The notes under the pieces: generated by a model | Database searches by the model: none | Seen by the model: only the letters and a program-made list of their open reading frames with translations | What the model was told of the DNA's origin: nothing | Translations under genes and position numbers: made by a program | Assembly: GCA_003169895.1 (NCBI GenBank) | Contig: PNAE01000013.1 | Span: 1-64,000, forward strand | DNA length: 64,000 nucleotides | Direction of reading: 5' to 3' | Origin: Gemmatimonadota bacterium | GTDB lineage: Bacteria; Gemmatimonadota; Gemmatimonadetes; Gemmatimonadales; GWC2-71-9 | In this document: positions 1-64,000 of the stretch, piece after piece | Position numbering within the stretch: the stretch's first letter is position 1 | Layout: each line of letters opens with the position of its first letter

Positions 1-96
1 CTGGCGGAGCTGGCCCGGACGAACTTGTTGCCGACGGTGTGGGTTCCCAATGCGGAGGTGCTCGCCCGCCGCAAGCTGCTGCGGGGCCGCGCCTGA
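1..96 (+). pseudogene. IS110-family transposase fragment (3'-truncated, runs off left edge)
   Basis: Frame 1 is open from the window edge to TGA at 94-96 and encodes 31 residues. The peptide has the pattern of the IS110 DEDD-domain region (leucine-rich helix, then LLPTVWVPNAEV, then an RRKLLRGR basic stretch), which in full transposases continues for hundreds of residues. Here it stops directly after the basic stretch, so the transposase is broken. The start lies outside the window. Identification rests on motif resemblance read by eye; a different DEDD recombinase or unrelated protein end is possible. Confidence 0.5.
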
Positions 97-200
97 TCCC
101 GGAACAGAGCGTAGATTCATCATGCGGTGAGTCAGGACCAGAACGTGTCGTGCTCCACTGACAGAACGCCTTGGGTTCGCCCGATCCAACGGGGGCCGTG

Positions 201-1610
201 ATGGTTTTCGCCCGTCCAACGCACCGTGCCGCCGGCGGAGATTCGGCTCGCGCAATTCGTCACGCGCGAAATGCCGTTCTGGTCCCCGCACTGCTCGGGC
301 TCGCCACCTGCCAGAGCCACGATGCTACCGCGCCGGGGTCGGCGCGGGTCGCCACCATCGCGCTCACCACGACGGCCGTCATCGTGGCACCGCAGGAAAC
401 GCTGACGGTGACGGCCACGCCCCGAGACAGCGCGGGAAACGCGCTCACCGGCCGGCACGTTACGTGGACTTCTTCACAACCATCAGTCGCCACCGTCGAC
501 AGCAACGGCGCGGTCAGAGCGATCGCAGGCGGGACGACGACATTGACTGCGACCATCGATGGCATGACCGCGTCGGTGACGATCAACGTCAGCTTTCCCC
601 CGCCGCCGCCACCGCCTCTGCCGCCGCCGCCGCCGCCACAGCCGCCACCAACTACTGTCGACACGGTCGCATTACTCGGCTCGTGGACACTGATGCTCGA
701 CCGGCCGATCACGTCGAAATACGAGGGGATGTCGTTTCCCGACGCGATGCATGGCTGGGTGATCTCAGATCGCGGCGACATCCTCGCCACCGCTGACAGC
801 GGCGTGACCTGGACGCAGCAGGCCAGCGGGCTCGGTACGTTACGAAGCGTGGACTTCATCGATAATACCCGCGGCTTCGCTGGCACGGTGAGTGGCAAGC
901 TTTACCGCACCACCAACGCCGGCGCGACCTGGTCCGACATTACCGTGACTCTTCCCAGGGCCACGATCGGCTTCTGCGGTATTACGCACTTCGGCAACCA
1001 CGTGTACCTGGTCGGACGCTACATCGGGGCAACGGACTACTTCTCGTCGCCAGATGGCGGGGTGACGTGGCAGTATACCAGCCTGGAGGGAGCCATGTCC
1101 GGGCTGGTCGATGTCGCCTTCGTCGATCAGTCAACCGGATTCATCGGCGGGAGTGGGGTGGCCAGCACTGGACAGGGGCCGGCCACCATCCTGAAGACGA
1201 CCGATGGCGGTATGTCCTGGCGCACCGTGTTCACCAACGACGCCGGCCCGGGCTGGGCCTGGAAGATCTTCCCGATCACTCCGAGCGTCATCTACGTCGC
1301 GATCGAATCGCTGGATGGGACGTACCGCGTGGTCAAGTCGGTGGATGGCGGCGAGACGTGGGCGATCCAGATCGTCGCCACCGGGCAACCAGTCGGTGGT
1401 GCCGGTGGCTTGCAGGGGATCGGGTTCCTCGACATCAACGTCGGGTGGGTCGGCGGCTTCTTCACCGGAATGTACGCTACGACGAACGGCGGACTCAACT
1501 GGAGTCGGGTTTCGGTAACCAGTGCGAACATCAACCGGTACCGGCGGGCGGGCAGCACGCTCTTCACCGCGGGAACGAAAGGGATCCTGCGATACGACGC
1601 TCACCACTAG
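201..1610 (+). CDS. Putative lipoprotein with Ig-like (BIG2) domain and BNR/Asp-box propeller
   Basis: Exported surface protein of 469 aa, reading from ATG 201. A TTG at 171 in the same frame would add 10 residues, but ATG places the hydrophobic signal segment better. The N-terminus is basic, then hydrophobic, ending in a lipobox LATC with Cys at residue 37, so it is probably lipid-anchored. Residues about 50-132 resemble a bacterial Ig-like BIG2 domain, followed by a proline run at about 133-152. The rest carries six Asp-box repeats of the form S/T-x-D/N-x-G-x-x-W (for example TTDGGMSWR, SVDGGETW), as in BNR or Ycf48-like beta-propellers. No catalytic residues were identified; a binding or adhesive role is inferred. 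It stands alone with transposase debris upstream. Confidence 0.75.
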   Translation: MVFARPTHRAAGGDSARAIRHARNAVLVPALLGLATCQSHDATAPGSARVATIALTTTAVIVAPQETLTVTATPRDSAGNALTGRHVTWTSSQPSVATVDSNGAVRAIAGGTTTLTATIDGMTASVTINVSFPPPPPPPLPPPPPPQPPPTTVDTVALLGSWTLMLDRPITSKYEGMSFPDAMHGWVISDRGDILATADSGVTWTQQASGLGTLRSVDFIDNTRGFAGTVSGKLYRTTNAGATWSDITVTLPRATIGFCGITHFGNHVYLVGRYIGATDYFSSPDGGVTWQYTSLEGAMSGLVDVAFVDQSTGFIGGSGVASTGQGPATILKTTDGGMSWRTVFTNDAGPGWAWKIFPITPSVIYVAIESLDGTYRVVKSVDGGETWAIQIVATGQPVGGAGGLQGIGFLDINVGWVGGFFTGMYATTNGGLNWSRVSVTSANINRYRRAGSTLFTAGTKGILRYDAHH

Positions 1611-1649
1611 TCGTCAGGCGCGCCACTCACGCATTCGAAAGGAGGAGCA

Positions 1650-1709
1650 AGGGCCGAGAACAAGACGAAGGCCACCAAAGCGAACGTGTTGACTGACCTG
1701 ATCAACCAT
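1650..1709 (+). pseudogene. Possible 5' remnant of a DUF1801-type gene with a mutated start codon
   Basis: A strong ribosome-binding site AAAGGAGG (1638-1645) sits just upstream of an AGG codon at 1650 followed by AENKTKATKANV, which resembles the N-terminal signature of small DUF1801 proteins (M-A-x-x-K-T-K-x-T-x-A-x-V). ATG appears to have become AGG, and after about 20 codons the frame no longer resembles the family. This is read by eye from a short stretch, so chance similarity is a real alternative. Confidence 0.28.
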
Positions 1710-1816
1710 CAACTTTGCGCGGCGACCGCGCCACACCTGTCGTCGAACGGCCACATTTTGCGCGCCTGTCACTGCTCGTAGCAGGCGTCGCAGCGCCATC
1801 TGTGCGATCCGAGAAC

Positions 1817-1832
1817 TGGTGCGATCCTTGCA
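1817..1832 (+). promoter_or_regulatory. Sigma-54 (RpoN) -24/-12 promoter for the PEP-CTERM gene at 1874
   Basis: The stretch TGGTGCG-N4-TTGCA matches 10 of 12 informative positions of the RpoN consensus TGGCACG-N4-TTGCW, with the strict GG-N10-GC spacing. It lies about 42 bases upstream of the start codon, placing transcription start near 1844. rpoN itself is at 30444-31970 in this window. PEP-CTERM/exosortase regulons are known to use RpoN with PrsK/PrsR in other bacteria. Confidence 0.6.
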
Positions 1833-1873
1833 CCGAGGGCGATCCCCACTGCGCAGCTCGAGACGAGGAATTG

Positions 1874-2596
1874 ATGCACAAGCATTTTCGCGTGGTTCTG
1901 ATGATGGGCGGTTTGTCGCTGGCGATCATCGGCAGCGCACCGCGGCCGGCATGGGCGCAGTCGGTGACGGTGGGTACCGTGGATCGCTTGAACTGCCTTC
2001 CCTTTAACTGTCCTTCCGCATTCAGCGGTTTGACTGGCTATCAGCAGGTGTTCGCGGGCTCGATCTTCGGCGGACCGGTCCAGTTCAATCAGCTCGGATT
2101 CTTCTCAGCGGGCATTGAAGAGTTCGGGCCGCCCGTATATAGCGCCGCGACGTACACATTTTCTTTCGGCTACACTAACACGAATGTTGGCGATCTCTCG
2201 CCAGCGCTCGGCGCCAATTTCAGCTCGCCTTCGACCCTGTTCGCCTCGATGAACCTGTCTGGATTGGTTCCCGACAAGCTGATCGTCTCAGGAACTCCGT
2301 TCGTCTACGATCCCAGCTTGGGAAACCTGTTGCTGGATATCGGGATTACCAACGCCACTGAGAGCGGCACGCCCTCGTTCGAAGCGGGCGAAGGAACAAC
2401 CTGTTCACGAGCATATAGTTTCAGTGCCGGGTCCGTATCCCCAAGCGGTGCCGATCCAGTGTGCCTCGTGACTGAAATCGACTACAGCAGTGTCACTGGC
2501 GCCAGCGTGGTGCCGGAGCCCGCGACCTTGTCGTTGCTGGCAACTGGGCTGGTGGGCGTGGCCGGTGCGGGGTTGCGACGGCGCAAGAAAGCGTAA
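1874..2596 (+). CDS. PEP-CTERM exported protein
   Basis: Secreted protein of 240 aa. The start at ATG 1874 is chosen because GAGGAA (1865-1870) precedes it and a clean signal peptide follows (MHKHF basic start, hydrophobic core, AWA-Q cleavage); a longer in-frame extension upstream lacks sense. The C-terminus is a classic exosortase sorting signal: VPEPATLSLLATGL, a hydrophobic helix and the basic tail LRRRKKA. The central region is Ser/Gly/Thr-rich and beta-like, with no catalytic motif. The protein is probably exported, processed by an exosortase (not in this window) and attached to exopolysaccharide. It is followed by a strong hairpin terminator, so it is monocistronic. Confidence 0.85.
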   Translation: MHKHFRVVLMMGGLSLAIIGSAPRPAWAQSVTVGTVDRLNCLPFNCPSAFSGLTGYQQVFAGSIFGGPVQFNQLGFFSAGIEEFGPPVYSAATYTFSFGYTNTNVGDLSPALGANFSSPSTLFASMNLSGLVPDKLIVSGTPFVYDPSLGNLLLDIGITNATESGTPSFEAGEGTTCSRAYSFSAGSVSPSGADPVCLVTEIDYSSVTGASVVPEPATLSLLATGLVGVAGAGLRRRKKA

Positions 2597-2624
2597 CTCA
2601 TCGTCGATCCGGCAAGCGCGACGT

Positions 2625-2659
2625 CGAAAAGGCCCGTGCATGATGCACGAGCCTTTTCG
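2625..2659. terminator. Hairpin terminator after PEP-CTERM gene
   Basis: The 17-base arms 2625-2641 and 2643-2659 are inverted repeats with one mismatch and a one-base loop. The left arm begins CGAAAAGGC and the right arm ends GCCTTTTCG, so it can serve as a terminator on either strand. Confidence 0.7.
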
Positions 2660-2864
2660 TATGCCCACCGCGACCTGCGCGCACGGTAACGAGGACGTGC
2701 CGGCTACTCGTCGAGAAAAGTCGCCGATGTCATCGCCCGCTTCGGGAACGCCTTGAGTACCGCTCGGTCGGTCGTGACGTAGTCCACCGTACGGCGCATG
2801 CCCTTGATCCACATGACCCCGTCGCCCGCATAAAGTCAGAGAGTCACACGGGGCCGTGGTGACG
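2660..2864. other. Intergenic stretch with no recognised gene
   Basis: No gene is recognised between the two terminators. On the minus strand a short open frame ending at a TAG at 2704-2706 has protein-like codon use (includes RRTVDYVTTDRAVLKAF) but lacks a convincing start and is closed by a stop near 2830. It may be the tail of a lost gene. Confidence 0.3.
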
Positions 2865-2895
2865 AAAGAGGCCAGCGCATCGCGCTGACCTCTTT
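2865..2895. terminator. Hairpin terminator after minus-strand PEP-CTERM gene
   Basis: Arms AAAGAGGCCAGCGC (2865-2878) and GCGCTGACCTCTTT (2882-2895) pair with one mismatch around a 3-base loop. It lies 27 bases beyond the stop of the minus-strand PEP-CTERM gene, with a T-rich end on that strand. Confidence 0.65.
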
Positions 2896-2921
2896 ACTCG
2901 TGCGTGGCGCTGCACCTGGCG

Positions 2922-3545
2922 TTACGCCTTCCTCCGCCGCCGCAGCCCCGCGCCGACAATCCCCACCAGGCCGGTGGCGAGCAGCGTCATCGACGTGGGC
3001 TCGGGGACGACGGTGTCAGTGTTGAGCCGGACGATCGGGTCATACTCGTCAGTGAAGTCGGTGAAGGAGCCCGAAGGCTCAAACTGAAAGTCGCCCCATT
3101 CGCCAGTAGGAGCTTGGAAAACGTCGTTCGTACCGAGATAGAAGCCACCAATGGGGCCGACGTTGAGCCAGTCGATGAAGTACGTCGTGCCGGCGGTGAG
3201 GGAGACACCGCCGAAACTGCCGCCGACCCAGTCTGCTGGAGAGGACGACGAGGCGAAGGATGTCGAGCCGAGCACGATTCCGTTCGGTGCGGTGCGTATT
3301 TCCGCCGTGACTGTTCGCGCGCCGTAGGGGGTCGCAATATTCCGCCCGCCGAATCGTGTCTCAATGGAGCTCAGGACGAAGCCGACCAGGGGGGTGTAGG
3401 TCCACCCCACGCCGTCGACATTCCACGCACCGCCTGCAGGCGCAGCCGCGCCGTTGTGGGTCGGCTCGAACTGCGCACGGACAGGCCGGGCCATGAAGGA
3501 CACCAAGGCGACACCAATAAGCAAACCAAGTCGAATGCGCCTCAT
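2922..3545 (-). CDS. PEP-CTERM exported protein, choice-of-anchor type
   Basis: Exported protein of 207 aa. The reading frame is open far upstream, but the start at 3545 is supported by GGAGAG just before the ATG and by an immediate signal peptide (MRRIRLGLLIGVALVSF, then VRAQ cleavage). The middle region is a beta-rich, Gly/Ser/Thr-rich domain with spaced aromatic residues, of the sort found in choice-of-anchor PEP-CTERM proteins. The C-terminus is VVPEPTSMTLLATGL, a hydrophobic helix and LRRRRKA. Role: probably an exopolysaccharide-associated surface protein sorted by exosortase. It is transcribed away from the next PEP-CTERM gene and has its own terminator and a sigma-54-like promoter. Confidence 0.82.
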   Translation of the reverse strand: MRRIRLGLLIGVALVSFMARPVRAQFEPTHNGAAAPAGGAWNVDGVGWTYTPLVGFVLSSIETRFGGRNIATPYGARTVTAEIRTAPNGIVLGSTSFASSSSPADWVGGSFGGVSLTAGTTYFIDWLNVGPIGGFYLGTNDVFQAPTGEWGDFQFEPSGSFTDFTDEYDPIVRLNTDTVVPEPTSMTLLATGLVGIVGAGLRRRRKA

Positions 3546-3604
3546 AAACTCTCCAAGCAGTTTGAATACAGCGAGGCTGGCGAAGGCCGGAAGGATAAGA
3601 GAAT

Positions 3605-3620
3605 TGCAAGAACCAGTCCG
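3605..3620 (-). promoter_or_regulatory. Candidate sigma-54 promoter for PEP-CTERM gene 2922-3545
   Basis: On the minus strand, CGGACTG-N4-TTGCA has exact GG-N10-GC spacing and 8 of 12 consensus matches, with a perfect -12 element TTGCA. It lies about 60 bases upstream of the start codon, giving a leader near 50 bases. It is weaker than the copy at 1817 but in the same relative position for the same kind of gene. Confidence 0.45.
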
Positions 3621-4104
3621 ACCGTTATCACTCCGATTATGGCTCTCCAGCGGGTATCGATCCCTGGCGGTGCGAAGAGAAGTGTAGTGTTGGCCCTTCA
3701 GGTGAGGCGTGGGCACCCCGGATCCTTGGGGATGGCAGTTCGTGAGGACGTGGCGGATTGGTGCAGTGATCGACATTGTAGTGGCGCACGACTGGGAATG
3801 AGGCGATGGTGCGACATTACTGTGGCCGCCACGCGATGCTCGGCACGATTTTCTCCGCTGGCACCGCGGGCAATAACGCAAGACGCCACAAGGTTTTCCA
3901 CCGTATTCACGCTGAGTTAACCGTCGGGCACATGTTATGCCGCGAGGTATGGCACGCACTGTCCGACGTGTCAATGTCGATTGGAATTGGGACACTCCTG
4001 CCAACGCGTTTTGCAAAGATTGTCGTTCGGTCGTGTTCGCATCGTTCTGTACCGCGAACCGTCGAGGTTGGGTCTTTTCACCGCAATCACGGAGTAGTGA
4101 ACAT
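3621..4104. other. Divergent intergenic region between two PEP-CTERM genes
   Basis: No gene is recognised in these 484 bases. The region separates divergently transcribed PEP-CTERM genes and must hold their control regions. A perfect RpoN -24 heptamer TGGCACG occurs at 3950-3956, but its -12 half reads GTCCG instead of TTGCW, so it is not called as a promoter. Confidence 0.4.
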
Positions 4105-4800
4105 ATGGGAGAAATGAGAGAGCTTACCAGGACGGCTGTCGCTATCGCCGTCATGAGTGCGGTACTGATGGGAGGCGGAGCCGCTGACCTGCGTGCGCAG
4201 AATTTGGTCCAGAACGGCGGCTTCGAGACCGGTAACCGGGGCACCGCTACCGTCGCCGACTGGACCGTGAATCTCAACAACTGCACGGGCACCGTTGGCG
4301 ACCCCGCCGTAGCGCCAAGCCTCGGTCGCACCTATGTCTTTCCCGGACCGTTAACTGCGGATAACCCTTACTACGATGTTCAGCCCGTGCCACACACCGG
4401 CTACTCCGACATGTGGTTCGGTGCCCCAGACACCTGCATGCCGAGCGTCTCCCAGACTCTGGCGACCGTCGCGGGCCAATCGTACCTCCTGGATTACTGG
4501 CTCAACCTGAACTCATCCTGGGGTACCGAAAGCACAGACAATTCCCTTATCGTGAATGCCGGTGGCAGCAACCTGTTCTCCGGCGCGATCACCAACTACA
4601 GCTGGACGGAGAGTCAGTACGTCTTCACCGCGACCGGGAGCAGCACCCTCTTGGAGTTCTTTGGCACCAACCCTCCCGGCGGAACGGAACTCGACGACGT
4701 CAGCGTAACGGCGGTGCCTGAACCAGCGAGCTTGGTCCTCCTGGCGACAGGACTCGTTGGAATGGCTGGTGTGACGCGGCGCCGGAAGATGCACGGGTAA
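4105..4800 (+). CDS. PEP-CTERM exported protein with DUF642-like fold
   Basis: Exported protein of 231 aa. ATG 4105 (GGAG at 4091-4094 upstream) is preferred; ATG 4114 is a possible alternative three codons later. A signal peptide runs to about residue 32 (LRAQ). The mature protein begins NLVQNGGFETG and continues with a TVADWTV segment, as in DUF642/carbohydrate-binding-like PEP-CTERM proteins. The C-terminus is VPEPASLVLLATGLVGMAG followed by TRRRK. It is likely sorted by exosortase to the cell surface or exopolysaccharide; a sugar-binding role is inferred from the fold type only. A very strong intrinsic terminator follows. Confidence 0.82.
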   Translation: MGEMRELTRTAVAIAVMSAVLMGGGAADLRAQNLVQNGGFETGNRGTATVADWTVNLNNCTGTVGDPAVAPSLGRTYVFPGPLTADNPYYDVQPVPHTGYSDMWFGAPDTCMPSVSQTLATVAGQSYLLDYWLNLNSSWGTESTDNSLIVNAGGSNLFSGAITNYSWTESQYVFTATGSSTLLEFFGTNPPGGTELDDVSVTAVPEPASLVLLATGLVGMAGVTRRRKMHG

Positions 4801-4820
4801 AGCACCTTCCTCAGGCGCTC

Positions 4821-4856
4821 AAGAACGGCGACGGTAACACGTCGCCGTTCTTTTTT
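4821..4856 (+). terminator. Intrinsic terminator
   Basis: A perfect 13-bp stem (AAGAACGGCGACG at 4821-4833, complement at 4840-4852) with a 6-base loop is followed by a run of six T. It lies 20 bases after the PEP-CTERM stop codon. Confidence 0.9.
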
Positions 4857-4864
4857 GTGGTTCT

Positions 4865-4975
4865 TCAGGGGCAGAAGTACCGGCATTTGCAGGAGAAGGC
4901 GAGCAGGTACTCGTGGGCACAATCGTCACACCGGATGCGCGCGAAGCCGTGCTCGAGGATGCCGCAGGTGGGCGA
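4865..4975 (-). pseudogene. IS91-family transposase zinc-binding domain relic
   Basis: On the minus strand the peptide CGILEHGFARIRCDDC followed by AHEYLLAFSCKCRYFCP and a stop (4865-4867) matches the N-terminal zinc-binding region of IS91-type transposases, including the paired Cys-x-x-Cys and the AFSCK...FCP pattern. Only about 35 codons survive; the frame closes upstream and the catalytic Y2/HUH part is absent. It is a relic of a rolling-circle element abutting the terminator of the upstream gene. Confidence 0.65.
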
Positions 4976-5142
4976 TCATGCGTGGACATAGTGCTGTCCG
5001 CTCGAAGTTGAAAATTGTTCGTTGGGGGGTGACGAGGTCCCCAGGCGCAACGGGTTACCACCCTATCGAGAAACTACAGCAGAATGCAGATTCAGAGATA
5101 TACAAGGCCGCACCGTAGTCTGTTGAGCCCCGGGAGGGACCG

Positions 5143-5565
5143 ATGTTTCTAACGCTACTGCTTGCCACCTTCAGCTTGGCGCTCCTGGTAAGCGTCCTGG
5201 TTGCTCTCCTGTTTCGTCGGCCACTTCAGCGCATCCTCGATCGACTGGTCGCCGAAGACCTCGGTTCCGCCTGGCTCCGATACTTGCTTTTTGCGGTTGT
5301 GGTCGTCGGCGTTGGCGGCGGCGTGCGCATTGGCTCGCTCAGACGGTATATCGAACCATCTGCGCAGAATCAACCGCCGCTGATCCTTGATGCCAATCGT
5401 TGGACGTTGGAGTTCTACGAGACCGTGATCGGCACGTTACAGAGCATCACCTGGATGCTGCTGGTATTCTTCGTGTTCGCGCTGATTGGGTACGTCATTG
5501 TACGTGGTTTGGAGTTGCGCGCTGCTGGGCGGCCGCCGGGCACGCCAGGACACGGCGCGGCCTAA
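5143..5565 (+). CDS. Small polytopic membrane protein of unknown function
   Basis: A 140-aa protein with GGGAGGGA just before the ATG. It has three clear membrane segments: residues about 2-24, 47-64 (VVVVGVGGGV) and 105-125 (MLLVFFVFALIGYVIV). Short basic loops (FRRPLQRI) and a Gly/Pro-rich tail complete it. No family is recognised. Its stop codon TAA is embedded in GCCTAAC (5560-5566), the form of an integron attC R'' box, so it could be an old gene cassette; this is inference. It sits alone between the IS91 relic and a field of gene fragments. Confidence 0.6.
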   Translation: MFLTLLLATFSLALLVSVLVALLFRRPLQRILDRLVAEDLGSAWLRYLLFAVVVVGVGGGVRIGSLRRYIEPSAQNQPPLILDANRWTLEFYETVIGTLQSITWMLLVFFVFALIGYVIVRGLELRAAGRPPGTPGHGAA

Positions 5566-5740
5566 CCCAACTATGAGCGCGCGGCTCTGCCGGGAGGCGG
5601 CGCCGGCGTGATTCGCAGAGTGCCGAAGCAGGATGGGCCGCCGGAGTGGCCGTGCGGCCCTGGAACGGGGCAGTGCGTTATCGGGTCGACGGGCAACGAA
5701 GTAGTGCAGACAATAGTGCAAACACCCACGAGCCAGTTTC

Positions 5741-5767
5741 CCACGCTGAGGGTCGCGGGTTCGAGCC
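5741..5767 (+). other. tRNA 3'-half-like sequence (possible attachment-site remnant)
   Basis: The stretch reads like an anticodon-stem 3' side, variable loop and T-arm (GGTCGCGGGTTCGAGCC), but the 3' arm that should pair with CGCGG is missing and no acceptor stem follows. It may be a tRNA end left by an integrated element, or chance. The surrounding 5567-5841 holds no recognised gene. Confidence 0.25.
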
Positions 5768-5841
5768 GAAGATGGACGAAGATACTGCGCTCAAAGCCGG
5801 TGATGGCGCGGCAATCGCGAAGGGAGCTGCCCCGCGGATCG

Positions 5842-6756
5842 TCACGGCATTTGCACGATACCCGGAATCGGGAGCGACGGATTCCGCGGGGTCGCGGCTC
5901 CGAGGGACATCTCGAGTCCGCCGTTCGCGATCGCAAAGTTCACGTTCGCGCACGTCGTTGTTGGCGGATACGGATAGACGGCGGCCGTCGGCAGTGGCGT
6001 CCACGTGCCGCCGACCAGTGCCTGGGCGGAGGCAAGTCGGACGCCCCGGAGCTGGTTAGCCACGCAGTTCGACGCGTTCTGGATGAAGTCCTCGACGAAG
6101 GCGGCGAAAGACGTCTGCGCGGGCGTACCGGCCTGTCGCAGCCGTCCGATGTGCCGGCGTACGCCGGTCGAGAGTGTCGTGACCCACGCGTCGATGAGGG
6201 TTCCACCGCTGCTGTCCGTGAACTGCGTCTCGAATCGATACGTCGTGCCGACTTGCCAGGGGAACGACATGGCGCATGCGGTGCCCGTCCCCTCGCCGCC
6301 GAATTGCAAGCACGTGAGGTGGCTGCTCGCCGAGTCGACGATGGTCGCGTCGCCCGATGCATTGTTCCACGCGGAGAACTGAAGCTGTCGATCGAACAGG
6401 TTCCCACCCCGTTGTATGCCGACATAGCCTGAGTTCCATCCGATCGCGGAGTAATACGTGCCGGTGGGCTCACTCAATGGTGTCACGTCGATTCGGAAGC
6501 CTGCCGCCGACCCTCCGCCCGGCACGTCGAAGTATGCGTTCATCGCGTTGTACGAGGTCGTCGGCTGCACCGAAACGGCGTAGGTCGCCGATGCGACGCC
6601 CGCGATGCCTGGCCCGCTCACCGTGGCGGCGACGACCGCTGGGATGGTACCGGCAATCCACGACGCGCTCGCCGAACCGTCCGCCGCCGTCGCGGTCGCA
6701 GCAGGGAACAGCCATCCTCCTGCGGCGGGCACCTGCCATGTTACGTTCGCCTGCGG
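5842..6756 (-). pseudogene. DUF3472-domain protein, 5'-truncated
   Basis: The minus-strand frame encodes an Ig-like segment (NVTWQVPAAGGW and following, to about SGPG) joined to a DUF3472-type domain with GYVGIQRGGN, WNNASGDA and FGGEGTGTAC followed by PWQVGTTYRF. Such proteins are usually secreted and start with a signal peptide. Here homology begins abruptly at the Ig domain near 6750 and what lies upstream (to the frame's first ATG at 6927) is unlike a signal peptide. At the same point a plus-strand DUF6438 fragment begins, so the 5' end seems lost by rearrangement. The C-terminal half looks intact to the stop. Confidence 0.6.
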
Positions 6757-7117
6757 TGGCCCGTGCCCAGCATATCGCGTGCTTCTGACCTTTGGCGGAC
6801 TCATCCGCTTCTGGTCCGAGGACGCGAGCGGTGCGCCGACCGCCTCCGATTCGGTGGCGCCGCGGCTATTCATGAACGCGGAGAATGACTCGATGGTCGC
6901 CGCGGTCCTGGCGTTGCCGGATAACATTCAGGGCTCATCCATGTGCGGTCGGTCGGTCACCGATGCCCCATATGCACGGTTGACACTGTTCACGAACCAC
7001 GGGACCAAGCGAATCGTCGACTATCAGGGCTGCCTCGGCGCACCCCCCGTGCTTCGTCGCTTTGAGCTATTGGTCGATTCCGTCACTCGCGTCGACCGAT
7101 GGACACACAAGCCATAG
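6740..7117 (+). pseudogene. DUF6438-domain protein, 5'-truncated
   Basis: The plus-strand frame from about 6740 reads VTFACGGPCPAYRVLLTFGG, later DAPYARLTLFTNHGTKRIVD and ends RRFELLVDSVTRVDRWT. This is the complete order of a DUF6438 domain (C-x-G-x-C-P-x-Y motif, then a Thr-Lys-x-Val-x-x-Tyr strand, then a C-terminal helix ending in RW). The usual signal peptide or lipobox is missing; an in-frame ATG at 6605 lies inside the antisense DUF3472 sequence. The fragment therefore abuts the broken DUF3472 gene head to head. Translation is unlikely without its own start region. Confidence 0.55.
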
Positions 7118-7170
7118 GGCGAACCGCCGCCCGCGGTTGTCGCCGTTCTGCAATGCCGTCGGAGCGACGG

Positions 7171-7269
7171 CCCGGATCGCTCGGCCAGCGCCATTCGACT
7201 GACGCCCTTCGACACCGCAAACTCCAGCAATGCGCGCGCAAAGTTCGCCGCGACCGTACATTCAGGCAT
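7171..7269 (-). pseudogene. AraC-family regulator, N-terminal fragment
   Basis: On the minus strand an ATG at 7269 has a good Shine-Dalgarno AAGGAGA (7279-7285) and encodes CTVAANFARALLEFAVSKGV then SRMALAERSG. This is the opening helix of the arabinose-binding-type ligand domain of AraC-family activators. After about 33 codons the resemblance ends, so more than 250 residues including both helix-turn-helix motifs are lost. Confidence 0.55.
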
Positions 7270-7288
7270 CGCTTCGAGTCTCCTTGCA

Positions 7289-7417
7289 TACCTGGTCGGC
7301 GCGGCCACCCATTTCGTCTTCCCGGCCTACTACGGGGCCGTGTTTTGGGGCGCGGCGCCGCTGTACGGCCTGGGGGAGATCGGGATCGTGGGCTGGCTGT
7401 TGATCAAGGGCGCTTGA
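7289..7417 (+). pseudogene. DUF4386 membrane protein, C-terminal fragment
   Basis: The plus-strand frame from about 7289 reads LVGAATHFVFPAYYG and ends LYGLGEIGIVGWLLIKGA before TGA at 7415-7417. This matches the end of DUF4386 proteins, where the last membrane helix has the form L-G-E-x-x-x-x-x-W-L-L-x-x-G. The earlier helices are missing, and the fragment starts 4 bases after the AraC Shine-Dalgarno site on the other strand. Confidence 0.5.
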
Positions 7418-7493
7418 GAGGATGCTGCCTGACCAGCGCTTGACGCTGCCGGCGCGCCTAGATTAGCGAACCGATCTTTCACCGCACGCCGCA

Positions 7494-7515
7494 GCCTAAG
7501 CGCGATCCGTTAGGC
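7494..7515. repeat. attC-like short inverted repeat
   Basis: GCCTAA (7494-7499) and TTAGGC (7510-7515) form an inverted repeat around 10 bases. GTTAGGC (7509-7515) fits the integron R' core GTTRRRY and GCCTAA resembles R'' RYYYAAC with its last base changed. A full attC has 55-140 bases between boxes, so this would be a deletion derivative at best. Confidence 0.3.
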
Positions 7516-7571
7516 CGCCTCGCCCGGCGGATCGAGCGAATCGTCTTACCACCTTGGAGACATCTGGGACC

Positions 7572-7862
7572 ATGAGTGAACCCGTTTTCTTGCTTGCTCT
7601 CGCGATCGCCGCCACCACGGCGATACTGGTGGCAAGGGCAATAGCTGGGGCAATCGGCGGACGCGGAGCCTCGCGATCCGAGATGGCCCAGCTCAGCGAG
7701 CAATTGGAGCAACACGCCGCAGCGCTGGAAGATGCCGAGACTGGCTTGGCTAGTCAGTTGACTCAACTCGCAGAGATTCAGGAGCGGCTCGACTTTGCGG
7801 AGCGACTATTGGCACAAGGCCGGGATCGAACCGCGTTGGGGCCCGGGGAAGAGCGCGGATAA
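7572..7862 (+). CDS. Small membrane-anchored coiled-coil protein (PspB-like layout)
   Basis: A 96-aa protein starting at ATG 7572 (an in-frame TTG at 7554 is less likely). Residues 5-29 form one membrane helix (VFLLALAIAATTAILVARAI). The rest is a charged amphipathic coil with a heptad-like pattern (EQLEQHAAALEDAE) ending in QERLDFAERLLAQ, a tail similar in style to phage-shock PspB proteins and common small proteins of this phylum. Function is unknown; a regulatory or scaffold role at the membrane is plausible. It lies alone between gene fragments. Confidence 0.6.
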   Translation: MSEPVFLLALAIAATTAILVARAIAGAIGGRGASRSEMAQLSEQLEQHAAALEDAETGLASQLTQLAEIQERLDFAERLLAQGRDRTALGPGEERG

Positions 7863-8280
7863 GGATCTTGCGAACCCGGCAGCCCTTCAAGGCATGTCAC
7901 AGCCCCAGTTCAAGGCTCATGCCGAAGCCTTGGCTCCTCTGATCGTACCTGGCTCGCAGCGCTGGAAGGTCTTCCGCCTGGTCGAGTAGTTGTGGTTTCT
8001 ATTCGGCCGGGGTCCAGTGCGAGCGCACCAGAGACCCGCTTCCTTCCCAGGCGATCAAATGCGCCTCGGTAGATTCGTCACCGCCACCATCGACGCCTCG
8101 ATGCCGGCTCGTCATTCACCTGGCTGTCTTTCAGTGACGAAGAAGAGGCTGTACTATTGGCGGAACGCGCTCATCGCCATGGTGCGCACGCTGCCTAGCC
8201 CGCTTGCCGCTGCCGACGCGTGAGCGCAGCAGAACCGCGCCAGCTGGACTGCGCCAAAGAGTGAACGGGAGGTACGAAGC
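7863..8280. other. Intergenic stretch with protein-like but unassigned frames
   Basis: No gene is recognised. A plus-strand frame ending at 7989 has sensible composition (ends APLIVPGSQRWKVFRLVE) but no independent start. A 38-codon minus-strand frame at 7999-8115 ends STEAHLIAWEGSGSLVRSHW-TPAE and looks like the tail of a real protein. Both could be remnants, in keeping with the fragments on either side. Confidence 0.35.
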
Positions 8281-8640
8281 ATGGATAATCGAAGCCTTTT
8301 CTCTGGCCTCCAGTATCGCGGTCGCGTGCGATCTGTCCGTCGAGACTATCACGTTCTCGAAGGGGCACACCACTACGTCGTACTCTCGCCGAAAGACGAT
8401 GCCGGAGGCTATTACGCCATCGTCCACAGAGCGGCACTCAGCTACATCGCAAAGCGACTCGGCGGAAAAAAGTCGATCACGACAGCTGAAGCCTTCGAGG
8501 CGTGCAAGCGTTCGAAATACCTGACGAACCGGTTCTCCGTCCTCAACGCGTTGTACGCGTTGGTCGGCACAAAGGACGCCCGCATTTCAAAGGTCGTCGG
8601 CCACAAACTCTTCTTTGGCATCCGGAAGCGCATCGTCTAA
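8281..8640 (+). CDS. Hypothetical protein, possible integron-cassette gene
   Basis: A 119-aa basic protein (about 24 Lys/Arg) from ATG 8281 with GGGAGG 8-13 bases upstream. It has no signal peptide or membrane segment. The N-terminal half has alternating beta-type residues (YRGRVRSVRRDYHVLEGAHH) and the C-terminal half a helical, basic stretch (FEACKRSKYLTNRFSVLNAL), suggesting nucleic-acid contact. I do not recognise the family. The stop codon lies inside GTCTAAC, and an attC-like hairpin follows immediately, the arrangement of a gene cassette. Confidence 0.6.
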   Translation: MDNRSLFSGLQYRGRVRSVRRDYHVLEGAHHYVVLSPKDDAGGYYAIVHRAALSYIAKRLGGKKSITTAEAFEACKRSKYLTNRFSVLNALYALVGTKDARISKVVGHKLFFGIRKRIV

Positions 8641-8750
8641 CCAGGTGGTTATTGCAGCGGACTTCCGCTGGATAGTCTCGGCCACCTTCGGGAGCGTGCC
8701 GTCGAACGGCCCACTCGCCTCTCACCTCGCTTGAGGTCACAGCGCCTAAC
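8635..8750 (+). other. attC-like recombination site (incomplete)
   Basis: GTCTAAC (8635-8641) fits the R'' box RYYYAAC and overlaps the stop codon of the preceding gene. Inside lie nested inverted repeats: AGGTGG (8643-8648) with CCACCT (8682-8687), and CAGCGGA (8655-8661) with TCCGCTG (8664-8670), typical of attC arms. No GTTRRRY closes the structure; instead a second R''-like GCCTAAC occurs at 8744-8750. The hairpins could also act simply as a terminator. Confidence 0.4.
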
Positions 8751-8761
8751 CATTGTCCTGA

Positions 8762-10093
8762 ATGGCACATAGCACCATATTGGGCCATGGACTTCTGGCC
8801 GCGCAGTGTGATGTGATCAAGGTGACTGATGTGCAGCCGGGGTCGATCGGGGACGCAATCGGGCTCGTCCCGGACGCCGATCTCCTGACGGTCGACGGGT
8901 ATGAGCTCGATGACTTTCTCGACTGGGAGTTCCTGACGGCCGAGGAGGAGTTCAACCTCGTTTACCGGAAACCCGGGACCGCCGACGAATACGAGGTGCA
9001 CGTCGAGCGCCCCATCGACGATGCCCTCGGTGTGGCGGTGGAGCCGCCGCGAATCCGTCGGTGCGCCAACCGGTGCGACTTCTGTTTTGTGGACGGGAAT
9101 CCGGAAGGCGTCCGCGACGTGCTTTACATCCGGGACGATGACTATCGCCTCTCGTTCCGATACGGCAACTTCGCGACGCTGACCAACCTCAAGCAGCACG
9201 ACATCGACCGCATCATTCGGTATCGCCTGTCCCCGCTGTACGTGTCCGTGCACGCCACCGACCCGCAGGTGCGTCGTTGGGTGCTTCGGAACCCACAGGC
9301 TCCCGACATCCTGCCGCAATTGCGGCACTTCGCCGATCACGGCATCGAATTTCACACGCAGGTCGTCATGTCGCCCGAGGTCAACGACGGCGCTGTCCTG
9401 CAACAGACGCTGGACGATCTCTGGAACTTCGGGCCTGCCGTGCTATCGGTCTCGGTGGTTCCCGTCGGTCTCACCGAATTCAGCAAGCATCACCTGGTGC
9501 GCGAACCCACCGAAGCCGAGTGCCGCGCCGCGATCGCGCTGGTGGAACGAGCGGCCGCGCGGGCGTACGCCGCGCGCGGCGAGCCCTGGGCGCAAGGCGC
9601 CGACGAGCTCTACCTGCGCGCGGGCGCCCCATTGCCGCCGCCGTCGGCGTACGGCAGCTTCGACCAGGTCGAGAATGGCGTGGGGTCGGTTCGCTGGCTG
9701 CAGGAACAGGTTCGCGAAGGGGCCGGCGCGCTCCGCGGGTGGGCCGGACGTCGGATCGCGATCGTGACGGGCACATCGATGGGCCACCTGATGCCGATGG
9801 TGATCGCACCACTGCAGGCTGCGACCGGCGCCTCCTTCGATCTCATTCCAATCGAGAACGACCTGTTCGGACCGCGGGTGACGACAGCCGGCCTGTTGTC
9901 GGGCGCGGCGATCGCTGCGGCGCTGCGCGACCTGCGCGCGGTTGACCTCGCGTTACTGCCTGGCGAAGCCGTCAACGACGACGGACTGTTCATCGATTCG
10001 ATCAGCCTGGCTTCGGTCGCAGCCGGCGCATCCATGACGGTCCGGGCATCGAAGACATTCGTCGACGCGCTCTCCGAACCGCTGGCCGCATGA
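8762..10093 (+). CDS. DUF512 family radical SAM-like protein with PDZ domain
   Basis: A 443-aa protein of the DUF512 family commonly found beside der. A PDZ-like domain spans residues about 18-85. A C-x3-C-x2-C motif at C101, C105 and C108 (CANRCDFC) would bind a 4Fe-4S cluster, followed by the family signatures LYIRDDDYRLSF (121-132) and GNFATLTNL (135-143), then a DUF512 C-terminal domain. The reaction is not established. ATG 8762 is used; GTG 8813, at the first PDZ residue, is an alternative. It is the first gene of a coupled operon, overlapping der by 4 bases. Upstream is attC-like debris. Confidence 0.85.
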   Translation: MAHSTILGHGLLAAQCDVIKVTDVQPGSIGDAIGLVPDADLLTVDGYELDDFLDWEFLTAEEEFNLVYRKPGTADEYEVHVERPIDDALGVAVEPPRIRRCANRCDFCFVDGNPEGVRDVLYIRDDDYRLSFRYGNFATLTNLKQHDIDRIIRYRLSPLYVSVHATDPQVRRWVLRNPQAPDILPQLRHFADHGIEFHTQVVMSPEVNDGAVLQQTLDDLWNFGPAVLSVSVVPVGLTEFSKHHLVREPTEAECRAAIALVERAAARAYAARGEPWAQGADELYLRAGAPLPPPSAYGSFDQVENGVGSVRWLQEQVREGAGALRGWAGRRIAIVTGTSMGHLMPMVIAPLQAATGASFDLIPIENDLFGPRVTTAGLLSGAAIAAALRDLRAVDLALLPGEAVNDDGLFIDSISLASVAAGASMTVRASKTFVDALSEPLAA

Positions 10094-11412
10094 ACAAGCC
10101 GACCGTTGCGATCGTGGGGCGCCCGAATGTCGGTAAGTCGACGTTGTTCAACCGACTCGTTGGCGGCCGCGAGGCGATCGTGTCCGATCGCGCGGGCACG
10201 ACGCGGGACCGGCACTTCGGCGATGCTGTCTGGAATGGGCGCGAATTCTGGGTGGTCGACACCGGTGGTCTGGTGCCCGATTCCGCCGAAACGATGGACC
10301 GCGCGATCCGCACGCAGGTTGAACACGCGGTGGCCGAGGCGGACGTCGTGCTCCTCCTGGTGGATGGGGCGGACGGGCTCAATCCGATCGACGAGGACAT
10401 TGCGCTTCGCTTGCGTCGCTCGGGTCGCACGGTGATGCTGGCCGTCAACAAGCTCGACGACTTGACCAAGCACGAGGCGCGATTCGGATTCTACTGCCTC
10501 GGACTCGGTGAGCCCTGGCCGGTTTCTGCCACCGTCGGGCAGGGGAGCGGCGACCTGCTCGACGCCATCGTCCGGGCGCTTCCCGAAGCCGCTGCTGATG
10601 AGGGCACTGAGGGCATTCGCGTCGCGATCGTTGGGCGGCCCAACGTGGGCAAGTCCTCGCTGGCCAACAAGCTGCTCGGTGAAGACCGGCACGTCGTCAC
10701 CCCGATCGCCGGGACGACGCGCGATGCCATCGATTCGTCGTTGGCGTATCACGGGAAGACCATCACCTTCGTCGACACGGCGGGCCTCCGGCGCAAGGCC
10801 AAGGTCGAGGACGACGTTGAGTTCTATTCCAACATTCGCACCGAGCGCGCGCTCGGCCGCGCCGACGTCTGCCTCCTGGTGGTCGACGCGGCGATCGGAT
10901 TGGAAAACCAGGATCTCCGCATCGCGAATGCGGCATGGGATAGAGGCTGCGGATTGATCGTGGCCGTGAACAAGTGGGACCTGATTGAAGAAAAGGATAC
11001 TAACACGGCCAAGCGTGGGCAGGCCGTTCTGGTCGAAAAGGCCCCGTTCCTCGAGAGCGTGCCGTTCATCTACATATCGTCGCTTACCGGCCAGCGGGTC
11101 CAAAAGCTGCTCGACCTCGTGCTCGAGGTTGCGGAAGCACGGACGCATCGGGTTCCCACCGCCGAGGTCAACCGCGTGCTACAGGATCTGCTCGCGCGCG
11201 CAGCGCCACCGCAGAAGGAAGGCGCGGAAGTCAAGCTGCTGTACGCGACCCAGGTCGGCACCAGCCCGCCGGCGATCGCGATCGTCAGCAACCGCCCGGA
11301 GGCCGTACCGGAGTCCTACCAGCGCTACCTGATTCGCGGGTTTCGTGAAGCATGGGGCTTCACCGGGGCGCCGCTGCGCCTGAGCATTAATCGCCGAGGC
11401 AGCAAGCGGTGA
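10090..11412 (+). CDS. der: Ribosome assembly GTPase Der (EngA)
   Basis: A 440-aa double GTPase needed for maturation of the large ribosomal subunit. Two G domains are visible: P-loops GRPNVGKS at residues 10-17 and 182-189, NKLD at 120-123 and NKWD at 294-297, DTGG at 57-60 and DTAG at 229-232, followed by the KH-like C-terminal domain (to LRLSINRRGSK). Length and order are normal. ATG overlaps the stop of the DUF512 gene (ATGA), and the end overlaps plsY by 4 bases, so translation is coupled. Confidence 0.97.
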   Translation: MNKPTVAIVGRPNVGKSTLFNRLVGGREAIVSDRAGTTRDRHFGDAVWNGREFWVVDTGGLVPDSAETMDRAIRTQVEHAVAEADVVLLLVDGADGLNPIDEDIALRLRRSGRTVMLAVNKLDDLTKHEARFGFYCLGLGEPWPVSATVGQGSGDLLDAIVRALPEAAADEGTEGIRVAIVGRPNVGKSSLANKLLGEDRHVVTPIAGTTRDAIDSSLAYHGKTITFVDTAGLRRKAKVEDDVEFYSNIRTERALGRADVCLLVVDAAIGLENQDLRIANAAWDRGCGLIVAVNKWDLIEEKDTNTAKRGQAVLVEKAPFLESVPFIYISSLTGQRVQKLLDLVLEVAEARTHRVPTAEVNRVLQDLLARAAPPQKEGAEVKLLYATQVGTSPPAIAIVSNRPEAVPESYQRYLIRGFREAWGFTGAPLRLSINRRGSKR

Positions 11413-12035
11413 CGGCGGTGCTGGCCGTCGCCGCGGTCGGGTGCTACTTGCTCGGCTCCATTCCGACCTCCTATCTCGTGGTCAAGGCGGTCACGGGTGC
11501 GGACCTGCGAACTCTCGGCAGCGGCAACCTGGGGGCCACCAACCTCTACCGTGTCCTCGGGTGGAAGTTCGCCGTCCCGGTCGGCATGTTCGACACGGTG
11601 AAGGGCGCGGTCCCGGTCGCCGTCATCGGGCCGTGGGCAGGTACTGGCCTGGTTGGCGCGTTGCTGTTCGGCGTGCTCGCCGTGATCGGACATGTCTTCC
11701 CGGTGTTCATGAGGTTCAAGGGCGGCAAGGGCGTGGCCACCGCCGCGGGCGTCGTGCTGGGCCTGGCGCCCGGAGCGTTCGCCGCATCGCTGGCCGTGTG
11801 GGGGCTCGTCTTGACGCTATCAGGCTATGTCTCCCTCGCGAGCATCGTGGCAGCGGTGGTGCTGCCCGGGGCGACCTGGTTGCTGCAGCCGACCCGACGC
11901 GGCATGGTACTGTGGTTCGCCGCCCTCGCCGTCGCGATCATCTGGCTGCATCGCGCCAACATCGCGCGCCTGCTGCACGGTACGGAGCTCCGTTTTGGCC
12001 GTCACACAACGACCGCGCCACGAGAAACGCCGTGA
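11409..12035 (+). CDS. plsY: Acyl-phosphate glycerol-3-phosphate acyltransferase PlsY
   Basis: A 208-aa inner-membrane enzyme transferring an acyl group from acyl-phosphate to glycerol-3-phosphate, the first step of phospholipid synthesis. It has about five membrane helices and the family motifs LGSGNLGATN (36-45) and FKGGKGVAT. The GTG start at 11409 overlaps the der stop (GTGA). The gene lies directly before gpsA, which makes its substrate, so the operon joins glycerophospholipid entry with Der. Confidence 0.95.
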   Translation: MTAVLAVAAVGCYLLGSIPTSYLVVKAVTGADLRTLGSGNLGATNLYRVLGWKFAVPVGMFDTVKGAVPVAVIGPWAGTGLVGALLFGVLAVIGHVFPVFMRFKGGKGVATAAGVVLGLAPGAFAASLAVWGLVLTLSGYVSLASIVAAVVLPGATWLLQPTRRGMVLWFAALAVAIIWLHRANIARLLHGTELRFGRHTTTAPRETP

Positions 12036-13030
12036 CGGATGTCGCCGTTCTTGGTGCCGGGAGCTGGGGCACGGTGCTCGCAAACCTGCTCGCGAACAAA
12101 GGCGTCAACGTCCGTCTTTGGGCCTACGAGGCGGATGTTGCAGACTCGATCACCGATCGGCACGAAAATCCGCTGTTTCTCCCCGGCGTGAAACTCGCGA
12201 CGACATTGCGAGCGAGCAACGATATCACGACCGTGGTACGTGGCGCCCCGGTGATCTGTGCGGTGGTTCCCAGCCATGTCTTCCGCGCGGTGCTCACCGC
12301 CATCGCCCCGCACGTGAGCGCAGGCACGCGCCTGGTCTGCGCCACCAAGGGGATCGAGACCGAGACGCTGAAGCTCATGGGCGGCGTGGCGGCGGAAGCG
12401 TTGCCTCAAGCAGTGTTTGTCGCGCTTTCCGGACCGAGCTTTGCTGAGGAAGTCCAGACCGGACAGCCGACGGCGGTCGTCGCCGCGTCCTCCGATGCCG
12501 CGGCGGCCAGCGCAACCCAGCGCCTGTTCTCGACGCCGAGTTTCCGCGTCTACACCAGCGACGATTGCATCGGCGTCACGCTTGGCGGGTCACTGAAAAA
12601 CACCATTGCCATCGCCGCCGGGATCCTCGAGGGCCTCGGGCTGGGCAACAACCCGCGCGCCGCGCTGCTGACGAGGGGTCTCGCCGAGATCGCCCGGCTG
12701 GGCGAAGCCCTCGGGGCTCGGGCGGCGACGTTCGCCGGACTGGCGGGAATGGGCGACTTGATCCTGACCTGCACGGGCACGCTCTCGCGCAACCGGCAGC
12801 TTGGCGTAGCGTTGGCGGGTGGGACCACCCTCACCGAATATCAGGCGACTCACCGCACGGTGGTCGAAGGTGTCAACACCGCCCTGGCGGCATCGCGCCT
12901 CGCCGCTCGCCACGGGGTCGACATGCCGATCACACGACACGTGGCGGCCGTGCTGTTTGACGGCGCATCACCCCGTGAGTCGATTCAGGCACTCATGGAA
13001 CGCACCCTCAAGGCGGAACAATGGGGATGA
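12032..13030 (+). CDS. gpsA: NAD(P)-dependent glycerol-3-phosphate dehydrogenase
   Basis: A 332-aa cytoplasmic enzyme reducing dihydroxyacetone phosphate to sn-glycerol-3-phosphate. The nucleotide-binding GAGSWG is at 8-13, the catalytic Lys is K189 in GGSLKN, and AGLAGMGDLILTC and RNRQLG are present. The frame is open far upstream, but GTG 12032 is chosen because it overlaps the plsY stop (GTGA) and begins at the Rossmann strand. The 3' end overlaps the next gene by 10 bases. Confidence 0.95.
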   Translation: MTDVAVLGAGSWGTVLANLLANKGVNVRLWAYEADVADSITDRHENPLFLPGVKLATTLRASNDITTVVRGAPVICAVVPSHVFRAVLTAIAPHVSAGTRLVCATKGIETETLKLMGGVAAEALPQAVFVALSGPSFAEEVQTGQPTAVVAASSDAAAASATQRLFSTPSFRVYTSDDCIGVTLGGSLKNTIAIAAGILEGLGLGNNPRAALLTRGLAEIARLGEALGARAATFAGLAGMGDLILTCTGTLSRNRQLGVALAGGTTLTEYQATHRTVVEGVNTALAASRLAARHGVDMPITRHVAAVLFDGASPRESIQALMERTLKAEQWG

Positions 13031-13470
13031 CGGTACCGAACCCGATTCAGCAATTCTTCTCGATCGGCGAGGTCTGCACGCTCACCGACCTCAAGCCGCA
13101 CGTGCTCCGGTACTGGGAGAGCCAGTTCCGTTTTCTGAATCCGGCCAAGAACCGATCGGGCAACCGGGTCTACAAGGCGCGTGAGGTCGAGCTGATCATG
13201 CTCGTCAAGCACCTGCTGTATACGGACAAGTTCACCATCGACGGTGCGCGACAACGCCTCGATCAGTACCGGCGAACCGGCGAACTCAAGACGGCGGCGA
13301 AGCAGGCGATGCGCTATGAGACTGTGCGAGACGTGCTACGATCGCTGGCGGATGTACTGACGGTGTTGAATGGCGGAGAGCTGGCGGCGCCAGCCATGCG
13401 GGATGAGGGCCAACCCAGGCCGAAGGGGTCGAAGGCTGGCCCGGGCGGCGAGCAGCTGACACTGGCCTGA
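13021..13470 (+). CDS. MerR-family transcriptional regulator
   Basis: A 149-aa DNA-binding protein. Residues about 12-80 form a winged helix of the MerR type (FSIGEVCTLTDLKPHVLRYW, NRSGNRVYKAREVELI). No effector domain or cysteine pair is seen after it, only a short helix and a low-complexity tail, as in the small MerR-like proteins that often accompany cell-division or lipid genes in this group. The start at 13021 lies inside the end of gpsA (ATG 13027 is an alternative), so it is co-translated with the lipid genes. Confidence 0.8.
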   Translation: MGMTVPNPIQQFFSIGEVCTLTDLKPHVLRYWESQFRFLNPAKNRSGNRVYKAREVELIMLVKHLLYTDKFTIDGARQRLDQYRRTGELKTAAKQAMRYETVRDVLRSLADVLTVLNGGELAAPAMRDEGQPRPKGSKAGPGGEQLTLA

Positions 13471-13491
13471 GATCGTTCCGACCGCGCGCCG

Positions 13492-14484
13492 CTATGTCGG
13501 GCTCCGTCCCGCTGGCTCCCCTCCAGCCAGCAGCAACGCTGACAATCCGATCGCCATCCAGGCCAGCTCGCGAACGCGGCTGAGCAGCGCTGCGGATGTT
13601 CCCAGCTTGGGATCGAGTCCGAGCCAGGCAAACACCACGAAGGCACCCCCTTCCTTGGACCCCATCTCGAAGGGCAGAAAGAACAGCAGGTTCGTGAACA
13701 ACGACGAGATGTTGGCGACGACGAACGCCTTCGGAAAGTCAAACCCGAGGCCGAGTGCATAGAAGATGATGGTGTATTCGAGGGTCGAGAGCATCCGGCC
13801 GCCCAGTTCGGTGGCGAGGGCCCACTTGAACTTGCCCGGCGCCGCATGGATGGCAGTCAACTCGTCGTCGAGTTCCTTTAGTCGTCCGCGATTCTCCTCC
13901 AGGCGCCGCGCCAGCCGGCGCAGCGGCCTGAGCCTCCCCAGCAACGCAACGCCGCGCTCGAAGATGCCATCCCGGTGCTGCGACAGGAGGAAGGCGGCCG
14001 CGCCGGCGAAAGCCAGTGCCGAGACGCCGAGAATGATGAAAATCGGGAGCGTGTGAGGCAGCAGGATCGCGGCTGGAATGACCGCGCTCAGAAAGACGAT
14101 GATATGCGAGATCGCGTGCAGAAACCGAAACCCCACGACCGATCCCACCGCGCGATGCTTGCCGAGCAAGGGAGTCGCACCGCTCACCTTGAGGGGTTCG
14201 CCACCGAGCGAGAACACCGGCGTCGCATAGTTCATTGCGAAGGAGCTGATCGACAGGAGGTACGCGCGCCAGAACGTGAAGCGGGCCGGGCGTCGCGGGA
14301 TCAGCAACTGCCATGCGCGCGCGTTGCAGGCATACACCAGGGCCCAGAGGGCGATGAGCGGTCCGACGACCCACAGCGAATCACGCAGCGTGTGCCACAG
14401 CATGGCCGGACCGCTGTGGACAATCAGGATCGCCAGCACCGTCGCGCCAAGCACGAACGCGCCGATGCGGACGAACCTGTTCAT
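13492..14484 (-). CDS. UPF0104/LPG-synthase-type membrane protein (flippase-like)
   Basis: A 330-aa polytopic membrane protein with about eight hydrophobic helices, of the UPF0104 (YbhN / lysylphosphatidylglycerol synthase transmembrane) type. Recognisable elements are ARAWQLLIPRRPARFTFWRAY near residues 51-71, NYATPVFSLGGEPLK near 84-98 and PFEMGSKEGGAFVVF near 270-284. The soluble aminoacyltransferase half of MprF is absent. It is the last gene of a seven-gene coupled operon and overlaps the oxidoreductase by 4 bases. A role in translocating the lipid made by the operon is inferred from position and from the flippase role of MprF relatives. Confidence 0.75.
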   Translation of the reverse strand: MNRFVRIGAFVLGATVLAILIVHSGPAMLWHTLRDSLWVVGPLIALWALVYACNARAWQLLIPRRPARFTFWRAYLLSISSFAMNYATPVFSLGGEPLKVSGATPLLGKHRAVGSVVGFRFLHAISHIIVFLSAVIPAAILLPHTLPIFIILGVSALAFAGAAAFLLSQHRDGIFERGVALLGRLRPLRRLARRLEENRGRLKELDDELTAIHAAPGKFKWALATELGGRMLSTLEYTIIFYALGLGFDFPKAFVVANISSLFTNLLFFLPFEMGSKEGGAFVVFAWLGLDPKLGTSAALLSRVRELAWMAIGLSALLLAGGEPAGRSPT

Positions 14485-15488
14485 CCCAGCCGGACCCGGC
14501 AGCCTTCAGCCGCGGAGTGGTAGGCCGCTTCCAGCAGCGTAGCGACTTGCTCGATCTCGACCAAGCCGGCCTCGCCGTCGGCCTGGTCGATCGCATCCGC
14601 GAATTGGCCGAGAAGGCGGCTCATCCATCCAGCATACTCCCGTTTGTCCAGTTGCGCACTAAAATCGACCGCATCGACCGTCCCATCTCGCCTGGTCAAG
14701 CGGAGAACGCCGCCCACCCATTCGACCATGCCCTGGTCGCCGATGAAGCGGATCCGGTTCTCCCGCTGCTGCCCGGCCCAGGTCAGCGTCAGCGTCGCGG
14801 CGCGGTCGCCGTAATCGAGCAGGAGGTGGGCGGTATCCTCAACGTCATAGCTGCTGTGCCCGAGGCGGGAGAGGTGTGCCTGGATGGAGACCGGCATCCC
14901 GCCGACGTCGAGCAACAAGTACAGCAGGTGCGTGCCATGATCGAGCAGTACCCCGCCGAGGCTGTCGGCCTTGCGGGCGCGCCATGGCAGTCCATCGAGC
15001 GCCGCGCCGCGATCGGCCTCAGGCCGGTATACGTGGAATTCCGCCAGGTGCCAGCGGCCGATGGCGCCGGTGTCGAGCCAGCGACGCATCGCCATCCACG
15101 CGGGATTCTGGCGGTACTGATGGCAAGGAAACAGGACCCGGCCCGCCGCACGCGCGGCGCCCGCAAGATCGCGCGCTTCGGCCGCCGTGACCGCCACCGG
15201 TTTCTCGCAGAATACGTGCAGGCCGCGCGCAAGCGAATCGAGCACTAGCCGGCGATGCGTGGCAGTAGGAGTGCAGATATCGACGAACTCGATCGTGCGG
15301 CCCGTGCCGGCCGCGTCAAGGGACGGGAATACCGGAACATCGCCGAGATCGGGCGGGGGAATGCGTGAATCGACGGCAGCGACGATGCGCAATCTGGCGG
15401 CGAGGTGGTCGTCGTGCAGATAAGCCGGCAGATGGGCCAAGCGCGCAACGCCGCCTGCACCCACCAGCACACCGGCGCGCGCTGCCAC
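14481..15488 (-). CDS. Gfo/Idh/MocA-family NAD(P)-dependent oxidoreductase
   Basis: A 335-aa cytoplasmic dehydrogenase. The N-terminal Rossmann domain has VGAGGVARLAHLPAYL (8-23), followed by the family hallmark CEKPVAV near residues 94-100, and the C-terminal domain has GGVLLDHGTHLL with the conserved HG pair. Substrates of this family are sugars, inositols or polyols and their acids. It is sixth in the coupled operon (1-base overlap with the CDP-alcohol gene, 4-base with the next). In this context it probably oxidises a polyol or sugar so that the aminotransferase can act; this is inference. Confidence 0.8.
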   Translation of the reverse strand: MAARAGVLVGAGGVARLAHLPAYLHDDHLAARLRIVAAVDSRIPPPDLGDVPVFPSLDAAGTGRTIEFVDICTPTATHRRLVLDSLARGLHVFCEKPVAVTAAEARDLAGAARAAGRVLFPCHQYRQNPAWMAMRRWLDTGAIGRWHLAEFHVYRPEADRGAALDGLPWRARKADSLGGVLLDHGTHLLYLLLDVGGMPVSIQAHLSRLGHSSYDVEDTAHLLLDYGDRAATLTLTWAGQQRENRIRFIGDQGMVEWVGGVLRLTRRDGTVDAVDFSAQLDKREYAGWMSRLLGQFADAIDQADGEAGLVEIEQVATLLEAAYHSAAEGCRVRLG

Positions 15489-16375
15489 TACGCCGCCTCA
15501 GCCAGCCGCGGCGATCCTTGATCGAGAAGTGCGGCGGCGTGCCGTTCGTGAACCAGCAGTATCATGCCGAGAACCATCGACATCGGTACCAGCGTGATCC
15601 AGAAGTACGCGATGGGATGACCCGAGATGACCGTGACGCCGATAAGGGCCCAGCGAATGTTCTGTCCGATCCAGGCGCACTGGCGCACTACCGTCCGCTG
15701 GGAACCTGTCCAGGCTTCGCGAACGCTGCCGACCTGGTTGGTTGCGCGGAGCCGGCGCACCAGTTCGAGGGAACGTGGTACCATCGTACCGTTGCTGGTC
15801 AGGTAGTTGCGATAAAAGCGGACGAGGCGTGCCTGAAAGGCGCTGTGTGTCGGGATGGTCCCCATATCCTCCGCCAGCGCGAATTCGCCGGTACCCTCGG
15901 CGAGGTAGAGATACAGCTGGCGGATGTAGTCCACGCCGCCGGCCTGCTTGGCGTGGGCGATGCCGGCCGCGAACCCGAGCGGGATGACAAACCACCACGC
16001 GGCGCCGCCGACGATCAGGCGGGCCATGAGGTGAAACGAGAGGTTGCCGAACCGGGCTGCGTCGGCGATGCCGTCGAGCGTCTTGCCGATCCGCGTCGAC
16101 GTGCCGCGCATCCGCGCGAGCTGCCCGTCGGCGCTGTCGAAAATGTCCGAGACGACCAACAGTGCCACGCCGAGCGCATTGAGCGGGACGTTGTTGTAGA
16201 AGCAGAGGTGCCCGCCGACCAGGCCGACGACCAACGCCATGATGGTCACATGGTCGGCCGTCATCGTCGTCCGGTAGCAGGCGCGTGCAATGCGCAGGCC
16301 GATCGGACGGAAGATCCAGGTGTCGGTCCACTCCTCTACTGCGGCACCCTTGTCAAACGATGCGTTCGCTGGCAT
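15488..16375 (-). CDS. CDP-alcohol phosphatidyltransferase family protein
   Basis: A 295-aa integral membrane enzyme. The CDP-alcohol signature D-x2-D-G-x2-A-R-x8-G-x3-D-x3-D is complete in DSADGQLARMRG followed by GKTLDGIAD (near residues 80-105). About six membrane helices follow. The family joins a CDP-activated alcohol to a second alcohol, making phospholipids or di-polyol phosphates. It overlaps the aminotransferase by 23 bases. With a nucleotidyltransferase three genes upstream that could make the CDP- or NDP-activated head group, this looks like the condensing enzyme of a dedicated lipid pathway. The acceptor cannot be read from sequence. Confidence 0.85.
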   Translation of the reverse strand: MPANASFDKGAAVEEWTDTWIFRPIGLRIARACYRTTMTADHVTIMALVVGLVGGHLCFYNNVPLNALGVALLVVSDIFDSADGQLARMRGTSTRIGKTLDGIADAARFGNLSFHLMARLIVGGAAWWFVIPLGFAAGIAHAKQAGGVDYIRQLYLYLAEGTGEFALAEDMGTIPTHSAFQARLVRFYRNYLTSNGTMVPRSLELVRRLRATNQVGSVREAWTGSQRTVVRQCAWIGQNIRWALIGVTVISGHPIAYFWITLVPMSMVLGMILLVHERHAAALLDQGSPRLAEAA

Positions 16376-17690
16376 CCCGAAGAACCCCTTCCATGATGGC
16401 GAGCGCTTCCAGTGCGTCGGCTTCTTCGATCACCAGCGGCGGATTGATGCGCACTTCCGGGCTGTAGAGCATCGAGAGCACACCGCGTGCGAGCAGTGCG
16501 TCGAATATCTGCCGCGTGACCGACTTGTCGAGGAGCTTGCCGGTCGCCGGGTGCACCAGGTCCATTCCGATCATCAGGCCGCGACCACGCACATCCCGGA
16601 CGATCGGGATGTCGCCTTCCCACGACCGCATGACGGTGAGCATCCGTTCGCCGATACGGTGGGCGCGTGCCGGCAGATCCTCCTCGAGCGTGATCCGGAT
16701 CGCGGCAAGCGCCGCGGCAGCCGCGAGGGGATTGCCGCCATAGCTCGATGAACTCCCGCTGGGATTCGCCCACGGCGTCGAGAACGCGACCCGGTCCGTG
16801 GCGATGACGCCGCTCATCGGAAACCCGCCGCCGAACGCCTTGCCGACCGTCATGATGTCGGGTACGACGCCGTCATGTTCGACGCCGAACATTCTTCCCG
16901 TCCGGCCAAAGCCGGTGATCATCTCGTCGGCGATCAGCACCGCTCCCAGTTCATCGGCAAGCTGGCGCAGCTCACGCAGGAAACCGGGGACGGGAACGAT
17001 GTTCCCGGCCGTGCCCTGGATCGGCTCGACGATGATGGCGGCGACGTCGTTGGTGGTCTCCAACTGGATCTTCCGGCGCAGGAAACGCATGGCCTTCTGG
17101 AGGCATTCGTCGGGTGAAGCCGATGCGAACTCGTCGCGCGACGGACTGGCGTACGGCGAGAGATAGCAGCCCGGCATCAAGGGGCCGAGCTCGTGCTTGA
17201 ACGTTCCGCCGAGCAGCGGTAGCACGCCGCCCGTCTTGCCATGATAGCCGCCCCAGAAGCCGACCACCTCGGTCTTTTTGGTGAACGACTTGGCCAGGCG
17301 GAGCGCGGCTTCGACCGCTTCCGCGCCACTGGAATAGAACTGGGTCCGGTTGCAGTCGCCCGGCGTGATGCTGGCAATCAGCTGCACCAGTTCCGCGCGG
17401 TGCGCCGTGGCGAAACTGCCGACGTGCAGTCGCGCCACCTGCCGCTGCAATGCGTCGACGTACTTGGGATGCCCGTATCCGAGGCTGGCGACGCAGATGC
17501 CCGCCATCAGGTCGATGTACCGGTTGCCGTCACGGTCCCAGAGGATGGCACCTTCGCCACGGTCGAGCGCCAGCCGGCTGAACAACGCCACACCCTGGGT
17601 TCCCGGCGCGGCGAACTGCGACTCCAGTGAGAAGGTCTCCAACGATCGGGGACCGGGCACGGTCGCGACCGGCGCGGTTGCGGTGGTCAT
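16353..17690 (-). CDS. Class III pyridoxal-phosphate aminotransferase
   Basis: A 445-aa PLP enzyme of the ornithine/GABA aminotransferase fold. Visible are YSSGAEAVEAALRLA (PLP phosphate contact), GGYHGKTGG, IADEMITGFGRTG (Asp contacting the PLP ring) and VGKAFGGGFPMS with the Schiff-base Lys. Length is normal. It overlaps its upstream neighbour by 4 bases and the CDP-alcohol gene by 23. In the operon it probably aminates a keto intermediate produced by the Gfo/Idh enzyme, suggesting an amino-polyol or amino-sugar head group; substrate is not predictable from sequence alone. Confidence 0.85.
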   Translation of the reverse strand: MTTATAPVATVPGPRSLETFSLESQFAAPGTQGVALFSRLALDRGEGAILWDRDGNRYIDLMAGICVASLGYGHPKYVDALQRQVARLHVGSFATAHRAELVQLIASITPGDCNRTQFYSSGAEAVEAALRLAKSFTKKTEVVGFWGGYHGKTGGVLPLLGGTFKHELGPLMPGCYLSPYASPSRDEFASASPDECLQKAMRFLRRKIQLETTNDVAAIIVEPIQGTAGNIVPVPGFLRELRQLADELGAVLIADEMITGFGRTGRMFGVEHDGVVPDIMTVGKAFGGGFPMSGVIATDRVAFSTPWANPSGSSSSYGGNPLAAAAALAAIRITLEEDLPARAHRIGERMLTVMRSWEGDIPIVRDVRGRGLMIGMDLVHPATGKLLDKSVTRQIFDALLARGVLSMLYSPEVRINPPLVIEEADALEALAIMEGVLRDASERIV

Positions 17691-18517
17691 CGAACACTCC
17701 GTTGCATGATGGACGCTGTCGCAAGTTGGGCGATCGCCGTTGCCGCCTGCGTGCGCACCGGCGCAAAGCTGGGCCAGTCGTTGAGATCGACCAGAACCGG
17801 CGCGGTCCGTGACGCAACGACGGCATCCCCACCGAAGACGCGCAGCCCGACGACGCGGGCGGCCGCGAAGGCCAACCGGCGCAGCGCGTTCACATCAACC
17901 GTGTCACCGTCGACCGGCCGCCCATCCTCGCGGAACGCGTGGAACAGCGAGCCGTCACCGACGCCGTAGAACTTGAGCACCGGCCCCGCCACATGGGCCT
18001 GCACCGCAACCTGCCGGACGCCGCGGTCGCGGAACAGGGCGAGGGCGGCCGGCAGCTCCTGCCGCGGGGTGCGAACCACATCGGCCGCCCGCTGCGCGTG
18101 CACGTCTCCACGCTTGACCCACAGGTCGCCATCGGGCAGGTCGGTGTCCGCGATCGGCGCATCGGTGGTCGGCAGGATCACCGTGGCGGGAAACCGGAGT
18201 CCCGACGCTGCGAGGGTACGCACCAGGTGGTGCCGGTGGCACCCGAGCACACTCGACGGGAGGTTGAGGAGCGGCGCACCGGAGCGTTCGAGGTCGAGCA
18301 GGCGGGCGGATGCGCCAGGGCCCTGACACATGTTGAGATACAGATCGGCGTCGGGAATGATGCCCGCCTCGACGTCACCTTCACCCAGTCGCTCCACCGA
18401 CCAGCCGCGTTCCGCGAGGAATGACGTCGTGGCGTCCATGATCGCCGCGTCGTTGCTCCGGTGGCGGCCGGGTGAGTATGTCGCGCTCCGATAGATGGCC
18501 ACAACACGCACCGTCAT
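17687..18517 (-). CDS. ATP-grasp domain protein
   Basis: A 276-aa protein with RimK/D-Ala ligase-like layout. LWVKRGDVHAQ (with the ATP-contacting Lys) lies near residue 131-141, AVQAHVAGPVLKFYGVG near 171-187, and the metal site VLVDLNDWPSF near the end, with the D-x-N pair typical of ATP-grasp ligases. It would form an amide or ester using ATP through an acyl-phosphate. It is third in the operon, between the nucleotidyltransferase and aminotransferase genes, so it may attach an amino acid to the amino head group; inference only. Overlaps of 4 bases on both sides. Confidence 0.7.
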   Translation of the reverse strand: MTVRVVAIYRSATYSPGRHRSNDAAIMDATTSFLAERGWSVERLGEGDVEAGIIPDADLYLNMCQGPGASARLLDLERSGAPLLNLPSSVLGCHRHHLVRTLAASGLRFPATVILPTTDAPIADTDLPDGDLWVKRGDVHAQRAADVVRTPRQELPAALALFRDRGVRQVAVQAHVAGPVLKFYGVGDGSLFHAFREDGRPVDGDTVDVNALRRLAFAAARVVGLRVFGGDAVVASRTAPVLVDLNDWPSFAPVRTQAATAIAQLATASIMQRSVR

Positions 18518-19209
18518 GCCAGTCCTCCTTCGATCAGGGCTCGCGCGACGACGAGGTCGGCGCTGGTGTCCACATCCACGATCCGCGGCACTTCAACCGC
18601 CCGAATCCGGTGATGAGTCTCGATCAACCGCGCCAGGAAGCCGCGCAACCGCATCACACCCGACTGCACGGCCTCAGTTGCCGCCGCGCGTGCCCGCGCA
18701 TTGAACCAGTACACCCCACCGGTGACAACTCTGCGCTTGGCGCCGGGAGTGAATCCGGCGACAATTCCATCCGCGTCCACGTCCGCCCAGAGCGGTGACT
18801 CGTCGTCGACGAACGGCGTCACCGCGACGACCGCATCCGCATCGCGCATCGCGCGCACCGCCGCAGTGTGTGCCGCGTCCCAGTCGCCGTCCGGCATCAC
18901 CGTGTCAACCAGGCTGCAGAGCACGTCTCCCGGGGCGATGCTCCGCAACCCGGCTTCGAGCGTGTGCAACGAGGTCGCGGTCCTCAACGGCACGATCGCC
19001 ACTCCGGCGTCGGCGAGCGCTGCCGTCACTGCCGCCGCAAGATCGTCGCGCACGGCGCACGTCACGGTCTCGCAGCCAACCCGCCGGCACGCGGCCACCA
19101 GCCGCCGCACCTGCGGTTGACCGGCGACGGGCATCAGCGCCTTTGGCACCGTGATCCCGCTCGCCAGCAGCCGCGATCCTTCACCACCCGCCAGGATCAA
19201 GCCGTGCAT
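18514..19209 (-). CDS. Nucleotidyltransferase (sugar/polyol-phosphate NTP transferase family)
   Basis: A 231-aa protein. The N-terminal LILAGGEGSRLLASG then VPKALMPVAGQP is the NTP-binding signature of the GT-A nucleotidyltransferases (L-A-G-G-x-G-x-R-L and P-K-x-L). LVDTVMPDG carries a metal-binding Asp. It is short, without the beta-helix of GlmU-type enzymes, as in CTP:inositol-phosphate or mannose-phosphate transferases. It likely activates a phosphorylated alcohol as NDP/CDP for the CDP-alcohol transferase encoded downstream. It follows the HAD gene with a 1-base overlap. Confidence 0.8.
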   Translation of the reverse strand: MHGLILAGGEGSRLLASGITVPKALMPVAGQPQVRRLVAACRRVGCETVTCAVRDDLAAAVTAALADAGVAIVPLRTATSLHTLEAGLRSIAPGDVLCSLVDTVMPDGDWDAAHTAAVRAMRDADAVVAVTPFVDDESPLWADVDADGIVAGFTPGAKRRVVTGGVYWFNARARAAATEAVQSGVMRLRGFLARLIETHHRIRAVEVPRIVDVDTSADLVVARALIEGGLA

Positions 19210-19886
19210 CAGGCGGCCAGCACGTGCGGCAGCTGGTCAAACCGCGCGACGCGTGCCGTGGGCGTGATGCCGACCGCGACGCGCGCCGCCGGCGCCAACC
19301 AGCAGGTGCGCATGCCGAGCGCCGCGGCGGGAGCGATGTCATTGGGCGGACTGTCTCCGACCATCCAGCACGCCTCCGCTACGCTTCCCAGTGCCGCGAG
19401 CGTCGCCTCGAAAATCCGCCGGCCCGGCTTCCGTGCGCCGACCACTTCCGAATCCGCCACGACGTCGAACACGTCGCCCAGGCCGAGCTCATCAAGGCAT
19501 GGCTGCAGGTTACCCTGGTAGTTCGACACCACCGCCAGTCGGTAGTCAGCCGACAAGGCCAGCAGCACGCTCCGGTTCCGTGCGGCCGCGGCCTGGGCCG
19601 CTGCGACGAACGAGGCGCGGAGCGGCCCGGACCGCAGCCGAGCTCCGTCGGGCAGCAATGCGGCCAGCAGATCGACTTGGGCTGTGACCGTGGTCGAATA
19701 GTCGAACGTTGTGATGCCCGGCAGCTGCGCCAGTTGTACGTCAGACCGCGCGAAGGCGGTGCCGAATTCCGGCCGGTCCGCCGCGCCGCCAACCTCGCGA
19801 TACCCCCGGAAGAAACGCTCGACCCAGGGGTCGCCGTCCGCGTCGAGCGTTCCGCCAAAGTCGACCAGAAGCGCGCCAGAGCTCAC
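19209..19886 (-). CDS. HAD-superfamily hydrolase
   Basis: A 225-aa protein with the three HAD motifs: VDFGGTLDADG (motif I, nucleophile Asp in D-F-G-G-T), VVSNYQGN (motif II) and RKPGRRIFEATL then MVGDSPPNDI (motifs III/IV). It has a helical cap of type I after motif I. Motif I reads DFGGT rather than DxDGT, so the second acidic residue is a Gly; phosphatase activity may be altered. GTG 19886 starts the seven-gene operon. It would remove or transfer a phosphate in the head-group pathway. Confidence 0.8.
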   Translation of the reverse strand: MSSGALLVDFGGTLDADGDPWVERFFRGYREVGGAADRPEFGTAFARSDVQLAQLPGITTFDYSTTVTAQVDLLAALLPDGARLRSGPLRASFVAAAQAAAARNRSVLLALSADYRLAVVSNYQGNLQPCLDELGLGDVFDVVADSEVVGARKPGRRIFEATLAALGSVAEACWMVGDSPPNDIAPAAALGMRTCWLAPAARVAVGITPTARVARFDQLPHVLAA

Positions 19887-19920
19887 ATGACTCCACCCGC
19901 TAACGGGACATTGCGAGGAC

Positions 19921-19926
19921 TATAAT
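19921..19926 (+). promoter_or_regulatory. -10 element TATAAT of surE; very short leader
   Basis: A perfect TATAAT lies 8 bases before the surE ATG at 19935, in the 48-base divergent gap with the HAD operon. Transcription would start at or one to two bases before the ATG, so the mRNA is probably leaderless; no Shine-Dalgarno is seen. The -35 region is not well conserved. Confidence 0.5.
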
Positions 19927-19934
19927 TCCCAGCC

Positions 19935-20690
19935 ATGCACATCCTAGTTGCAAATGATGACGGAATCCTGTCACCGGGGCTGCAGGTGCTAGTGGACGCG
20001 TGCGAGGGAATCGGCCTGGTCACCGTAGTCGCCCCGGACCGGGAGCAAAGCGCCCAGTCGCATGCACTTACGATGAGTCGGCCCCTCCGTCCCGTGCGCC
20101 GATCAGACCGGTCCTGGCAGGTCGACGGTACCCCGACCGATTGCGTCCTGCTGGCCTTGGAAGCGCTGATGCCGGAACGCCCGGCCCTGGTGCTCAGCGG
20201 GATCAACCACGGGCCGAATCTCGGCGAGGATGTGCTCTATTCCGGCACGGTGTCGGCCGCGATGGAAGCCGTGGTCCTGGGCATTCCGGGCGTGGCAATA
20301 TCGTTCGCCGGACGGGATGAGCATCTCCTCTCGGGCTATCGCGACCTGGTTGCCGCCCTGGTCCGGCGTATCGCCGCCCTGCTGGATTTCCCGCGCAACA
20401 CGCTGCTGAACATCAACCTGCCACCGATTCCGGCGCCTGAAGTCCTCGGCGTTCGCGTGGTGCGCCTCGGCTCGCGCTTCTTTTCCGAGTCCGTGGCACG
20501 GCAGCAGGATCCCTGGGGCCGGGAAGTGCTCTGGATCGGCGGAGGCAAGATTACCTGGGCCGGTGGCGACGATACCGACCAGGCCGCGATCGCCGCCGGC
20601 TATGTCAGCATCACACCGCTGCAACTCGACCTTACCAACCACCAACTCCTCGAGACGGTGCGGGACTGGGATCTTGGCGGCCTGGCATGA
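19935..20690 (+). CDS. surE: 5'/3'-nucleotidase SurE
   Basis: A 251-aa metal-dependent nucleotidase that dephosphorylates nucleoside monophosphates (and short polyphosphates in some species). It begins with the metal site VANDDGI (Asp8, Asp9), and the second site SGINHGPNLGEDVLYSGTVS holds Ser88 and Asn91. Length is typical. It is followed with a 4-base overlap by pcm; surE-pcm pairing is a classic stationary-phase repair operon. Confidence 0.95.
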   Translation: MHILVANDDGILSPGLQVLVDACEGIGLVTVVAPDREQSAQSHALTMSRPLRPVRRSDRSWQVDGTPTDCVLLALEALMPERPALVLSGINHGPNLGEDVLYSGTVSAAMEAVVLGIPGVAISFAGRDEHLLSGYRDLVAALVRRIAALLDFPRNTLLNINLPPIPAPEVLGVRVVRLGSRFFSESVARQQDPWGREVLWIGGGKITWAGGDDTDQAAIAAGYVSITPLQLDLTNHQLLETVRDWDLGGLA

Positions 20691-21346
20691 CGGACGGCTT
20701 TGCCGGATACCGGTCGCAACTGGTGGAGACCCTGCAGGGCAAGGGCGTGCGCGACATGGCGGTGCTGCGGGCCATCGGCACGATCCCGCGGCACCTGTTC
20801 GTGCCCGAATCGTTGCGGCATCGCGCCTATGCGGACGCGGCGCTGCCGATTGGCAACGGCCAGACCATTTCGCAGCCGTTTGTCCAGGCACGCTCCTGCG
20901 AGCTGCTGCGGCTTACCGGACGCGAACGCGTGCTGGAAGTCGGGACGGGATCGGGGTATCAGACAGCACTGCTGTCCATGCTGGCGGAGACGGTGTTCTC
21001 AGTCGAGCGCATCGCCGAACTCGCTCGCGCCGCCCATGAAGTTCTCCGCGGCCTCGGACTAAACAACGTCAGCGTCATTCATGGTGACGGGTCAATGGGC
21101 TGGCGCCCGAACGCTCCGTACGATGGAATCGTCGTGGCGGCAGCCAGTCCGGTGATTCCAGAGCCACTCGTCGCGCAGTTGACTCCGGGCGGAAGGTTGG
21201 TGATACCGGTGGGGAGCACCAACGCGCAGGTACTCACGCTGGTGACCCGCCACCAGAACGACGCCGGGCACGATGAATTGCCGGTTCACGATGTCCGCTT
21301 CGTCCCGCTGCGCGGCGAGCATGGCTTCGATGGGTCGCCGGCGTGA
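20687..21346 (+). CDS. pcm: Protein-L-isoaspartate O-methyltransferase
   Basis: A 219-aa SAM-dependent enzyme that methylates isoaspartyl residues to start their repair. The SAM motif VLEVGTGSGYQTALL is at 82-96, preceded by IGNGQTISQPFV (56-67), the substrate-site signature of PCMT, and PYDGIVVAAASPVIPE follows. The ATG overlaps the surE stop and the end overlaps the DedA gene, both by 4 bases. Confidence 0.95.
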   Translation: MTDGFAGYRSQLVETLQGKGVRDMAVLRAIGTIPRHLFVPESLRHRAYADAALPIGNGQTISQPFVQARSCELLRLTGRERVLEVGTGSGYQTALLSMLAETVFSVERIAELARAAHEVLRGLGLNNVSVIHGDGSMGWRPNAPYDGIVVAAASPVIPEPLVAQLTPGGRLVIPVGSTNAQVLTLVTRHQNDAGHDELPVHDVRFVPLRGEHGFDGSPA

Positions 21347-22005
21347 CGTCCCTGCATGCATTCATGGACTTCGTCCTGCATCTCGACCGCCATCTCGCCG
21401 GCATCATTCACGACTACGGCAGCTGGACCTACGGCATTCTCTGCCTGATCGTGTTCTGTGAGACCGGATTGGTGGTGCTCCCGCTGCTGCCCGGCGACTC
21501 GCTGTTGTTCGCCGCGGGAGGCTTTGCCGCCCTGGGTTCACTCGACCCGTGGCTGCTCTTCGGACTGCTTGCCGCAGCAGCGATCGGCGGCGACAACGTC
21601 AACTACTGGGTTGGCCGTCACGTCGGACCACGGGCGTTCTCGGGGCAGGTCCGCTTTCTCAAGGTCAGCCACCTGGAGCGAACCCGGGCGTTTTTTGCCA
21701 GGCATGGCACCCGCACGATCATCCTGGCGCGCTTCGTCCCGATCGTCCGGACCTTCACCCCGTTCGTAGCGGGAATCGGGGAGATGCCCTACTTGCGATT
21801 CCTCAGCTACGACATCGGGGGCGGGATCCTGTGGGTGGGGCTGTTCACGTGGGCGGGCTACTTCTTCGGGAACCTGCCGACCGTGCGCCGGAATTTCTCG
21901 CTGGTCGTAATGGCGATCATCGTCGTGTCCGTACTGCCGATCGCAATCGAGGTCATAAAGACCTGGCGGGCCCGGACGGCGGCGGAGACCGCAGAAAATG
22001 GTTGA
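21343..22005 (+). CDS. DedA-family membrane protein
   Basis: A 220-aa integral membrane protein of the DedA/SNARE-associated (VTT) family. GTG 21343 overlaps the pcm stop. Visible signatures: ETGLVVLPLLPGDSLLFAAG near residues 40-60, the amphipathic re-entrant motif ARFVPIVRTFTPFVAG near 127-142, and several hydrophobic helices. DedA proteins act in undecaprenyl-phosphate or phospholipid translocation; the exact lipid is not known here. It is the last gene of surE-pcm-dedA. Confidence 0.9.
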   Translation: MTSLHAFMDFVLHLDRHLAGIIHDYGSWTYGILCLIVFCETGLVVLPLLPGDSLLFAAGGFAALGSLDPWLLFGLLAAAAIGGDNVNYWVGRHVGPRAFSGQVRFLKVSHLERTRAFFARHGTRTIILARFVPIVRTFTPFVAGIGEMPYLRFLSYDIGGGILWVGLFTWAGYFFGNLPTVRRNFSLVVMAIIVVSVLPIAIEVIKTWRARTAAETAENG

Positions 22006-22165
22006 GGCCGTTCTCAAGCGCCATAAGTTACGGCAACTTCGTGACTTACCATGTTGGGATAAGGTGACAAGTGAAGTGCCATCGGGACCGGTGGTCGTGG
22101 ATTCTCAATCGTGCGACACTGTCGGGCACCAGGTCCGAGTAGGTATTCTGTCGGCATCGCTGTTG

Positions 22166-22239
22166 GCCCCTGTAGCTCAACTGGATAGAGCAGAGGCATC
22201 CTAAGCCTAAGGTTGCAGGTTCGATTCCTGTCGGGGGCA
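22166..22239 (+). tRNA. tRNA-Arg(CCT)
   Basis: A 74-base cloverleaf: acceptor GCCCCTG pairs with CGGGGGC (one T-G pair), D arm GCTC/GAGC, anticodon CCT at 22200-22202 in loop ATCCTAA, T arm GCAGG-TTCGATT-CCTGT, discriminator A. CCA is not encoded. The outer anticodon-stem pair (27-43) is a G-A mismatch, the only irregularity. It reads AGG codons. Confidence 0.9.
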
Positions 22240-22387
22240 TCACGAGCGGCCGTCCCCCAAAGCCCGCCAGTCTAGGCTTTGCGTGCGGCCGTGATGGATT
22301 GGGTGTCCGTCCCGGTCTGGCGTTGGCAGCCCGGGTCGTCCATTTTTGCTGGCTTGGCCTCAGGATCACTTTTTTCAAGCGGATGGC

Positions 22388-23056
22388 ATGGCAACGACCG
22401 GTGAATCTTCGACCGTTCCGGCGACCGCGAGCCCGGATGCAAGTGAGCAGCCGTTTCTCACACCACAGCGTATCCGCCTCCTCGGCATTGGCGGCGCCGT
22501 GCTGCTCGTGGTCGCGTTGGCCGTGTGGTTCACCATCACGGCCGGGCGCCGGAAGGAATCGTACGCAGCTGCCGCGCTGGAGCAGGCTCGCGACGCCGCG
22601 GCGCAGGGCAATTTTGGCGTGGCGGTGCAGGGGTACACGCGGGTGGCCACGGCGTACAGCGGGACGGCTGCGGCTTACGAGGCAACGCTCGGTATCGCCC
22701 AGACGCGCCTGGTCGCCGATCAGAACGAGTTGGCGATTGCGACACTGACCGACTTTCTGCGCACCAATCCGCCGCCGCTCTACGCGGCGCCGGCCAACAA
22801 CCTCCTCGGCACTGCATACGAAAACACCGGCAAGTTCGCCGAGGCCGAGGCGGCTTATCGCAAGGCGTCGACGCTTGCCGGCGTTGACTACCTCAAGGCG
22901 AGCAGCTTGCTGGACGCCGGCCGTGCTGCCCAGCTCGCCAGGAAGACCGACGAAGCGAAGGCGATCTACAACGAGATCATTACCAAATACGCGAAGACCG
23001 GTGCGGTCACCGAGGCCCAGGTGCGCCTGGCAGAGTTGACCGCCGGCAGTTCCTGA
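22388..23056 (+). CDS. TPR-containing single-pass membrane protein (YfgM-like)
   Basis: A 222-aa protein with a disordered Ser/Thr-rich N-terminus (1-30), one membrane helix near 34-54 (GIGGAVLLVVALAVWFTI) and periplasmic tetratricopeptide repeats: about residues 60-92, 110-165 (AYENTGKFAEAEAAYRKA) and 170-215. The layout is that of YfgM/anchored TPR scaffolds linked to the Sec translocon and periplasmic chaperones in other bacteria; the role here is inferred. ATG 22388 is used because upstream in-frame codons do not look coding; no strong Shine-Dalgarno is visible. A terminator follows. Confidence 0.75.
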   Translation: MATTGESSTVPATASPDASEQPFLTPQRIRLLGIGGAVLLVVALAVWFTITAGRRKESYAAAALEQARDAAAQGNFGVAVQGYTRVATAYSGTAAAYEATLGIAQTRLVADQNELAIATLTDFLRTNPPPLYAAPANNLLGTAYENTGKFAEAEAAYRKASTLAGVDYLKASSLLDAGRAAQLARKTDEAKAIYNEIITKYAKTGAVTEAQVRLAELTAGSS

Positions 23057-23082
23057 GAGCGATCGGAGCGCGACCACCGCAA

Positions 23083-23107
23083 CGGGCCGATCGACTTGAT
23101 CGGCCCG
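23083..23107 (+). terminator. Hairpin terminator of the TPR gene
   Basis: CGGGCCGATC (23083-23092) and GATCGGCCCG (23098-23107) form a perfect 10-bp stem with a 5-base loop, 27 bases past the stop codon. Only a weak T-tract follows. Confidence 0.75.
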
Positions 23108-23307
23108 CTGTCATTTGGACTCGGCGAGTCACCGAACCAGTGGCTTGCCGGCGGGAGACGGTCGGACGTGGCGGAGGCACTGGCGCCGCTGGCACTTACC
23201 TCATGGCCGTCACTGGCGACTCAAGGAAGCCTCCAGCCGTCCACCTAAGCCACGTGGTGCCAGCAGGTTAGCGGTGCCTGGTCAGGACGAACCCTGGCTC
23301 GGTACTG

Positions 23308-23335
23308 ATGACGTATAATGTATATTATGTTAAGT
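23308..23335. other. dif chromosome-dimer resolution site
   Basis: The site reads ATGACGTATAA (XerC arm), TGTATA (central hexamer), TTATGTTAAGT (XerD arm). Compared with the E. coli dif, the centre is identical, the XerD arm differs at one of 11 positions and the XerC arm keeps its inner five except one base. It lies in a gap where rightward genes (to 23056) meet a block of leftward genes (from 24318), as expected at the terminus. XerCD with FtsK would resolve dimers here. A tyrosine recombinase gene is at 40101-41006. Confidence 0.88.
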
Positions 23336-23341
23336 TACCCA

Positions 23342-23375
23342 GTGGAAAACTGTGGGAAACCCGGACTTATCCACC
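23342..23375. other. Cluster of degenerate DnaA-box-like 9-mers beside dif
   Basis: Three near-matches to TTATCCACA lie within 35 bases: TTATCCACC (23367-23375, plus, 8/9), TTTCCCACA (minus strand of 23351-23359, 7/9) and a 7/9 match on the minus strand overlapping 23341-23349. They start 6 bases from dif. The rest of 23057-23454 has no gene. Function is unknown; chance is possible. Confidence 0.35.
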
Positions 23376-23454
23376 GGCAGCCCTATATCGCCTACATGAT
23401 CTGGAGTTTGGGCGTCTGAGCCTGCCCGGGCGCCCGACAGGCCTCTTACCGGGG

Positions 23455-24318
23455 TCAGGGCGACTCGCCGGAAATCTCCTCGAGCCACACACCGCGCGCC
23501 ACGACGCGTCCCTCCCCGCTGAGCCACACATCGCGGCCGGTCATGCCGTCCAACCGGGCGGTCACCGACAAGGCCTTCCCGCTCGCCGAGCGGACCGGGA
23601 GCGGCAGTTGAGCCAGGCCGGCGGCGGCGAGCGCGAGCGCGCCGACCACGGTCCCCGTCCCGCACGCAAGGGTTTCGGCCTCGATGCCCCGCTCGTAGGT
23701 GCGGATCACCCAGACCGGCGTCGTCGGATCACTTGACGTTCCAGTGGAACTGGAGCTCCGGCTCAGGAAGTTGACATTGGCCCCGCCGGGTCCGCATGCC
23801 GGGTGGAACCGCAGCGCCCGGCCGCGCCGGTCGACCTCGACGGACGCCACGTCATCTACCAGGACGATGACATGCGGCACGCCGACCGTCCCAAGCCGGA
23901 TCCATTGTTCCCCGGGTTCCAGCTCGACCTCGATGACTGCCGGAACCGTTGCGTCGGGCAGGTGAAGCTCGGCCATGTGTCCCGGGCCCACGCACCGCGT
24001 CGAGAACGTGGCTGCGTCAGTGACCAGGGTCATGCCTGCGGGATCGGCCATCTCGAGCCGGCACGCCAGCCGGGTGGAACAGAGCGCCGCGTTGCCGCAC
24101 ATTGGCGCGGGCGAACCGTCGCTGTTGAAGTACGTCATCCGCACCGCATCCTGCCCGGCAGGCGCAACGAAGACCAGCCCATCTCCGCCCACGCCGTTGC
24201 GCCGGTCGCAGATGCGCGCGATCGCGTCCCGGCTCCACTCCGCCGGGTCGGATGTCCGGCCGTCGATCATGACAAAGTCGTTGCCCGACCCCGTCATCTT
24301 GTGAAAGACGATGGTCAG
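23455..24318 (-). CDS. dapF: Diaminopimelate epimerase, probable CTG start
   Basis: A 287-aa enzyme converting LL- to meso-diaminopimelate for lysine and peptidoglycan. The two catalytic cysteines are C74 in PMCGNAALC and C219 in LACGTGTVV; TYERGIEAET and FHKMTGSGNDFV are also present. No ATG or GTG exists before the conserved N-terminal strand; a CTG at 24318 overlaps the stop of the upstream gene (CTGA, 4 bases) and has GGGAGG six bases before it. Using the first ATG (residue 8) would cut the first strand. It is last in the 15-gene operon that ends at dif. Confidence 0.9.
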   Translation of the reverse strand: MTIVFHKMTGSGNDFVMIDGRTSDPAEWSRDAIARICDRRNGVGGDGLVFVAPAGQDAVRMTYFNSDGSPAPMCGNAALCSTRLACRLEMADPAGMTLVTDAATFSTRCVGPGHMAELHLPDATVPAVIEVELEPGEQWIRLGTVGVPHVIVLVDDVASVEVDRRGRALRFHPACGPGGANVNFLSRSSSSTGTSSDPTTPVWVIRTYERGIEAETLACGTGTVVGALALAAAGLAQLPLPVRSASGKALSVTARLDGMTGRDVWLSGEGRVVARGVWLEEISGESP

Positions 24319-25037
24319 TCGAGCCTCCCGAGCAACGCCTGGAGGCGGAGCCACCAGACCATCCAGATCGCCTCCCGCACAATGCTGCCGTCCATCTTGC
24401 TTCGCCCCTCCATCCGGTCGGTGAAGATGATCGGGAGTTCCTTGAGCCGGAATCCCTTTTTCCACGCCCGGATGCTCATTTCGATCTGGAAAGCATATCC
24501 GTTCGACCGGACCTTCGCGAACGGCATCGCGGCGAGTACTTCCCTGCGGAAGCACTTGAAGCCGCCTGTCGCATCGGTGAGCGGCAGTCCGGTGATCCAG
24601 CGCGCGTACTTGTTGGCGAACCACGAGAGCAGGAGGCGGCTCATTGGCCAGTTGATAACGTTCACGCCACTGGCGTAGCGCGACCCGACGACGAGATCCG
24701 CGTCCGCCGCGGCGTCGAGGAACCGTGGCAGGTTCTTCGGGTCGTGCGAGAAATCCGCGTCCATCTCGAAGACGAACGCGTAGTCCCGCTCGAGCGCCCA
24801 CGCGAAGCCGGCGAGGTACGCGCGACCGAGCCCCTGCTTGGTCGCCCGGTGCAGCACGTGCACCCGGGGATCCTGCGCCGCGAACCCGTCGGCGAGCTCA
24901 CCTGTTCCGTCCGGCGAGCCGTCATCGACGATCAGGATGTCGAGTCGTGGATCCTGCGCCAGGATCGCCGGGACGACCTGCGGCAGGTTCTCGCACTCGT
25001 TGTACGTCGGCACGACGACCAGTGCCCGCTCAGGCAT
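24315..25037 (-). CDS. Polyprenol-phosphate mannosyltransferase-like GT2 (DPM1-like)
   Basis: A 240-aa cytoplasmic-face glycosyltransferase of family GT2 resembling dolichol-phosphate mannose synthase: VVVPTYNECENLP at 7-19, VDDGSPDGTGE at 37-47, EMDADFSHDP (the metal-binding D-x-D) near 90-99 and DATGGFKCFRREVL near 140-153. No C-terminal membrane helices, as in the soluble DPM1 type. It would charge a polyprenyl phosphate with a hexose. It overlaps YfhO (8 bases) and dapF (4 bases); the neighbouring YfhO-type protein could be the enzyme using its product. Confidence 0.85.
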   Translation of the reverse strand: MPERALVVVPTYNECENLPQVVPAILAQDPRLDILIVDDGSPDGTGELADGFAAQDPRVHVLHRATKQGLGRAYLAGFAWALERDYAFVFEMDADFSHDPKNLPRFLDAAADADLVVGSRYASGVNVINWPMSRLLLSWFANKYARWITGLPLTDATGGFKCFRREVLAAMPFAKVRSNGYAFQIEMSIRAWKKGFRLKELPIIFTDRMEGRSKMDGSIVREAIWMVWWLRLQALLGRLD

Positions 25038-27432
25038 TCACAGTCCGAGGGCGCACGCGGTCGGCGAGCACCAGCAGCGCGGTGAGCAAAAGCGCGAGGA
25101 GCGTGATCCACATACCCTGGTGGTAGGTAGCGATGTCGTACTTCAGTTCAACACCCTTGGCTCCCGGCGGCAGCTCCACCGCGATCATCGCCCCATCGCC
25201 GCGCAGCACCGGCGCTGGCTGACCGTCGACGGTGGCGTGCCAATCGGGGTACCAGTTCTCTGCCACCAGCAGCCAGGTCGACCGCGTGTCGGTGCCATCA
25301 AGCTTGACGGACATGGCGCCGGGCGTCCAGGCTGACAGCGAGGCCTTCACCGTCGCCGGTGCCGGCGTCGTCATGCCCTTCGACGGCGTGGCGGCGCCGT
25401 GCACCGTGGCCGTGTCGGGGAACAGCACGTAGCCGTTCACCGGGAAGCCCGGATTGGTAATCGTGGGCGCAATCTGGTCCTCGGGGAGCTTGACCGCGGC
25501 CGGCACCACGCGCACCCAGCGGATGGCGGAATCCCGTTCGAACAGGACTCCCTGTGGCGCGACGCCACCTGGATCGCCGAGTTCGATGGGCCCGCGGATC
25601 TTGTGGTAGCCAGGAAGTTGCGGCGGCTCCTGGGTGAGCGCGACGTACTTCACCGCGTAGAGATCCCAGATATTGCTGGAGAACTGATACTGCCAGATGT
25701 TCTTGCCGCCGAGCAGCGCATCGAACGACTGGCTCTCCATCCCGTGATAGCCGAGGAGCGACGGGACGCCACGGGCCATCAGGCTTGCCGCGGGGTAGAC
25801 GTTCAGCGCGTTGGTTTGTGCGTCGGGAACGTCGGGAGACGCCGGGCTGTAAGCGCGGAACGGCAGCGGCGTCTGCTTCATCGCGGTGGTGAACACATCA
25901 TCGGCGAACGTCACGGACGCCGGCGGCAGCCACTTCGGAAACTGGCGGAGGATCGACCAGTTGTCGCCACCGACGATGACGAGTAACGCGACCGCCGCCG
26001 CGACACTGGTGAGCAGCTTTCTCTGGATCAGGAACAATGCTGCTCCACCCGCCAGCACGACGATCAACAGCCGGAGACCACCGGCCTGCAGCGCGGCCGC
26101 ATTGCCCTGCGCTTGCCCCAGCATTTGCGGCAGCGCGAGCGATTCGGTGATGCCTTGCAGCATCCCGGCCGTGGCAAGCACGGCAATTGCGCCGATGACG
26201 CCGAGAACCGTGAGCAGCAGCCCGCGCGTTGCTCGTCCCTCGAGCAGGTGATCGATGCCCAGACCGGCGAGGACACACCCCACCAGTGCGACCATGTAGA
26301 ATGCCAGCCCGGGAGCCCGGAACTGGCCCATCTTGGGCAGCAGGTACCAGAGGTGGTAGAAGGGTGTGTGCCCGCCCCACGCCACCAGGAGAAAGAGCAA
26401 GCCCAACCCGCCGAGCGGTAGCAACAGGCCGCGCTTGCGAGCGGCTGGCACGCCGAGGATCAGCAGCGTCACGACGATGGCGCCGAGGTACTCGGTATGG
26501 TCCTTGAAGAAGTTCTGACCCCAGTAGTGCTCGGGCAGCACGCCGTTGAACTGGGGAAGAATCACGGTCATCAGCTCTTCCGGCGGCATCGCGTAGCTGG
26601 TGGCATAATCGTATCCTAGGCTGGCGCCACCCGCGCCGCGAGCGGTATAGGCCACCATGTGCTGCACCGGCAGCAGTTCGATTGCCGCGATGCCGAGCCC
26701 AAGTACCACCGCGAGCGCGGTCATTACGATCGGCACGATCGGTGATCGATCCCGCGGGCGCTCCGGATCGAGGAACACCAGCCAGAGCGCGAACAAACCC
26801 GATGCGATGAGCAGGTAATACACCGCCAGATAGTGCGGCGTCAGCATGTCGAGCCCGATCACGAGCGCGAACCAGCCGAAGCTGCTGGTCCTGCCGTGGC
26901 GGATAGCGCGCAGCAGGGCGACGAATGCGAACGGCGCGAGCGCGGCTGCGAACAACTTGCCGTCGTGGCCCGGACTCACCTGCGAGGCGAGGATCCCGGT
27001 GAGCTCGTAGGCGAGACCGCCGGTGACCGCCGCGGTCCAGCTGGCGCGCAACGTCCGCAGCAACGCGTACATGGCGACGCCGGCGACAACGAGGTGAATG
27101 AAGAATCCGAGTGTGAGCACGCGGTCGGCCGAAAGGAACCAGCGCAGCCACGCGGTGGGATAAAAGACGTCGAAATGCCCCGGCACGGCCCAGAGCGGCA
27201 TGCCACCGAAGATGAACGGATTCCATTGGGGGATATGCCCGTTGTGCTGCATTCCGTGCGCGGCGAACGCGCGCAGCGCGTAGCCGACGTTGATCTGGTC
27301 GGATCCGCCAAGGATGTGGCCCGATAGCATTGGTGCCATGAGCGCTAGGGCCGCGATGACATACACCGCCGCCGCGAAGACGGCGGGAAAACGCGGCTGG
27401 AAGGGGGCGCCAGACTCAGCGGGAGAGGTCAA
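25030..27432 (-). CDS. YfhO-family polytopic membrane protein
   Basis: An 800-aa membrane protein with about 13 helices, followed by a periplasmic C-terminal domain (about 500-770) and a last helix near 775-795. The N-terminal external loop carries GGSDQINVGYALRAF and HIPQWNPFIFGGMPL, with the acidic and aromatic residues that mark GT-C-type enzymes (YfhO, Pfam bacterial membrane protein YfhO). YfhO in Gram-positives glycosylates lipoteichoic acid from lipid-linked sugar. Here it likely uses the polyprenyl-phosphate sugar made by the next gene to modify a surface polymer or protein. It overlaps its neighbours by 17 and 8 bases. Confidence 0.8.
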   Translation of the reverse strand: MTSPAESGAPFQPRFPAVFAAAVYVIAALALMAPMLSGHILGGSDQINVGYALRAFAAHGMQHNGHIPQWNPFIFGGMPLWAVPGHFDVFYPTAWLRWFLSADRVLTLGFFIHLVVAGVAMYALLRTLRASWTAAVTGGLAYELTGILASQVSPGHDGKLFAAALAPFAFVALLRAIRHGRTSSFGWFALVIGLDMLTPHYLAVYYLLIASGLFALWLVFLDPERPRDRSPIVPIVMTALAVVLGLGIAAIELLPVQHMVAYTARGAGGASLGYDYATSYAMPPEELMTVILPQFNGVLPEHYWGQNFFKDHTEYLGAIVVTLLILGVPAARKRGLLLPLGGLGLLFLLVAWGGHTPFYHLWYLLPKMGQFRAPGLAFYMVALVGCVLAGLGIDHLLEGRATRGLLLTVLGVIGAIAVLATAGMLQGITESLALPQMLGQAQGNAAALQAGGLRLLIVVLAGGAALFLIQRKLLTSVAAAVALLVIVGGDNWSILRQFPKWLPPASVTFADDVFTTAMKQTPLPFRAYSPASPDVPDAQTNALNVYPAASLMARGVPSLLGYHGMESQSFDALLGGKNIWQYQFSSNIWDLYAVKYVALTQEPPQLPGYHKIRGPIELGDPGGVAPQGVLFERDSAIRWVRVVPAAVKLPEDQIAPTITNPGFPVNGYVLFPDTATVHGAATPSKGMTTPAPATVKASLSAWTPGAMSVKLDGTDTRSTWLLVAENWYPDWHATVDGQPAPVLRGDGAMIAVELPPGAKGVELKYDIATYHQGMWITLLALLLTALLVLADRVRPRTVNA

Positions 27433-28348
27433 GCGGCTTGCTCCGGAAGAGGAGGAACGGCAGCGCCGCCCCGACCTGGTTGATGGTCAACACCACGCGC
27501 GATACGGCGGCGAGCGCGGCTGCCCGGTCCGCACCGATCGTGGGCGCCAGGATCGCGATCATGACAAATTCGCGCACACCGAAACCGGCCGGCAATAATA
27601 CGAAGACATATCCCGTGACGTACGATGCAGCGAACGCCCCGGTTGCAGTGGACCACGACAGGTCGACGTCGTGCAGCGTCCCGAGCGCGAGGAGCTGCAG
27701 CGCGATCCCGTAACCGGCCCAGGCGATCAGGTTGGCGAAGATCGCGCCCGCCAGTGCACCGGGTTCCACCGGCCGAATGGCATCCGGTCGGCGAAGGAGG
27801 AACCCGATTCGCCGTGTCAACGACGGCGACGTCAGCGTCACCGCGCCGAGCAGTGTGACGGCAGCGAGGACCATGGCGGCGATCGACCCCCATCCGCCGA
27901 GGAAGCGGTCGAGGTACGCGGTTCCGACCAGCGCCAGCGCGATCATCGCTCCCGTCGCGATCGAAATAAGCTGCATGATGACCGCCGAGCCCGTGGCCGC
28001 CGTCCCCGACACACCGCGTTGTTGCGCCATCAATGCCATGCCGGCGATCGACCAGACCTTGCCGGGGATGTATCCACCGAGGCTCGAGATGGTCCAGATT
28101 CGTGCCGCGTCGATGATGCGGAGCGATTCGCGCCACCCCTCGAGCACCGTGCGCCAGCCCCAGATCAGCACGCCGTACATCGCCCAGGTGAAGATCAGCG
28201 ACGCGGCGATGAACTCCCAGTGGATGTCCCACTGAATCCTCGGCTGGTCCTGAACCTTGTGCCAATTCTCGAGGAACTTCCGCACCAGGAAGAAGAGGAT
28301 CGTGGCCCCGACGATCGCCTGCCCAATGCGCCAACTGGTCTTACGCAT
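27416..28348 (-). CDS. UPF0104/LPG-synthase-type membrane protein
   Basis: A 310-aa polytopic protein with about eight helices and signatures of UPF0104: WGWRTVLEGWRESL (62-75), SSLGGYIPGKVWSIAGM (about 88-105) and LLPAGFGVREFVMIAIL (about 255-270). It is the second member of this family in the window (the other is at 13492-14484) but the two are only distantly alike. It sits between a GT4 glycosyltransferase and YfhO and may translocate a lipid carrier. Overlaps: 8 bases upstream, 17 downstream. Confidence 0.78.
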   Translation of the reverse strand: MRKTSWRIGQAIVGATILFFLVRKFLENWHKVQDQPRIQWDIHWEFIAASLIFTWAMYGVLIWGWRTVLEGWRESLRIIDAARIWTISSLGGYIPGKVWSIAGMALMAQQRGVSGTAATGSAVIMQLISIATGAMIALALVGTAYLDRFLGGWGSIAAMVLAAVTLLGAVTLTSPSLTRRIGFLLRRPDAIRPVEPGALAGAIFANLIAWAGYGIALQLLALGTLHDVDLSWSTATGAFAASYVTGYVFVLLPAGFGVREFVMIAILAPTIGADRAAALAAVSRVVLTINQVGAALPFLLFRSKPLDLSR

Positions 28349-29489
28349 TCAACGCCCGCCGGTACCATGTGAGGCACCGCTCGGCCACATATTCCGGCGA
28401 CAACCGGCGCCGCCACCGGTCACCTTCGGAGCGGGCGGCCCGCCGCGCGGCGGGGTCCTCCAGCACGTCCAGCATCGCCGCAGCGATCGCGTCCGCGGTT
28501 GGCGCCACGATCCGCCCCGCCCCGGCGCCCGGGACAATATCGCGAAGGCCGCCGCCATCCTCGCATGCCACCACCGGTACTCCCTGCATCAACGCCTCCG
28601 CTGCCGCGAGTCCGAACCCTTCATTCCGCGCCGGCATCAGGCAGCATGCCGCGGTCATGAACACCGCCGGCACGGCAGCCGGAGCAACTTCACCGACAAA
28701 GCGTACCGCGTCGCCGAGTTCCAGGTGTGCTGCCCGCTGCTCGAGTGCGGGCCGCATTGGACCGTCTCCCACGATGATGAGGTGCCGGGTCAGGCCACGA
28801 CCAACCGCAATCTTCATCGCGTCGAGCGCGAGTTCCACGCGCTTTTGCCGGGTGAGCCGGCCGACGATCACCACACCGCCCGACCCGTCGCTCGATGGGC
28901 GATCGATCTCGGCGACTGGCATCGGCTGAACCTCGTTCTCTCCGACCACGACGCCCACGCGCCGTTGGATCACGGCGGCGAGCGACTGCGAGACCGTGGT
29001 CACTACCGCCGCACGGCGGAACGTTGGCCGCGCGAATATCGCCGCGAGCGGGAACCGGTCGAGCAACCGCACGTCGGTGCCGTGACACGTGAGCACCAGG
29101 GGTGCCGACTTCGGTGCGGCGAGTCCCCCGGGCACCCACCAGTGGGCATGCACCAGTGCCCCGCCGCCGGCATCGTCGAGCTCGTCCTGCGCCCCCGCGC
29201 GCAACGCGGCCCGCAGTCGGCCGAACGTGAAAAGCGCCCGCGGCGACCTGACCGCTTCCGCCATCGTGCCCTGGTACGCCAATCGCTCTTCGGCGGCCGT
29301 GCCATAGCGCACCCGGTTGACTGGCACGCCATCCAATTCATCGTGCCCGCCGCGGCCGCCGTCGCTCGGCGCGATGACGCGGATGTCGACACCCTGTCCG
29401 CGCAGCGCCACCGCGAGCGGGTGAAGGAACGCTCCGGCCACGTCTCCCGGATGTCGCGGGTAGTTGTGCGTGATCCACACCACGCGCAT
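28341..29489 (-). CDS. Family 4 glycosyltransferase
   Basis: A 382-aa GT-B glycosyltransferase. The frame is open further upstream, but the start at 29489 (MRVVWITHNYPRHPGD) gives the conserved first strand and lies 4 bases after the upstream stop. The C-terminal half shows VVIVGRLTRQKRVELALDA, VGDGPMRPALE and the donor-site E-x7-E: PARNEGFGLAAAEALMQGVP. It would add a sugar from a nucleotide sugar to a membrane glycan. Fourth glycan gene from the operon's end. Confidence 0.88.
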   Translation of the reverse strand: MRVVWITHNYPRHPGDVAGAFLHPLAVALRGQGVDIRVIAPSDGGRGGHDELDGVPVNRVRYGTAAEERLAYQGTMAEAVRSPRALFTFGRLRAALRAGAQDELDDAGGGALVHAHWWVPGGLAAPKSAPLVLTCHGTDVRLLDRFPLAAIFARPTFRRAAVVTTVSQSLAAVIQRRVGVVVGENEVQPMPVAEIDRPSSDGSGGVVIVGRLTRQKRVELALDAMKIAVGRGLTRHLIIVGDGPMRPALEQRAAHLELGDAVRFVGEVAPAAVPAVFMTAACCLMPARNEGFGLAAAEALMQGVPVVACEDGGGLRDIVPGAGAGRIVAPTADAIAAAMLDVLEDPAARRAARSEGDRWRRRLSPEYVAERCLTWYRRALNA

Positions 29490-29493
29490 CAGG

Positions 29494-30447
29494 TCAATCT
29501 TGCCGGTCCGCCTGTATCCGCCGCAGCAGCTCGCGCTGCTCTTCGCGGATACCGGCAAGCATCTCACCAATGAAGCCGAAGCCGAACAGGACGAACCCGC
29601 TGACGACCATCATCTCGACCAGCGTCAACAGCGGCCGGAACCCGGTCTGGAGGCTGGCGAAGCCGAGCAGGTAGCCGAATCGCAGCACCAGTGCGACGAG
29701 GCCGGCGACGAACCCGATCAGGAAGAGGGTGGCGCCCGCGATGCCGAAGAACAACATCGGCTTGCGTCCGAAGCGTAGCTGGAACCAGACGGAAAGCAGG
29801 TCGAGCACCCCGACCGGAATTCGCCGCCAGGTGAACTTCGACATGCCGGCAGTCCGGGGATAGAGCGGCACCGGCGTCGACGTCAGGCGGTAGCCCTCTG
29901 CCGCGGCGATAACCACCATGAACCGATGGAAATCCGGTCGGAGCGGCTGGGAACGCATCACGTCGCGGGTAAACGCCTTGACCGAATTGAGGTCGGTAAC
30001 CCGGATGCCGAACAGCCAGCGGCACAGCCCATTGTACACCGACGAAACGAAGGCCTTGTCATACTTGCCCTGCTTGGTCCCGGTGACGATGTCTGCCTGG
30101 TCGGCCAGGATGGGCGCCACGAGGCGGGACACGTCGTCGGGACGATATTGCAGGTCGGCCGGATAGAAGACCAAGATGTCGCCGGTGGCGGCATCGGCGG
30201 CGCTGCGAAGGGCGTCGGCAATCCCGCGCTGGCGCAAGTGAGTTACGACGCGCAGGAAGGGGTAGAGATCCTGGAGGTCCTGGAGCACCGCCGGCGTCAG
30301 GTCGCGCGAGCCGTCATCCACGACCACGACCTCGAATGGTACGCCGATCGCCGGCAGCGCGGCGGCACACTGCCGGAGGAATTCCGGCAGATTCTCCGCT
30401 TCGTCCTTCGCCGGCACGAGCAGGGAGATACGGACCGGGGTCGTCAT
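29494..30447 (-). CDS. Family 2 glycosyltransferase with C-terminal membrane helices (GtrB-like)
   Basis: A 317-aa protein: GT2 domain in residues 1-220 (SLLVPAKDEAENLPEFL at 9-25, VVVDDGSRDLTP at 41-52, FYPADLQYRPDDV with the D-x-D-like metal site near 94-106), then two membrane helices near 235-260 and 270-295 and a charged tail. This is the GtrB/ArnC-like form that charges undecaprenyl phosphate. Metal motif reads PADLQ rather than DADLQ. It overlaps rpoN by 4 bases. Confidence 0.85.
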   Translation of the reverse strand: MTTPVRISLLVPAKDEAENLPEFLRQCAAALPAIGVPFEVVVVDDGSRDLTPAVLQDLQDLYPFLRVVTHLRQRGIADALRSAADAATGDILVFYPADLQYRPDDVSRLVAPILADQADIVTGTKQGKYDKAFVSSVYNGLCRWLFGIRVTDLNSVKAFTRDVMRSQPLRPDFHRFMVVIAAAEGYRLTSTPVPLYPRTAGMSKFTWRRIPVGVLDLLSVWFQLRFGRKPMLFFGIAGATLFLIGFVAGLVALVLRFGYLLGFASLQTGFRPLLTLVEMMVVSGFVLFGFGFIGEMLAGIREEQRELLRRIQADRQD

Positions 30448-31970
30448 ACCCGCTTGCGCATCCGGGCCGGGAGAATGCCGAGCTGGTCGCGGTACTTGGC
30501 GACCGTGCGCCGGGCGATCTGGATGCCCTGCTCCTCGAACAGGTGCACGATCTGTTGATCGGTCAGCGGCTTCGCCGGCTTCTCTTCCGCGACCATCTTC
30601 TCGAGCTTCGCGCGGATCGACCGGGCCGAGGCGTCCTCACCCGACGCGGTCGACAATGCGCTCGAGAAGAAGAACTTCAGCGGCAGCACACCGCGCGGAG
30701 TCTGCACGTACTTCTCGTTGGTCACGCGGCTCACTGTCGACTCGTGCATCGAGATCACTTCCGCCACTTCGCGCAGAGTGAGCGGTCGCAAGTACTCGAT
30801 GCCTTTCTCGAAAAACTCCCGCTGCCGGTCCACGATGAAGTTCATCACCTTGAGCATGGTCTGGCGCCGTTGCTCGATGGCCTGCACCATCCACGTGGCG
30901 CTGTTCATCCGTGATGCGATGAAGTCCCGATTCTCCGCGGTCATCTTGGCGCGATCGCGGGCGATCTCCTGGTACGCGCGAGACAGGCGCAACCGCGGCA
31001 CGCCGGTGTCGTTCAGGAAGACATGATAGCGGTTGTCGATCTTGTCGACGATAAGATCGGGAACGACGTAGGCGTCGCCCTGGTCCGAGTACTTGAGTCC
31101 CGGCTTCGGGTCGAATCGTGACAACGCGTCCGCAGCGGTTTGCGCCTCGCGCGGCTCGACGCCGAACTTGCGCGCCAGGTCGTTCCAGCGATGGGCGATC
31201 AGGTCGGCAAAGGCCTCGTCGACAAAGCGATACGTGAGGGACGTGGAGTCCGCTGCGTCCCGAAGCTGCAGCAGCAGGCATTCGCGCAGGTCGCGCGCAC
31301 CGACACCGGCCGGATCAAGACCCTGGATGAGCGTCAGCGCGACCGCGAACTCCGGCGTGGCGAACGGCAAGACGCCGGGCGGAAGCACAGATCCGTTGCC
31401 ACCGGCGACGGCCGCGCCCTCATCGTCGGCGGCCTCGTCGAACGCGTCGTCGTCGTCCGGTTCCGGTCGGCCCGGGTTGTTCGACAGCAGCCATTGATTC
31501 GCCGATTCGAGAATCTGGTCGGGCGTCGCGCTCAAGTAGCCGTCTTCGCTGATGTTGCCGATGATCTCCTCGCAGAGCAGCCGTTGGCGTGGTGCGATCT
31601 CCAGCATCTGCAGTTGATCGCGGAGGTGGTCGGCGAGATCGCGCGTCTCGACCGAGACCGGCTCGACGTACTGGAGTGACTCGAACTGCTCCCGCTGCCC
31701 GCCAACGTCGAATCCGTTGATCAGGATTTCCTCCCAGTCGACTTCGTCGTCCTTCTTGGTCTCCTCCTGCTCCTGCTCGGTCGTCTTCTCGGGAACCGGC
31801 TCGTCTTCGGGCTCCTCGAGCTCGAGGAACGGGTTGTTGAGCAGCTCCTGCTGCAGGTGCTGTTGCAGGTCGAGCATCGGCATGTAGAGCATGTCCATCG
31901 CCTGGTACAAGCGAGGGTTGATGCGCAGCTCCTGGCGCATGCCGATCTGCTGATGCAGGCCTGTCTTCAT
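30444..31970 (-). CDS. rpoN: RNA polymerase sigma-54 factor
   Basis: A 508-aa sigma factor. Region I has the Gln/Leu-rich start (residues 1-48, QQHLQQELLNNPFLELEEP) that binds activators; a very acidic region II follows (about 50-80 and 165-190); the core-binding domain, a helix-turn-helix (TLREVAEVISMHESTVSRVT) and the RpoN box ARRTVAKYR at 486-494 complete it. It lies right after lptB as in many bacteria (4-base overlap). Its likely targets in this window are the PEP-CTERM promoters at 1817 and 3605. Confidence 0.96.
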   Translation of the reverse strand: MKTGLHQQIGMRQELRINPRLYQAMDMLYMPMLDLQQHLQQELLNNPFLELEEPEDEPVPEKTTEQEQEETKKDDEVDWEEILINGFDVGGQREQFESLQYVEPVSVETRDLADHLRDQLQMLEIAPRQRLLCEEIIGNISEDGYLSATPDQILESANQWLLSNNPGRPEPDDDDAFDEAADDEGAAVAGGNGSVLPPGVLPFATPEFAVALTLIQGLDPAGVGARDLRECLLLQLRDAADSTSLTYRFVDEAFADLIAHRWNDLARKFGVEPREAQTAADALSRFDPKPGLKYSDQGDAYVVPDLIVDKIDNRYHVFLNDTGVPRLRLSRAYQEIARDRAKMTAENRDFIASRMNSATWMVQAIEQRRQTMLKVMNFIVDRQREFFEKGIEYLRPLTLREVAEVISMHESTVSRVTNEKYVQTPRGVLPLKFFFSSALSTASGEDASARSIRAKLEKMVAEEKPAKPLTDQQIVHLFEEQGIQIARRTVAKYRDQLGILPARMRKRV

Positions 31971-32719
31971 GCCGGTTGCTCCATCCGGCCGCGGAGCCGG
32001 GTGGTGAGCGTGGGCCCGAGATAGAGGTCGGCGACCCGGTCGTTCCAGACCAGCTCGCCGACCGAACCCGCGGCCTGCACGGTCCCCTCGTGCATGATGT
32101 AGGCGCGGTCAACGATCTCCAGCGTCTGCTCCACGTTGTGGTCGGTGATCAGCACGCCGATGCCACGATCGCGGAGCGAGGCGACGATCGTCTGGATGTC
32201 GTGCACCGCGATCGGATCGACCCCGGCAAACGGCTCGTCGAGCAGCATGAACTTCGGGCTGGTTGCCAGCGCCCGCGTGATCTCGAGCCGGCGGCGTTCC
32301 CCGCCGCTGAGCGTGTATGCCTGCGCGTGTCGCAGCGGCGTCAGGCCCAGCTCCGCAAGCATCGCCTCGAGCCGCCGCCGCCGTTCGACGCGGGTGAGGT
32401 TGAGTACTTCAAGAATCGCGAGGACATTCTGCTCCACGGTCATGCGACGAAAGATCGAGGGTTCCTGGGGCAGGTAGCCCAGCCCGCGACGCACTCGCTT
32501 GTACATCGGCAGCCCGGTGATGTCGGTCTCATCGATGTGGATCGTGCCGCGATCCGGCCGGATCAACCCGGTGATCAGGTAGAAGGTCGTGGTCTTCCCC
32601 GCTCCGTTGGGTCCAAGCAGGCCCACGATTTCGCCCTGCGCGAGGTCGACGGCGACGTCGTTCACCACTGCCCGGCGCTGGTAGGTCTTCCGGAGGCCGG
32701 CCGCATGCAGCACGCTCAC
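31967..32719 (-). CDS. lptB: LPS export ABC transporter ATP-binding protein LptB
   Basis: A 250-aa ATPase that powers LPS extraction from the inner membrane with LptFG (not in window). Walker A GPNGAGKTT at 36-44, signature LSGGERRRLEI at 137-147, Walker B FMLLDEPFAG at 157-166, and the H-loop ITDHNVEQTL near 197. N-terminal LRKTYQRRAVVNDV is typical of LptB. Coupled by 4-base overlaps to lptA and rpoN. Confidence 0.96.
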   Translation of the reverse strand: MSVLHAAGLRKTYQRRAVVNDVAVDLAQGEIVGLLGPNGAGKTTTFYLITGLIRPDRGTIHIDETDITGLPMYKRVRRGLGYLPQEPSIFRRMTVEQNVLAILEVLNLTRVERRRRLEAMLAELGLTPLRHAQAYTLSGGERRRLEITRALATSPKFMLLDEPFAGVDPIAVHDIQTIVASLRDRGIGVLITDHNVEQTLEIVDRAYIMHEGTVQAAGSVGELVWNDRVADLYLGPTLTTRLRGRMEQPA

Positions 32720-34095
32720 GGACGAACCCCAGGTACGGTCACCGCTTTGCTGGTGTCGCTCCGCTGCTTCTTGAGCGATGCGGTTTCCAGCTGCACGCCG
32801 CTGACGTGTCCGTGCGCGGACACCGCGGCGACGCCGGTCGAATCCGCGGCCTTCATGATGACGAATATCGTGTCGGCCGTCGTGTAATTGATCGACGGCG
32901 TGACCTTGCCGTTCTTGGCCACCGAGCGGGAAAAGTATGACGCTGCCCGGCCAAACGCCTCCAGTTGACGCAGCCGCGTGATGGCGGTACCGGCCGAGTC
33001 GGCCTGCTCGAAGTGAGCCAGCAGGCGGTCACCCGCGAGCCAGTTGCGCGTGGTATCCGGCGGCGTGCTGTCGCCAGGGAGGCGCACGGGCTTGAGCGCC
33101 ATGCTGTCCCTCGGGTTCTGCATCCTGCCTTTCGTGACCCGAAGCTCGCGCAACAGTTCGCCGGGCGAATCCACGGCGAGCGAGTCGCCACGCACGTCGT
33201 ATCCGCCGCTATGGAGTGTCGCACCGGTCGTCTTTCCCCATGCCAACGTGAGCGACACTTTTTCGCCGGCGAACTCGAGCACGACCGTGTCTCCCGTGAC
33301 GACGGAAGCGCCGCGGATGACCCGCGCGTCGACAAACGCGTGCAGGTCGCGCAGCTGGTCGTCGGCCAGTCCGAGGCGGATGTCCCGGCCGAACACGGCG
33401 AACGAATCGCTACCGGTGCGGCGCAATGTGGCCGGGGCTCCGATCAATTGACCGATGCCGGCCGCGCCACGCGCAAAGGCGAGCGAGTCGCCGGTGCCGT
33501 GCAGCGAATCCCGATCGATCGTCACGGCACCGCCTCCCCACAGGCGCGACTGTCCAAACCCCTGCAGCCGCTGACCGCTCAGGATGTAAGGATGCTGGCG
33601 TCCGGTGTCGTTTGGCGCCGACCGCGCGTAGTAGCGCACCGTTGGCCGCGACACCGCGACCACCTTGGCGCTGTCGTTGATGCCCTTCACCTGCCGCCAA
33701 TAGTCGACGTAGGGTCCGACCAGGGTTGATCCCGTCGTCCGGTCGAGCACGTTCACATGACCCCGAGCTTCGATCTTTTCGATGCGGGTGATATACACCA
33801 TGGTGTCGGCGGCAAAGCGATAGCCGCTGTCCTGGTACACCGCGTGCCCGAACAGCCGTGCGTACTCGCCGCTGAGCATGCTGATCGAGTCGGTTCGCAA
33901 CGTCACCTTCTGCTTGTCGCAGTGCATTCGCACGTCGCCGGCGGCGTCATAGTTCGTGTTACCGGGAAGGAATTCGCTCCGGATACCCTCCCGACCGACG
34001 TGGTCGATGACCAGTACGCATGTCTTGCGTTGCTGGCCGCTGACCGGCGATGCCGCGAGACAGGCGCATGCGATCGTGAAAGCCAGGCTCCTCAT
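32716..34095 (-). CDS. LptA/OstA-like periplasmic LPS-transport protein, enlarged
   Basis: A 459-aa secreted protein: signal peptide to about residue 20 (AASPVSGQ), then repeats of the OstA beta-jellyroll kind, seen as alternating strands with YDAAGDVRMHCDKQKVTLRTD, DTMVYITRIEKIEARGHVNV and LHGTGDSLAF. LptA of enterobacteria is about 185 aa; this is more than twice as long, so it may hold several jellyrolls, as in the N-terminal part of LptD or in long OstA proteins of other phyla, and could span more of the periplasm. Position between lptC and lptB supports the assignment. No beta-barrel is seen. Confidence 0.78.
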   Translation of the reverse strand: MRSLAFTIACACLAASPVSGQQRKTCVLVIDHVGREGIRSEFLPGNTNYDAAGDVRMHCDKQKVTLRTDSISMLSGEYARLFGHAVYQDSGYRFAADTMVYITRIEKIEARGHVNVLDRTTGSTLVGPYVDYWRQVKGINDSAKVVAVSRPTVRYYARSAPNDTGRQHPYILSGQRLQGFGQSRLWGGGAVTIDRDSLHGTGDSLAFARGAAGIGQLIGAPATLRRTGSDSFAVFGRDIRLGLADDQLRDLHAFVDARVIRGASVVTGDTVVLEFAGEKVSLTLAWGKTTGATLHSGGYDVRGDSLAVDSPGELLRELRVTKGRMQNPRDSMALKPVRLPGDSTPPDTTRNWLAGDRLLAHFEQADSAGTAITRLRQLEAFGRAASYFSRSVAKNGKVTPSINYTTADTIFVIMKAADSTGVAAVSAHGHVSGVQLETASLKKQRSDTSKAVTVPGVRP

Positions 34096-34640
34096 CGCAC
34101 CCCGCCGGGAGTCTGTCCGGGAATCACGAAACCCTGTTTGCCGCGGCCTTTCGGCTGGGTCACCCTCACGTTCTTGAAACCTGGATCGGCCTCGAACGAT
34201 ACGCCCGACAGGTTCGCCTTGGGCGACGTCGACGTGAACGCGGTATCCGAGCTGATCCGGTTGCGGCTGCGGTCGTAGACGAGGTGCTCCGTCTTGAGTA
34301 CCCTGCCCTCCGCGCCGTGCGCGACAACGTGTCCACGAGCATCGAGACTCTGCTCGCGCATGCCGTAGATGCCCTTGTCCGCCGTGATGGTCGAGATCGT
34401 AGCACCGGTCGAGTCATAGGAGGTCACGGTCATGTTCTTGAGGTTGGCCACCTGCCGCGCCTGATACACCCAGGCGGATTCCGCCTGCACCCGCGAGGAC
34501 TTGATACCATCACGCGTGATGTCGAAGGTCATCGAGTCATAGACCTGGTCGGCGCTGTCGGCTGACACGACCCGGTGCGGTTCGACACCGCGATCCTGGC
34601 ACGCGGCGAGCAGCAGGATCGCCAGCAGTGCGAACCTCAT
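34092..34640 (-). CDS. lptC: LPS export protein LptC-like lipoprotein
   Basis: A 182-aa protein starting with a lipoprotein signal (LLAIL then LAAC, Cys14) instead of the membrane helix of E. coli LptC. The rest is a single OstA-type jellyroll (ADKGIYGMREQSLDARGHVV). It would hand LPS from LptBFG to the LptA-like protein encoded next. It overlaps kdsD and the lptA-like gene by 4 bases each. Confidence 0.82.
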   Translation of the reverse strand: MRFALLAILLLAACQDRGVEPHRVVSADSADQVYDSMTFDITRDGIKSSRVQAESAWVYQARQVANLKNMTVTSYDSTGATISTITADKGIYGMREQSLDARGHVVAHGAEGRVLKTEHLVYDRSRNRISSDTAFTSTSPKANLSGVSFEADPGFKNVRVTQPKGRGKQGFVIPGQTPGGVR

Positions 34641-35587
34641 CCGGCGCCCGCCCGGAGCAAGTCATGCAGGTGCAGGACGCCGACGATGCGCTCCGCGGCA
34701 TCGAGCACCGGTGCCGCCATGATGTTCGCCCGCTCGATCTGTCCCAGCGCGTGCGCGGCGAAATCGTCCGCATGCACGACCCGCGGCGTCCGGGTCATTA
34801 CACTCTCGACCGGCAGCCCGAGGTAATCCGGCGTCCGCTCGACGACGCGGGTGAGGTCCCCGGCGGTGATCACGCCCAGGAGCCGTCCGTCGGTCGCGAT
34901 GACCGCGATGCCGCGCCCGTGTGCCAGCGCCACCACGACCTGTTGCATCGTGGTCGCCGGCGTCAGGAGCCGATCGAGCGGGATCATCACGTCCCGGACC
35001 CGGAGCAGCAGCTTGCGGCCGATGCGCCCGCCCGGATGCAGCGCCGCGAAGTCCTCGCGGCGGAACCCCTTGCGTTCCAGCACCGCCATTGCGAGGGCGT
35101 CCCCCAGCGCGAGTGCCACCGCCGTGCTGGTTGTCGGGGCGAGGTCGTGCGGGCACGCCTCCTCGCGCACGCTCCCATCGAGCACGAAGCGCGCCGCCTT
35201 GCCCAGCGTCGACCCGGCGCAGCCGGTGATCGCGATGACCGGAACCTCCAACCGGATCAACGCGCCGAGCAGCCCGAACAGCTCCTCCGTTTCGCCGCTC
35301 TTGCTGAGCAGGATCGCCACGGAGTGGCGGTCGACCAGGCCAAGGTCACCGTGCAGCGACTCGATGGGATGCACGTAGCTCGCCGCCGTGCCGGTGGAGG
35401 TCAGTGTGGCGGCGATCTTCTGCGCGATGACGCCGGACTTGCCGATTCCGCTTACGATCACGCGACCACTGCTCGCCAGCAGGTCGACGGCGCCCACGAA
35501 CCCGTCGTCGACGCGCTCCGCCGCGGCGAGAATCGCCTCGCCTTCCAGGCGGAGCGTCCGCCGCGCCGTGGCGATCGCGTCGGTCAC
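34637..35587 (-). CDS. kdsD: Arabinose-5-phosphate isomerase (KpsF/GutQ family)
   Basis: A 316-aa enzyme converting ribulose-5-P to arabinose-5-P, first step of Kdo synthesis. SIS domain with SGIGKSGVIAQKIAATL (46-62) and LSKSGETEEL (94-103), conserved HPIESLHGDLG, then two CBS domains (about 205-316). The frame extends upstream, but GTG 35587 overlaps the kdsC stop (GTGA), giving normal length. Confidence 0.93.
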   Translation of the reverse strand: MTDAIATARRTLRLEGEAILAAAERVDDGFVGAVDLLASSGRVIVSGIGKSGVIAQKIAATLTSTGTAASYVHPIESLHGDLGLVDRHSVAILLSKSGETEELFGLLGALIRLEVPVIAITGCAGSTLGKAARFVLDGSVREEACPHDLAPTTSTAVALALGDALAMAVLERKGFRREDFAALHPGGRIGRKLLLRVRDVMIPLDRLLTPATTMQQVVVALAHGRGIAVIATDGRLLGVITAGDLTRVVERTPDYLGLPVESVMTRTPRVVHADDFAAHALGQIERANIMAAPVLDAAERIVGVLHLHDLLRAGAG

Positions 35588-36127
35588 GCGCGTTGCCGTT
35601 CGCCCGCAAAGAACCGCGCGACCGCGGCATCGAACTCGCCGCGCGATCGGAGCAGTCGATCGATCACTTCCCGCACCGCGCCGTGCCCGCCGCGGGCTTC
35701 CGTGACATAGCGGCAGGCCGTCTTGACCTCCGGGCGGGCGTTCGCAACGGCGATCGGCAGCGCCACTCGCTGCAAAACGGGCAGGTCGGGAATATCGTCG
35801 CCGACAAAGGCGACTTCGTCCCACGCGATCTGCTTCTCCGTGAGTACCGCCTCGAATGCCGGCACCTTGCGGTCCGGTGCAACTGTGATGACGGTCGTCA
35901 CGTTGAGCTCCTCGGCGCGCAGCGACGTGGACGACGACGCCCGCCCCGTCACCCACGCGACCTCGATTCCGGCGCCGCGCAGTAACCGAATGCCAAATCC
36001 ATCCTGGATGTCGAAGCGCTTGAGTTCGGTCTTCGCGCCATCGATCTCACCGAGCCAGGCGTCGTTCGCGGTGAGCACCCCGTCAACATCGAGCCCGAGG
36101 AGTCGGATTCGGCGCGAAATCGTCGCA

Positions 36128-36141
<14 letters not shown>
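35584..36141 (-). CDS. kdsC: 3-deoxy-D-manno-octulosonate-8-phosphate phosphatase
   Basis: A 185-aa HAD phosphatase. Motif I is LLGLDVDGVLT with Asp18 and Asp20; KRFDIQDGFGIRLL, WVTGRASSSTSLRAEEL and VGDDIPDLPVL follow, all characteristic of the tetrameric KdsC type without a cap domain. The start at 36141 overlaps the end of kdsA by 14 bases. It releases Kdo from Kdo-8-phosphate. Confidence 0.93.
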
Positions 36142-39353
<3,212 letters not shown>

Positions 39354-39358
39354 GATAC

Positions 39359-39387
39359 AAACTATCTGGTGGACGGCCGCCTGTCAA
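39359..39387 (-). promoter_or_regulatory. Sigma-70-type promoter of the kdsB operon
   Basis: On the minus strand a perfect -35 TTGACA (39382-39387) is followed after 17 bases by TAGTTT (39359-39364) as -10, and 5 bases later by the GTG start of kdsB. Transcription would begin at the start codon. Confidence 0.55.
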
Positions 39388-39450
39388 AATGCGTGCCGGA
39401 CCCGATCCGAGTGACCTAACCCCTTGACAAGTAACTGATTAGAGAGGCAT

Positions 39451-39484
39451 GAACGGTGAAAGGAGGCACCCCCTTTCACCGTTC
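39451..39484 (-). terminator. Terminator of the mqn-trpG operon
   Basis: A perfect 13-bp stem (39451-39463 with 39472-39484) with an 8-base loop overlaps the TGA of the glutamine amidotransferase gene. There is no long T-run. It separates the mqnE-trpG operon from the kdsB promoter. Confidence 0.75.
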
Positions 39485-40094
39485 ACGCATTTTCAGCAGC
39501 GCCGCTTTCCATCCCCGCCAACTCCAGGAAGTTGATCAAGAGCTGCTTCCCCGCCGCCGTCCCGACCGACTCCGGGTGGAACTGAACCCCCCACACCGGG
39601 TACTGGTTGTGGCGCAGCGCCATGATTTCCTCGCCGCGCGCACGATCGCCGGACCACGCGGTCACCGAGAGCTCGGCCGGCAGGGCCTCGGGCGCGACGA
39701 TGAGGGAGTGATACCGCGTGGCCCGCAGTGGCGAAGGAATGCCGGCAAAGAGCGGATCGCCGGCGTGAACCACGTCCGTCATCTTCCCGTGCATCTGGCG
39801 GTCGGCCCGGACCACGCGCCCGCCGAACGCTTCGGCGATGGCCTGGTGCCCGAGGCAGACGCCCAGGACCGGGGTGCCGTCCGTCGCCGCCGCCCGGATC
39901 AGGTCGATCGAGATGCCGGCCTTGCCCGGAGTGCCTGGACCGGGCGAGACGATGATTGCCTTCGGCCGGAGCGCGATCGCGTCGGCGACCGTGATGCGAT
40001 CGTTGCGCACCACCTCCGGCTCGGTACCGAGCTCGCCGAGGTATTGCACCAGGTTGAATGTGAACGAATCGTAGTTGTCGAGAACCAGGAGCAT
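39483..40094 (-). CDS. Anthranilate / aminodeoxychorismate synthase glutaminase subunit
   Basis: A 203-aa class I glutamine amidotransferase of the TrpG/PabA type supplying ammonia for anthranilate or 4-amino-4-deoxychorismate. LDNYDSFTFNLVQYL at 5-19, catalytic Cys80 in GVCLGHQ, His173 and Glu175 in FHPESVGT. TrpG and PabA cannot be told apart here and one protein may serve both. No large synthase subunit lies nearby. It is the last gene of the operon, 6 bases after xer. Confidence 0.93.
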   Translation of the reverse strand: MLLVLDNYDSFTFNLVQYLGELGTEPEVVRNDRITVADAIALRPKAIIVSPGPGTPGKAGISIDLIRAAATDGTPVLGVCLGHQAIAEAFGGRVVRADRQMHGKMTDVVHAGDPLFAGIPSPLRATRYHSLIVAPEALPAELSVTAWSGDRARGEEIMALRHNQYPVWGVQFHPESVGTAAGKQLLINFLELAGMESGAAENA

Positions 40095-40100
40095 CGTCAG

Positions 40101-41006
40101 TCAGGCGCGGGGGTGAAAACGGTGATGCACGGTTCGAAGGTAGTCCCGATCGACGTGGGTGTAGATCTGTGTCGTGGACAGGTCGGCGTGCCCGAGCATC
40201 TCCTGAACGGCCCGCAGGTCGGCGCCGCCCTCGAGCAGATGCGTGGCGAACGAGTGCCGCAGGGTATGGGGCGTCACGCGCTTGTCGATCCCGGCCTGGC
40301 GTGAACGCTTCTTGACGATCCCCCACGCCCCGACGCGAGACAACGGGTCACCGCGCGCGTTGAGCAGGAGCTTGCCCCTGGACGCGCCGCGGTCAAGCAC
40401 CGGACGGATCGTGTGCAGGTAGACCGACACTGCGGACACCACCGTCCGGCCGATCGGGACCAGTCGTTCCTTCTTGCCCTTGCCGAAGGCACGAACCAGC
40501 CCGTCGCCGATCAGCAGGTCGGCGAGCCCAAGGTCGCAGAGCTCCGACACGCGGAGGCCTGCGCCGTACGCCAGCTCCAGGAGCGCCCGGTCGCGCCAAG
40601 CGAGCGCTTCTTCCACGCGAGGCGCTTCGAGCAGGCGATTCATTTCCTCCACCGATAATACGTCGGGCAGCGTCCGCCAGCGCTTGGGTGTCTCGAGCCG
40701 ATCACTGGGATCGCGCTCCACGAGTCCTTCCGCCATGAGGAAGCTGAACCAGGTTCGCACGGCCGAAATATTGCGCCGAATGGTCGCGCCGCTAAGGCCA
40801 AGATCCTTGAGGAGGAAGACGAACTCGCGAAGCAGCGGTGTGGTGATCAGGCGCGGATCGCGCACGCCCTTGCTGGCCGCGAACTCCGAAAGCCGCTGCA
40901 AGTCGCGCTCGTAGGCCATGATGGTGTTGTCGCTGTGCCCCGCTTCGAGCGACAAGTAGTCCCGGAAGGCCGGAAGGTGAAACGCGGCGGCGAGGTCCGC
41001 TGTCAT
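40101..41006 (-). CDS. XerC/XerD-type tyrosine recombinase
   Basis: A 301-aa site-specific recombinase with the full catalytic set: Arg152 (GLRVSELCDL), Lys176 (GKGKKERLVP), His247 and Arg250 (TPHTLRHSFA), His273 (LGHADLSTTQ) and Tyr282 (QIYTHV). The N-terminal SAM-like core-binding domain spans 10-95. Length is that of XerC/XerD rather than phage integrases. With dif at 23308 in the same window it is almost surely the dimer-resolution enzyme; whether it is XerC or XerD is not decided by sequence reading (the gene nearest in style is XerD). Confidence 0.92.
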   Translation of the reverse strand: MTADLAAAFHLPAFRDYLSLEAGHSDNTIMAYERDLQRLSEFAASKGVRDPRLITTPLLREFVFLLKDLGLSGATIRRNISAVRTWFSFLMAEGLVERDPSDRLETPKRWRTLPDVLSVEEMNRLLEAPRVEEALAWRDRALLELAYGAGLRVSELCDLGLADLLIGDGLVRAFGKGKKERLVPIGRTVVSAVSVYLHTIRPVLDRGASRGKLLLNARGDPLSRVGAWGIVKKRSRQAGIDKRVTPHTLRHSFATHLLEGGADLRAVQEMLGHADLSTTQIYTHVDRDYLRTVHHRFHPRA

Positions 41007-41013
41007 TCCTTGC

Positions 41014-41535
41014 CTACGGTTGGGACGGTGACAGTCCCTCGGTCACGGGTTCCTCTTCGACTCCCGGCACCAAGGTGACGACGGCAAACACGGCGATTCC
41101 CTCCGCCCTGCCAATGAACCCCATCCCTTCGTTGGTCTTCGCCTTGATCGATACCGCGTTGGCAGCGACGTCGAGGGCCTGCGCCAGCCGCACCCGCATC
41201 GCGTCGATGTGCGGGGCGAGCTTCGGCGCCTCCGCGATGACGGTGACGTCGGCCTGGTGCAGCGTCCATCCTTCGCCATGGACGCGCTGGTGTATGTCAG
41301 CCAGTAATGCCATGGAGTCCGCGTTCTTGTAGGCGGGATCAGTGTTCGGGAACAGGCGGCCGATATCGCCGAGGTTCACCGCACCAAGCATCGCGTCGCC
41401 GACCGCATGCGCAATGGCGTCGGCGTCGGAGTGGCCGGCCAGCCCGCGCGGATACGGTACGTGCACGCCGCCGAGGACGAGGGGACGGCCGCTCGCGAAC
41501 CGGTGCGAGTCGAAGCCGATCCCCACGCGGATCAT
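41014..41535 (-). CDS. ispF: 2-C-methyl-D-erythritol 2,4-cyclodiphosphate synthase
   Basis: A 173-aa zinc enzyme of the non-mevalonate isoprenoid route. GIGFDSHRF (Asp9, His11), GHSDADAIAHAVGDA (His zinc ligand), DIGRLFPNTDPAYKNADS and KAKTNEGMGFIGR are complete. Standing among menaquinone genes it links side-chain precursor supply to quinone synthesis. 4-base overlap with mqnC. Confidence 0.95.
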   Translation of the reverse strand: MIRVGIGFDSHRFASGRPLVLGGVHVPYPRGLAGHSDADAIAHAVGDAMLGAVNLGDIGRLFPNTDPAYKNADSMALLADIHQRVHGEGWTLHQADVTVIAEAPKLAPHIDAMRVRLAQALDVAANAVSIKAKTNEGMGFIGRAEGIAVFAVVTLVPGVEEEPVTEGLSPSQP

Positions 41536-42596
41536 GCGACCGCCGCCAGCGGTTCGTCGACCATCGAGTAGTCCTGCCGGCGCCGCCGAGGCCGGTAACC
41601 GGCGTCGCGAATGGCGCGCTCCATTTCCCCGATGGTCGCACGATGTGTGGTGCCGGCGGCGGATACCACGTTCTCTTCCATCATCAGTGAGCCGAAGTCA
41701 TTGGCGCCGAATCGCAGCGCCACCTGGCCCACCTTGAGGCCCATGGTAACCCAGCTCGATTGCAGGTTGGGCACGTTGGTGCAGATGATGCGTGCCATCG
41801 CCAGCGTGCGGAGGTAGGTCACCGAGTCGGTCTTGACCCGGTCGCTCATCCCGGGCGTGCCTTCCGGCTGCAGCGGCCAGCAGATGAACGCAGTGAACCC
41901 ACCGGTGCGTGCCTGCAGTTCGCGCACCCGGAACAGGTGTTCGATCCGGTCCGCCTGGCTCTCGCCCAGCCCATACATCATCGTCACCGATGTCTTCATC
42001 CCCTGGCGATGGGCTTCTTCCTGCACGCCAAGCCATTCCTCGGTCTGTGCCTTCTTCCTGGCCACGCGCTGGCGCACGGCGTCGACCAGGATTTCGCCAC
42101 CACCGCCGGGAATCGAGTCGAGCCCTGCCTCGCGCAGTTGGCGCACAACGTCGGACACCGGCAGCCGGAACCGCTCCGAAAAGAACACCACCTCGGAGGG
42201 CGAAAATCCGTGGATGTGAATCGGATGATGCCGCTTGATGTAGCGCATCAACTCCAGGTACCAGTCGAACGGAATGTACGGATTGTGGCCGCCCTGCAGC
42301 AGGATCTGCATGCCGCCAAGGGCCTTGCATTCGTCGATCTTGGCGCCGATCTGCTCGAACGAAAGGACGTACCCGCTGGCGTCCTTCGGTCGCCGGTAGA
42401 ACGCGCAGAACTGGCAATCCGCAACACATACGTTGGTGTAGTTGATGTTCCGATCGATGATGTAGGTGACCATCTCGTCGGGGTGCTGACGATAGCGCTC
42501 CCGTTCGGCCAGCGCGCCAAGTTCCAGGAGGGGGGCGTTGTCATACATCTCGAGGTAATCGCGGAATTCCGCGCTGTCGCGGTCGACACTCATCAT
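41532..42596 (-). CDS. mqnC: Cyclic dehypoxanthinyl futalosine synthase
   Basis: A 354-aa radical SAM enzyme that cyclises dehypoxanthine futalosine in the futalosine menaquinone pathway. The cluster motif CVADCQFC places Cys57, Cys61 and Cys64; QILLQGGHNPYIPFDWYLEL, FSPSEVVFFSE and LDSIPGGGGEILVD are typical. The ATG at 42596 overlaps the mqnA stop (TGATG). Confidence 0.93.
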   Translation of the reverse strand: MMSVDRDSAEFRDYLEMYDNAPLLELGALAERERYRQHPDEMVTYIIDRNINYTNVCVADCQFCAFYRRPKDASGYVLSFEQIGAKIDECKALGGMQILLQGGHNPYIPFDWYLELMRYIKRHHPIHIHGFSPSEVVFFSERFRLPVSDVVRQLREAGLDSIPGGGGEILVDAVRQRVARKKAQTEEWLGVQEEAHRQGMKTSVTMMYGLGESQADRIEHLFRVRELQARTGGFTAFICWPLQPEGTPGMSDRVKTDSVTYLRTLAMARIICTNVPNLQSSWVTMGLKVGQVALRFGANDFGSLMMEENVVSAAGTTHRATIGEMERAIRDAGYRPRRRRQDYSMVDEPLAAVA

Positions 42597-43417
42597 CAAG
42601 CCGCCGTGAGGAAGGTGAGCGACCCATCCGGCACCAGCCCGTCCGTGGCGAGTCGCCCGAGGAACTCCGTCAGTCCCGCCAGGTGCCGGTAGGACAGCTC
42701 GTAGTCGAGGTCGCCGAGATACGCGCGGCAGGTGGCCCGGGGGATGCCGGTCCGGCTGGCCGCTTCATCGGCAATCAGGTCGAGGTGCGCGACACCCCAG
42801 GCGCGTGACTGCAGCAGCCGGTCATGCAACCGCAACGCCTCCCCGCGATCCGCGTCGCGCCGCGCCGCCCACACCGCGAACACAAACGGCAATCCGGTCC
42901 ACCGTTTCCAGGCCGCGCCCAGATCCTCGAAGACCGGATAAATGCCGCTGGCGCGCAGGTGAAGTGCCGCGTCACCGATCACGAGGACCGCATCGTGCGG
43001 CAGGCCTTCCAGCGCCACCAGGTCGCTCGCCTCGGCGCGGGCCGTGACATAGCTCGGGCTCACCCGCCACACGTGTCGACAGAGCAGTTCCAGCAACAGA
43101 TGCGACGTGCGCGACGACGCGGTGCGCAGGACCGTTGCACCGTCCAGTTCGGTGACGGGCCGCTTGCTGAACAACGCGACGCTGTGCACGGCGCCATCGC
43201 AGGAAATGGCCAGGTGCGGCAGCAAGTGGTACAAGGCGGCGTCTCGGGCATACTCGACGGCAGAGACGACACTCAAATCAAGCTCGCCGGCGGCGAGGAG
43301 GTCGTTGAGTTCAGCCGCAGTCGCCGATACCACGGATTCCGGCGGCTGGATGATGCCGCGATCCATCGCGGCGTTCACCGGCGCGGCGTTGATCCACGGG
43401 ATCCGCCCCAGCCTCAT
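42596..43417 (-). CDS. mqnA: Chorismate dehydratase
   Basis: A 273-aa protein of the MqnA/MqnD periplasmic-binding-protein fold; MqnA turns chorismate into 3-enolpyruvoyl-benzoate. RLGRIPWINAAPVN at 2-15, LDLSVVSAVEYARD, VRTASSRTSHLLLELL and DAVLVIGDAAL match MqnA. MqnA rather than MqnD is chosen for its length, its INAAP start and its place between mqnE and mqnC. Confidence 0.9.
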   Translation of the reverse strand: MRLGRIPWINAAPVNAAMDRGIIQPPESVVSATAAELNDLLAAGELDLSVVSAVEYARDAALYHLLPHLAISCDGAVHSVALFSKRPVTELDGATVLRTASSRTSHLLLELLCRHVWRVSPSYVTARAEASDLVALEGLPHDAVLVIGDAALHLRASGIYPVFEDLGAAWKRWTGLPFVFAVWAARRDADRGEALRLHDRLLQSRAWGVAHLDLIADEAASRTGIPRATCRAYLGDLDYELSYRHLAGLTEFLGRLATDGLVPDGSLTFLTAA

Positions 43418-44634
43418 GCGGCGTGCACCACCGGGAGCGACGGACGACTGTCGCCGCCCTGCAGCAGGTCCAGATGGGAGAAATCGCTGCGGATGGCCTG
43501 GTACAGCGAGTCCCGCTCCACCGGCGTCTTGCCAGCATCACGGATCAGCGCGACAAGCCCCTCGTACGGCATGTGCATGTCGGTGCGCGCGCCGGCTTCG
43601 TGGTACACGCGTTCAAACACCACGGTGCCTTCCACGTCATCGCATCCGAACGCGAGCGCGATCTGCGAGAGGAACGGCGTCACCATCGGCCAGTGCGTCT
43701 TGACATGCGGAATCGAGTCAAGAAAGAGGCGACCGATCGCGATGTTCTTCAGGTCCTCGTATCCGGTCGTCGCGGTGCCGACCCGGCCCAGCTGCTCCCC
43801 GAGCTCATTGTGTTCGGTGTGATACGCCAGCGGGATGTAGGTTAGGAAGCCACCGGTTTCGTCCTGCAGGTCGCGCAGCATCGCAAGGTGTTCGATGCGA
43901 TCCTCGGCAGTCTCGACATGCCCGTACAACATGGTGCAATTGGTCGGAATACCGAGCGCGTGCGCCTCACGGTGAACGGCGATCCACTCGGTCCCGGTGA
44001 GTTTTCTCTCCGCAATCGTGGCGCGCACCGCGGTGGAGAATACCTCGGCTCCACCGCCCGGTAGCGAGGTCAGCCCAGCCTCCTTGAGGGCCAGGAGGGT
44101 CTCGCGGACGGTGGACTTCTCGATCCGCGCCAGATGCGCGATTTCCACCGCCGTCAGCGCCTTGATGTGCACGTCCGGATGGCGCTGCCTGAGGCCGCGG
44201 ATCATGTCGGTGTAATAGCTGAGCCGCAGCTTGGGATGCAATCCGCCGACGATGTGAAACTCGCGAGTCGGCGAACCGGTCGCCTGCGCCGCTTCGTGAT
44301 ACACCTCCTCCAGCGTCCGCGTGTAATGCCCTTCCTCCTTTGGCATCCTGGCGAAGGAGCAGAAGGTGCAGGTATTGCGGAGGATGCAGACGTTGGTCGG
44401 GTTGATGTGCTGATTGGCGGAGAAGAACACCCGGTCGCCGTTCCGGCGCCGGTTGGCGAAATCGGCAAGCGTGCCGAGCCCGATCAGGTCACTGGTGGCG
44501 TACAGGGAGCGGGCATCGGCCGCATCGAGCCGGCGGCCTTCGGCCACGCGCTCACCGATCGGTCGGAGGGCCGGGTCGCGGATCCGGTCGACCGCCAACG
44601 GAGCAGTCGAAGAGACGGACGGTTCAGGTGCCAT
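43414..44634 (-). CDS. mqnE: Aminofutalosine synthase
   Basis: A 406-aa radical SAM enzyme joining 3-enolpyruvoyl-benzoate to the SAM adenosyl part. NQHINPTNVCILRNTCTFCS places cysteines at 83, 89 and 92, that is C-x5-C-x2-C, wider than the usual C-x3-C-x2-C; this should be noted if the cluster site is modelled. EFHIVGGLHPKL, LTSLPGGGAEVFS and ATTGYEDLKNIAIGRLFLD are as in the family. It is first of the mqnE-A-C-ispF-xer-trpG operon. A duplicate of its 5' end survives at 51160-51314. Confidence 0.93.
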   Translation of the reverse strand: MAPEPSVSSTAPLAVDRIRDPALRPIGERVAEGRRLDAADARSLYATSDLIGLGTLADFANRRRNGDRVFFSANQHINPTNVCILRNTCTFCSFARMPKEEGHYTRTLEEVYHEAAQATGSPTREFHIVGGLHPKLRLSYYTDMIRGLRQRHPDVHIKALTAVEIAHLARIEKSTVRETLLALKEAGLTSLPGGGAEVFSTAVRATIAERKLTGTEWIAVHREAHALGIPTNCTMLYGHVETAEDRIEHLAMLRDLQDETGGFLTYIPLAYHTEHNELGEQLGRVGTATTGYEDLKNIAIGRLFLDSIPHVKTHWPMVTPFLSQIALAFGCDDVEGTVVFERVYHEAGARTDMHMPYEGLVALIRDAGKTPVERDSLYQAIRSDFSHLDLLQGGDSRPSLPVVHAA

Positions 44635-44761
44635 GACGGAAATCTACTGGCGAGCGGCGGCGGAAGGTACGGTCCGACGATCCCGTTGACCGCCGGACAT
44701 CGCGAAACGGGCGCACGCAAGCTGGCCTTGGGCGAGGTTTATCCCCATTATAGGCACATTG

Positions 44762-45994
44762 ATGCCGACGCCGTCACTTATCCCGCTGCCACCCCTCACC
44801 GGCGATCCGGTGTCGGTCGGCGATCGCGCCGAGATCTCGATCGGGCCGGAACCGGCGGGCCAGACCGGACTCAACCCGCCCGGCATCGACGTGCACCGCG
44901 CCGAGTTGCAGCGCCGCGACACCGGATGGTGGATTCTCCCGGGACATGCCTCGGTCAAACTCAACGGCAAGCCAGTCGGGGAACCGCTTCGGTTGCGCGA
45001 CCGCGATCAGATCGAGGTGGCGCCCGGCCACGCATACGAGTTCGCCAGCGGCGAAAAGCGCACCCGCCGGATGGAATCGATGGCCGACATGGTCGTCCAT
45101 CCGCGGAAGCGCCGCAACCGGCGGCTCCCCGGACCGGCTCGGAACGTCTCCGTGGCCGCGCTGGCCACCGTAGTCATCGCAGTGTTGCTGGTGGCAGGCG
45201 CCGCCGCGGTCGTCTGGTACGGGACCTTTCGCGCCACCAAATCCATCGTCGTCCTCAACGACCGCCAGGCGACGGAACTCGACAGCCTGCTCATCGTCGC
45301 CTACGACCACGTGGAGCGCGGCGGTACCCTGCTCGAGTTGGGCCTCGGTGACGGCGCCCTGGACGAGTTCGCCCGCGCGGTGAACACCCTCGCGCTGAGC
45401 GACCTGCGCAATCACCCCCAGGTCAAGCCGCGCATCGAAGCACTCGAAGCGTCGGTCGCGAGCATCTACCGCGAACGCAGCCTGAAGGTCCCGGAGAACT
45501 ACGCCAACGCCACCTCGCCGCTCACCGCCGACCAGTTGAAGACTGCTTCACTCTCGGTGACGCAGTTCGCGGCGCAGTTCGCGCTGATGGCCGCGGCCTT
45601 CCAGTCCCGGTTCGGTCATGAAATCGTCGTCTCCGGCCGCGACCATGCCGAGCATGTGGCATTGTACGGGAAGGGTGGCGCGATGGACCTGAGCATCAAG
45701 ACGATGAAGTCCAATGAGGTTGGCTTCATCATCGACCAAGGGCACGCTCGCCATATCCGGGTGAAGGACTTTTCGCAGGACAGCGTCCTGCGGCGGGAGG
45801 TGCAGGCGGCGGTCAAGGCCGGCCTGCTGTTCGAGGCGGGCACCGGATTGCACCTGCACATCGATCGCTTCGCCAACCGGCGCGACCGTTGGACGACGCT
45901 GCGCACTGCGCCATCAGGCGAAACAGCGCGCCAACTCGTCGAGCGTGGGCCGCTGCCGGGGATCACTGCTGAGCGCCGCCGCCAGGCATTCTGA
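44762..45994 (+). CDS. FHA-like / single-TM / M15-peptidase-like protein, copy 1
   Basis: A 410-aa type II-like membrane protein. Residues 15-95 look like a degenerate FHA fold (strand pattern WWILPGHASVKLNGKPVGEP) facing the cytoplasm; a basic stretch RKRRNRRL precedes a single helix at 129-153; a helical linker (160-270) follows, then a periplasmic domain like peptidase M15/DD-peptidase (SGRDHAEHVALYGKGGAMDL at 291-310, GLHLHIDRF at 362-370). Possible zinc ligands are His295/298, Asp309 and His364/366, but the canonical H-x2-G-x-A-x-D has Tyr302 at the His place. Copy 2 is at 51737. ATG 44762 used; TATAGG upstream may be a -10. Its end overlaps the convergent kinase gene by 81 bases. Confidence 0.7.
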   Translation: MPTPSLIPLPPLTGDPVSVGDRAEISIGPEPAGQTGLNPPGIDVHRAELQRRDTGWWILPGHASVKLNGKPVGEPLRLRDRDQIEVAPGHAYEFASGEKRTRRMESMADMVVHPRKRRNRRLPGPARNVSVAALATVVIAVLLVAGAAAVVWYGTFRATKSIVVLNDRQATELDSLLIVAYDHVERGGTLLELGLGDGALDEFARAVNTLALSDLRNHPQVKPRIEALEASVASIYRERSLKVPENYANATSPLTADQLKTASLSVTQFAAQFALMAAAFQSRFGHEIVVSGRDHAEHVALYGKGGAMDLSIKTMKSNEVGFIIDQGHARHIRVKDFSQDSVLRREVQAAVKAGLLFEAGTGLHLHIDRFANRRDRWTTLRTAPSGETARQLVERGPLPGITAERRRQAF

Positions 45995-46645
45995 CGGGTT
46001 CGGGCGGGGACCGCGCTTCGTCCCGCTCGGCGCAGCGGCGGCGCCAGCGATGATCGGAGGATCCCCACGCGCGCTCGAGAGCAGCGCCTGGATGACTGCG
46101 GCCGCGCCGTAGACGTCCACCGACGGGTCCACGCGATCGGTCGCGTTGTGTCGCAGCTCCGGCGCCGACCATGGCGGCGTGCCGATTTCATCCTCTTCCC
46201 ACCCCTGCGGAACCGCCCTCGGCGGATCGCCCCACGCTGCCACACCAAAATCGGCCAGCACGACTGAACCATGGACAAATAGCAGATTTGATGGCTTGAT
46301 ATCGCGGTGGATCACCCCACGCGCATGACAGGCGGCGACCGCCGCGAGCAGGGCCCTCGCGATGTCGAGCCGCTCATCCTCACGCAACGAGCCGTCGGCC
46401 AATCGCTGATCGAGCGAGCCTCCGTCCGCAAACTCCAGCGCGAGGCTCAGCGGGTGCTGATGCACTTCGAGCAGGCGGATCACGCCCGTGGTGCCGGCAA
46501 GGACGGTCAGGACCTGTTGTTCGTTCCGAAGCCGCAGGGCCAGGTCTTCGCGATGCGAGTCTTCCGGCCGCAGCCGCTTGAAGACGCATGCCTCGCCGCG
46601 CGCCGTCCGCCCGCGAGTGATGAGCGAGGACGAAGCCCGGCTCAC
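45914..46645 (-). CDS. Small serine/threonine protein kinase
   Basis: A 243-aa kinase consisting of almost only the catalytic domain. Lys23 (VFKRL), Glu42 of helix C, the catalytic loop HRDIKPSN at 113-120 (Asp115, Lys117, Asn120), DFG at 132-134 and the APE-like SAPE at 160-163 are all present, so it should be active. The glycine loop is shortened (ITRGRTARGE). There is no membrane helix. With two FHA proteins next to it, it is likely to phosphorylate Thr residues read by FHA, as PpkA/Fha1 do in type VI secretion control. It overlaps the FHA gene by 4 bases. Confidence 0.88.
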   Translation of the reverse strand: MSRASSSLITRGRTARGEACVFKRLRPEDSHREDLALRLRNEQQVLTVLAGTTGVIRLLEVHQHPLSLALEFADGGSLDQRLADGSLREDERLDIARALLAAVAACHARGVIHRDIKPSNLLFVHGSVVLADFGVAAWGDPPRAVPQGWEEDEIGTPPWSAPELRHNATDRVDPSVDVYGAAAVIQALLSSARGDPPIIAGAAAAPSGTKRGPRPNPSECLAAALSSDPRQRPTLDELARCFA

Positions 46646-47553
46646 ATCATCAGGAACTTGACTCGCGCCATCCCCGCGAGCGAGAACTCCGCGCCGTCCT
46701 CGAGCGCGCGGTGTTCGCCCCGTTCAAGCAACTCCTCATCCATGTAGGTGCCATTGAGGGAGGAGTCGATCAGGAAGAACCTGCCATTCTTGCGGACAAT
46801 GGCACAGTGATATCGTGAGATGAATGCCGTCGAATCACTGAGGATCAGGTCGTTCCTTTCCTCGGGCCGATCCGATTCGGCGGAGCCGATGCGGAAGATG
46901 GGACCGTCGATAGTATAGATCTTCCCCCGCCCGATGCCGTCGACAATCTCGAGCACCGCCTTCTGGTGCGACGCGTCCGCCTTGCGGCTGAGCAACAGCC
47001 GCCGGTGCCGCGCTGCGAGCTGCTTCGATCCCGCGCCGAGCACCAGCGCCAGCAGCAGCACACTGCCGGCAACGATGAACAGCGCGGTGCGCACCTGCTG
47101 GGCCTTGGTGAGTCCGCCGATCCTGTCGCGAAAGGCGAGCGCGCGCTGATTGTCCGGTTGTGCGGCCAGGATGGCGGTCACCACGCGCCGCGCGGTGACA
47201 AGGTCGCGCGCTTGAATGGCACGCTGCACGGCAGCAAGCTTCTGATCAATCGCATCGCCGGCCTTGCGTACGGAATCGGACTTGACCGCGGCATCGTAAT
47301 CGGCGACGGCCGCGTGATAGCCCGCGTCGACGACCGAGTCACCCATTCCCTCGAGCTGCATCCGCTTCCAGCAGTCGGTGCGATCGCGGATGTTCTGCAG
47401 GGTCCGTTCGGCCGATTGGTCCATCTGCTGGCAGAAGTTGAGCAGCGTCGCCTTCTCCTGATCACGCTGGGCGGTCGCAGCGGCCGGCCTCGGCTGCTGC
47501 GCGGACAGTGTGATCGGAAGCAAGAGGAGCGACAGGGCCGTTCGGTTCAGCAT
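46642..47553 (-). CDS. Signal peptide / TM / FHA-domain protein, copy 1
   Basis: A 303-aa protein with the reverse topology of the M15 protein: signal peptide 1-18 (LSLLLLPITLSAQ), periplasmic helical region with Cys41 and Cys61 and the conserved DRTDCWKRMQLEGMGDSVVD (57-76), one TM helix near 155-174 and a C-terminal FHA domain (200-303) with RIGS (221-224), SRYH (246-249) and NGT (267-269), the phosphothreonine-binding residues. Start at 47553 is chosen for the signal peptide; the frame is open upstream. Copy 2 is at 52869-53786. It would couple kinase signalling in the cytosol to the periplasm. Confidence 0.85.
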   Translation of the reverse strand: MLNRTALSLLLLPITLSAQQPRPAAATAQRDQEKATLLNFCQQMDQSAERTLQNIRDRTDCWKRMQLEGMGDSVVDAGYHAAVADYDAAVKSDSVRKAGDAIDQKLAAVQRAIQARDLVTARRVVTAILAAQPDNQRALAFRDRIGGLTKAQQVRTALFIVAGSVLLLALVLGAGSKQLAARHRRLLLSRKADASHQKAVLEIVDGIGRGKIYTIDGPIFRIGSAESDRPEERNDLILSDSTAFISRYHCAIVRKNGRFFLIDSSLNGTYMDEELLERGEHRALEDGAEFSLAGMARVKFLMM

Positions 47554-47593
47554 GAGCTCAAATCTGACGGCAGCCGGTCCCGGGGTCCAGCGT

Positions 47594-48904
47594 TCACCGA
47601 TGCATCGCAGTCCGCCGCGCCGTCTGGTGGGTGATGTCCTCGGGCTTGCGGGGCGCGATTGATTCGCCGGGCGGCGGTGCCGCTCCGATGGTAGTCGTCG
47701 CGCTCGGTTCCCGGGCGACCGCCACGCTCGTCGGCTCGGCCCACCCAAGACGTGGGACGAGGACCCACACTGATGCGAGGAGCAGCGCGATGAGCAGCGC
47801 AATGGCCGGGCGGTTGCCTCCCGCGTTCGACCCGGTCAGCAACGCGTCGCGGACCGCCGAAGGGAGCGCCGTCGAATCGGCCACTCCCCGGAATGTTGGC
47901 AGGGCCATCAACGGCGGCCGCCACGAAACCGGTCTTGCGATCGCAGTCTGATCGTCCACCCGAAGCGTCGCGATACCCGCAAGCGCGGTGCGGGCCAGGC
48001 CGGCCGGTCCCGGACCGACGACACCGACAGTAAGGTCTCGCGACGCACGAAACTCCCGGGAGATGCCAACGAGCGCCACGACCAGGGCGTTCGGATCGAG
48101 CGGTACCGCAACAGCCGATCCCTCCGGCCCGGCAAGCGTGCGAAGTTCGTCACTCGCCCGATCGGGTGCGAGGCTGATGATCCAGATACGCTGACCGCTC
48201 TGTGCGACGGCGCGCGCGGCTTGGGAGAGGCCGTCGGGCCCGGCAAGCAAGCCGGCAGCCGCCGCCCCCCGGCCGCGGCCGACCTCGTTCGCGCCCGCGG
48301 TAACAAGCAGTACCCCACCTTGCGCCTCGGGCGACGCAGTCACTGCGTCGCGCACACGCTGCGCGGCCAGTGTCATCGCACTATAGAGCGGAGACTGGGC
48401 CTTGGGTTCGGGGCCCGGGGCCGCGTCTACGACCTGCATCGCGCGCGCGGGAGAGTCAAAAACCGCGTCAGCAATCCGTTGCGAGAGGTCCCGAGCATCA
48501 AGACTCGCAACCGCGACCTTGACCGCGGTACTGTCCAGCGATTTCAGCCACGCCTTCAACGCGATGCGGGTGAAGGCAATGCCCTTGCCGGCCATCCCGT
48601 TACCGCCATCGAGCAGGATCAGCAGCCGGGCCGGGATCATCGATGGGTCGGGAACCCGCGCGCCAAGCCCCAAGAGGCGCGCACCGTCCAGGCGAACCGT
48701 CCACGCCCCACCCTCTTGGGCGGAGTCGAGCCGCCCGGCCGCTGCCCGCTCGCCCTGCCCGAGTTCGAGCCGGGTACGCAAGCAGGGTGCATCCGATTCC
48801 ACTGCACACCGGACGAGCTGCAATCGGTCTCGAATACCGGGGCTCTGTCCTGCAGCGGCAGTCACCAGCGTGACCGCACATAGCGTGAGCAGCGCCCTGA
48901 TCAT
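47594..48904 (-). CDS. vWA-like exported protein with C-terminal TM helix
   Basis: A 436-aa protein: signal peptide 1-19 (LVTAAAGQ), a beta region, then from about residue 92 a von Willebrand A-like fold (ARLLILLDGGNGMAGKG with Asp99; ESDAP and later GGVLLVTAGANEVGRG), one TM helix near 365-385 and a 50-residue cytosolic tail. The MIDAS motif D-x-S-x-S reads D-G-G-N-G, so metal binding may be changed or lost. It lies between the FHA gene and a polytopic protein, overlapping the latter by 4 bases. Confidence 0.65.
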   Translation of the reverse strand: MIRALLTLCAVTLVTAAAGQSPGIRDRLQLVRCAVESDAPCLRTRLELGQGERAAAGRLDSAQEGGAWTVRLDGARLLGLGARVPDPSMIPARLLILLDGGNGMAGKGIAFTRIALKAWLKSLDSTAVKVAVASLDARDLSQRIADAVFDSPARAMQVVDAAPGPEPKAQSPLYSAMTLAAQRVRDAVTASPEAQGGVLLVTAGANEVGRGRGAAAAGLLAGPDGLSQAARAVAQSGQRIWIISLAPDRASDELRTLAGPEGSAVAVPLDPNALVVALVGISREFRASRDLTVGVVGPGPAGLARTALAGIATLRVDDQTAIARPVSWRPPLMALPTFRGVADSTALPSAVRDALLTGSNAGGNRPAIALLIALLLASVWVLVPRLGWAEPTSVAVAREPSATTTIGAAPPPGESIAPRKPEDITHQTARRTAMHR

Positions 48905-49731
48905 ACGCGTGGCCGAAGGAGGTTGATACGGTAGCGACTCCGGCCCACCGCAACCGTTGCGCTGGCGGTCAGCCAGCGCGCTTCCCGAATGTGTCGACCA
49001 TCCGCGATGACGCCGCCGGCCGGCGGATAGAGCGCGATGCGTCCATCCCGGCACGCGAGCTTGGCTTCACCGAGCACCAGCGTGCGCTGATCGTACAGCG
49101 GCCATTCCCGCAACGAGAGCAGGCTCGCCTCGCGCCCGCGGTGCGGCAACGCCTCGACAACAGCAGCGGCATGCCACAACTCGGGGCCCCCGAGCGCGAA
49201 GCCGACGGACCCGCCCCACCACAGCAAGGCGACCGCCTGCCACACGTCCGAGGCGCCGGGCAGCGTATAGATCACACCGCTGATTGCGCCGCCAACGGCC
49301 GCGAGCAGGACGCTTTCGCGGAGCCGGCCGCGCGCCGGTCGCGGATCCAGGCATACATTCAGGCAGAGAACCGACGCGGCCGCGGCCAGCGCCCATGCGG
49401 CAGTGCGTTCCAACAAGAACACCCGCGGGCTGGCCGCGGCATGGATGAACAGGAACGGAGATGCCCCGGCCAGCGCCCCGACACCGCCAAGCAGCGAGCC
49501 GGCGATTGCGCTGAACGTCACGTCACCGCGTTGCCGGAATTCCCGAGCGCCGAGAATCGCCGCGCCGACAGCGGCGCCCACGGTCAGGGCTGCGAGCTGG
49601 TCCAGCCGGGTGTAACTGGTGGTGAGTCGCGGCCAGACGCCGAGCAGCAGCCAGCCGCACGCCGCGCCGGCGGTGCCGAAGACCGTCGAAGTAAGGACGC
49701 CTCGGGGCAGCATCCGTGCGGTATTCGTCAT
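48901..49731 (-). CDS. Polytopic membrane protein with C-terminal FHA-like tail
   Basis: A 276-aa protein with about six membrane helices in residues 8-185 (for example SAIAGSLLGGVGALAGASPF) and a soluble C-terminal part (190-276) made of short strands (LVLGEAKLACRDGRIALYPP, ADGRHIREARWLTASATVAV) that may be a degenerate FHA or beta-sandwich without the phospho-binding Arg/Ser pair. I do not recognise a named family. It overlaps its two neighbours by 4 bases each, so it belongs to the same module. Confidence 0.55.
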   Translation of the reverse strand: MTNTARMLPRGVLTSTVFGTAGAACGWLLLGVWPRLTTSYTRLDQLAALTVGAAVGAAILGAREFRQRGDVTFSAIAGSLLGGVGALAGASPFLFIHAAASPRVFLLERTAAWALAAAASVLCLNVCLDPRPARGRLRESVLLAAVGGAISGVIYTLPGASDVWQAVALLWWGGSVGFALGGPELWHAAAVVEALPHRGREASLLSLREWPLYDQRTLVLGEAKLACRDGRIALYPPAGGVIADGRHIREARWLTASATVAVGRSRYRINLLRPRV

Positions 49732-50795
49732 TGGGCCAAGTCATGCACTCTGGCCGCCGCGTCCTTATGGCCCTGTGCCGCCGCCTTGCGGTACCAGACG
49801 AGTGCCTTGGCCTTGTCCTTCGCCATGCCGAGGTGCCCCTTTTCGTAAACCTGTCCGAGCGCGTACTCGGCGTTCGCGAGCCCTGTGTTGGCCGAGCGGG
49901 TGTACCAGTCGAGCGCCACGGCTTGATCCTTCTTGACGCCACGGCCCCGTTCGTAATACAACGCGAGCTGGTACATCGACTCGCCGTCGCCCGCGCGAGC
50001 AGCTTCACCAAACCAGTGCGCGGCGCTGTCATCACTGCGTCCGACGCCAGTGCCCCGCTGGAACAGCAGGCCGACATCCCGCGCAGCTCCAGCACTTCCG
50101 GCACGGGCGGCGCGAGCGCATGATGCGTACGCGCCGCCCCACGCACCGGCTGTCATGGTCTGCTGACAACTCGCTTCGTCAGGATTGCCGCGTTTCAGTG
50201 CGGGCTCCGATGGTGACCGCTGGGTGGCGGCGCCCGGTTTCGATGCCACTGCTTGCTGCTGCTGAAGTGGCGCCAGCCTCGGCGACCACGTGTAATTCTC
50301 GCCTGGCTTCAACTGGACCGTGTCGGTGCGTGGGATGCGGCCCGGCAACTCGGCCCCCAGAACGTGGCGCCCGGGTGCGATGGCCGTGTGACGGCGTGAG
50401 ACCGGTATACCGTCAATGCGCACCGAGGCCGCGCGTGGTAACCCGACCACGGCGATCGATGCGGTCGCGGCGGCGGTCGGTGCCGTCGGCCGGGTCGACG
50501 GAGGTCCGGCGCGCGCCGGCGGTGCGGGCGGAGGCGGTGGAGCGGGCGGAGTTGCGGGCGCGATGGTCGGGGCGACCGGCGGCGGCTGTGCCGCCGGTTG
50601 CGAAGGTAGCGGTACCCCGCGCCGCGGCTCGGAACCGGGTACGATCTCTCCGGTTGGCAGCGTCAGCAGGACGACGGCGAGCGCAACGAGGCCGAGGCCC
50701 GCACCTCCGGCGACGATCCAGTTGCGCGCAGGAAACTGTGGATCAGGTGGAGGTGGCGGTGGATCCACATGCGGCGCGGGCGGCAAGTCGGGCAC
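49728..50795 (-). CDS. Membrane-anchored PEGA and Sel1-repeat protein
   Basis: A 355-aa protein: proline-rich N-terminus, one TM helix at about 27-46 (VAGGAGLGLVALAVVLLTL), a long Pro/Ala linker, a PEGA-like domain at about 113-175 (SIAVVGLPRAASVRIDGIPV) and four or so Sel1/TPR-like repeats at about 235-350 (SMYQLALYYERGRGVKKDQA, AEYALGQVYEKGHLGMAKDK). Such proteins usually mediate protein contacts in the periplasm. First intact gene downstream of the chimeric fabF relic; overlaps the polytopic gene by 4 bases. Confidence 0.75.
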   Translation of the reverse strand: MPDLPPAPHVDPPPPPPDPQFPARNWIVAGGAGLGLVALAVVLLTLPTGEIVPGSEPRRGVPLPSQPAAQPPPVAPTIAPATPPAPPPPPAPPARAGPPSTRPTAPTAAATASIAVVGLPRAASVRIDGIPVSRRHTAIAPGRHVLGAELPGRIPRTDTVQLKPGENYTWSPRLAPLQQQQAVASKPGAATQRSPSEPALKRGNPDEASCQQTMTAGAWGGAYASCARAARAGSAGAARDVGLLFQRGTGVGRSDDSAAHWFGEAARAGDGESMYQLALYYERGRGVKKDQAVALDWYTRSANTGLANAEYALGQVYEKGHLGMAKDKAKALVWYRKAAAQGHKDAAARVHDLAQ

Positions 50796-50840
50796 GGATT
50801 CTCCGGAAGAATGTCAACGAGTCCACACGCAACGGAGCCG

Positions 50841-51314
50841 TTACAGCGCCCGCACCGCCAGTGTCGCGTTGTGGCCGCCGAAGCCGAACGAGTTGGACAG
50901 CGCTACCCGCACGTTGCGCCGGCGCATCACGTTCGGCACGCAATGAAGGTCGCACTCCGAGTCGGGATCATCCTGGTTGATCGTCGGGGGAATCTCGCCG
51001 CGCGATGTCACGAGGAGCGAGATCACCGCCTCGATAGCGCCCGCGGCGCCGAGGGTATGCCCGGTCATCGATTTGGTGGACGCGAACATCAAGTCCCGTG
51101 CGTGCTGGCCAAAGACGGCCTTCACCGCGTTGGTCTCGGCGCCGCGCCGGAGGACGCAGAGGCCGATCAGGCCCGTGGTGGCATGGAGGGCGAGTGCATC
51201 GGCGGCATCGAGGCGGCGGCCTTGGGCCACGCGCTCGGCGATCGGACGGAGGACCCTGTCGCGAATCCGGTCCATCGCCAACGGGGGACTCGACGACTCA
51301 AGTGGAGGCGCCAT
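50841..51314 (-). pseudogene. Chimera of mqnE 5' end and fabF 3' end
   Basis: A 157-codon open frame made of two unrelated pieces. Residues 1-52 ([20 protein letters not shown], then [20 protein letters not shown]) closely match the first 52 residues of MqnE at 44634. Residues 60-157 are the end of beta-ketoacyl-ACP synthase [10 protein letters not shown] with Lys81 and His86, and [10 protein letters not shown] with His148. The FabF catalytic Cys and most of its thiolase fold are absent, and the radical SAM site of MqnE is absent, so no activity is expected. The join lies near 51140-51160. It is a by-product of the duplication of the mqnE/M15 promoter region. Confidence 0.8.
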
Positions 51315-51372
51315 GGCGGGAATTTACCGGTACCGGGGCCTTGAGGGTACCGGCCGAGCCCGCCCGAGGCAC

Positions 51373-51604
51373 CTGCTCAGCGGAGTTGGTGCAACTGGTC
51401 CAGGCCGGGACGGCGCCCGGATCCTCGTTGAGCGCCGCTGCGATCCATTCGGACACCACCCTGTCGCGGACCGAGCCAGGCCAGGACCCGCTCCGTTGCA
51501 TTCAACGTTCCAGCGTCGAGGCAGTCGTCGAGTGAGCCACCGTCAGCCCATTCCAGCATCAGGGCCAGTGGCCGAAGGCGCACGCCCAGCAACACCACTC
51601 TGTC
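51373..51604 (-). pseudogene. Degraded Ser/Thr kinase remnant
   Basis: Two pieces in different frames resemble the kinase at 45914-46645: LRPLALMLEWADGGSLDDCL (about 51467-51604) matches its PLSLALEFADGGSLDQ region, and SEWIAAALNEDP (down to 51373) matches its C-terminal SECLAAALSSDP. The catalytic loop and DFG are deleted and a frameshift separates the rest. It is the lost kinase of the second module copy. Confidence 0.6.
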
Positions 51605-51736
51605 ATGGAGCGTGGGAAGCGACGGATCAGGTGGTGGCGGTGGTGGATCCCGCCCTGCCGGGCCACTTTCGCCACGCATCCTCCCGGAGTCCGCGGTTCA
51701 GTGGCGAAGAGTGAAGAACAGGGACAGTATAGAACA

Positions 51737-52888
51737 ATGTCCGAACCCACCTTGACGCCACTCCCTCCCACCCCCGGTCGCACCGTCACGCTTGGCGCAC
51801 GCTCGCCAGCGTGGATCGGGAGCGGCGTCGACGGCGTCATACAGATCTTCCTTCCGGGCGTGGCCGACCGCCATGTGGCGCTGGTGGAGCGCGAGGACGG
51901 CTGGTGGGTCAGCGAAGGGCGCGGGCAGGCTCGGCTCAACGACTCCGCCTTGCACGGAAGTGTCCGGCTGCAGGACGGCGACACGCTGGAAGTCACGCCT
52001 GGATGTCGATATCAGTTCAGCACAGGGGTGGTGCAACCAGAGGTGGTGCCGTCTCCGGTGCCAGTGCCGGTCAAGAAACGCCGCCGCCGATCGGCGGGGC
52101 CACCCCGGACGGAACGCCCATGGGCGATGATCGCGGTCGTCGTTACGATCGCGCTGGTTGTCACGGTGACGGTCGTGGGGGTGTGGCGAGCATCACAGGC
52201 CGCGCGCAAGTCAGCGCCGTTGACCGACGCCCAAGCGGACGAGTTCGACAGCCTGCTGGCCGTGGCATACGATCATGTCGAACGCGGTAATACGCTGCTC
52301 GAGCTGGGACTGTCGGACGTGGCGGCCCAGGAATTTGCCCGCGGCGTCAATGCGCTGGCCGTAAGCGATCTGCGGTCGTTGCCACAGGTGAAGCCGCGGA
52401 TCGAAGCGCTCGAGGCTTCGGTTGCCGCGATCTACCGGGACCGGCGCATCGCCGTGCCCCGCGCATATGCTGGCGCCAAGACGTCGTTGTCGCCGGAGAA
52501 GCTTCGAGCCGCCTCGTTGTCGGTCGAGCAGTTTGCGGCCGCCTTTTCACAGATCGAGGCCGCCTACCAGGCGAGATTTCGCGAGCCAATCTTCGTAAGC
52601 GGCCGCGATCACGCGGAACACCTGTCGTTATACGGCGCGGGAGGCGCAATCGACCTGCGTACCAAAACGATGACACCGCCCGAAGTGCAGTTCGTGATCA
52701 ACGAGTGCAAGTCGCGCGCGATCCGGGTGAAGGACTTCTCGCAGGATTCGATTCTGCGCCGGCAGGTGGACGCGGCCGTGGCCGCTGGTCTGCTGGATCG
52801 CGCGGGCACTGGGCTGCACCTGCACATCGACCGCTTTGCCAATAAGCGCGATCGCTGGACGGTTTCGCTCAGATCAACAGGAACTTGA
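51737..52888 (+). CDS. FHA-like / single-TM / M15-peptidase-like protein, copy 2
   Basis: A 383-aa paralogue of the protein at 44762. N-terminal FHA-like region (15-100), basic KKRRRRSAGP, TM helix near 129-149, helical linker with the shared DEFDSLLAVAYDHVERGNTL, and the M15-like periplasmic part (SGRDHAEHLSLYGAGGAIDL at 288-307, GLHLHIDRFANKRDRW at 359-374). Again Tyr299 stands where His is expected, while His292/295, Asp306 and His361/363 are kept in both copies. ATG 51737 lies just after TATAGA. The end overlaps the convergent FHA gene by 20 bases. Confidence 0.72.
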   Translation: MSEPTLTPLPPTPGRTVTLGARSPAWIGSGVDGVIQIFLPGVADRHVALVEREDGWWVSEGRGQARLNDSALHGSVRLQDGDTLEVTPGCRYQFSTGVVQPEVVPSPVPVPVKKRRRRSAGPPRTERPWAMIAVVVTIALVVTVTVVGVWRASQAARKSAPLTDAQADEFDSLLAVAYDHVERGNTLLELGLSDVAAQEFARGVNALAVSDLRSLPQVKPRIEALEASVAAIYRDRRIAVPRAYAGAKTSLSPEKLRAASLSVEQFAAAFSQIEAAYQARFREPIFVSGRDHAEHLSLYGAGGAIDLRTKTMTPPEVQFVINECKSRAIRVKDFSQDSILRRQVDAAVAAGLLDRAGTGLHLHIDRFANKRDRWTVSLRSTGT

Positions 52889-53786
52889 AGCGGGCCACGT
52901 CGGCCAGGATGAACTCTGCGCCGTCGGCCAGTCGTTCATGCTCGCCGCGCGACAAGAGCTCGCCATCCAATCGGGTACCGTTCAGGCTGGAATCGATCAG
53001 GTAGAACGCCCCGTCCCGTCGGATGATCGAGCAGTGATACCGCGAAATCGCCGCTGCCGAGTCGCTGAGGATGAGTTCATTTCTTTCCTCGGGCTTGTCG
53101 GAGCTAGCGGCGCCGATGCGAAAGACGTCCGTTTCGATGGTGTACTGCTTCCCGCGCCCGATGCCATCGACAATCTTGAGGATCCCTTTCCGCTGGGCGG
53201 CCACGATCTTCTGCTCCTGAACCTTCGACTTGTGCCTGCCACCGAGCTTCTTGGCAAGCACGCCCAGTCCCGCGACGAGGACCAGGACAGCAACCCCTAC
53301 GGCAACGAGCGTAATCTTGAGCTGTCGGGCCCGTTTAAGCGCCAGAATGCGATCCCGGAAGGCCAGCGCGCGCTGATTCTGCGGCTGGACCGCCAGCACG
53401 TCGTTCACCGAACTTTCGGCATCGTCGAGATTTCTTGTCTGGATCGCGCGTTGAACAGCGAGCATCTTCTGGTTCACTGCGGTGGTGCTCGAATCGGACG
53501 ACTTCCGGGCGGAGTCGGCGGCGACTGCACGATCGTAATCCGCCACGGCGGCCTGGTACTTGGCGTCGACGACCGCATCGCCCATACCCTCGAGTTGCAT
53601 CCGCTTCCAGCAATCGGTGCGATCCTTCGCTCCCTGCACGGTCGCCGGCGCACCCAGGTCGGTCTGCTGACAGAAGCGGAGCAACGAGGCTTTCTCCTGC
53701 TCTCGCTGCACCGGGTCCTGCCCACGCATTGCGACCGATGGCAGGGCGACCATGATGACGACCCAGCCGGTGCGGAGCGGGCGCAT
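52869..53786 (-). CDS. Signal peptide / TM / FHA-domain protein, copy 2
   Basis: A 305-aa paralogue of the protein at 46642: signal peptide to about residue 22, periplasmic helices with the shared KDRTDCWKRMQLEGMGD, TM helix near 158-178 and a C-terminal FHA domain with FRIGAASSDKPEERNELILS, SRYHC and SLNGT, all phosphothreonine-binding residues kept. ATG overlaps the clpV stop (TGATG), so unlike copy 1 it is co-translated with the T6SS structural operon. Confidence 0.86.
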   Translation of the reverse strand: MRPLRTGWVVIMVALPSVAMRGQDPVQREQEKASLLRFCQQTDLGAPATVQGAKDRTDCWKRMQLEGMGDAVVDAKYQAAVADYDRAVAADSARKSSDSSTTAVNQKMLAVQRAIQTRNLDDAESSVNDVLAVQPQNQRALAFRDRILALKRARQLKITLVAVGVAVLVLVAGLGVLAKKLGGRHKSKVQEQKIVAAQRKGILKIVDGIGRGKQYTIETDVFRIGAASSDKPEERNELILSDSAAAISRYHCSIIRRDGAFYLIDSSLNGTRLDGELLSRGEHERLADGAEFILADVARFKFLLI

Positions 53787-56461
53787 CAGGCCGACGCGGG
53801 TGCTGGTGGCGGCGGTTCCGGCCGGGCGGCCTGCTCTGCGCGGAGTTTGACGGTCTCCTGACGTACTTCGTCGGGCGCGCCAACCAGAATACTGATTTCC
53901 TCACCCTCGGGCGTGAGCTGCACGAGGAAGCCCGGTCGCACCTCGCCGGCGATGATCAAGCGTGACAGATCGGAGAGCACCATCCGGTCGATCGTCCGCT
54001 CGACCGGCCGGGCCCCATATGCCGGGTCGTACGCCAACTCCGCGAGCAACGCGACGGCAGGATCATCCGCCTCGAGCACCGCGTGATGCTGCTCCGCCAC
54101 CTGCGCCGCGATGCCACGGAGATGGATTCGCACGATCCGCCGCAGCGTTGCGACATCGAGCGCGTTGAACGGAATCACGCCGCTCAGGCGATTGAACAAT
54201 TCGGGGCGCAGCGTGTTCTGCACTACCTGCATGATGATGTCCTTGCGCTTGGCCAGGTCGTCCGTCGCCGCCATTGCCTCCTTGACACCAAGGTTCGACG
54301 TCAACAGAACGATCGTGTTCGTGAAGTCGCAGAAGCGCCCCTTCGCGTCGGTCAAGCGCCCTTCATCGAGCACTCCGAGGAGGATGTCGATAACCTCCGG
54401 GTGCGCCTTCTCGATTTCATCGAACAGCACGATCGAGTTCGGCGCGCGGCGCACTTGCTCCGTGAGAAAGCCACCCTGCTCCGACCCGACGAGCCCCGGC
54501 CGCGAACCGATCAGACCGGACACGGAACCGGAGTCCTTGTACTCCGCCATGTCGATCCGGATCAGCGCGGCATCGTCGTCGAACAGTGCGCCAGCGAGGG
54601 CCTTGGCGAGTTCCGTCTTGCCCACCCCGGTCGGCCCGACAAAGAGAAACGACGCCGGTTTCCGTTTTTTGCGCAGGTCCGCCCGCATCCGGCGCGCAGC
54701 CTCCGCCAACGTGTTAACCGCTTCCTGCTGTCCGATCACGCGTTCCGCCAGGCGCTCTTCGAGCTTGAGCAGGCGTTCCCGTTCGCTCTCCATCATTCGC
54801 GCGACAGGAATGCGGGCGCGACGAGCGACCACGTCGGCGATGTCGTCGGGGCCGACCTCCTGGGGAATCAGCAAGCCATTCTTCTTGAGCTCGTCCAGCC
54901 GCGCAGACAGCAGCGCCTCATGGCGATGCAATCCTTCGATTTCCACGTGCCGCAATCCAGCAACCTTGGCCACGTCACCGGCGGCCTCCGCCGCCGCAAG
55001 CTCGGTGTCCTTGCCGGCGAGCGCGGTGCGCGTCTGCTGCAATCCGACCGAGACTTCCTTCTCGGCGGCCCAGCGCCCCAACAAGCCGTCGAGTTCAGTT
55101 CGCATGGCGGTGATGTCCTTGTCGACCGCCGTGATATCCGCCGCCTTGCGACCGGCCGTTTCGAACGCCTGCCGCCGCCCTTCAAGCTGCACCACGGCGC
55201 GTTCCAGTTCGTCGATGCGGTTCGGCTTCGACTCGTGCTGCATGCGGAGGCGCGCGGCCGCCTCATCCAGAACATCGAACGCCTTGTCCGGGAAGAAGCG
55301 ATCGCGCAAGTGCCGTCGCGCCAATTTGACCGTTGCCTGCAATGCGTCCTCGGTGATGTGAACGCCGTGGTGCGACTCGAACTTCGCCTTCACGCCGCGC
55401 AACATCGCGAGCACGGTTTCGTCATCTGGCTCATCAATGACGATCTTTTCGAAACGGCGCGCGAGTGCGCCGTCCTTCTCGATCGATTCGCGGTATTCCT
55501 CGTGCGTCGTGGCGCCTACGCAGCGAAGCTCGCCGCGGGCGAGCGGCGGCTTGAGAATGTTCGCTGCGTCCATGCCGCCCGCATTGCCGCCCGCACCGAC
55601 GAGCGTGTGCAGCTCGTCGAGAAAGAGGATGACGTCCTCAGCCGCACGAACCTCATCCACTACCGCCTTGATTCGCTCCTCGAACTCGCCACGGTACTTG
55701 GCGCCGGCGATCAGGCCCGTCAAGTCGAGCGCCAACACTCGGCAGTGCTTCAGCGATTCCGGGACGTCGCCGGCGACGATGCGCTGAGCCAGTGCCTCGA
55801 CGACCGCGGTCTTGCCGGTGCCAGGGTCGCCGACCAGGACGGGATTGTTCTTCGAGCGGCGAAGCAACGTTTGCAGTACGCTGCGGAGTTCCGCGTCGCG
55901 TCCGATGACCGGCGAGAGCTTCCCCTCGCGCGCGGCTTGCGTGAGATCCTTGCAAAAGCGCGCGAGCTGGCTTCCCGACGCTTCCGCCGTCGTGGCAGTC
56001 TCCTTCTCCGCTGCAGGTTGATTCACCTCCGGGCTCTCAACCGCACGACCGAGCCGCTCAGGCGACCATCCGGCGTCGAGTAACGCGCGTCCCACTGGCA
56101 GCCCGGGGGACTCCGTCGCCGCGATCGCCACGTCGAGCGGGGCGACGATATGGGCACCGCGCTTGTCTACTACCGCGATGGCGCGATCAAGCAGGTCGCG
56201 CAGTGCGCGGCTGGCGATCGGCTGCTGGCCCGGTGTGACGCGCCCCTCGTTTTCGGCGTCGGTGACGCCGTCGATGTACCGCCGCGCCATGGCCGCATCG
56301 AGGCCCAGTGGCCCGGCAATGCGCGACAGGGCCCCGTCGGGGTTGAGGAGCGCGAGCAGGAGATGCCGTGGCCGGATATATCCGGCACCCATGCGCGAAG
56401 CGATGTTGCGAGCTTCTTCAATCGCGGCGCTCAGGTCCATGGAGAGTCGGTTCAGGTCCAT
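53786..56461 (-). CDS. clpV: T6SS disassembly ATPase ClpV (TssH)
   Basis: An 891-aa AAA+ disaggregase. N domain with Clp repeats (1-140, [12 protein letters not shown]); AAA1 with GDPGTGKT at 211-218 and [11 protein letters not shown] at 281-291; a ClpB-like middle coiled coil (about 400-530); AAA2 with GPTGVGKT at 609-616 and [12 protein letters not shown]. It is called ClpV rather than ClpB because it lies directly after tssK and the N domain is of the TssH style. It would strip contracted sheath. Start 56461 is the ATG before [10 protein letters not shown], after GGAG; the open frame runs further upstream. Confidence 0.85.
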
Positions 56462-56489
56462 GCGGACGTCTCCGGGTCTCGTGAAGTCA

Positions 56490-58103
56490 TCACGAAGGTT
56501 TGCGGACGGTAATCTTCGGGACGGCCGATGGTGCACCCTGAGGTGACACTGGGCCTCGCGGCGGCGGACTGGTTGGCGGCATGGCATCCGGCATCGCGCC
56601 CGCTACGAGACCAAGCCGCCGCTGAAACAGAATGGCACCGCGAACCCGATGCGCCGGCTGGACCTGCGCGCTGAGCCCGGCGATGGTCGCGACGTCCGCC
56701 GGTGTTTCGAAGTTCACGCCGAAGTTGCGCTGCCCCGGAATCTCGCACGCCGCGACCCGCGAGATCGGCCGACCCGGAGCGCCCTCGGCGTTGATGCGCA
56801 GATCCACCTGAAGCTCGTCGCCCACCTGCCACCCCGAGACACCCTGCGGATCGCCGAGGAGCACCAGGCGGTACTCGTGCCGGCCGGCAAGGGACAGTTG
56901 ATTGAACACGAAGGTGATCAGATCGCCGTCGCGCTGTGGATGGCCGGGTGTCGCGACCGCGATATAGAACTGGTCCCCCTGACGATCCAGGAGAAACTTG
57001 ACCGCATCGACGGAACGATTGATCCGGTAGTCGATGTACTTCCCTTCGAGCGCCTCGACCACCCGGCGGATGCGGCGCAGGGTGTCGTCGGCGCGCGCGA
57101 GCGACTGGCGCAAGTCCTCCCGGACGGCGAGCTCCCGCCGGGAAGCCAGCACGCCCCGCTCCTCTTCCAGCAGGTCGTTGTATGTTGCATCTGCGCCGGA
57201 AAGGGTCTGGAAGTACGACTGCGTCGAACTGCTCAGGTCGAGCGCCAGCGCCACCCGGCGACCGAGGCGATCGACTTGCCCAAAAAACCGATCCGGGTCG
57301 ACGGTGGGGTCGCCGGTTTCGGATGCGCACTGATCGAGCGCCAGCACAGCGCGCTCCGTAAACGCGAGCACATCGAGATCGGGTCGGTTGTCCACGCCGC
57401 GCCGGCCAACTTGCTCGGCGTATCGCGCCACGGCGCGATGCAGTTCTCCGAAACTTCCGGCCAGAAGACTGATATCGGACTGCAGGCGCGACCAGCCGGC
57501 ATACAGTTCGCTGTGCGCCATCATGGCCGCGCATGCGGGGATGAAGCGGCTATCGCGCTCGAATGCCAGCGATTCGCTGGCACGGCGGATGCGGCCGATC
57601 ACCAACGCGTGGGCGAGCAGGTCGGCCGGGACACCAAAACGAACGTCATATTGTGGGCGGCGGAATGCGGCCATGGATGGGTTGGCCGGGTCACTCCCAG
57701 CGGTGGTGGGGTCTTCGACCAGCTGTCCGGTGCGCACCACATACACGAACAGTTCCTTGGCGCCGGCCAGGTCGGCCTTGGATGATTCGCCACGCGCAGG
57801 CGCAGCCGGCGCAATGTCCACCGGCTCGCCGGCGCCGGTGACGCCGCGGGCGTGTTGCACGGCGACACTGACGGTCCGGCCGTCGTCGTGCACGTCAAAG
57901 TGCGGATCGTGCGCGCTCAGCCCGCGTTGGTCCGGATCCATCCGCACGCCGGCGCCGACCAGGCCGGTGGCGGGAATGCAATTGCGGAGCAGCCAGCTGA
58001 ACAGGTTGTCCACGTGGCGGTCCTGCGCGCCGAAATGCTCGGGCGTGAGCAGCATGCCTGAGATCCAGTTGACCGACTTGAGGCCGTCTTCGTCATCCGT
58101 CAT
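56490..58103 (-). CDS. tssK: T6SS baseplate protein TssK
   Basis: A 537-aa protein whose N-terminus [20 protein letters not shown] (12-31) is the hallmark of TssK (W-x-x-G-M-x-L-x-P-x-H-F). It continues with a beta-rich shell domain, a helical middle part (about 300-380) and the C-terminal neck/head region, then a Pro-rich tail of about 40 residues. At 537 aa it is roughly 90 longer than common TssK. TssK links the TssEFG wedge to the membrane complex. GAGGAGGG precedes ATG 58103. The stop of the TssG gene is 3 bases into its start. Confidence 0.85.
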
Positions 58104-59020
58104 GCTGCCCTCCTCACCGGCGGTGTCGCAAGATACGCATTGACGCCGAGCAGCGCGGGGCGTTCGGTGCGACCGAGCACGGTCCCCGCCCCGGGTTCGC
58201 CGACCCGCCAACGTTCCGTCACCGACACGGAGAGGTGCGCGGGCAAAATCAACGGATACAGCGCACGCCGCTGTCGCGCCGATTCGGCGGTCCCATGCTG
58301 ACGCCATTCATCCAGCGTCAACGGGCCAAACGTGATCGCGACGCGCGCGTTGCCGATGACACCGCCGCCAAGTACTGCGTCGAACGCCAGGCGGCCATGC
58401 TGCCGCCCAAGACGCACCACGTCCGTTTCAGGCACCCGGACGACGTCCTGGGTGACTCGGACGTCGGCGACCGGGAGAGCAAACATTGCCGCCATCGCCA
58501 CGCGCACCGCTGACTCCGTGCCGCCCAGCGCGTGCAGGCGGGGAACGAGTCGCGCCAGCGCGTGCCAACGTTCCGCGGGCCAGCGTTCCGCCGCGATCGC
58601 GAAGAGATCTTCGAGCCAGCGACGCGCGGTGATCGGTTCATCGGCGTGGAGCGCGAGATAGCCTCCGCCGTGCCGCAGATAGAAGCCCAGCTTCAGCGCG
58701 GGGTTGTCGAAGATGGCAAAGAACCGATCACCGCGAAGTTCGGTGTCGCCCTCATCACGCAGCGGGAACGGCATCAGGTCCATCGCGCCACTGCCGCCGA
58801 CGCGGAGCACGATGCGCGACACCGGCGTGAGCTCGGTGCCGGGCGCCGGGTCCTGAGAAATAACGGCACCCGTCGACTCTCCTGGTCCAGCGCTCTCCAG
58901 TACGACGTGCGCGAAGTCGACTCCCTGGCGCAGCAGGGTAAGCAGTGCCGAATCGACTCGATGCCGCACGCTGCGCCGGATGCCGACCAGATCGGGCATG
59001 ATCACCGGGCGATCAGCCAT
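58100..59020 (-). CDS. tssG: PASTA-TssG fusion, T6SS baseplate protein
   Basis: A 306-aa protein. Residues 8-75 form a PASTA domain (MPDLVG start, then AVISQDPAPGTELTPVSRIV), normally found in extracytoplasmic parts of penicillin-binding proteins and kinases. Residues 85-306 follow the TssG pattern: FPLRDEGDTELRGDRFFAIF, LARLVPRLHALGG, LGRQHGRLAFDAVLGG, and near the end the TssG strand order (ITFGPLTLDEW, LTLDEW-x-Q-H-G, WRVGEPGAGTVLGRTERPAL). Start at 59020 (MADRPVIMPDL). A PASTA domain on a TssG is not a known family architecture to me. It is coupled to TssF by an 8-base overlap. Confidence 0.7.
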   Translation of the reverse strand: MADRPVIMPDLVGIRRSVRHRVDSALLTLLRQGVDFAHVVLESAGPGESTGAVISQDPAPGTELTPVSRIVLRVGGSGAMDLMPFPLRDEGDTELRGDRFFAIFDNPALKLGFYLRHGGGYLALHADEPITARRWLEDLFAIAAERWPAERWHALARLVPRLHALGGTESAVRVAMAAMFALPVADVRVTQDVVRVPETDVVRLGRQHGRLAFDAVLGGGVIGNARVAITFGPLTLDEWRQHGTAESARQRRALYPLILPAHLSVSVTERWRVGEPGAGTVLGRTERPALLGVNAYLATPPVRRAA

Positions 59021-60725
59021 CGGCGACGACCGTGACCGCGACGTCGAAGCCCAGCACGGCACGTTCCTGCAAGTGCCGCTGTAACTGGGCCTCGAGCCTC
59101 GGCAACTCGGCTGCTGCGTCGGCAAAGTCGGCGGCGCTGACGGAGGCGGTAATCGCCTGCCCTTGGCGCGATCGTCCACCGCTGATGGTGGTCACCGGCG
59201 TTACCTCGACACCACGGACCCGCGGCTCGAATGCACGCACCGCGATCTCCGCATCGGCCGCGGTGACGACGCGTTCGCGCGTCCGCACCAATTCGGCGAA
59301 CCGCAGCTTGGCTGGAGCGTACGCTGGCGGTGCCGCGCCGCCGCGCGACGGAACGAGATTCGCCACCTTGGCGGTGACGTTGGCCAGCGGCGCACCGATC
59401 TGGTTCACCGTGCCCGGGTCGATGCCGTTGGCGCTCTCGCCATCACAGTAGAGCAATCGCACCATGGCATAGGTGTCAAAGCGACCAGTGGGATCCTTGG
59501 CGGGGCGCATGTCCAACTGGCGATCGCGGTAGCGCCAGCGTCCGGCTTCAAGCGGCACGTCGAGGATTGCATCAGCCGCGTATGGGGTCCCGCGCTCGCC
59601 GGTGATACCGAGGACGCCCATCAGGAATCGACCCTTCCGTCCCTCCGGTTCGAGCGTCACCACACTGCCCATCCGGTCAAACGGCACCTGCTCGGCGACA
59701 ATCTCCATGTTCGATGCGGTGACCGCGTTGACAGCGATTCGCTGCACCGCGCTCGCCACGCCGGCCAGGCCCGGCGCCAGCGGGACATGTAGCCAGACGA
59801 GCGGCTGGGTCAGGCCTTTCACCTGCTCGGGCGGCAGCAGCGCCGCCAGGCTGGTTCCGATGGCGGCCGGCACACCGCTTCGCCAACGCCGGTCGATCGG
59901 GACCGGCGGAAAGACAAACACCTGTTCCCCGTACAGGCCTCCCGCCAGATCGGCGAGCTTCGCCAGCGCCTCGGCAGCGGCGCCGGGCGCCGACTCATCC
60001 AGCCAGCCGAGGCATCGCACGCCGCCGCGCCCCCGGCGAACGCGCAACGTACCCAGCTCGGTTGCCAGACCTCGAGCGTCGAGGAGATGCCACGGGCTCT
60101 GCTCCAGCGCCCGAGCGATGGGTCCGCCGAGGGGCAACGTATCGAGCATCAAGCCGAGCCCGCTCAGGTGCAACTCATCGGGATCGAACGCGAGATACAG
60201 TGCCGGCGGCGATTCGCCCAACGCGAGCGCGGCCGTGGACGGCATCAGCAGGGTCCCGCCGCGAACCGGGCGCGCACCGGCGACCGTAGTGAGTCGTCCG
60301 GATTCGTACACGGCCGCGAACCGGAGTTCCGTGGGCGCGAGCTCGATGGATTCGTCCGGCACGAAGTCGAACCGTTCACCCGATCGCGCGGTGCCGATGA
60401 CTTCGGTTTCGAGCGAGAGCCGTTCGCGCCGGGCAATACCGGTGAACGCGACGATGGTTTGCGCCGGTTGCGCCAGACGCGGCGGCATGCCGAGGCCGGC
60501 GAGCAGGTCGTCGAGCACGCCGAGCGGAAAGGCCTGTTCTGCCTCGCGGTACAGCCGGCCGATCTGGGTCGCGAAGGCATGAAACAGCGTCGCCAGCACG
60601 GGGTCCGGCTGCGCCTGCGTGCCGTACCGCTGGAGCAGCGCGACGTCGAACTCGCGTCGCAGTTCGGCCGCGATGTCACCGGCGTCGCGCACGGCAGAAC
60701 CCAGGACCGAAGACGTAGTCGCCAT
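59013..60725 (-). CDS. tssF: T6SS baseplate protein TssF
   Basis: A 570-aa baseplate wedge subunit. The N-terminal pattern ELRREFDVALLQRYG, then DPVLATLFHAFATQIGRLYR, then DDLLAGLGMPPRLAQPAQTI corresponds to the TssF/VasA start (E-x-F, D-P-x-x-x-x-L, L-x-P-x-x-x-x-P-x-x). The C-terminal region ends with gp6-like beta strands (FEPRVRGVEVTPVTTI). ATG 60725 overlaps the VgrG stop (TGATG). It would form the 2:1 wedge with TssG, here the PASTA fusion. Confidence 0.8.
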   Translation of the reverse strand: MATTSSVLGSAVRDAGDIAAELRREFDVALLQRYGTQAQPDPVLATLFHAFATQIGRLYREAEQAFPLGVLDDLLAGLGMPPRLAQPAQTIVAFTGIARRERLSLETEVIGTARSGERFDFVPDESIELAPTELRFAAVYESGRLTTVAGARPVRGGTLLMPSTAALALGESPPALYLAFDPDELHLSGLGLMLDTLPLGGPIARALEQSPWHLLDARGLATELGTLRVRRGRGGVRCLGWLDESAPGAAAEALAKLADLAGGLYGEQVFVFPPVPIDRRWRSGVPAAIGTSLAALLPPEQVKGLTQPLVWLHVPLAPGLAGVASAVQRIAVNAVTASNMEIVAEQVPFDRMGSVVTLEPEGRKGRFLMGVLGITGERGTPYAADAILDVPLEAGRWRYRDRQLDMRPAKDPTGRFDTYAMVRLLYCDGESANGIDPGTVNQIGAPLANVTAKVANLVPSRGGAAPPAYAPAKLRFAELVRTRERVVTAADAEIAVRAFEPRVRGVEVTPVTTISGGRSRQGQAITASVSAADFADAAAELPRLEAQLQRHLQERAVLGFDVAVTVVADG

Positions 60726-62644
60726 CACGTCGCCGGCGGCGGCGGGTCTTGATCCGAGTCGAACGGCGGCGTCGCCGCCGGCACGTTGCGCTTGGCCCAA
60801 GTGGTGGCCAGCTCACTGGGGAGTTGCGGCGGCGGGAACACCAGCGGAAGCGCCGGAGGCGTCACCGGCGGATTGAGCTGCACCATGGCGCCGGTGACGA
60901 CCGCCATCGCGCCGCCATCGAAGACGCCCATTTGGCCGCTGAGCCGCGCCGCCTCGACGGTGAGCGAGAGTTTGGAGCCGCCGCCGGTCAGGACGGTAGC
61001 GAAGGAACTGTCGTGCGTAATGGGCCCGTTCGCCGAATGGTCCATGCTGCCGGTCACGATGACTTTCTCGTCGCCGCCGATCTCACGCCGCACGCCGCCG
61101 CTGATCGCTTCGTGGAGCGACGCGGCGCGCAGCTGGATCTGCCCCTTGGCCTCCAGCACGAGATCGCCTTCGGAATGCAGCGTCACACGCGGCGTGCCAT
61201 CGGCCTTGCTCGACATCTGCAGCATGCATTTGCCCTCCGGCGTGTACAGCTCGATCCAGCCGTCGTCGTGCAGGGCAAGGACATTCCCGCTCTTGGTGAC
61301 GATCTGCTTGGGCTCCTGGCCGGCGCAGCCGTCCTTGCCGTTCCACAAACTGCCGAGACAGAGCGGGTGCTCCGGATCACCTTGCGCGAAGTAGATCAGC
61401 ACCTCGTCGCCCGGCTCGGGGACGAAGATGATGCCGCGCTGATTTCCGGCGAAGGGCGTCACCATGCGGGCGAACAGGAAGTGGTCCGCACTGGGGTCCA
61501 TATGGGCCATGCGGACCTTGATGACGCCCAGGGCGACGAGCGCCGGCTCGGTCTCCAGCGCCTCCGCCAGGAATGGGCCTGACGGCACTCGCAGCGGCGG
61601 CCGCTCGACGTTGCTGAAGTTTTTCCACGGGCTGCCGACGAAGCGATTGCGGTACTCGCTCGAGTCCCAGACGTGGGTGAGCTCGACGAGGCCGAACACC
61701 CCCGTGGAACCAGTGAGCGGGAAGTTCGGCGCGTCATCCACCTGCACCGTCTCGCTCAGCCGAAGCCGAAAATCCCGCGATTCTCCCTCGATCACGACGG
61801 CCGTGCCGAGCATGCGTTCGCTTTCCCGCTGCAGCGCGTCGCGGAACACGTCGCGGAACGGCGCGCGGGAATCCGACATCAGCAGATTAGGCTCCGTCTT
61901 GTCGGCGTACTGGGGGGCGATCTGCTTCACGGCTTCGGTCAGTTTGAGGGCCCCCGTGACGACGGGATCCTTCCGCTGGCCGCGAAACCGGTAGTCTGCC
62001 TTCGCGCCCTGCTCGTACACCCCTCCCCGCCAGGTGTGATTGGCGAGGGCGCTGCGCGCGCGCAGCGCGAGAAGCTCCCGGCCCCACGTCAGCACGCGCC
62101 GGTCGGCGTCGTCGAACTCCGAGCGGAGCTGCACGGCGCCATCCCGCTCGACGAGATAGAAACCCGCATCATCGGCCATGCGCCGCGCGAATTCCAGGCG
62201 GGATTCACCGAACATGCGGTAGCCGCCATCGGGGACCTTATACCGCTTCTGGCCCTTGATCTGGAGACCGAGCTGCTGCGCCGCGTTGTCCCACGAGGTC
62301 GGGGCGAACGTCGCGGATCGGTGCCGTTCCATGTTGAGCAGCAGCGGGCTTGACGCCGTGATCTCGAAGCGCGAGCCACCGCCCGCGAGCTGGTGGTCCT
62401 GCGTGCCGCCGGTCATCACCCCTTCGAACAGAACGGCCTTCGCGCTGTCATCCTCGAGGGCGATATCGACCGAGAGCTGGCCGTGAAAATCCTGCAAGCA
62501 GTCGTTGTGGTTGGTATCGAGATCAAAGCGGACCAGACAGCGGTGCGGTTCGCCCAGTCGGGAGACGACCTCAACGTGCTCGATCTCCCGATTGCGGAGC
62601 ACGAGGTGGTCGTTCCCGAGAGCGACCGTGATCAGCACGCTCAT
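60725..62644 (-). CDS. vgrG: VgrG/TssI spike protein
   Basis: A 639-aa spike: gp27-like domain (1-360; SRLEFARRMADDAGFYLVER at 148-167 is typical), gp5 OB-fold (about 372-435; FLFARMVTPFAG then GIIFVPEPGDEVLIYFAQGD) and a repeated beta-helix (440-600, GCAGQEPKQIVTKSGNVLAL). The last about 40 residues are Pro-rich (PPALPLVFPPPQLP) and do not look like a fused toxin. No PAAR or effector gene follows, since the next gene downstream is tssF. ATG 62644, 31 bases after the TssE-like stop. Confidence 0.92.
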   Translation of the reverse strand: MSVLITVALGNDHLVLRNREIEHVEVVSRLGEPHRCLVRFDLDTNHNDCLQDFHGQLSVDIALEDDSAKAVLFEGVMTGGTQDHQLAGGGSRFEITASSPLLLNMERHRSATFAPTSWDNAAQQLGLQIKGQKRYKVPDGGYRMFGESRLEFARRMADDAGFYLVERDGAVQLRSEFDDADRRVLTWGRELLALRARSALANHTWRGGVYEQGAKADYRFRGQRKDPVVTGALKLTEAVKQIAPQYADKTEPNLLMSDSRAPFRDVFRDALQRESERMLGTAVVIEGESRDFRLRLSETVQVDDAPNFPLTGSTGVFGLVELTHVWDSSEYRNRFVGSPWKNFSNVERPPLRVPSGPFLAEALETEPALVALGVIKVRMAHMDPSADHFLFARMVTPFAGNQRGIIFVPEPGDEVLIYFAQGDPEHPLCLGSLWNGKDGCAGQEPKQIVTKSGNVLALHDDGWIELYTPEGKCMLQMSSKADGTPRVTLHSEGDLVLEAKGQIQLRAASLHEAISGGVRREIGGDEKVIVTGSMDHSANGPITHDSSFATVLTGGGSKLSLTVEAARLSGQMGVFDGGAMAVVTGAMVQLNPPVTPPALPLVFPPPQLPSELATTWAKRNVPAATPPFDSDQDPPPPAT

Positions 62645-62675
62645 CGCCCACGCCTCCCGCTCGCCTGGTGGGCCG

Positions 62676-63041
62676 TCAGGTGGTCACCGCAGCGGATACC
62701 GGTCGGCTATCGTCACCGACCAGCAGCGTGACGTCGAACCGGCGCTCACCATACGCCGCGCCGCGAACACTGCGCACCTGCTGCACCCGGGCCCAGGTCA
62801 CGCCCAGATGGCGAAGCGCCTGGTTCAGCGCATCGGCCAGCGACGCCTGGTCCTCCACGTCGGCGTTGACGCCGAGAAAACGCTCGTGCAGTCCAAACCA
62901 GGTCGCGTGCGGCCAGTTGCCGCTGGTGGTCGCCACCATCGCCTGGATCAGGCGAAGCAGCGACTCCGACCCCTCAGCTCGCGCGAGCTGGCCGTCGGAT
63001 GTGATGCGGAGCGGCAGGGCCAGCGCGCGCACTTCCTCCAT
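62676..63041 (-). CDS. TssE/gp25-like baseplate protein
   Basis: A 121-aa protein with the GPW/gp25 layout: LPLRITSDGQLARAEGSESL (9-28), a helix, LIQAMVATTSGNWPHATWFG (31-50) and a C-terminal beta part. The gp25/TssE hallmark E-x-R is not seen, and the glycine-Glu core is weak, so assignment rests on length, the I-x-x-D-G-x-L start and position between Hcp and VgrG. In a T6SS baseplate TssE nucleates the sheath. It is 6 bases after hcp. Confidence 0.55.
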   Translation of the reverse strand: MEEVRALALPLRITSDGQLARAEGSESLLRLIQAMVATTSGNWPHATWFGLHERFLGVNADVEDQASLADALNQALRHLGVTWARVQQVRSVRGAAYGERRFDVTLLVGDDSRPVSAAVTT

Positions 63042-63047
63042 GCGGCG

Positions 63048-63527
63048 CTACTTGGTGAACTTGTGCTTCGAGACGTTGGTCTCGTCGAGCACGGTGGCCA
63101 GTTCCAGGTAAAGCAGATTGGTGAAGCTGCTCGACGCCGTGGCGTTCGCGGCGATCTCCCCCATGCCGCCACCACCCATCGGCGGCATCGACACCTTCGG
63201 GTTGCTGAACTGGAACACCGAGATCCAACCCATGAACTCAATGTTAGCCAGCACCTTGTCGCTGTCATCGAGATAGTAGGTAATCGACACTTTGTGCAGC
63301 GGATCCTTGCTCTCCGTTGCCATCTTCCACAGTTCGATCTGGCTCGCCTGCGAAAGGTTGTCGATGTGCGCCGCATCCACCCAGACGTACGCCCGCCCGG
63401 CCAGTGACTCGCCGACACGCCGGCCGACGTTGTTCGCCGCACGGCTGAGGGCGTACTTGACCTCCATCGGGAAACACTTGATGCTGTCGATCTCGAGCAT
63501 CACCCGCTTGTACGTTGCGCCTGCCAT
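63048..63527 (-). CDS. hcp: Hcp-like tail-tube protein (TssD)
   Basis: A 159-aa tube subunit. YKRVMLEIDSIKCFPMEVKY starts the beta barrel; LHKVSITYYLDDSDKVLANI and FMGWISVFQFS carry the middle strands as in Bacteroidetes-type TssD; a Gly-rich loop (PPMGGGGMGE) precedes the last strands, which end TNLLYLELATVLDE. GGAGGCGGC lies before the ATG. It forms the inner tube whose tip is VgrG. Confidence 0.75.
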   Translation of the reverse strand: MAGATYKRVMLEIDSIKCFPMEVKYALSRAANNVGRRVGESLAGRAYVWVDAAHIDNLSQASQIELWKMATESKDPLHKVSITYYLDDSDKVLANIEFMGWISVFQFSNPKVSMPPMGGGGMGEIAANATASSSFTNLLYLELATVLDETNVSKHKFTK

Positions 63528-63578
63528 GCCGCCTCCTCGAACAGTAGAGAATGAGTGCTGCCAACCCTGCCCTGACCG

Positions 63579-63896
63579 CTAACGACCGAACAACCGTCCC
63601 AGCCGATGCATCAACCCGGGTGCCGGCGGCGCCGTTTCAGGCGTCGCGGCGACAGGAGGCGCGGCGGGCTCGTCGGCGGCCGCCCCTTCGCGCTCGACAA
63701 ATACCGGATCGCGTTCCCCGGCGTCGGCGGGCCGCCCGCGGGCGCTGATATTGATCCGCGACATTCTCGTCTTGTCGCCGCGGGCAAGATGGCCGTCTGC
63801 GGCAAGGTTCCGATCCACGCTGATCTGGTTGCGTTCGTGGCTCGTAAAGCGAAGATCCGCCGGCTTCGCTTCGTCGTCCGCCCCGGACTCGGGCAT
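63579..63896 (-). CDS. Small hydrophilic protein of the T6SS cluster, unknown
   Basis: A 105-aa protein, acidic N-terminus (DDEAKPADLRFTSHERNQIS), a middle stretch SVDRNLAADGHLARGDKTRM and a Pro/Ala-rich linker ending LMHRLGRLFGR, a possible amphipathic tail. No family is recognised. It starts on the TGATG overlap with the upstream gene, 51 bases before hcp, so it is probably a minor tube, baseplate or chaperone part of the system. Confidence 0.55.
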   Translation of the reverse strand: MPESGADDEAKPADLRFTSHERNQISVDRNLAADGHLARGDKTRMSRINISARGRPADAGERDPVFVEREGAAADEPAAPPVAATPETAPPAPGLMHRLGRLFGR

Positions 63897-64000
63897 CAAC
63901 CCTCTTTCTTCGCCGCCGAAGGGAACCTCGGCGTATCGATCGTCAGGTTGAACGTTTCGGCCGGCCCGACCGGAAGCACTTCAAGGCCAATGTCGAGCAC
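63896..64000 (-). CDS. C-terminal end of an upstream T6SS gene (runs off right edge)
   Basis: The last 34 codons of a gene entering from the right edge, ending FNLTIDTPRFPSAAKKEG before TGA. Strand-rich and followed by a basic tail, it could be the end of a sheath or sheath-linked protein (TssC is expected here), but the fragment is too short to name. It overlaps the next gene by 1-3 bases. Confidence 0.55.
   Translation of the reverse strand: MLDIGLEVLPVGPAETFNLTIDTPRFPSAAKKEG

Follow-up and report, generated by a model that had tools for sequence, protein, structure and literature searches.

A conserved seven-gene operon of Gemmatimonadota with a predicted role in the synthesis of an amino-inositol phospholipid

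What is the product of seven overlapping genes, located at positions 13492-19886 on the minus strand of the window (the whole stretch of 64,000 nucleotides of Gemmatimonadota DNA that was analyzed)? A preliminary description had claimed a seven-gene operon with overlaps of 1-23 bases. All seven open reading frames were found at the coordinates claimed beforehand, and successive genes share 1, 4, 4, 23, 1 and 4 bases at the six junctions, counted from the HAD gene to the flippase-like gene. Domain searches with Pfam and NCBIfam confirmed the HAD hydrolase, MobA-like NTP transferase, class III aminotransferase, CDP-OH_P_transf, Gfo/Idh/MocA and LPG_synthase_TM assignments. The genes and their two neighbors are as follows.

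13021..13470, plus strand, MerR-family regulator (PF13411, 1.4e-16), beyond the last gene at the edge of the unit, not a member
13492..14484, minus strand, flippase-like membrane protein (LPG_synthase_TM / HpnL-like; PF03706, 2.9e-19), last gene
14481..15488, minus strand, Gfo/Idh/MocA dehydrogenase (PF01408, 8e-17; PF22725, 2e-22), proposed inositol dehydrogenase
15488..16375, minus strand, CDP-alcohol phosphotransferase (PF01066, 2.8e-11), proposed to attach the head group to lipid
16353..17690, minus strand, class III PLP aminotransferase (PF00202, 7e-97), proposed inosose aminotransferase
17687..18517, minus strand, ATP-grasp protein (sub-threshold Pfam match), proposed inositol/inosamine kinase
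18514..19209, minus strand, nucleotidyltransferase (PF12804, 4.6e-15), proposed CTP:inosamine-phosphate cytidylyltransferase
19209..19886, minus strand, HAD-family hydrolase (PF00702, 5e-15), first gene, proposed inositol 3-phosphate phosphatase
19935..20690, plus strand, SurE, divergent neighbor bounding the unit on its opposite side, not a member

The seven genes form a real operon, beyond chance, since the identical gene order and orientation are kept in 27 of 31 Gemmatimonadota loci and the remaining four end at a contig edge. The genes were also checked for scattering in relatives, as evidence against a single conserved unit, and none was found. The syntenic site in sister genomes was located by means of SurE, and the MerR gene adjoins SurE in relatives without the operon. 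The MerR-SurE site was empty in three relatives and the flippase-like gene alone was kept in two (G043 and G273), indicating that the operon is a separable unit. A 107-aa open reading frame upstream of the HAD gene (19883-20206) was rejected as a gene, having no family match and lying antisense to SurE.

Inositol lipids are thought to be rare among bacteria, and to our knowledge the alternative bacterial route to them is uncharacterized. The operon had been described as matching no known pathway, but its core corresponds to the putative alternative inositol-lipid cluster of gut Bacteroidetes (Bacteroides/Prevotella) (Heaver et al. 2022, PMC9246714). The five core genes (nucleotidyltransferase, ATP-grasp, CDP-alcohol transferase, HAD and flippase-like) are homologous to and syntenic with those of Bacteroidales clusters adjoining the gene for inositol-3-phosphate synthase (MIPS), in a similar order, and the NTP transferase, CDP-alcohol transferase and HAD genes occur together in both. 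For the Bacteroidetes cluster a Kennedy-type route via CDP-inositol was proposed, and inositol-phospho-ceramide was detected by mass spectrometry in two species assigned to it by the authors (PMC9246714). The window operon differs in the additional presence of the Gfo/Idh dehydrogenase and the class III aminotransferase and in the absence of an adjacent MIPS gene. The two added enzymes argue against an unmodified inositol lipid as its product.

The operon probably directs, by a Kennedy-type route, the synthesis of a phospholipid (or phosphosphingolipid) with an amino-inositol (inosamine) head, in support of the lipid head-group pathway suggested earlier. From the gene content we infer the following substrates, order of steps and lipid acceptor. 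The HAD protein would dephosphorylate inositol 3-phosphate supplied by MIPS, whose gene lies at another place in the genome; inositol would then be oxidized to inosose by the Gfo/Idh enzyme, and the inosose aminated to inosamine by the class III aminotransferase. The inosamine would be phosphorylated by the ATP-grasp protein and converted into CDP-inosamine by the nucleotidyltransferase, from which the CDP-alcohol transferase would transfer phospho-inosamine onto diacylglycerol or ceramide. Finally, the lipid may cross the membrane via the flippase-like protein, with MlaEFD as a putative partner in Ignavibacteria. Contrary to what had been supposed, the operon does not supply every step, since the inositol phosphate must come from elsewhere. 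The MIPS gene of this genome lies on contig C5, and its presence proves little because MIPS is near-universal in the phylum (278 of 298).

The streptomycin inosamine module consists of MIPS, a phosphatase, a Gfo/Idh dehydrogenase and an aminotransferase, followed by an aminocyclitol kinase. The proposed route has the same types of step, a likeness drawn from general knowledge rather than from a comparison of sequences. It differs in its class III aminotransferase in place of a DegT-type enzyme, in its ATP-grasp protein in place of an antibiotic-type kinase, and in the predicted transfer of the product to lipid.

The assignment of inositol as the starting compound leans on relatives in other phyla. 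The corresponding operon of Ignavibacteria and relatives includes MIPS, which adjoins the aminotransferase-bearing operons of Ignavibacteria, and usually also the MlaEFD lipid-transport genes, the full arrangement being NTP-MlaEFD-ATPgrasp-AT-CDP-Gfo-FLP-HAD-MIPS. The operon carries the only MIPS of the genome in 12 such genomes, all of which have the aminotransferase-dehydrogenase pair, giving strong support to the earlier suggestion of amino-inositol as the simplest product. One genome (G332) contains two clusters, one with the pair and one without, each with its own MIPS. Among the 48 ATP-grasp loci with adequate flanks, the dehydrogenase and aminotransferase were both present in 30 and both absent in 18, without exception. 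The aminotransferase, with invariant D255 and K284, is the most conserved protein of the operon, showing 47-55% identity to homologues from Ignavibacteria, Verrucomicrobia, Acidobacteria and Desulfobacterota. The identity between phyla is only about 25-35% for the Gfo/Idh, CDP, NTP and HAD proteins, so that their substrates could have shifted; the extension of the inositol-based reading to the Gemmatimonadota version is likewise our inference.

Alternatively, the head group could be an aminated sugar or a non-inositol polyol, the dehydrogenase and aminotransferase acting on a sugar phosphate or other sugar derivative and the MIPS of the relatives feeding only a parallel inositol lipid. Pairs of Gfo/Idh dehydrogenase and aminotransferase are generally known to produce 3-amino sugars elsewhere, and the window operon itself is without MIPS. 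The best scores of the Gfo/Idh profile were given by general sugar oxidoreductases, inositol dehydrogenases not being specifically closest. The catalytic K96, D183 and H187 are invariant across phyla (22 homologues) but, being typical of the whole Gfo/Idh superfamily, are no proof of substrate. The nucleotidyltransferase family profile gave a full-length match to the CTP:inositol-1-phosphate cytidylyltransferase of A. fulgidus (2xme, 4mnd; E about 1e-12); many sugar nucleotidyltransferases scored as high or slightly higher, mostly over a shorter length. Orphan aminotransferase-dehydrogenase pairs (G032, G176, G199 and G269) were inspected for clues to the substrate, and none emerged. An aminated sugar or other polyol is made unlikely by the location of the sole genomic MIPS within the operon of the 12 pair-bearing relatives, by the ties of pair-less clusters to MIPS and inositol lipids, and by the absence of any glycosyltransferase or epimerase alongside the operon genes.

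The role of the ATP-grasp protein bears on whether the amino-inositol head would be modified further. Its family label is based on the sub-threshold Pfam match, on profile matches to inositol kinases and ATP-grasp proteins, and on a confident AlphaFold model (pLDDT 94.6) whose structural matches are ATP-grasp proteins. Residues K135, D231, D244 and N246 are invariant. The profile matches include ITPK4 (3e-5), E. histolytica ITPK and human ITPK1, the three spanning 3e-5 to 0.02. If the protein were instead a carboxylate-amine ligase, as in the amino-acid ligation considered earlier, the finished head group would be an aminoacylated amino-polyol. In agreement with a ligase, the best Foldseek matches of the model were D-Ala-D-Ala ligases, ArgX and RimK, although these are generic ligases that do not separate kinase from ligase; Pfam RimK matched five family members weakly, against weak matches of the Pfam ITPK domain in only two of 32; and an ATP-grasp-domain protein, 7drm, was the top profile match of the broader ATP-grasp family. 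The window protein itself matched no Pfam ligase family above cut-off. Ligation is nevertheless disfavored, and we regard it as quite improbable, because clusters that lack the aminotransferase, where no amine is evident, contain the ATP-grasp gene just as regularly, and because the metal site reads D-x-N in 32 of 32 members. This D-x-N, together with PS[FY], is common to the inositol phosphate kinases, whereas the aligned line of 7drm reads E-x-N. Moreover, the aminotransferase-less clusters belong to the lineage making plain inositol-phospho-ceramide (PMC9246714). On the proposed reading, the ATP-grasp protein would act as a kinase rather than a ligase. In the published account of the Bacteroidetes cluster ATP-grasp is unmentioned and has no role in the model (PMC9246714), and the present analysis newly points it out in the alternative inositol-lipid pathway.

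For the attachment step, no element of the D..DG..AR...G...D...D motif is missing from the window CDP-alcohol transferase, and homologues keep this motif with little or no variation. Both profile and fold of the enzyme matched AF2299 best, followed by PIP synthases and IPCT-DIPPS. The archaeal/hyperthermophile CDP-inositol pathway (IPCT, DIPPS, AF2299) shares with the operon a CTP:inositol-phosphate cytidylyltransferase-like and a CDP-alcohol transferase-like protein. In contrast to fused IPCT-DIPPS, the window enzymes are products of individual genes, between which two others lie; the window transferase has extra C-terminal helices, and kinase-like, dehydrogenase and aminotransferase genes are added. 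Although these matches to both halves of an archaeal solute pathway would suit a CDP enzyme that couples two soluble molecules in the style of di-myo-inositol phosphate, yielding an aminated compatible solute and no lipid, such a product is highly improbable given the conserved flippase-like gene (present in most related clusters), the MlaEFD genes within the same operon of Ignavibacteria and relatives, and the inositol lipids of Bacteroidetes assigned the homologous core (PMC9246714). CpgD of Caulobacter sphingolipid synthesis (PMC12275187) is likewise an inositol-phosphate-cytidylyltransferase-like enzyme activating a lipid polar head group, but it makes CDP-glycerate and involves neither amination nor inositol. 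Of the 'MprF-flippase-like' label given earlier, the flippase-like transmembrane half stands: the window protein (330 residues) shares this domain with the MprF lysyl-phosphatidylglycerol synthase, but only PF03706 was found in the Pfam/NCBIfam search, and the aminoacyl-lipid synthase domain, the C-terminal aminoacyl-tRNA transferase domain of MprF, is absent.

The chances seem about even that these genes represent a bacterial lipid class with an aminocyclitol (inosamine) phosphate head, in which a streptomycin-like amination module is grafted onto the CDP-inositol (Kennedy-type) route. Phosphorylation in this scheme would fall to a bacterial ATP-grasp inositol kinase, transport in some phyla to a dedicated MlaEFD transporter, and the class would extend over Gemmatimonadota, Ignavibacteriota, Verrucomicrobiota, Acidobacteriota and Desulfobacterota. 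Among cultured species, Desulfoferrobacter suflitae carries the dehydrogenase, aminotransferase and ATP-grasp genes. The literature searched contained nothing relevant on inosamine or amino-inositol lipids. The predicted product is an inositol lipid of cationic or zwitterionic character, expected in several phyla of mostly uncultured soil and sediment bacteria, with a mass 0.984 Da below that of the matching phosphatidylinositol (OH to NH2). The operon provides marker genes for lipidome searches, and would tie a specific head group to a lipid-transport system (MlaEFD). An unidentified 'aminolipid' is listed among the polar lipids of Gemmatimonas groenlandica (PMC7844134) but was not counted as support, carriage of the operon by this species not being established.

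The HAD protein was given a lipid-exchange role in the Bacteroidetes model (PMC9246714); the route proposed here offers another reason for the gene, namely that its product would move phosphate. Motif I reads DxGGT[LI]D in 25 of 25 homologues, the Asp at +2 being replaced by Gly, and the lack of this second Asp counts against the proposed explanation. None of the same 25 homologues departs from the S, KP and GD..D motifs, and the HAD gene is present in nearly all related clusters.

Inspection of the open reading frames bore out the seven genes proposed in the preliminary description (13492-19886), all on the minus strand and transcribed in the order HAD (hydrolase), NTP (nucleotidyltransferase), GRSP (ATP-grasp), AT3 (class III aminotransferase), CDP (CDP-alcohol transferase), GFO (Gfo/Idh dehydrogenase) and FLP (flippase-like protein), with successive junction overlaps of 1, 4, 4, 23, 1 and 4 bases. 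Six of the seven annotations were above the Pfam cut-off; the ATP-grasp assignment, with a Pfam match below the cut-off, is backed by profile matches and by a model (pLDDT 94.6) resembling ATP-grasp structures. The operon is flanked by a convergent MerR gene on one side and a divergent SurE gene on the other. Putative phospholipid genes plsY and gpsA, read by sequence, adjoin MerR.

Strong ATP-grasp matches were detected in 32 of the 298 sampled genomes of the phylum, the window's genome counted, and related records carry the label Gemmatimonadetes. Among 31 loci from 30 genomes other than the window's, the proposed operon proved to be conserved as one unit, the complete set being present with order and strand unchanged in 27, while in the remaining 4 the contig stops after the aminotransferase gene. 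Within the window's genus, the operon occupies the equivalent MerR-SurE site in genomes G029 and G141. MerR lies directly beside SurE, with no operon between, in G163 and G295 (same genus) and G012 (same family), and a flippase-like gene (60-61% identity to the window's) stands alone between SurE and MerR in G043 (locus L168, 6864-7817) and G273 (L170, 2267-3232). These empty or flippase-only sites indicate that the operon was gained or lost as a unit. The lone gene either survives from an operon since lost or was there before the operon arrived.

The claim that the gene set matches no known pathway did not hold for the core (NTP, ATP-grasp, CDP, HAD and FLP), which is already known in outline from Bacteroidetes; the apparently new part is the amination branch. 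Gut Bacteroidales loci were reached by tblastn using the window's CDP protein as query. At the loci inspected (Parabacteroides, Prevotella, Bacteroides finegoldii and Phocaeicola massiliensis), CDP is accompanied by NTP (annotated 'NDP-sugar synthase'), HAD and the ATP-grasp homologue, annotated 'hypothetical protein' (30-32% identity at the two loci measured), often with a flippase-like protein and usually with inositol-3-phosphate synthase (MIPS). It is the counterpart of what Heaver et al. (PMC9246714) termed the 'putative alternative inositol lipid cluster'. These authors named NTP, CDP and HAD as members, inferred formation of PI from CDP-inositol and diacylglycerol, and invoked the cluster to explain the inositol-phospho-ceramide that mass spectrometry revealed in B. 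vulgatus and P. veroralis; no mention of the ATP-grasp protein was found in the main-text passages searched.

Searching public genomes with the ATP-grasp alignment yielded 80 loci from Gemmatimonadetes, Verrucomicrobia/Spartobacteria, Acidobacteria, Ignavibacteria, Chlorobiota, Deltaproteobacteria and Bacteroidales. For the 48 loci flanked by more than 5 kb at each end, aminotransferase and Gfo/Idh genes were both present in 30 and both absent in 18, and one alone was never found. Mapped on the ATP-grasp tree, presence of this pair needs 3 changes, against a mean of 8.1 with shuffled labels. From enzyme chemistry, turning a hydroxyl into an amine would need just such a pair. Between phyla the operon proteins have diverged widely in sequence, the aminotransferase excepted; it is the best conserved (47-55% identity), which points to a single substrate common to the phyla. 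The Gfo/Idh protein retains the Lys, Asp and His of its superfamily, and profile comparison gave no specific closeness to inositol dehydrogenases. In four genomes of the phylum, G032, G176, G199 and G269 (L175, L176, L177 and L178), the pair is adjacent in the absence of ATP-grasp and the rest of the operon, with a gene resembling threonine synthase by eye upstream in L176 and L177.

In Ignavibacteria and relatives, a longer operon was found, with small variations: NTP, MlaE, MlaF, MlaD, ATP-grasp, AT3, CDP, GFO, FLP, HAD and MIPS. In 12 genomes with the aminotransferase, the operon MIPS is the only one of the genome, and G332 carries both a cluster that includes the pair and a cluster lacking it, each of which has a MIPS of its own. 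No other evidence speaks as strongly as these two observations for inositol as the source of the aminated head group. The Mla homologues are flanked by the nucleotidyltransferase gene on one side and the ATP-grasp (or flippase-like) gene on the other, a position that suggests dedicated transport for the lipid of the operon.

Sole MIPS within the operon: G298, G299, G300, G301, G382, G389, G422, G438, G439, G449, G456, G464
MlaE, MlaF and MlaD within the operon: L103, L106, L108, L119, L127, L179-L186, L188, L189

Four longer operons of the Ignavibacteria class (L180, L183, L185 and L186), all with aminotransferase and dehydrogenase, carry two tandem ATP-grasp genes, which may serve a second phosphorylation step or share the work between them. 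On a different contig of the window's genome, MIPS adjoins another CDP-alcohol transferase gene (G000:C5:34544-36686; L075, 6545-8687), probably a conventional inositol phospholipid pathway. Since 278 of 298 phylum genomes have MIPS, its presence there is not evidence in itself.

The nucleotidyltransferase family profile matched the A. fulgidus CTP:inositol-1-phosphate cytidylyltransferase over its whole length; sugar nucleotidyltransferases scored slightly higher, but covered mainly the first 180 positions. The CDP transferase (model pLDDT 91.5, with C-terminal helices extending past the conserved domain) has AF2299 as its nearest match in both sequence and fold, followed by PIP synthases and IPCT-DIPPS. 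The ATP-grasp profile matched plant, amoebal and human inositol phosphate kinases, and its metal motif, D-x-N followed by PSF, resembles those of ITPK4 (DLNYLPSF) and E. histolytica ITPK (DVNVFPSY), unlike the E-x-N in the aligned region of 7drm, an ATP-grasp-domain protein. Sequence thus leans toward a kinase, and it is a lean rather than proof because D-Ala ligases, ArgX and RimK head the Foldseek ranking and the Pfam matches are split between kinase and ligase. In the HAD family, Gly replaces the second Asp of motif I throughout, weakening the phosphatase assignment; some HAD phosphatases tolerate this loss.

Identity, co-occurrence, order and linkage of the genes are observed, and from them we infer every catalytic role. 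Inositol 3-phosphate from MIPS would be dephosphorylated by HAD, oxidised at a ring hydroxyl by Gfo/Idh and aminated at that position by the aminotransferase; ATP-grasp would then add phosphate at the future linkage position, the nucleotidyltransferase would form CDP-inosamine, the CDP transferase would place the head group on diacylglycerol or ceramide, and the flippase-like protein, plus MlaEFD where present, would move the lipid. Where a cluster lacks the pair, HAD and ATP-grasp would shift the phosphate from position 3 elsewhere on the ring before activation, giving both genes a purpose that is absent from the published scheme. No description of the amination branch was found in the literature searched, most subscription journals and all preprints lying outside its scope, and an earlier report may have been overlooked.

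Desulfobacterota loci carry nearby a different and weakly related CDP-alcohol transferase. Close to the operon versions found in Desulfobacterota, Acidobacteria and Spartobacteria (L105, L110, L118, L135 and L099), opposite-strand or downstream reading frames encode longer CDP-alcohol transferases (294-489 aa) whose N-terminal portion Pfam does not recognise. In Parabacteroides distasonis (L037, 7750-10683), a relative of the window's CDP-alcohol transferase forms a group with a lysophospholipid acyltransferase, an SDR oxidoreductase and a gene of the adenylyltransferase/cytidyltransferase family; together they may represent a further CDP-head-group lipid pathway that is still uncharacterised.

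Follow-up and report, generated by a model that had tools for sequence, protein, structure and literature searches.

How is a type VI-like contractile tail held in the envelope when TssJ, TssL and TssM are missing? A locus on contig PNAE01000013.1 of a Gemmatimonadota bacterium (GCA_003169895.1) raises this question, and we analysed it from the first 64,000 nucleotides of the contig, referred to here as the window. An initial annotation made from the sequence alone had described a run of tail genes next to kinase, FHA and M15-like proteins, and had suggested that the latter provide a different membrane anchor. Two T6SS membrane complexes, TssJLM and TssNQOPR, are described in the literature consulted, and an inner-membrane anchor of T6SSiv is mentioned in PMC12210884.

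Tail genes of the locus

The locus is a genuine type VI-like contractile system. TssB, TssC, an Hcp-like protein, a TssE-like protein, VgrG, TssF, TssG, TssK and a ClpB/ClpV ATPase are encoded in a single run on the minus strand (contig positions 53786-65727). Of the features generally expected of a T6SS, a two-part TssB/TssC sheath was found, and a baseplate of TssK, TssF and TssG together with VgrG and PAAR, the last in 6 of the 18 fetched systems. The rightward extension that the annotation had called for showed that tssC and tssB directly adjoin the Hcp-side end: TssC (63896-65260, minus strand; PF17541, E=6e-19) has its 3' end inside the window (63896..64000) and TssB (65257-65727, minus strand; PF05591, E=9e-4, under cut-off) lies beyond it. 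Between TssC and Hcp is a small conserved protein of 105 aa (63579..63896, minus strand), present in 12 of the 18 fetched systems; it has no TM segment and is the sole unassigned gene in the window's run.

VgrG, TssF, TssG and TssK stood as annotated, whereas the Hcp-like tube protein (63048..63527, minus strand) and the TssE-like protein (62676..63041, minus strand) were assigned from position and size only. Both went unrecognised in profile tests (7.7% for the Hcp-like protein against T6SSiii Hcp by hhalign), and these tests are weak because the Hcp proteins of T6SSi and T6SSiii also miss each other. VgrG (60725..62644, minus strand) matched PF04717 (E=4e-16) and, under cut-off, TIGR01646 (E=6e-12). 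The TssF or gpJ-like baseplate protein (59013..60725, minus strand) had no Pfam match; it aligned to T6SSiii TssF (hhalign, 84%) and to the profile of the baseplate J-like protein 9gtp in the PDB (E=9e-4). TssG (58100..59020, minus strand; PF06996, E=1e-6; PF03793, E=4e-6) carries a PASTA-like stretch at its N-terminus. The N-terminal part of TssK (56490..58103, minus strand; TIGR03353, E=2e-8, under cut-off) is homologous to TssK of T6SSi and T6SSiii and nearest to T6SSi by hhalign. Its C-terminal ~220 aa matched neither, which is weak evidence because the C-termini of T6SSi and T6SSiii also fail to match each other; the T6SSi counterpart of this part binds TssL/TssM, according to the accessible part of PMC6300606. 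The gene read earlier as ClpV (53786..56461, minus strand) does encode a disaggregase of the ClpB/ClpV type, a TssH candidate present in 16 of the 18 fetched systems, but the ClpB model (898 bits) outscored the ClpV model (697 bits), both under cut-off.

Six protein families beside the tail

Next to the tail genes are SP-TM-FHA proteins, a small Ser/Thr kinase, FHA-like-TM-'M15' proteins, a polytopic protein (poly), a vWA protein and a PEGA/Sel1 protein. The envelope set listed in the annotation was recovered in full, including two SP-TM-FHA proteins and two FHA-like-TM-M15-like proteins on the plus strand. By prediction, four of these families have one TM segment and a part in the periplasm and another one is polytopic, with signal peptides read by eye and TM segments taken from hydrophobicity only. 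This predicted inner-membrane topology fits the earlier idea of oppositely oriented proteins with their FHA-like domains in the cytosol. The set had also been called unusual for T6SS clusters, which holds for the topology and for the set as a whole but not for a kinase with an FHA protein: the T6SSi locus of Leisingera (L088) has both, and an M15-family gene, alongside.

The SP-TM-FHA protein FHA1 (52869..53786, minus strand; Pfam FHA, E=7e-11) consists of a signal peptide, a helical part, a TM segment (160-178) and a cytosolic FHA domain, and matched the FHA region of TagH (TIGR03354, E=9e-13, under cut-off). FHA2 (46642..47553, minus strand; Pfam FHA, E=5e-13) belongs to a second copy of the module and aligned with the same architecture. 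The FHA residues SRxHC and NGT are invariant in 11 rows, and the R of RIG is kept in 10 of them. The small soluble kinase (45914..46645, minus strand; PF00069, E=4e-28) has intact HRDIKPSN and DFG motifs, as do 8 of 9 rows in total, the ninth being truncated. Judged by these motifs, an active-type kinase and pThr-binding-type FHA domains are present, as in the PpkA/Fha pathway; the precedent in A. tumefaciens, in the accessible part of PMC3953482, is TssL phosphorylated by PpkA and then bound by Fha. In G213 and L042 the locus has no kinase gene, even though its expected position lies within the contig, and a dedicated kinase is therefore not essential everywhere.

From the predicted structure, full-length poly has a ubiquitin-like N-domain, six TM helices and an FHA-like C-domain. 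The second-copy protein poly1 (48901..49731, minus strand), aligned to a modelled relative, has the C-terminal FHA-like domain and two strong TM segments but not the N-terminal ubiquitin-like domain of poly2. The top fold match of the N-domain was 7b9s_5, a chain of the ESX-5 pore complex that is presumably EccD5, tied with many other ubiquitin-like folds (Z 9.9, rmsd 2.4, 87 residues). By alignment and TM prediction, vWA1 of the second copy (47594..48904, minus strand) comprises a signal peptide, a vWA domain, a TM segment and a cytosolic tail with APRKPEDIT; the Pfam VWA match falls on its paralogue vWA2, and vWA1 itself has none. PEGA1, also of the second copy (49728..50795, minus strand), has a TM segment, a PEGA-like domain and Sel1 repeats (Pfam Sel1, E=6e-22), the PEGA assignment coming from a match of E=0.013 only, on a relative.

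M15B (51737..52888, plus strand; TM 131-149) and the second-copy M15A (44762..45994, plus strand; TM 133-151) were delimited by alignment and TM prediction, with a fold search for M15B and a tree for M15A. Both have an FHA-like domain, a TM segment, helices (periplasmic in M15A) and an M15-like domain. The M15B model has an FHA fold (Z 15.9), and FHA proteins filled all rows of the fold search, so that it did not cover the C-terminal fold. The M15-like domain keeps the motif GxDHxEH...AxD...GTGxHLHxDRF, with H292, H295, D306, H361, H363 and D365 invariant; at what we take to be the M15 catalytic-acid position the family has no acid. Peptidoglycan opening by an M15 domain, as the annotation had envisaged, found no backing, and M15 peptidase identity was rejected at profile level. 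No M15 model matched any of 10 C-terminal pieces at E<=5 in Pfam, PF08291 had 0 matches in the window's genome in a search of 41 genomes, a PDB profile search gave no support for an M15 peptidase, and hhalign to M15_3 stretches from 15 loci of relatives reached 0.4%. Across the 10 pieces, Pfam gave a single match below E=1e-3, to YscD_ppl_3rd (E=1.5e-5, one member).

Distribution and the second module copy

TssK of this type was found by tblastn in 10 of 298 Gemmatimonadota genomes, and in 12 GTDB loci; a search of 84,980 genomes with two peptide patterns, which could miss distant relatives, found it in Gemmatimonadota only. Plasmid searches with M15B and poly2 gave no matches. Matches to the M15 family that span most of the protein occur in 12 of 296 genomes (the 10 with TssK plus G118 and G242), those to the vWA family also in 12 (the 10 plus G118 and G273) and those to poly in 11 (9 of the 10 plus G118 and G273); in the remaining TssK-positive genome, G167, the contig starts inside vWA. 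The co-occurrence with TssK proposed for checking was thus found, with M15 and vWA in 10/10 TssK-positive genomes; elsewhere in the phylum, as sampled, M15, vWA and poly are nearly lacking. Two of the three further carriers, G118 and G242, have the TssC of this system, and no sheath was found in G273. In each of the seven loci that lie on one long contig (G000, G141, G032, G250, G031, G111, G036) all six families are present. Poly, vWA and TssB are adjacent in seven relatives (G032, G250, G031, G111, G036, G272, G118), and in G031 poly and vWA share one 803-aa frame.

Copies of the module without a tail were found in the window's genome, G141 and G111:C50, each time alongside the system elsewhere in the genome, and G273 (86% complete) has a PEGA-poly-vWA fragment. 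The annotation had named absence of the families from related loci and their presence elsewhere without the tail as counter-evidence; the former was not observed but the latter was (window genome, G141, G111, G273), and the module can therefore occur without a tail next to it. Between the two copies of the window, the 5' part of mqnE is joined to the 3' part of fabF (50841..51314, minus strand), a scar with 81% DNA identity over 141 bp to mqnE and 98% over 303 bp to fabF (86845-88119), both of which flank the locus. Next comes what is probably left of the kinase gene of the first copy (51380..51697, minus strand; phmmer, E=7e-5). A simple recent tandem duplication would fit the fabF/mqnE junction but was rejected as the source, the halves differing in identity. 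No scar was found in the G141 stretch, and the second-copy FHA and M15 proteins group with the orphan G111:C50 copy from another family (SH-aLRT 99 and 98; poly, 82), whose FHA was flagged as a long branch. The second copy may therefore be older or exchanged.

Possible anchors and relation to known systems

TssM (PF06744), TssL (PF09850) and TssJ (PF12790) were absent from the window's genome in a Pfam search whose E. coli control was positive each time, extending to the whole genome what the annotation had noticed near the locus. Among the 10 TssK-positive genomes TssJ was found in none and TssM in one, G272, where it lies on a separate contig with a TssL and further TssK-like genes nearby. 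TssN (PF17555) was found in 0/10, but its control was also silent. Against small T6SSiii sets of TssN, O, P, Q and R, the module proteins stayed under 3% by hhalign, which has low power at such distance (T6SSi against T6SSiii: TssC 3.3%, TssF 1.7%, Hcp 0.1%).

As the best overall explanation, we give somewhat better than even weight to a distinct T6SS lineage, so far seen in Gemmatimonadota only, anchored by its co-inherited inner-membrane set rather than by TssJLM or a recognisable TssNQOPR. In this lineage the set would form a complex in which poly, in the role that TssN has in T6SSiii, gives TssK a cytosolic docking platform, and in which vWA and the M15-like, SP-TM-FHA and PEGA/Sel1 proteins build the periplasmic part. 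The target of the kinase would be a threonine in one of the cytosolic tails, with the conserved Thr in that of vWA as the candidate, and binding of the phosphorylated residue by FHA domains would assemble or license the anchor. Such phospho-gating is plausible given the intact kinase and FHA motifs and the conserved Thr. Counting against the explanation, L044 and G031 have a deviating vWA tail motif and the G111:C50 copy has lost it, and no outer-membrane component was identified for the system. More tentatively, and at rather less than even weight, Gemmatimonadota may have put together a T6SS membrane complex of their own, independently of the known ones. Inner-membrane proteins of opposite orientation would be joined in it through phosphothreonine-FHA contacts that build or gate the anchor, with a polytopic hub of ubiquitin-like and FHA domains in place of TssL/TssM, and the module would also have been copied and kept tail-less. 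If so, another anchor would have been made from signalling-type domains, the tail being conserved and the anchor repeatedly reinvented. One could then test whether the pairing of a ubiquitin-like TM hub and a vWA protein recurs as a solution, in a system where phospho-gating may belong to the anchor itself and which may offer a new way to mount and trigger a protein-injecting machine.

The six families could instead be a mere regulatory layer, a membrane-bound threonine phosphorylation of the PpkA/Fha kind, the real anchor being a TssL/TssM that has diverged strongly or some other protein that escaped recognition. We consider this unlikely, though it is the most serious alternative: kinase and FHA proteins accompany T6SSi in Leisingera, FHA1 matches the FHA region of TagH, and the relatives were searched for families of the window's locus, so that a conserved gene absent there could escape. 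Four one-TM periplasmic families and a polytopic fifth, however, exceed the needs of regulation, poly-vWA stands directly before TssB in the seven relatives, no TssM, TssL or TssJ profile matched, and the one gene left over in the run is the 105-aa protein without a TM segment. An eCIS or cytoplasmic-CIS-like particle, unanchored before firing and with the module as its triggering receptor, would account for the lack of a known anchor, and the accessible part of PMC12237407 reports that a Streptomyces CIS requires the membrane protein CisA to fire. With TssK, TssG and a ClpB/ClpV gene present, and poly-vWA located with the tail genes, this is very improbable. T6SSiv and eCIS are not known to have ClpV or TssK, from which the Gemmatimonadota locus differs in having TssK and ClpB/ClpV genes.

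A closer comparison is with T6SSiii of Bacteroidota (PMC10781749), which likewise does without TssJLM, has a phylum-restricted membrane set and combines a TM bundle bearing a ubiquitin-like cytosolic domain with a vWA-domain envelope protein. TssN is reported there to resemble EccD (7B9F) and to be in contact with TssK, and a vWA domain is reported in TssR. In the preferred reading, the Gemmatimonadota system has an inner-membrane complex other than TssJLM, perhaps gated by threonine phosphorylation, with domain types like those of TssN and TssR. TssC, TssB and TssF are also nearest to T6SSiii by profile. The module could be a very diverged, rearranged relative of TssNQOPR, with vWA corresponding to TssR and poly to a TssN whose ubiquitin-like domain has been relocated N-terminally. 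This seems improbable to us: hhalign on small sets gave no similarity between poly and TssN (five TssN sequences, and the ubiquitin-like domain alone) or between vWA and TssR, domain order and TM number differ, TssO/P/Q counterparts went unrecognised and TssK is nearer T6SSi. The membrane sets show no sequence relation in these comparisons, and that of Gemmatimonadota has kinase, FHA, PEGA/Sel1 and M15-like proteins and a poly of N-terminal ubiquitin-like, six-TM and FHA-like parts. In an unrooted TssC tree, from which the Leisingera piece was left out, five sampled T6SSiii rows formed one side of a branch (98/99) without Gemmatimonadota rows, which form their own, less strongly supported group (85/91), so the sheath does not fall inside the T6SSiii group. 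Rooting with T4 gp18 and P2 FI was rejected; the outgroup was long-branched and not monophyletic, and we therefore claim no root.

Proteobacterial T6SSi with PpkA/Fha shares TssB/C/G/K, VgrG, PAAR, a kinase and FHA with the Gemmatimonadota system, and the N-terminal part of TssK is nearest to it. The Gemmatimonadota system differs in lacking TssJLM, in carrying FHA on signal-peptide-TM proteins and in a TssC that matches PF17541 and not PF05943, presumably the T6SSi TssC model. T6SSi occurs separately within Gemmatimonadota. For a plasmid of Gemmatimonadetes, a T6SS of type i4b has been published (PMC9113992, accessible part) and a Gemmatimonadota plasmid system also appears in the part available of PMC13098142, while PMC10103415, as far as accessible, names a T6SS for Gammaproteobacteria only; no paper on a Gemmatimonadota system with an FHA/M15/vWA module was found in the open-licence literature. 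Secretion genes of T3SS or T7SS were not noticed among the genes read, without a dedicated search, and the likeness to both is architectural only: poly, like EccD of T7SS, has a ubiquitin-like domain before a TM bundle, the fold match being tied with others, and the M15-like proteins, like SctD (YscD) of T3SS, place an FHA-like domain, a TM segment and a periplasmic part in that order, with residues 13-169 of M15B matching TIGR02500 (E=0.0028, under cut-off).

A type VI tail and its missing TssJLM complex

The locus encodes a genuine variant of the type VI secretion system (T6SS), seemingly undescribed in the literature searched, with a strongly linked set of membrane proteins other than TssJLM, the membrane complex of T6SSi. 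It lies on contig 11 (246,564 bp) of a genome of 3.42 Mb that is 98% complete. The tail genes lie in a single run on the minus strand, from 53786 to 65727, and encode a ClpB/ClpV ATPase, TssK, TssG, TssF, VgrG, a TssE-like protein, an Hcp-like protein, a small conserved protein, TssC and TssB, the last two recovered by extending the run to the right as the initial annotation had proposed. Pfam models matched TssC (PF17541, E=6e-19), TssG (PF06996, E=1e-6), VgrG (PF04717, E=4e-16) and a PAAR protein outside the window (PF05488, E=4e-11), and matches below the model cut-off were found for TssK (TIGR03353, E=2e-8) and TssB (PF05591, E=9e-4). Hcp and TssE were placed by position and size alone. 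TssG (58100-59020) also has a PASTA-like stretch at its N-terminus (PF03793, E=4e-6), which is odd in a cytosolic baseplate protein.

Compared by hhalign with T6SSiii and T6SSi sets, respectively, the tail proteins gave probabilities of 99.0 and 0.8 for TssC, 84.2 and 0.4 for TssF, 96.4 and 93.4 for TssB, and 94.2 and 98.7 for TssK. A tblastn search of 72,556 plasmids with TssC returned nine records, all from Bacteroidota genera by organism name, and a TssN-family gene was present in all five of these that were opened. In the TssC tree, read without a root, the Gemmatimonadota rows formed their own group (support 85/91, not starred). Two TssK patterns searched against 84,980 GTDB species found 12 loci, all Gemmatimonadota by title, with Longimicrobium among them.

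Models for TssM, TssL and TssJ, already noted as lacking around the locus, found no match in this genome while the E. coli controls were positive. TssJ was found in none of the ten genomes carrying this type of TssK. TssM was found in 30 of 296 Gemmatimonadota genomes, and T6SSi is therefore present in the phylum; of the ten carriers only G272 has it, on a separate contig where a TssL gene and two further TssK-like genes stand next to it. Separate T6SSi-type loci were also seen on other Gemmatimonadota contigs (L068, L092, L093 and L094), all four with TssM, three with TssL (L068, L092, L094) and three with two TssK-like genes apiece (L068, L092, L093).

Membrane proteins linked to the tail

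The module comprises six families, in which signal peptides were read by eye and transmembrane (TM) segments were taken from a hydrophobicity scan. SP-TM-FHA proteins have a helical part, a single TM segment and a C-terminal FHA domain. Among the residues that bind phosphothreonine, SRxHC and NGT do not vary across 11 aligned rows, and ten of the 11 retain the R of RIG. The kinase retains HRDxKPxN and DFG or DLG in eight of nine rows, the ninth being a truncated ORF. The M15 family has an FHA-like domain, a TM segment, a helical part and an M15-like domain, and residues 1-100 of its model (mean pLDDT 71.4) adopt an FHA fold (EmbR, Z 15.9, rmsd 1.6 over 94 residues). The full form of the poly protein, modelled on a Longimicrobium MAG protein from six sequences (mean pLDDT 68.8), is predicted to have a ubiquitin-like domain at the N-terminus, followed by six helices and a C-terminal FHA-like domain. 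Its ubiquitin-like part matched 7b9s_5 of the ESX-5 pore complex (Z 9.9, rmsd 2.4, 87 residues) and the EccD5 ubiquitin-like domain 7b7j (Z 9.3), both tied with other members of the fold, and FHA domains matched at Z 9.8, tied among themselves. The vWA protein consists of a vWA domain, a TM segment and a cytosolic tail; Pfam recognised a copy outside the window (PF00092, E=8e-8) and gave no match for the window copy. Its tail motif, [AP]PRx[PR]xD[VI]T, was present in all eight rows of one comparison; outside these, locus L044 reads PRGPHVDT and genome G031 PPRRPTDAT. The Thr is invariant in another alignment, also of eight rows. Full-length PEGA/Sel1 proteins have a zinc ribbon and, by sequence reading, kinase N-lobe-like pieces N-terminal to the TM segment.

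No module protein matched the TssN/O/P/Q/R sets of Bacteroidota T6SSiii. The module nevertheless echoes T6SSiii domain types: according to PMC10781749, TssN combines a TM bundle with a ubiquitin-like domain of EccD type and makes contact with TssK, and a vWA domain is present in TssR.

TssK of this type was found in 10 of 298 Gemmatimonadota genomes (tblastn). The M15 profile matched 105 of 296 genomes at E<=1e-3; in 12 of them the match spans most of the family's length (E<1e-60), and in the other 93 it lies in the N-terminal, FHA-bearing part (best 7e-14). The vWA profile matched 79 of 296, 12 at E<1e-70 and the others in the region of the vWA domain (best 5e-13), and the poly profile 13 of 296, 11 at E<1e-40. 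These strong matches covered all ten TssK-positive genomes for M15 and for vWA, the co-occurrence that the initial annotation had put up for checking, and nine of ten for poly. For M15 against TssK, Fisher's test gave p=5e-17 (10/10 vs 2/286), uncorrected for relatedness. The idea of an alternative anchor is supported; the part assigned to the M15 domain, opening peptidoglycan, is not. Further strong matches were seen in G118 and G242 (M15) and in G118 and G273 (vWA and poly); among five genomes examined for the system's own TssC (positives G000 and G036), it was present in G118 and G242 and not found in G273.

Among 18 systems, a number of which are close relatives and many of which lie on contig fragments, we counted M15 in 17, FHA in 16, vWA in 15, kinase in 14, poly in 13 and PEGA in 11 (including some short forms without the Sel1 part), with TssK and TssC each in 16. 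Seven loci lie whole on one long contig (G000, G141, G032, G250, G031, G111, G036), and each of them has all six families. The kinase was not found in G213 or L042, though the contig spans its expected place.

In G032, G111 and G036 the genes run poly-vWA-TssB-TssC-Hcp-TssE-VgrG-TssF-TssG-TssK-ClpV-FHA-kinase and end in a convergent M15 gene. G250 has these two halves in exchanged order and M15 on the same strand; in G031 about 9.5 kb separate TssK from ClpV, M15 precedes poly, and poly and vWA are naturally fused in one 803-aa frame (G031:C14 69088-71499; one assembly). In two Longimicrobium-type loci, ClpV is absent between TssK and FHA (G272:C84 3438-3665) or apparently partial there (L050 1099-2175). 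In the genome under study, effector-like genes (PAAR, OmpA-like and, by sequence reading, LysM-like) stand between vWA2 and TssB. A likely effector island (contig 11, 66659-75118; L001) encodes PAAR, one LysM-like peptidoglycan-binding protein and two OmpA-like proteins, besides two large proteins (68494-70815 and 70834-72336) for which Pfam gave no match; in G141, homologues of the genes at 66659 and 68494 are split into several frames.

A second module set without a tail

Besides the set by the tail genes (FHA1, M15B, poly2, vWA2), the window holds a second at 44762-50795 (PEGA1, poly1, vWA1, FHA2, kinase and M15A) without a tail gene, an arrangement shared by G141. Between the two sets lie a probable kinase remnant and a scar ORF (50841-51314, minus strand) that joins the 5' part of mqnE (81% identical to its source) to the 3' part of fabF (98%), and is the product of recombination between these two locus-flanking genes. 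Trees place FHA2, M15A and poly1 together with their counterparts in an orphan copy of the module at G111:C50 (L059 7189-11759). This copy has no tail genes and has lost the vWA domain from its vWA protein, and no kinase of the module family was found in it. In G273, PEGA, poly and vWA come after a fabF-like gene on a 4.5-kb contig. These tail-less copies indicate that the module is passed on as a whole and can be kept where no tail lies next to it. This favours a single functional unit and makes it less likely that the module works for its neighbouring tail alone.

A possible route of assembly

Most likely, poly would act as the docking hub for TssK, with vWA and the other TM proteins making up the periplasmic part and kinase-FHA contacts controlling assembly. 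This reading is supported by TssK, whose resemblance to known TssK ends at about residue 279-303, leaving a remainder without a match; the C-terminal parts of T6SSi and T6SSiii TssK likewise do not match each other, and the T6SSi counterpart of this remainder binds TssL and TssM (PMC6300606). Kinase-FHA control has a precedent in A. tumefaciens, where TssL, a membrane protein, is reported to be phosphorylated by a kinase and bound by Fha (PMC3953482). By analogy, the conserved Thr of the vWA tail is a candidate for the phosphorylated role played there by TssL.
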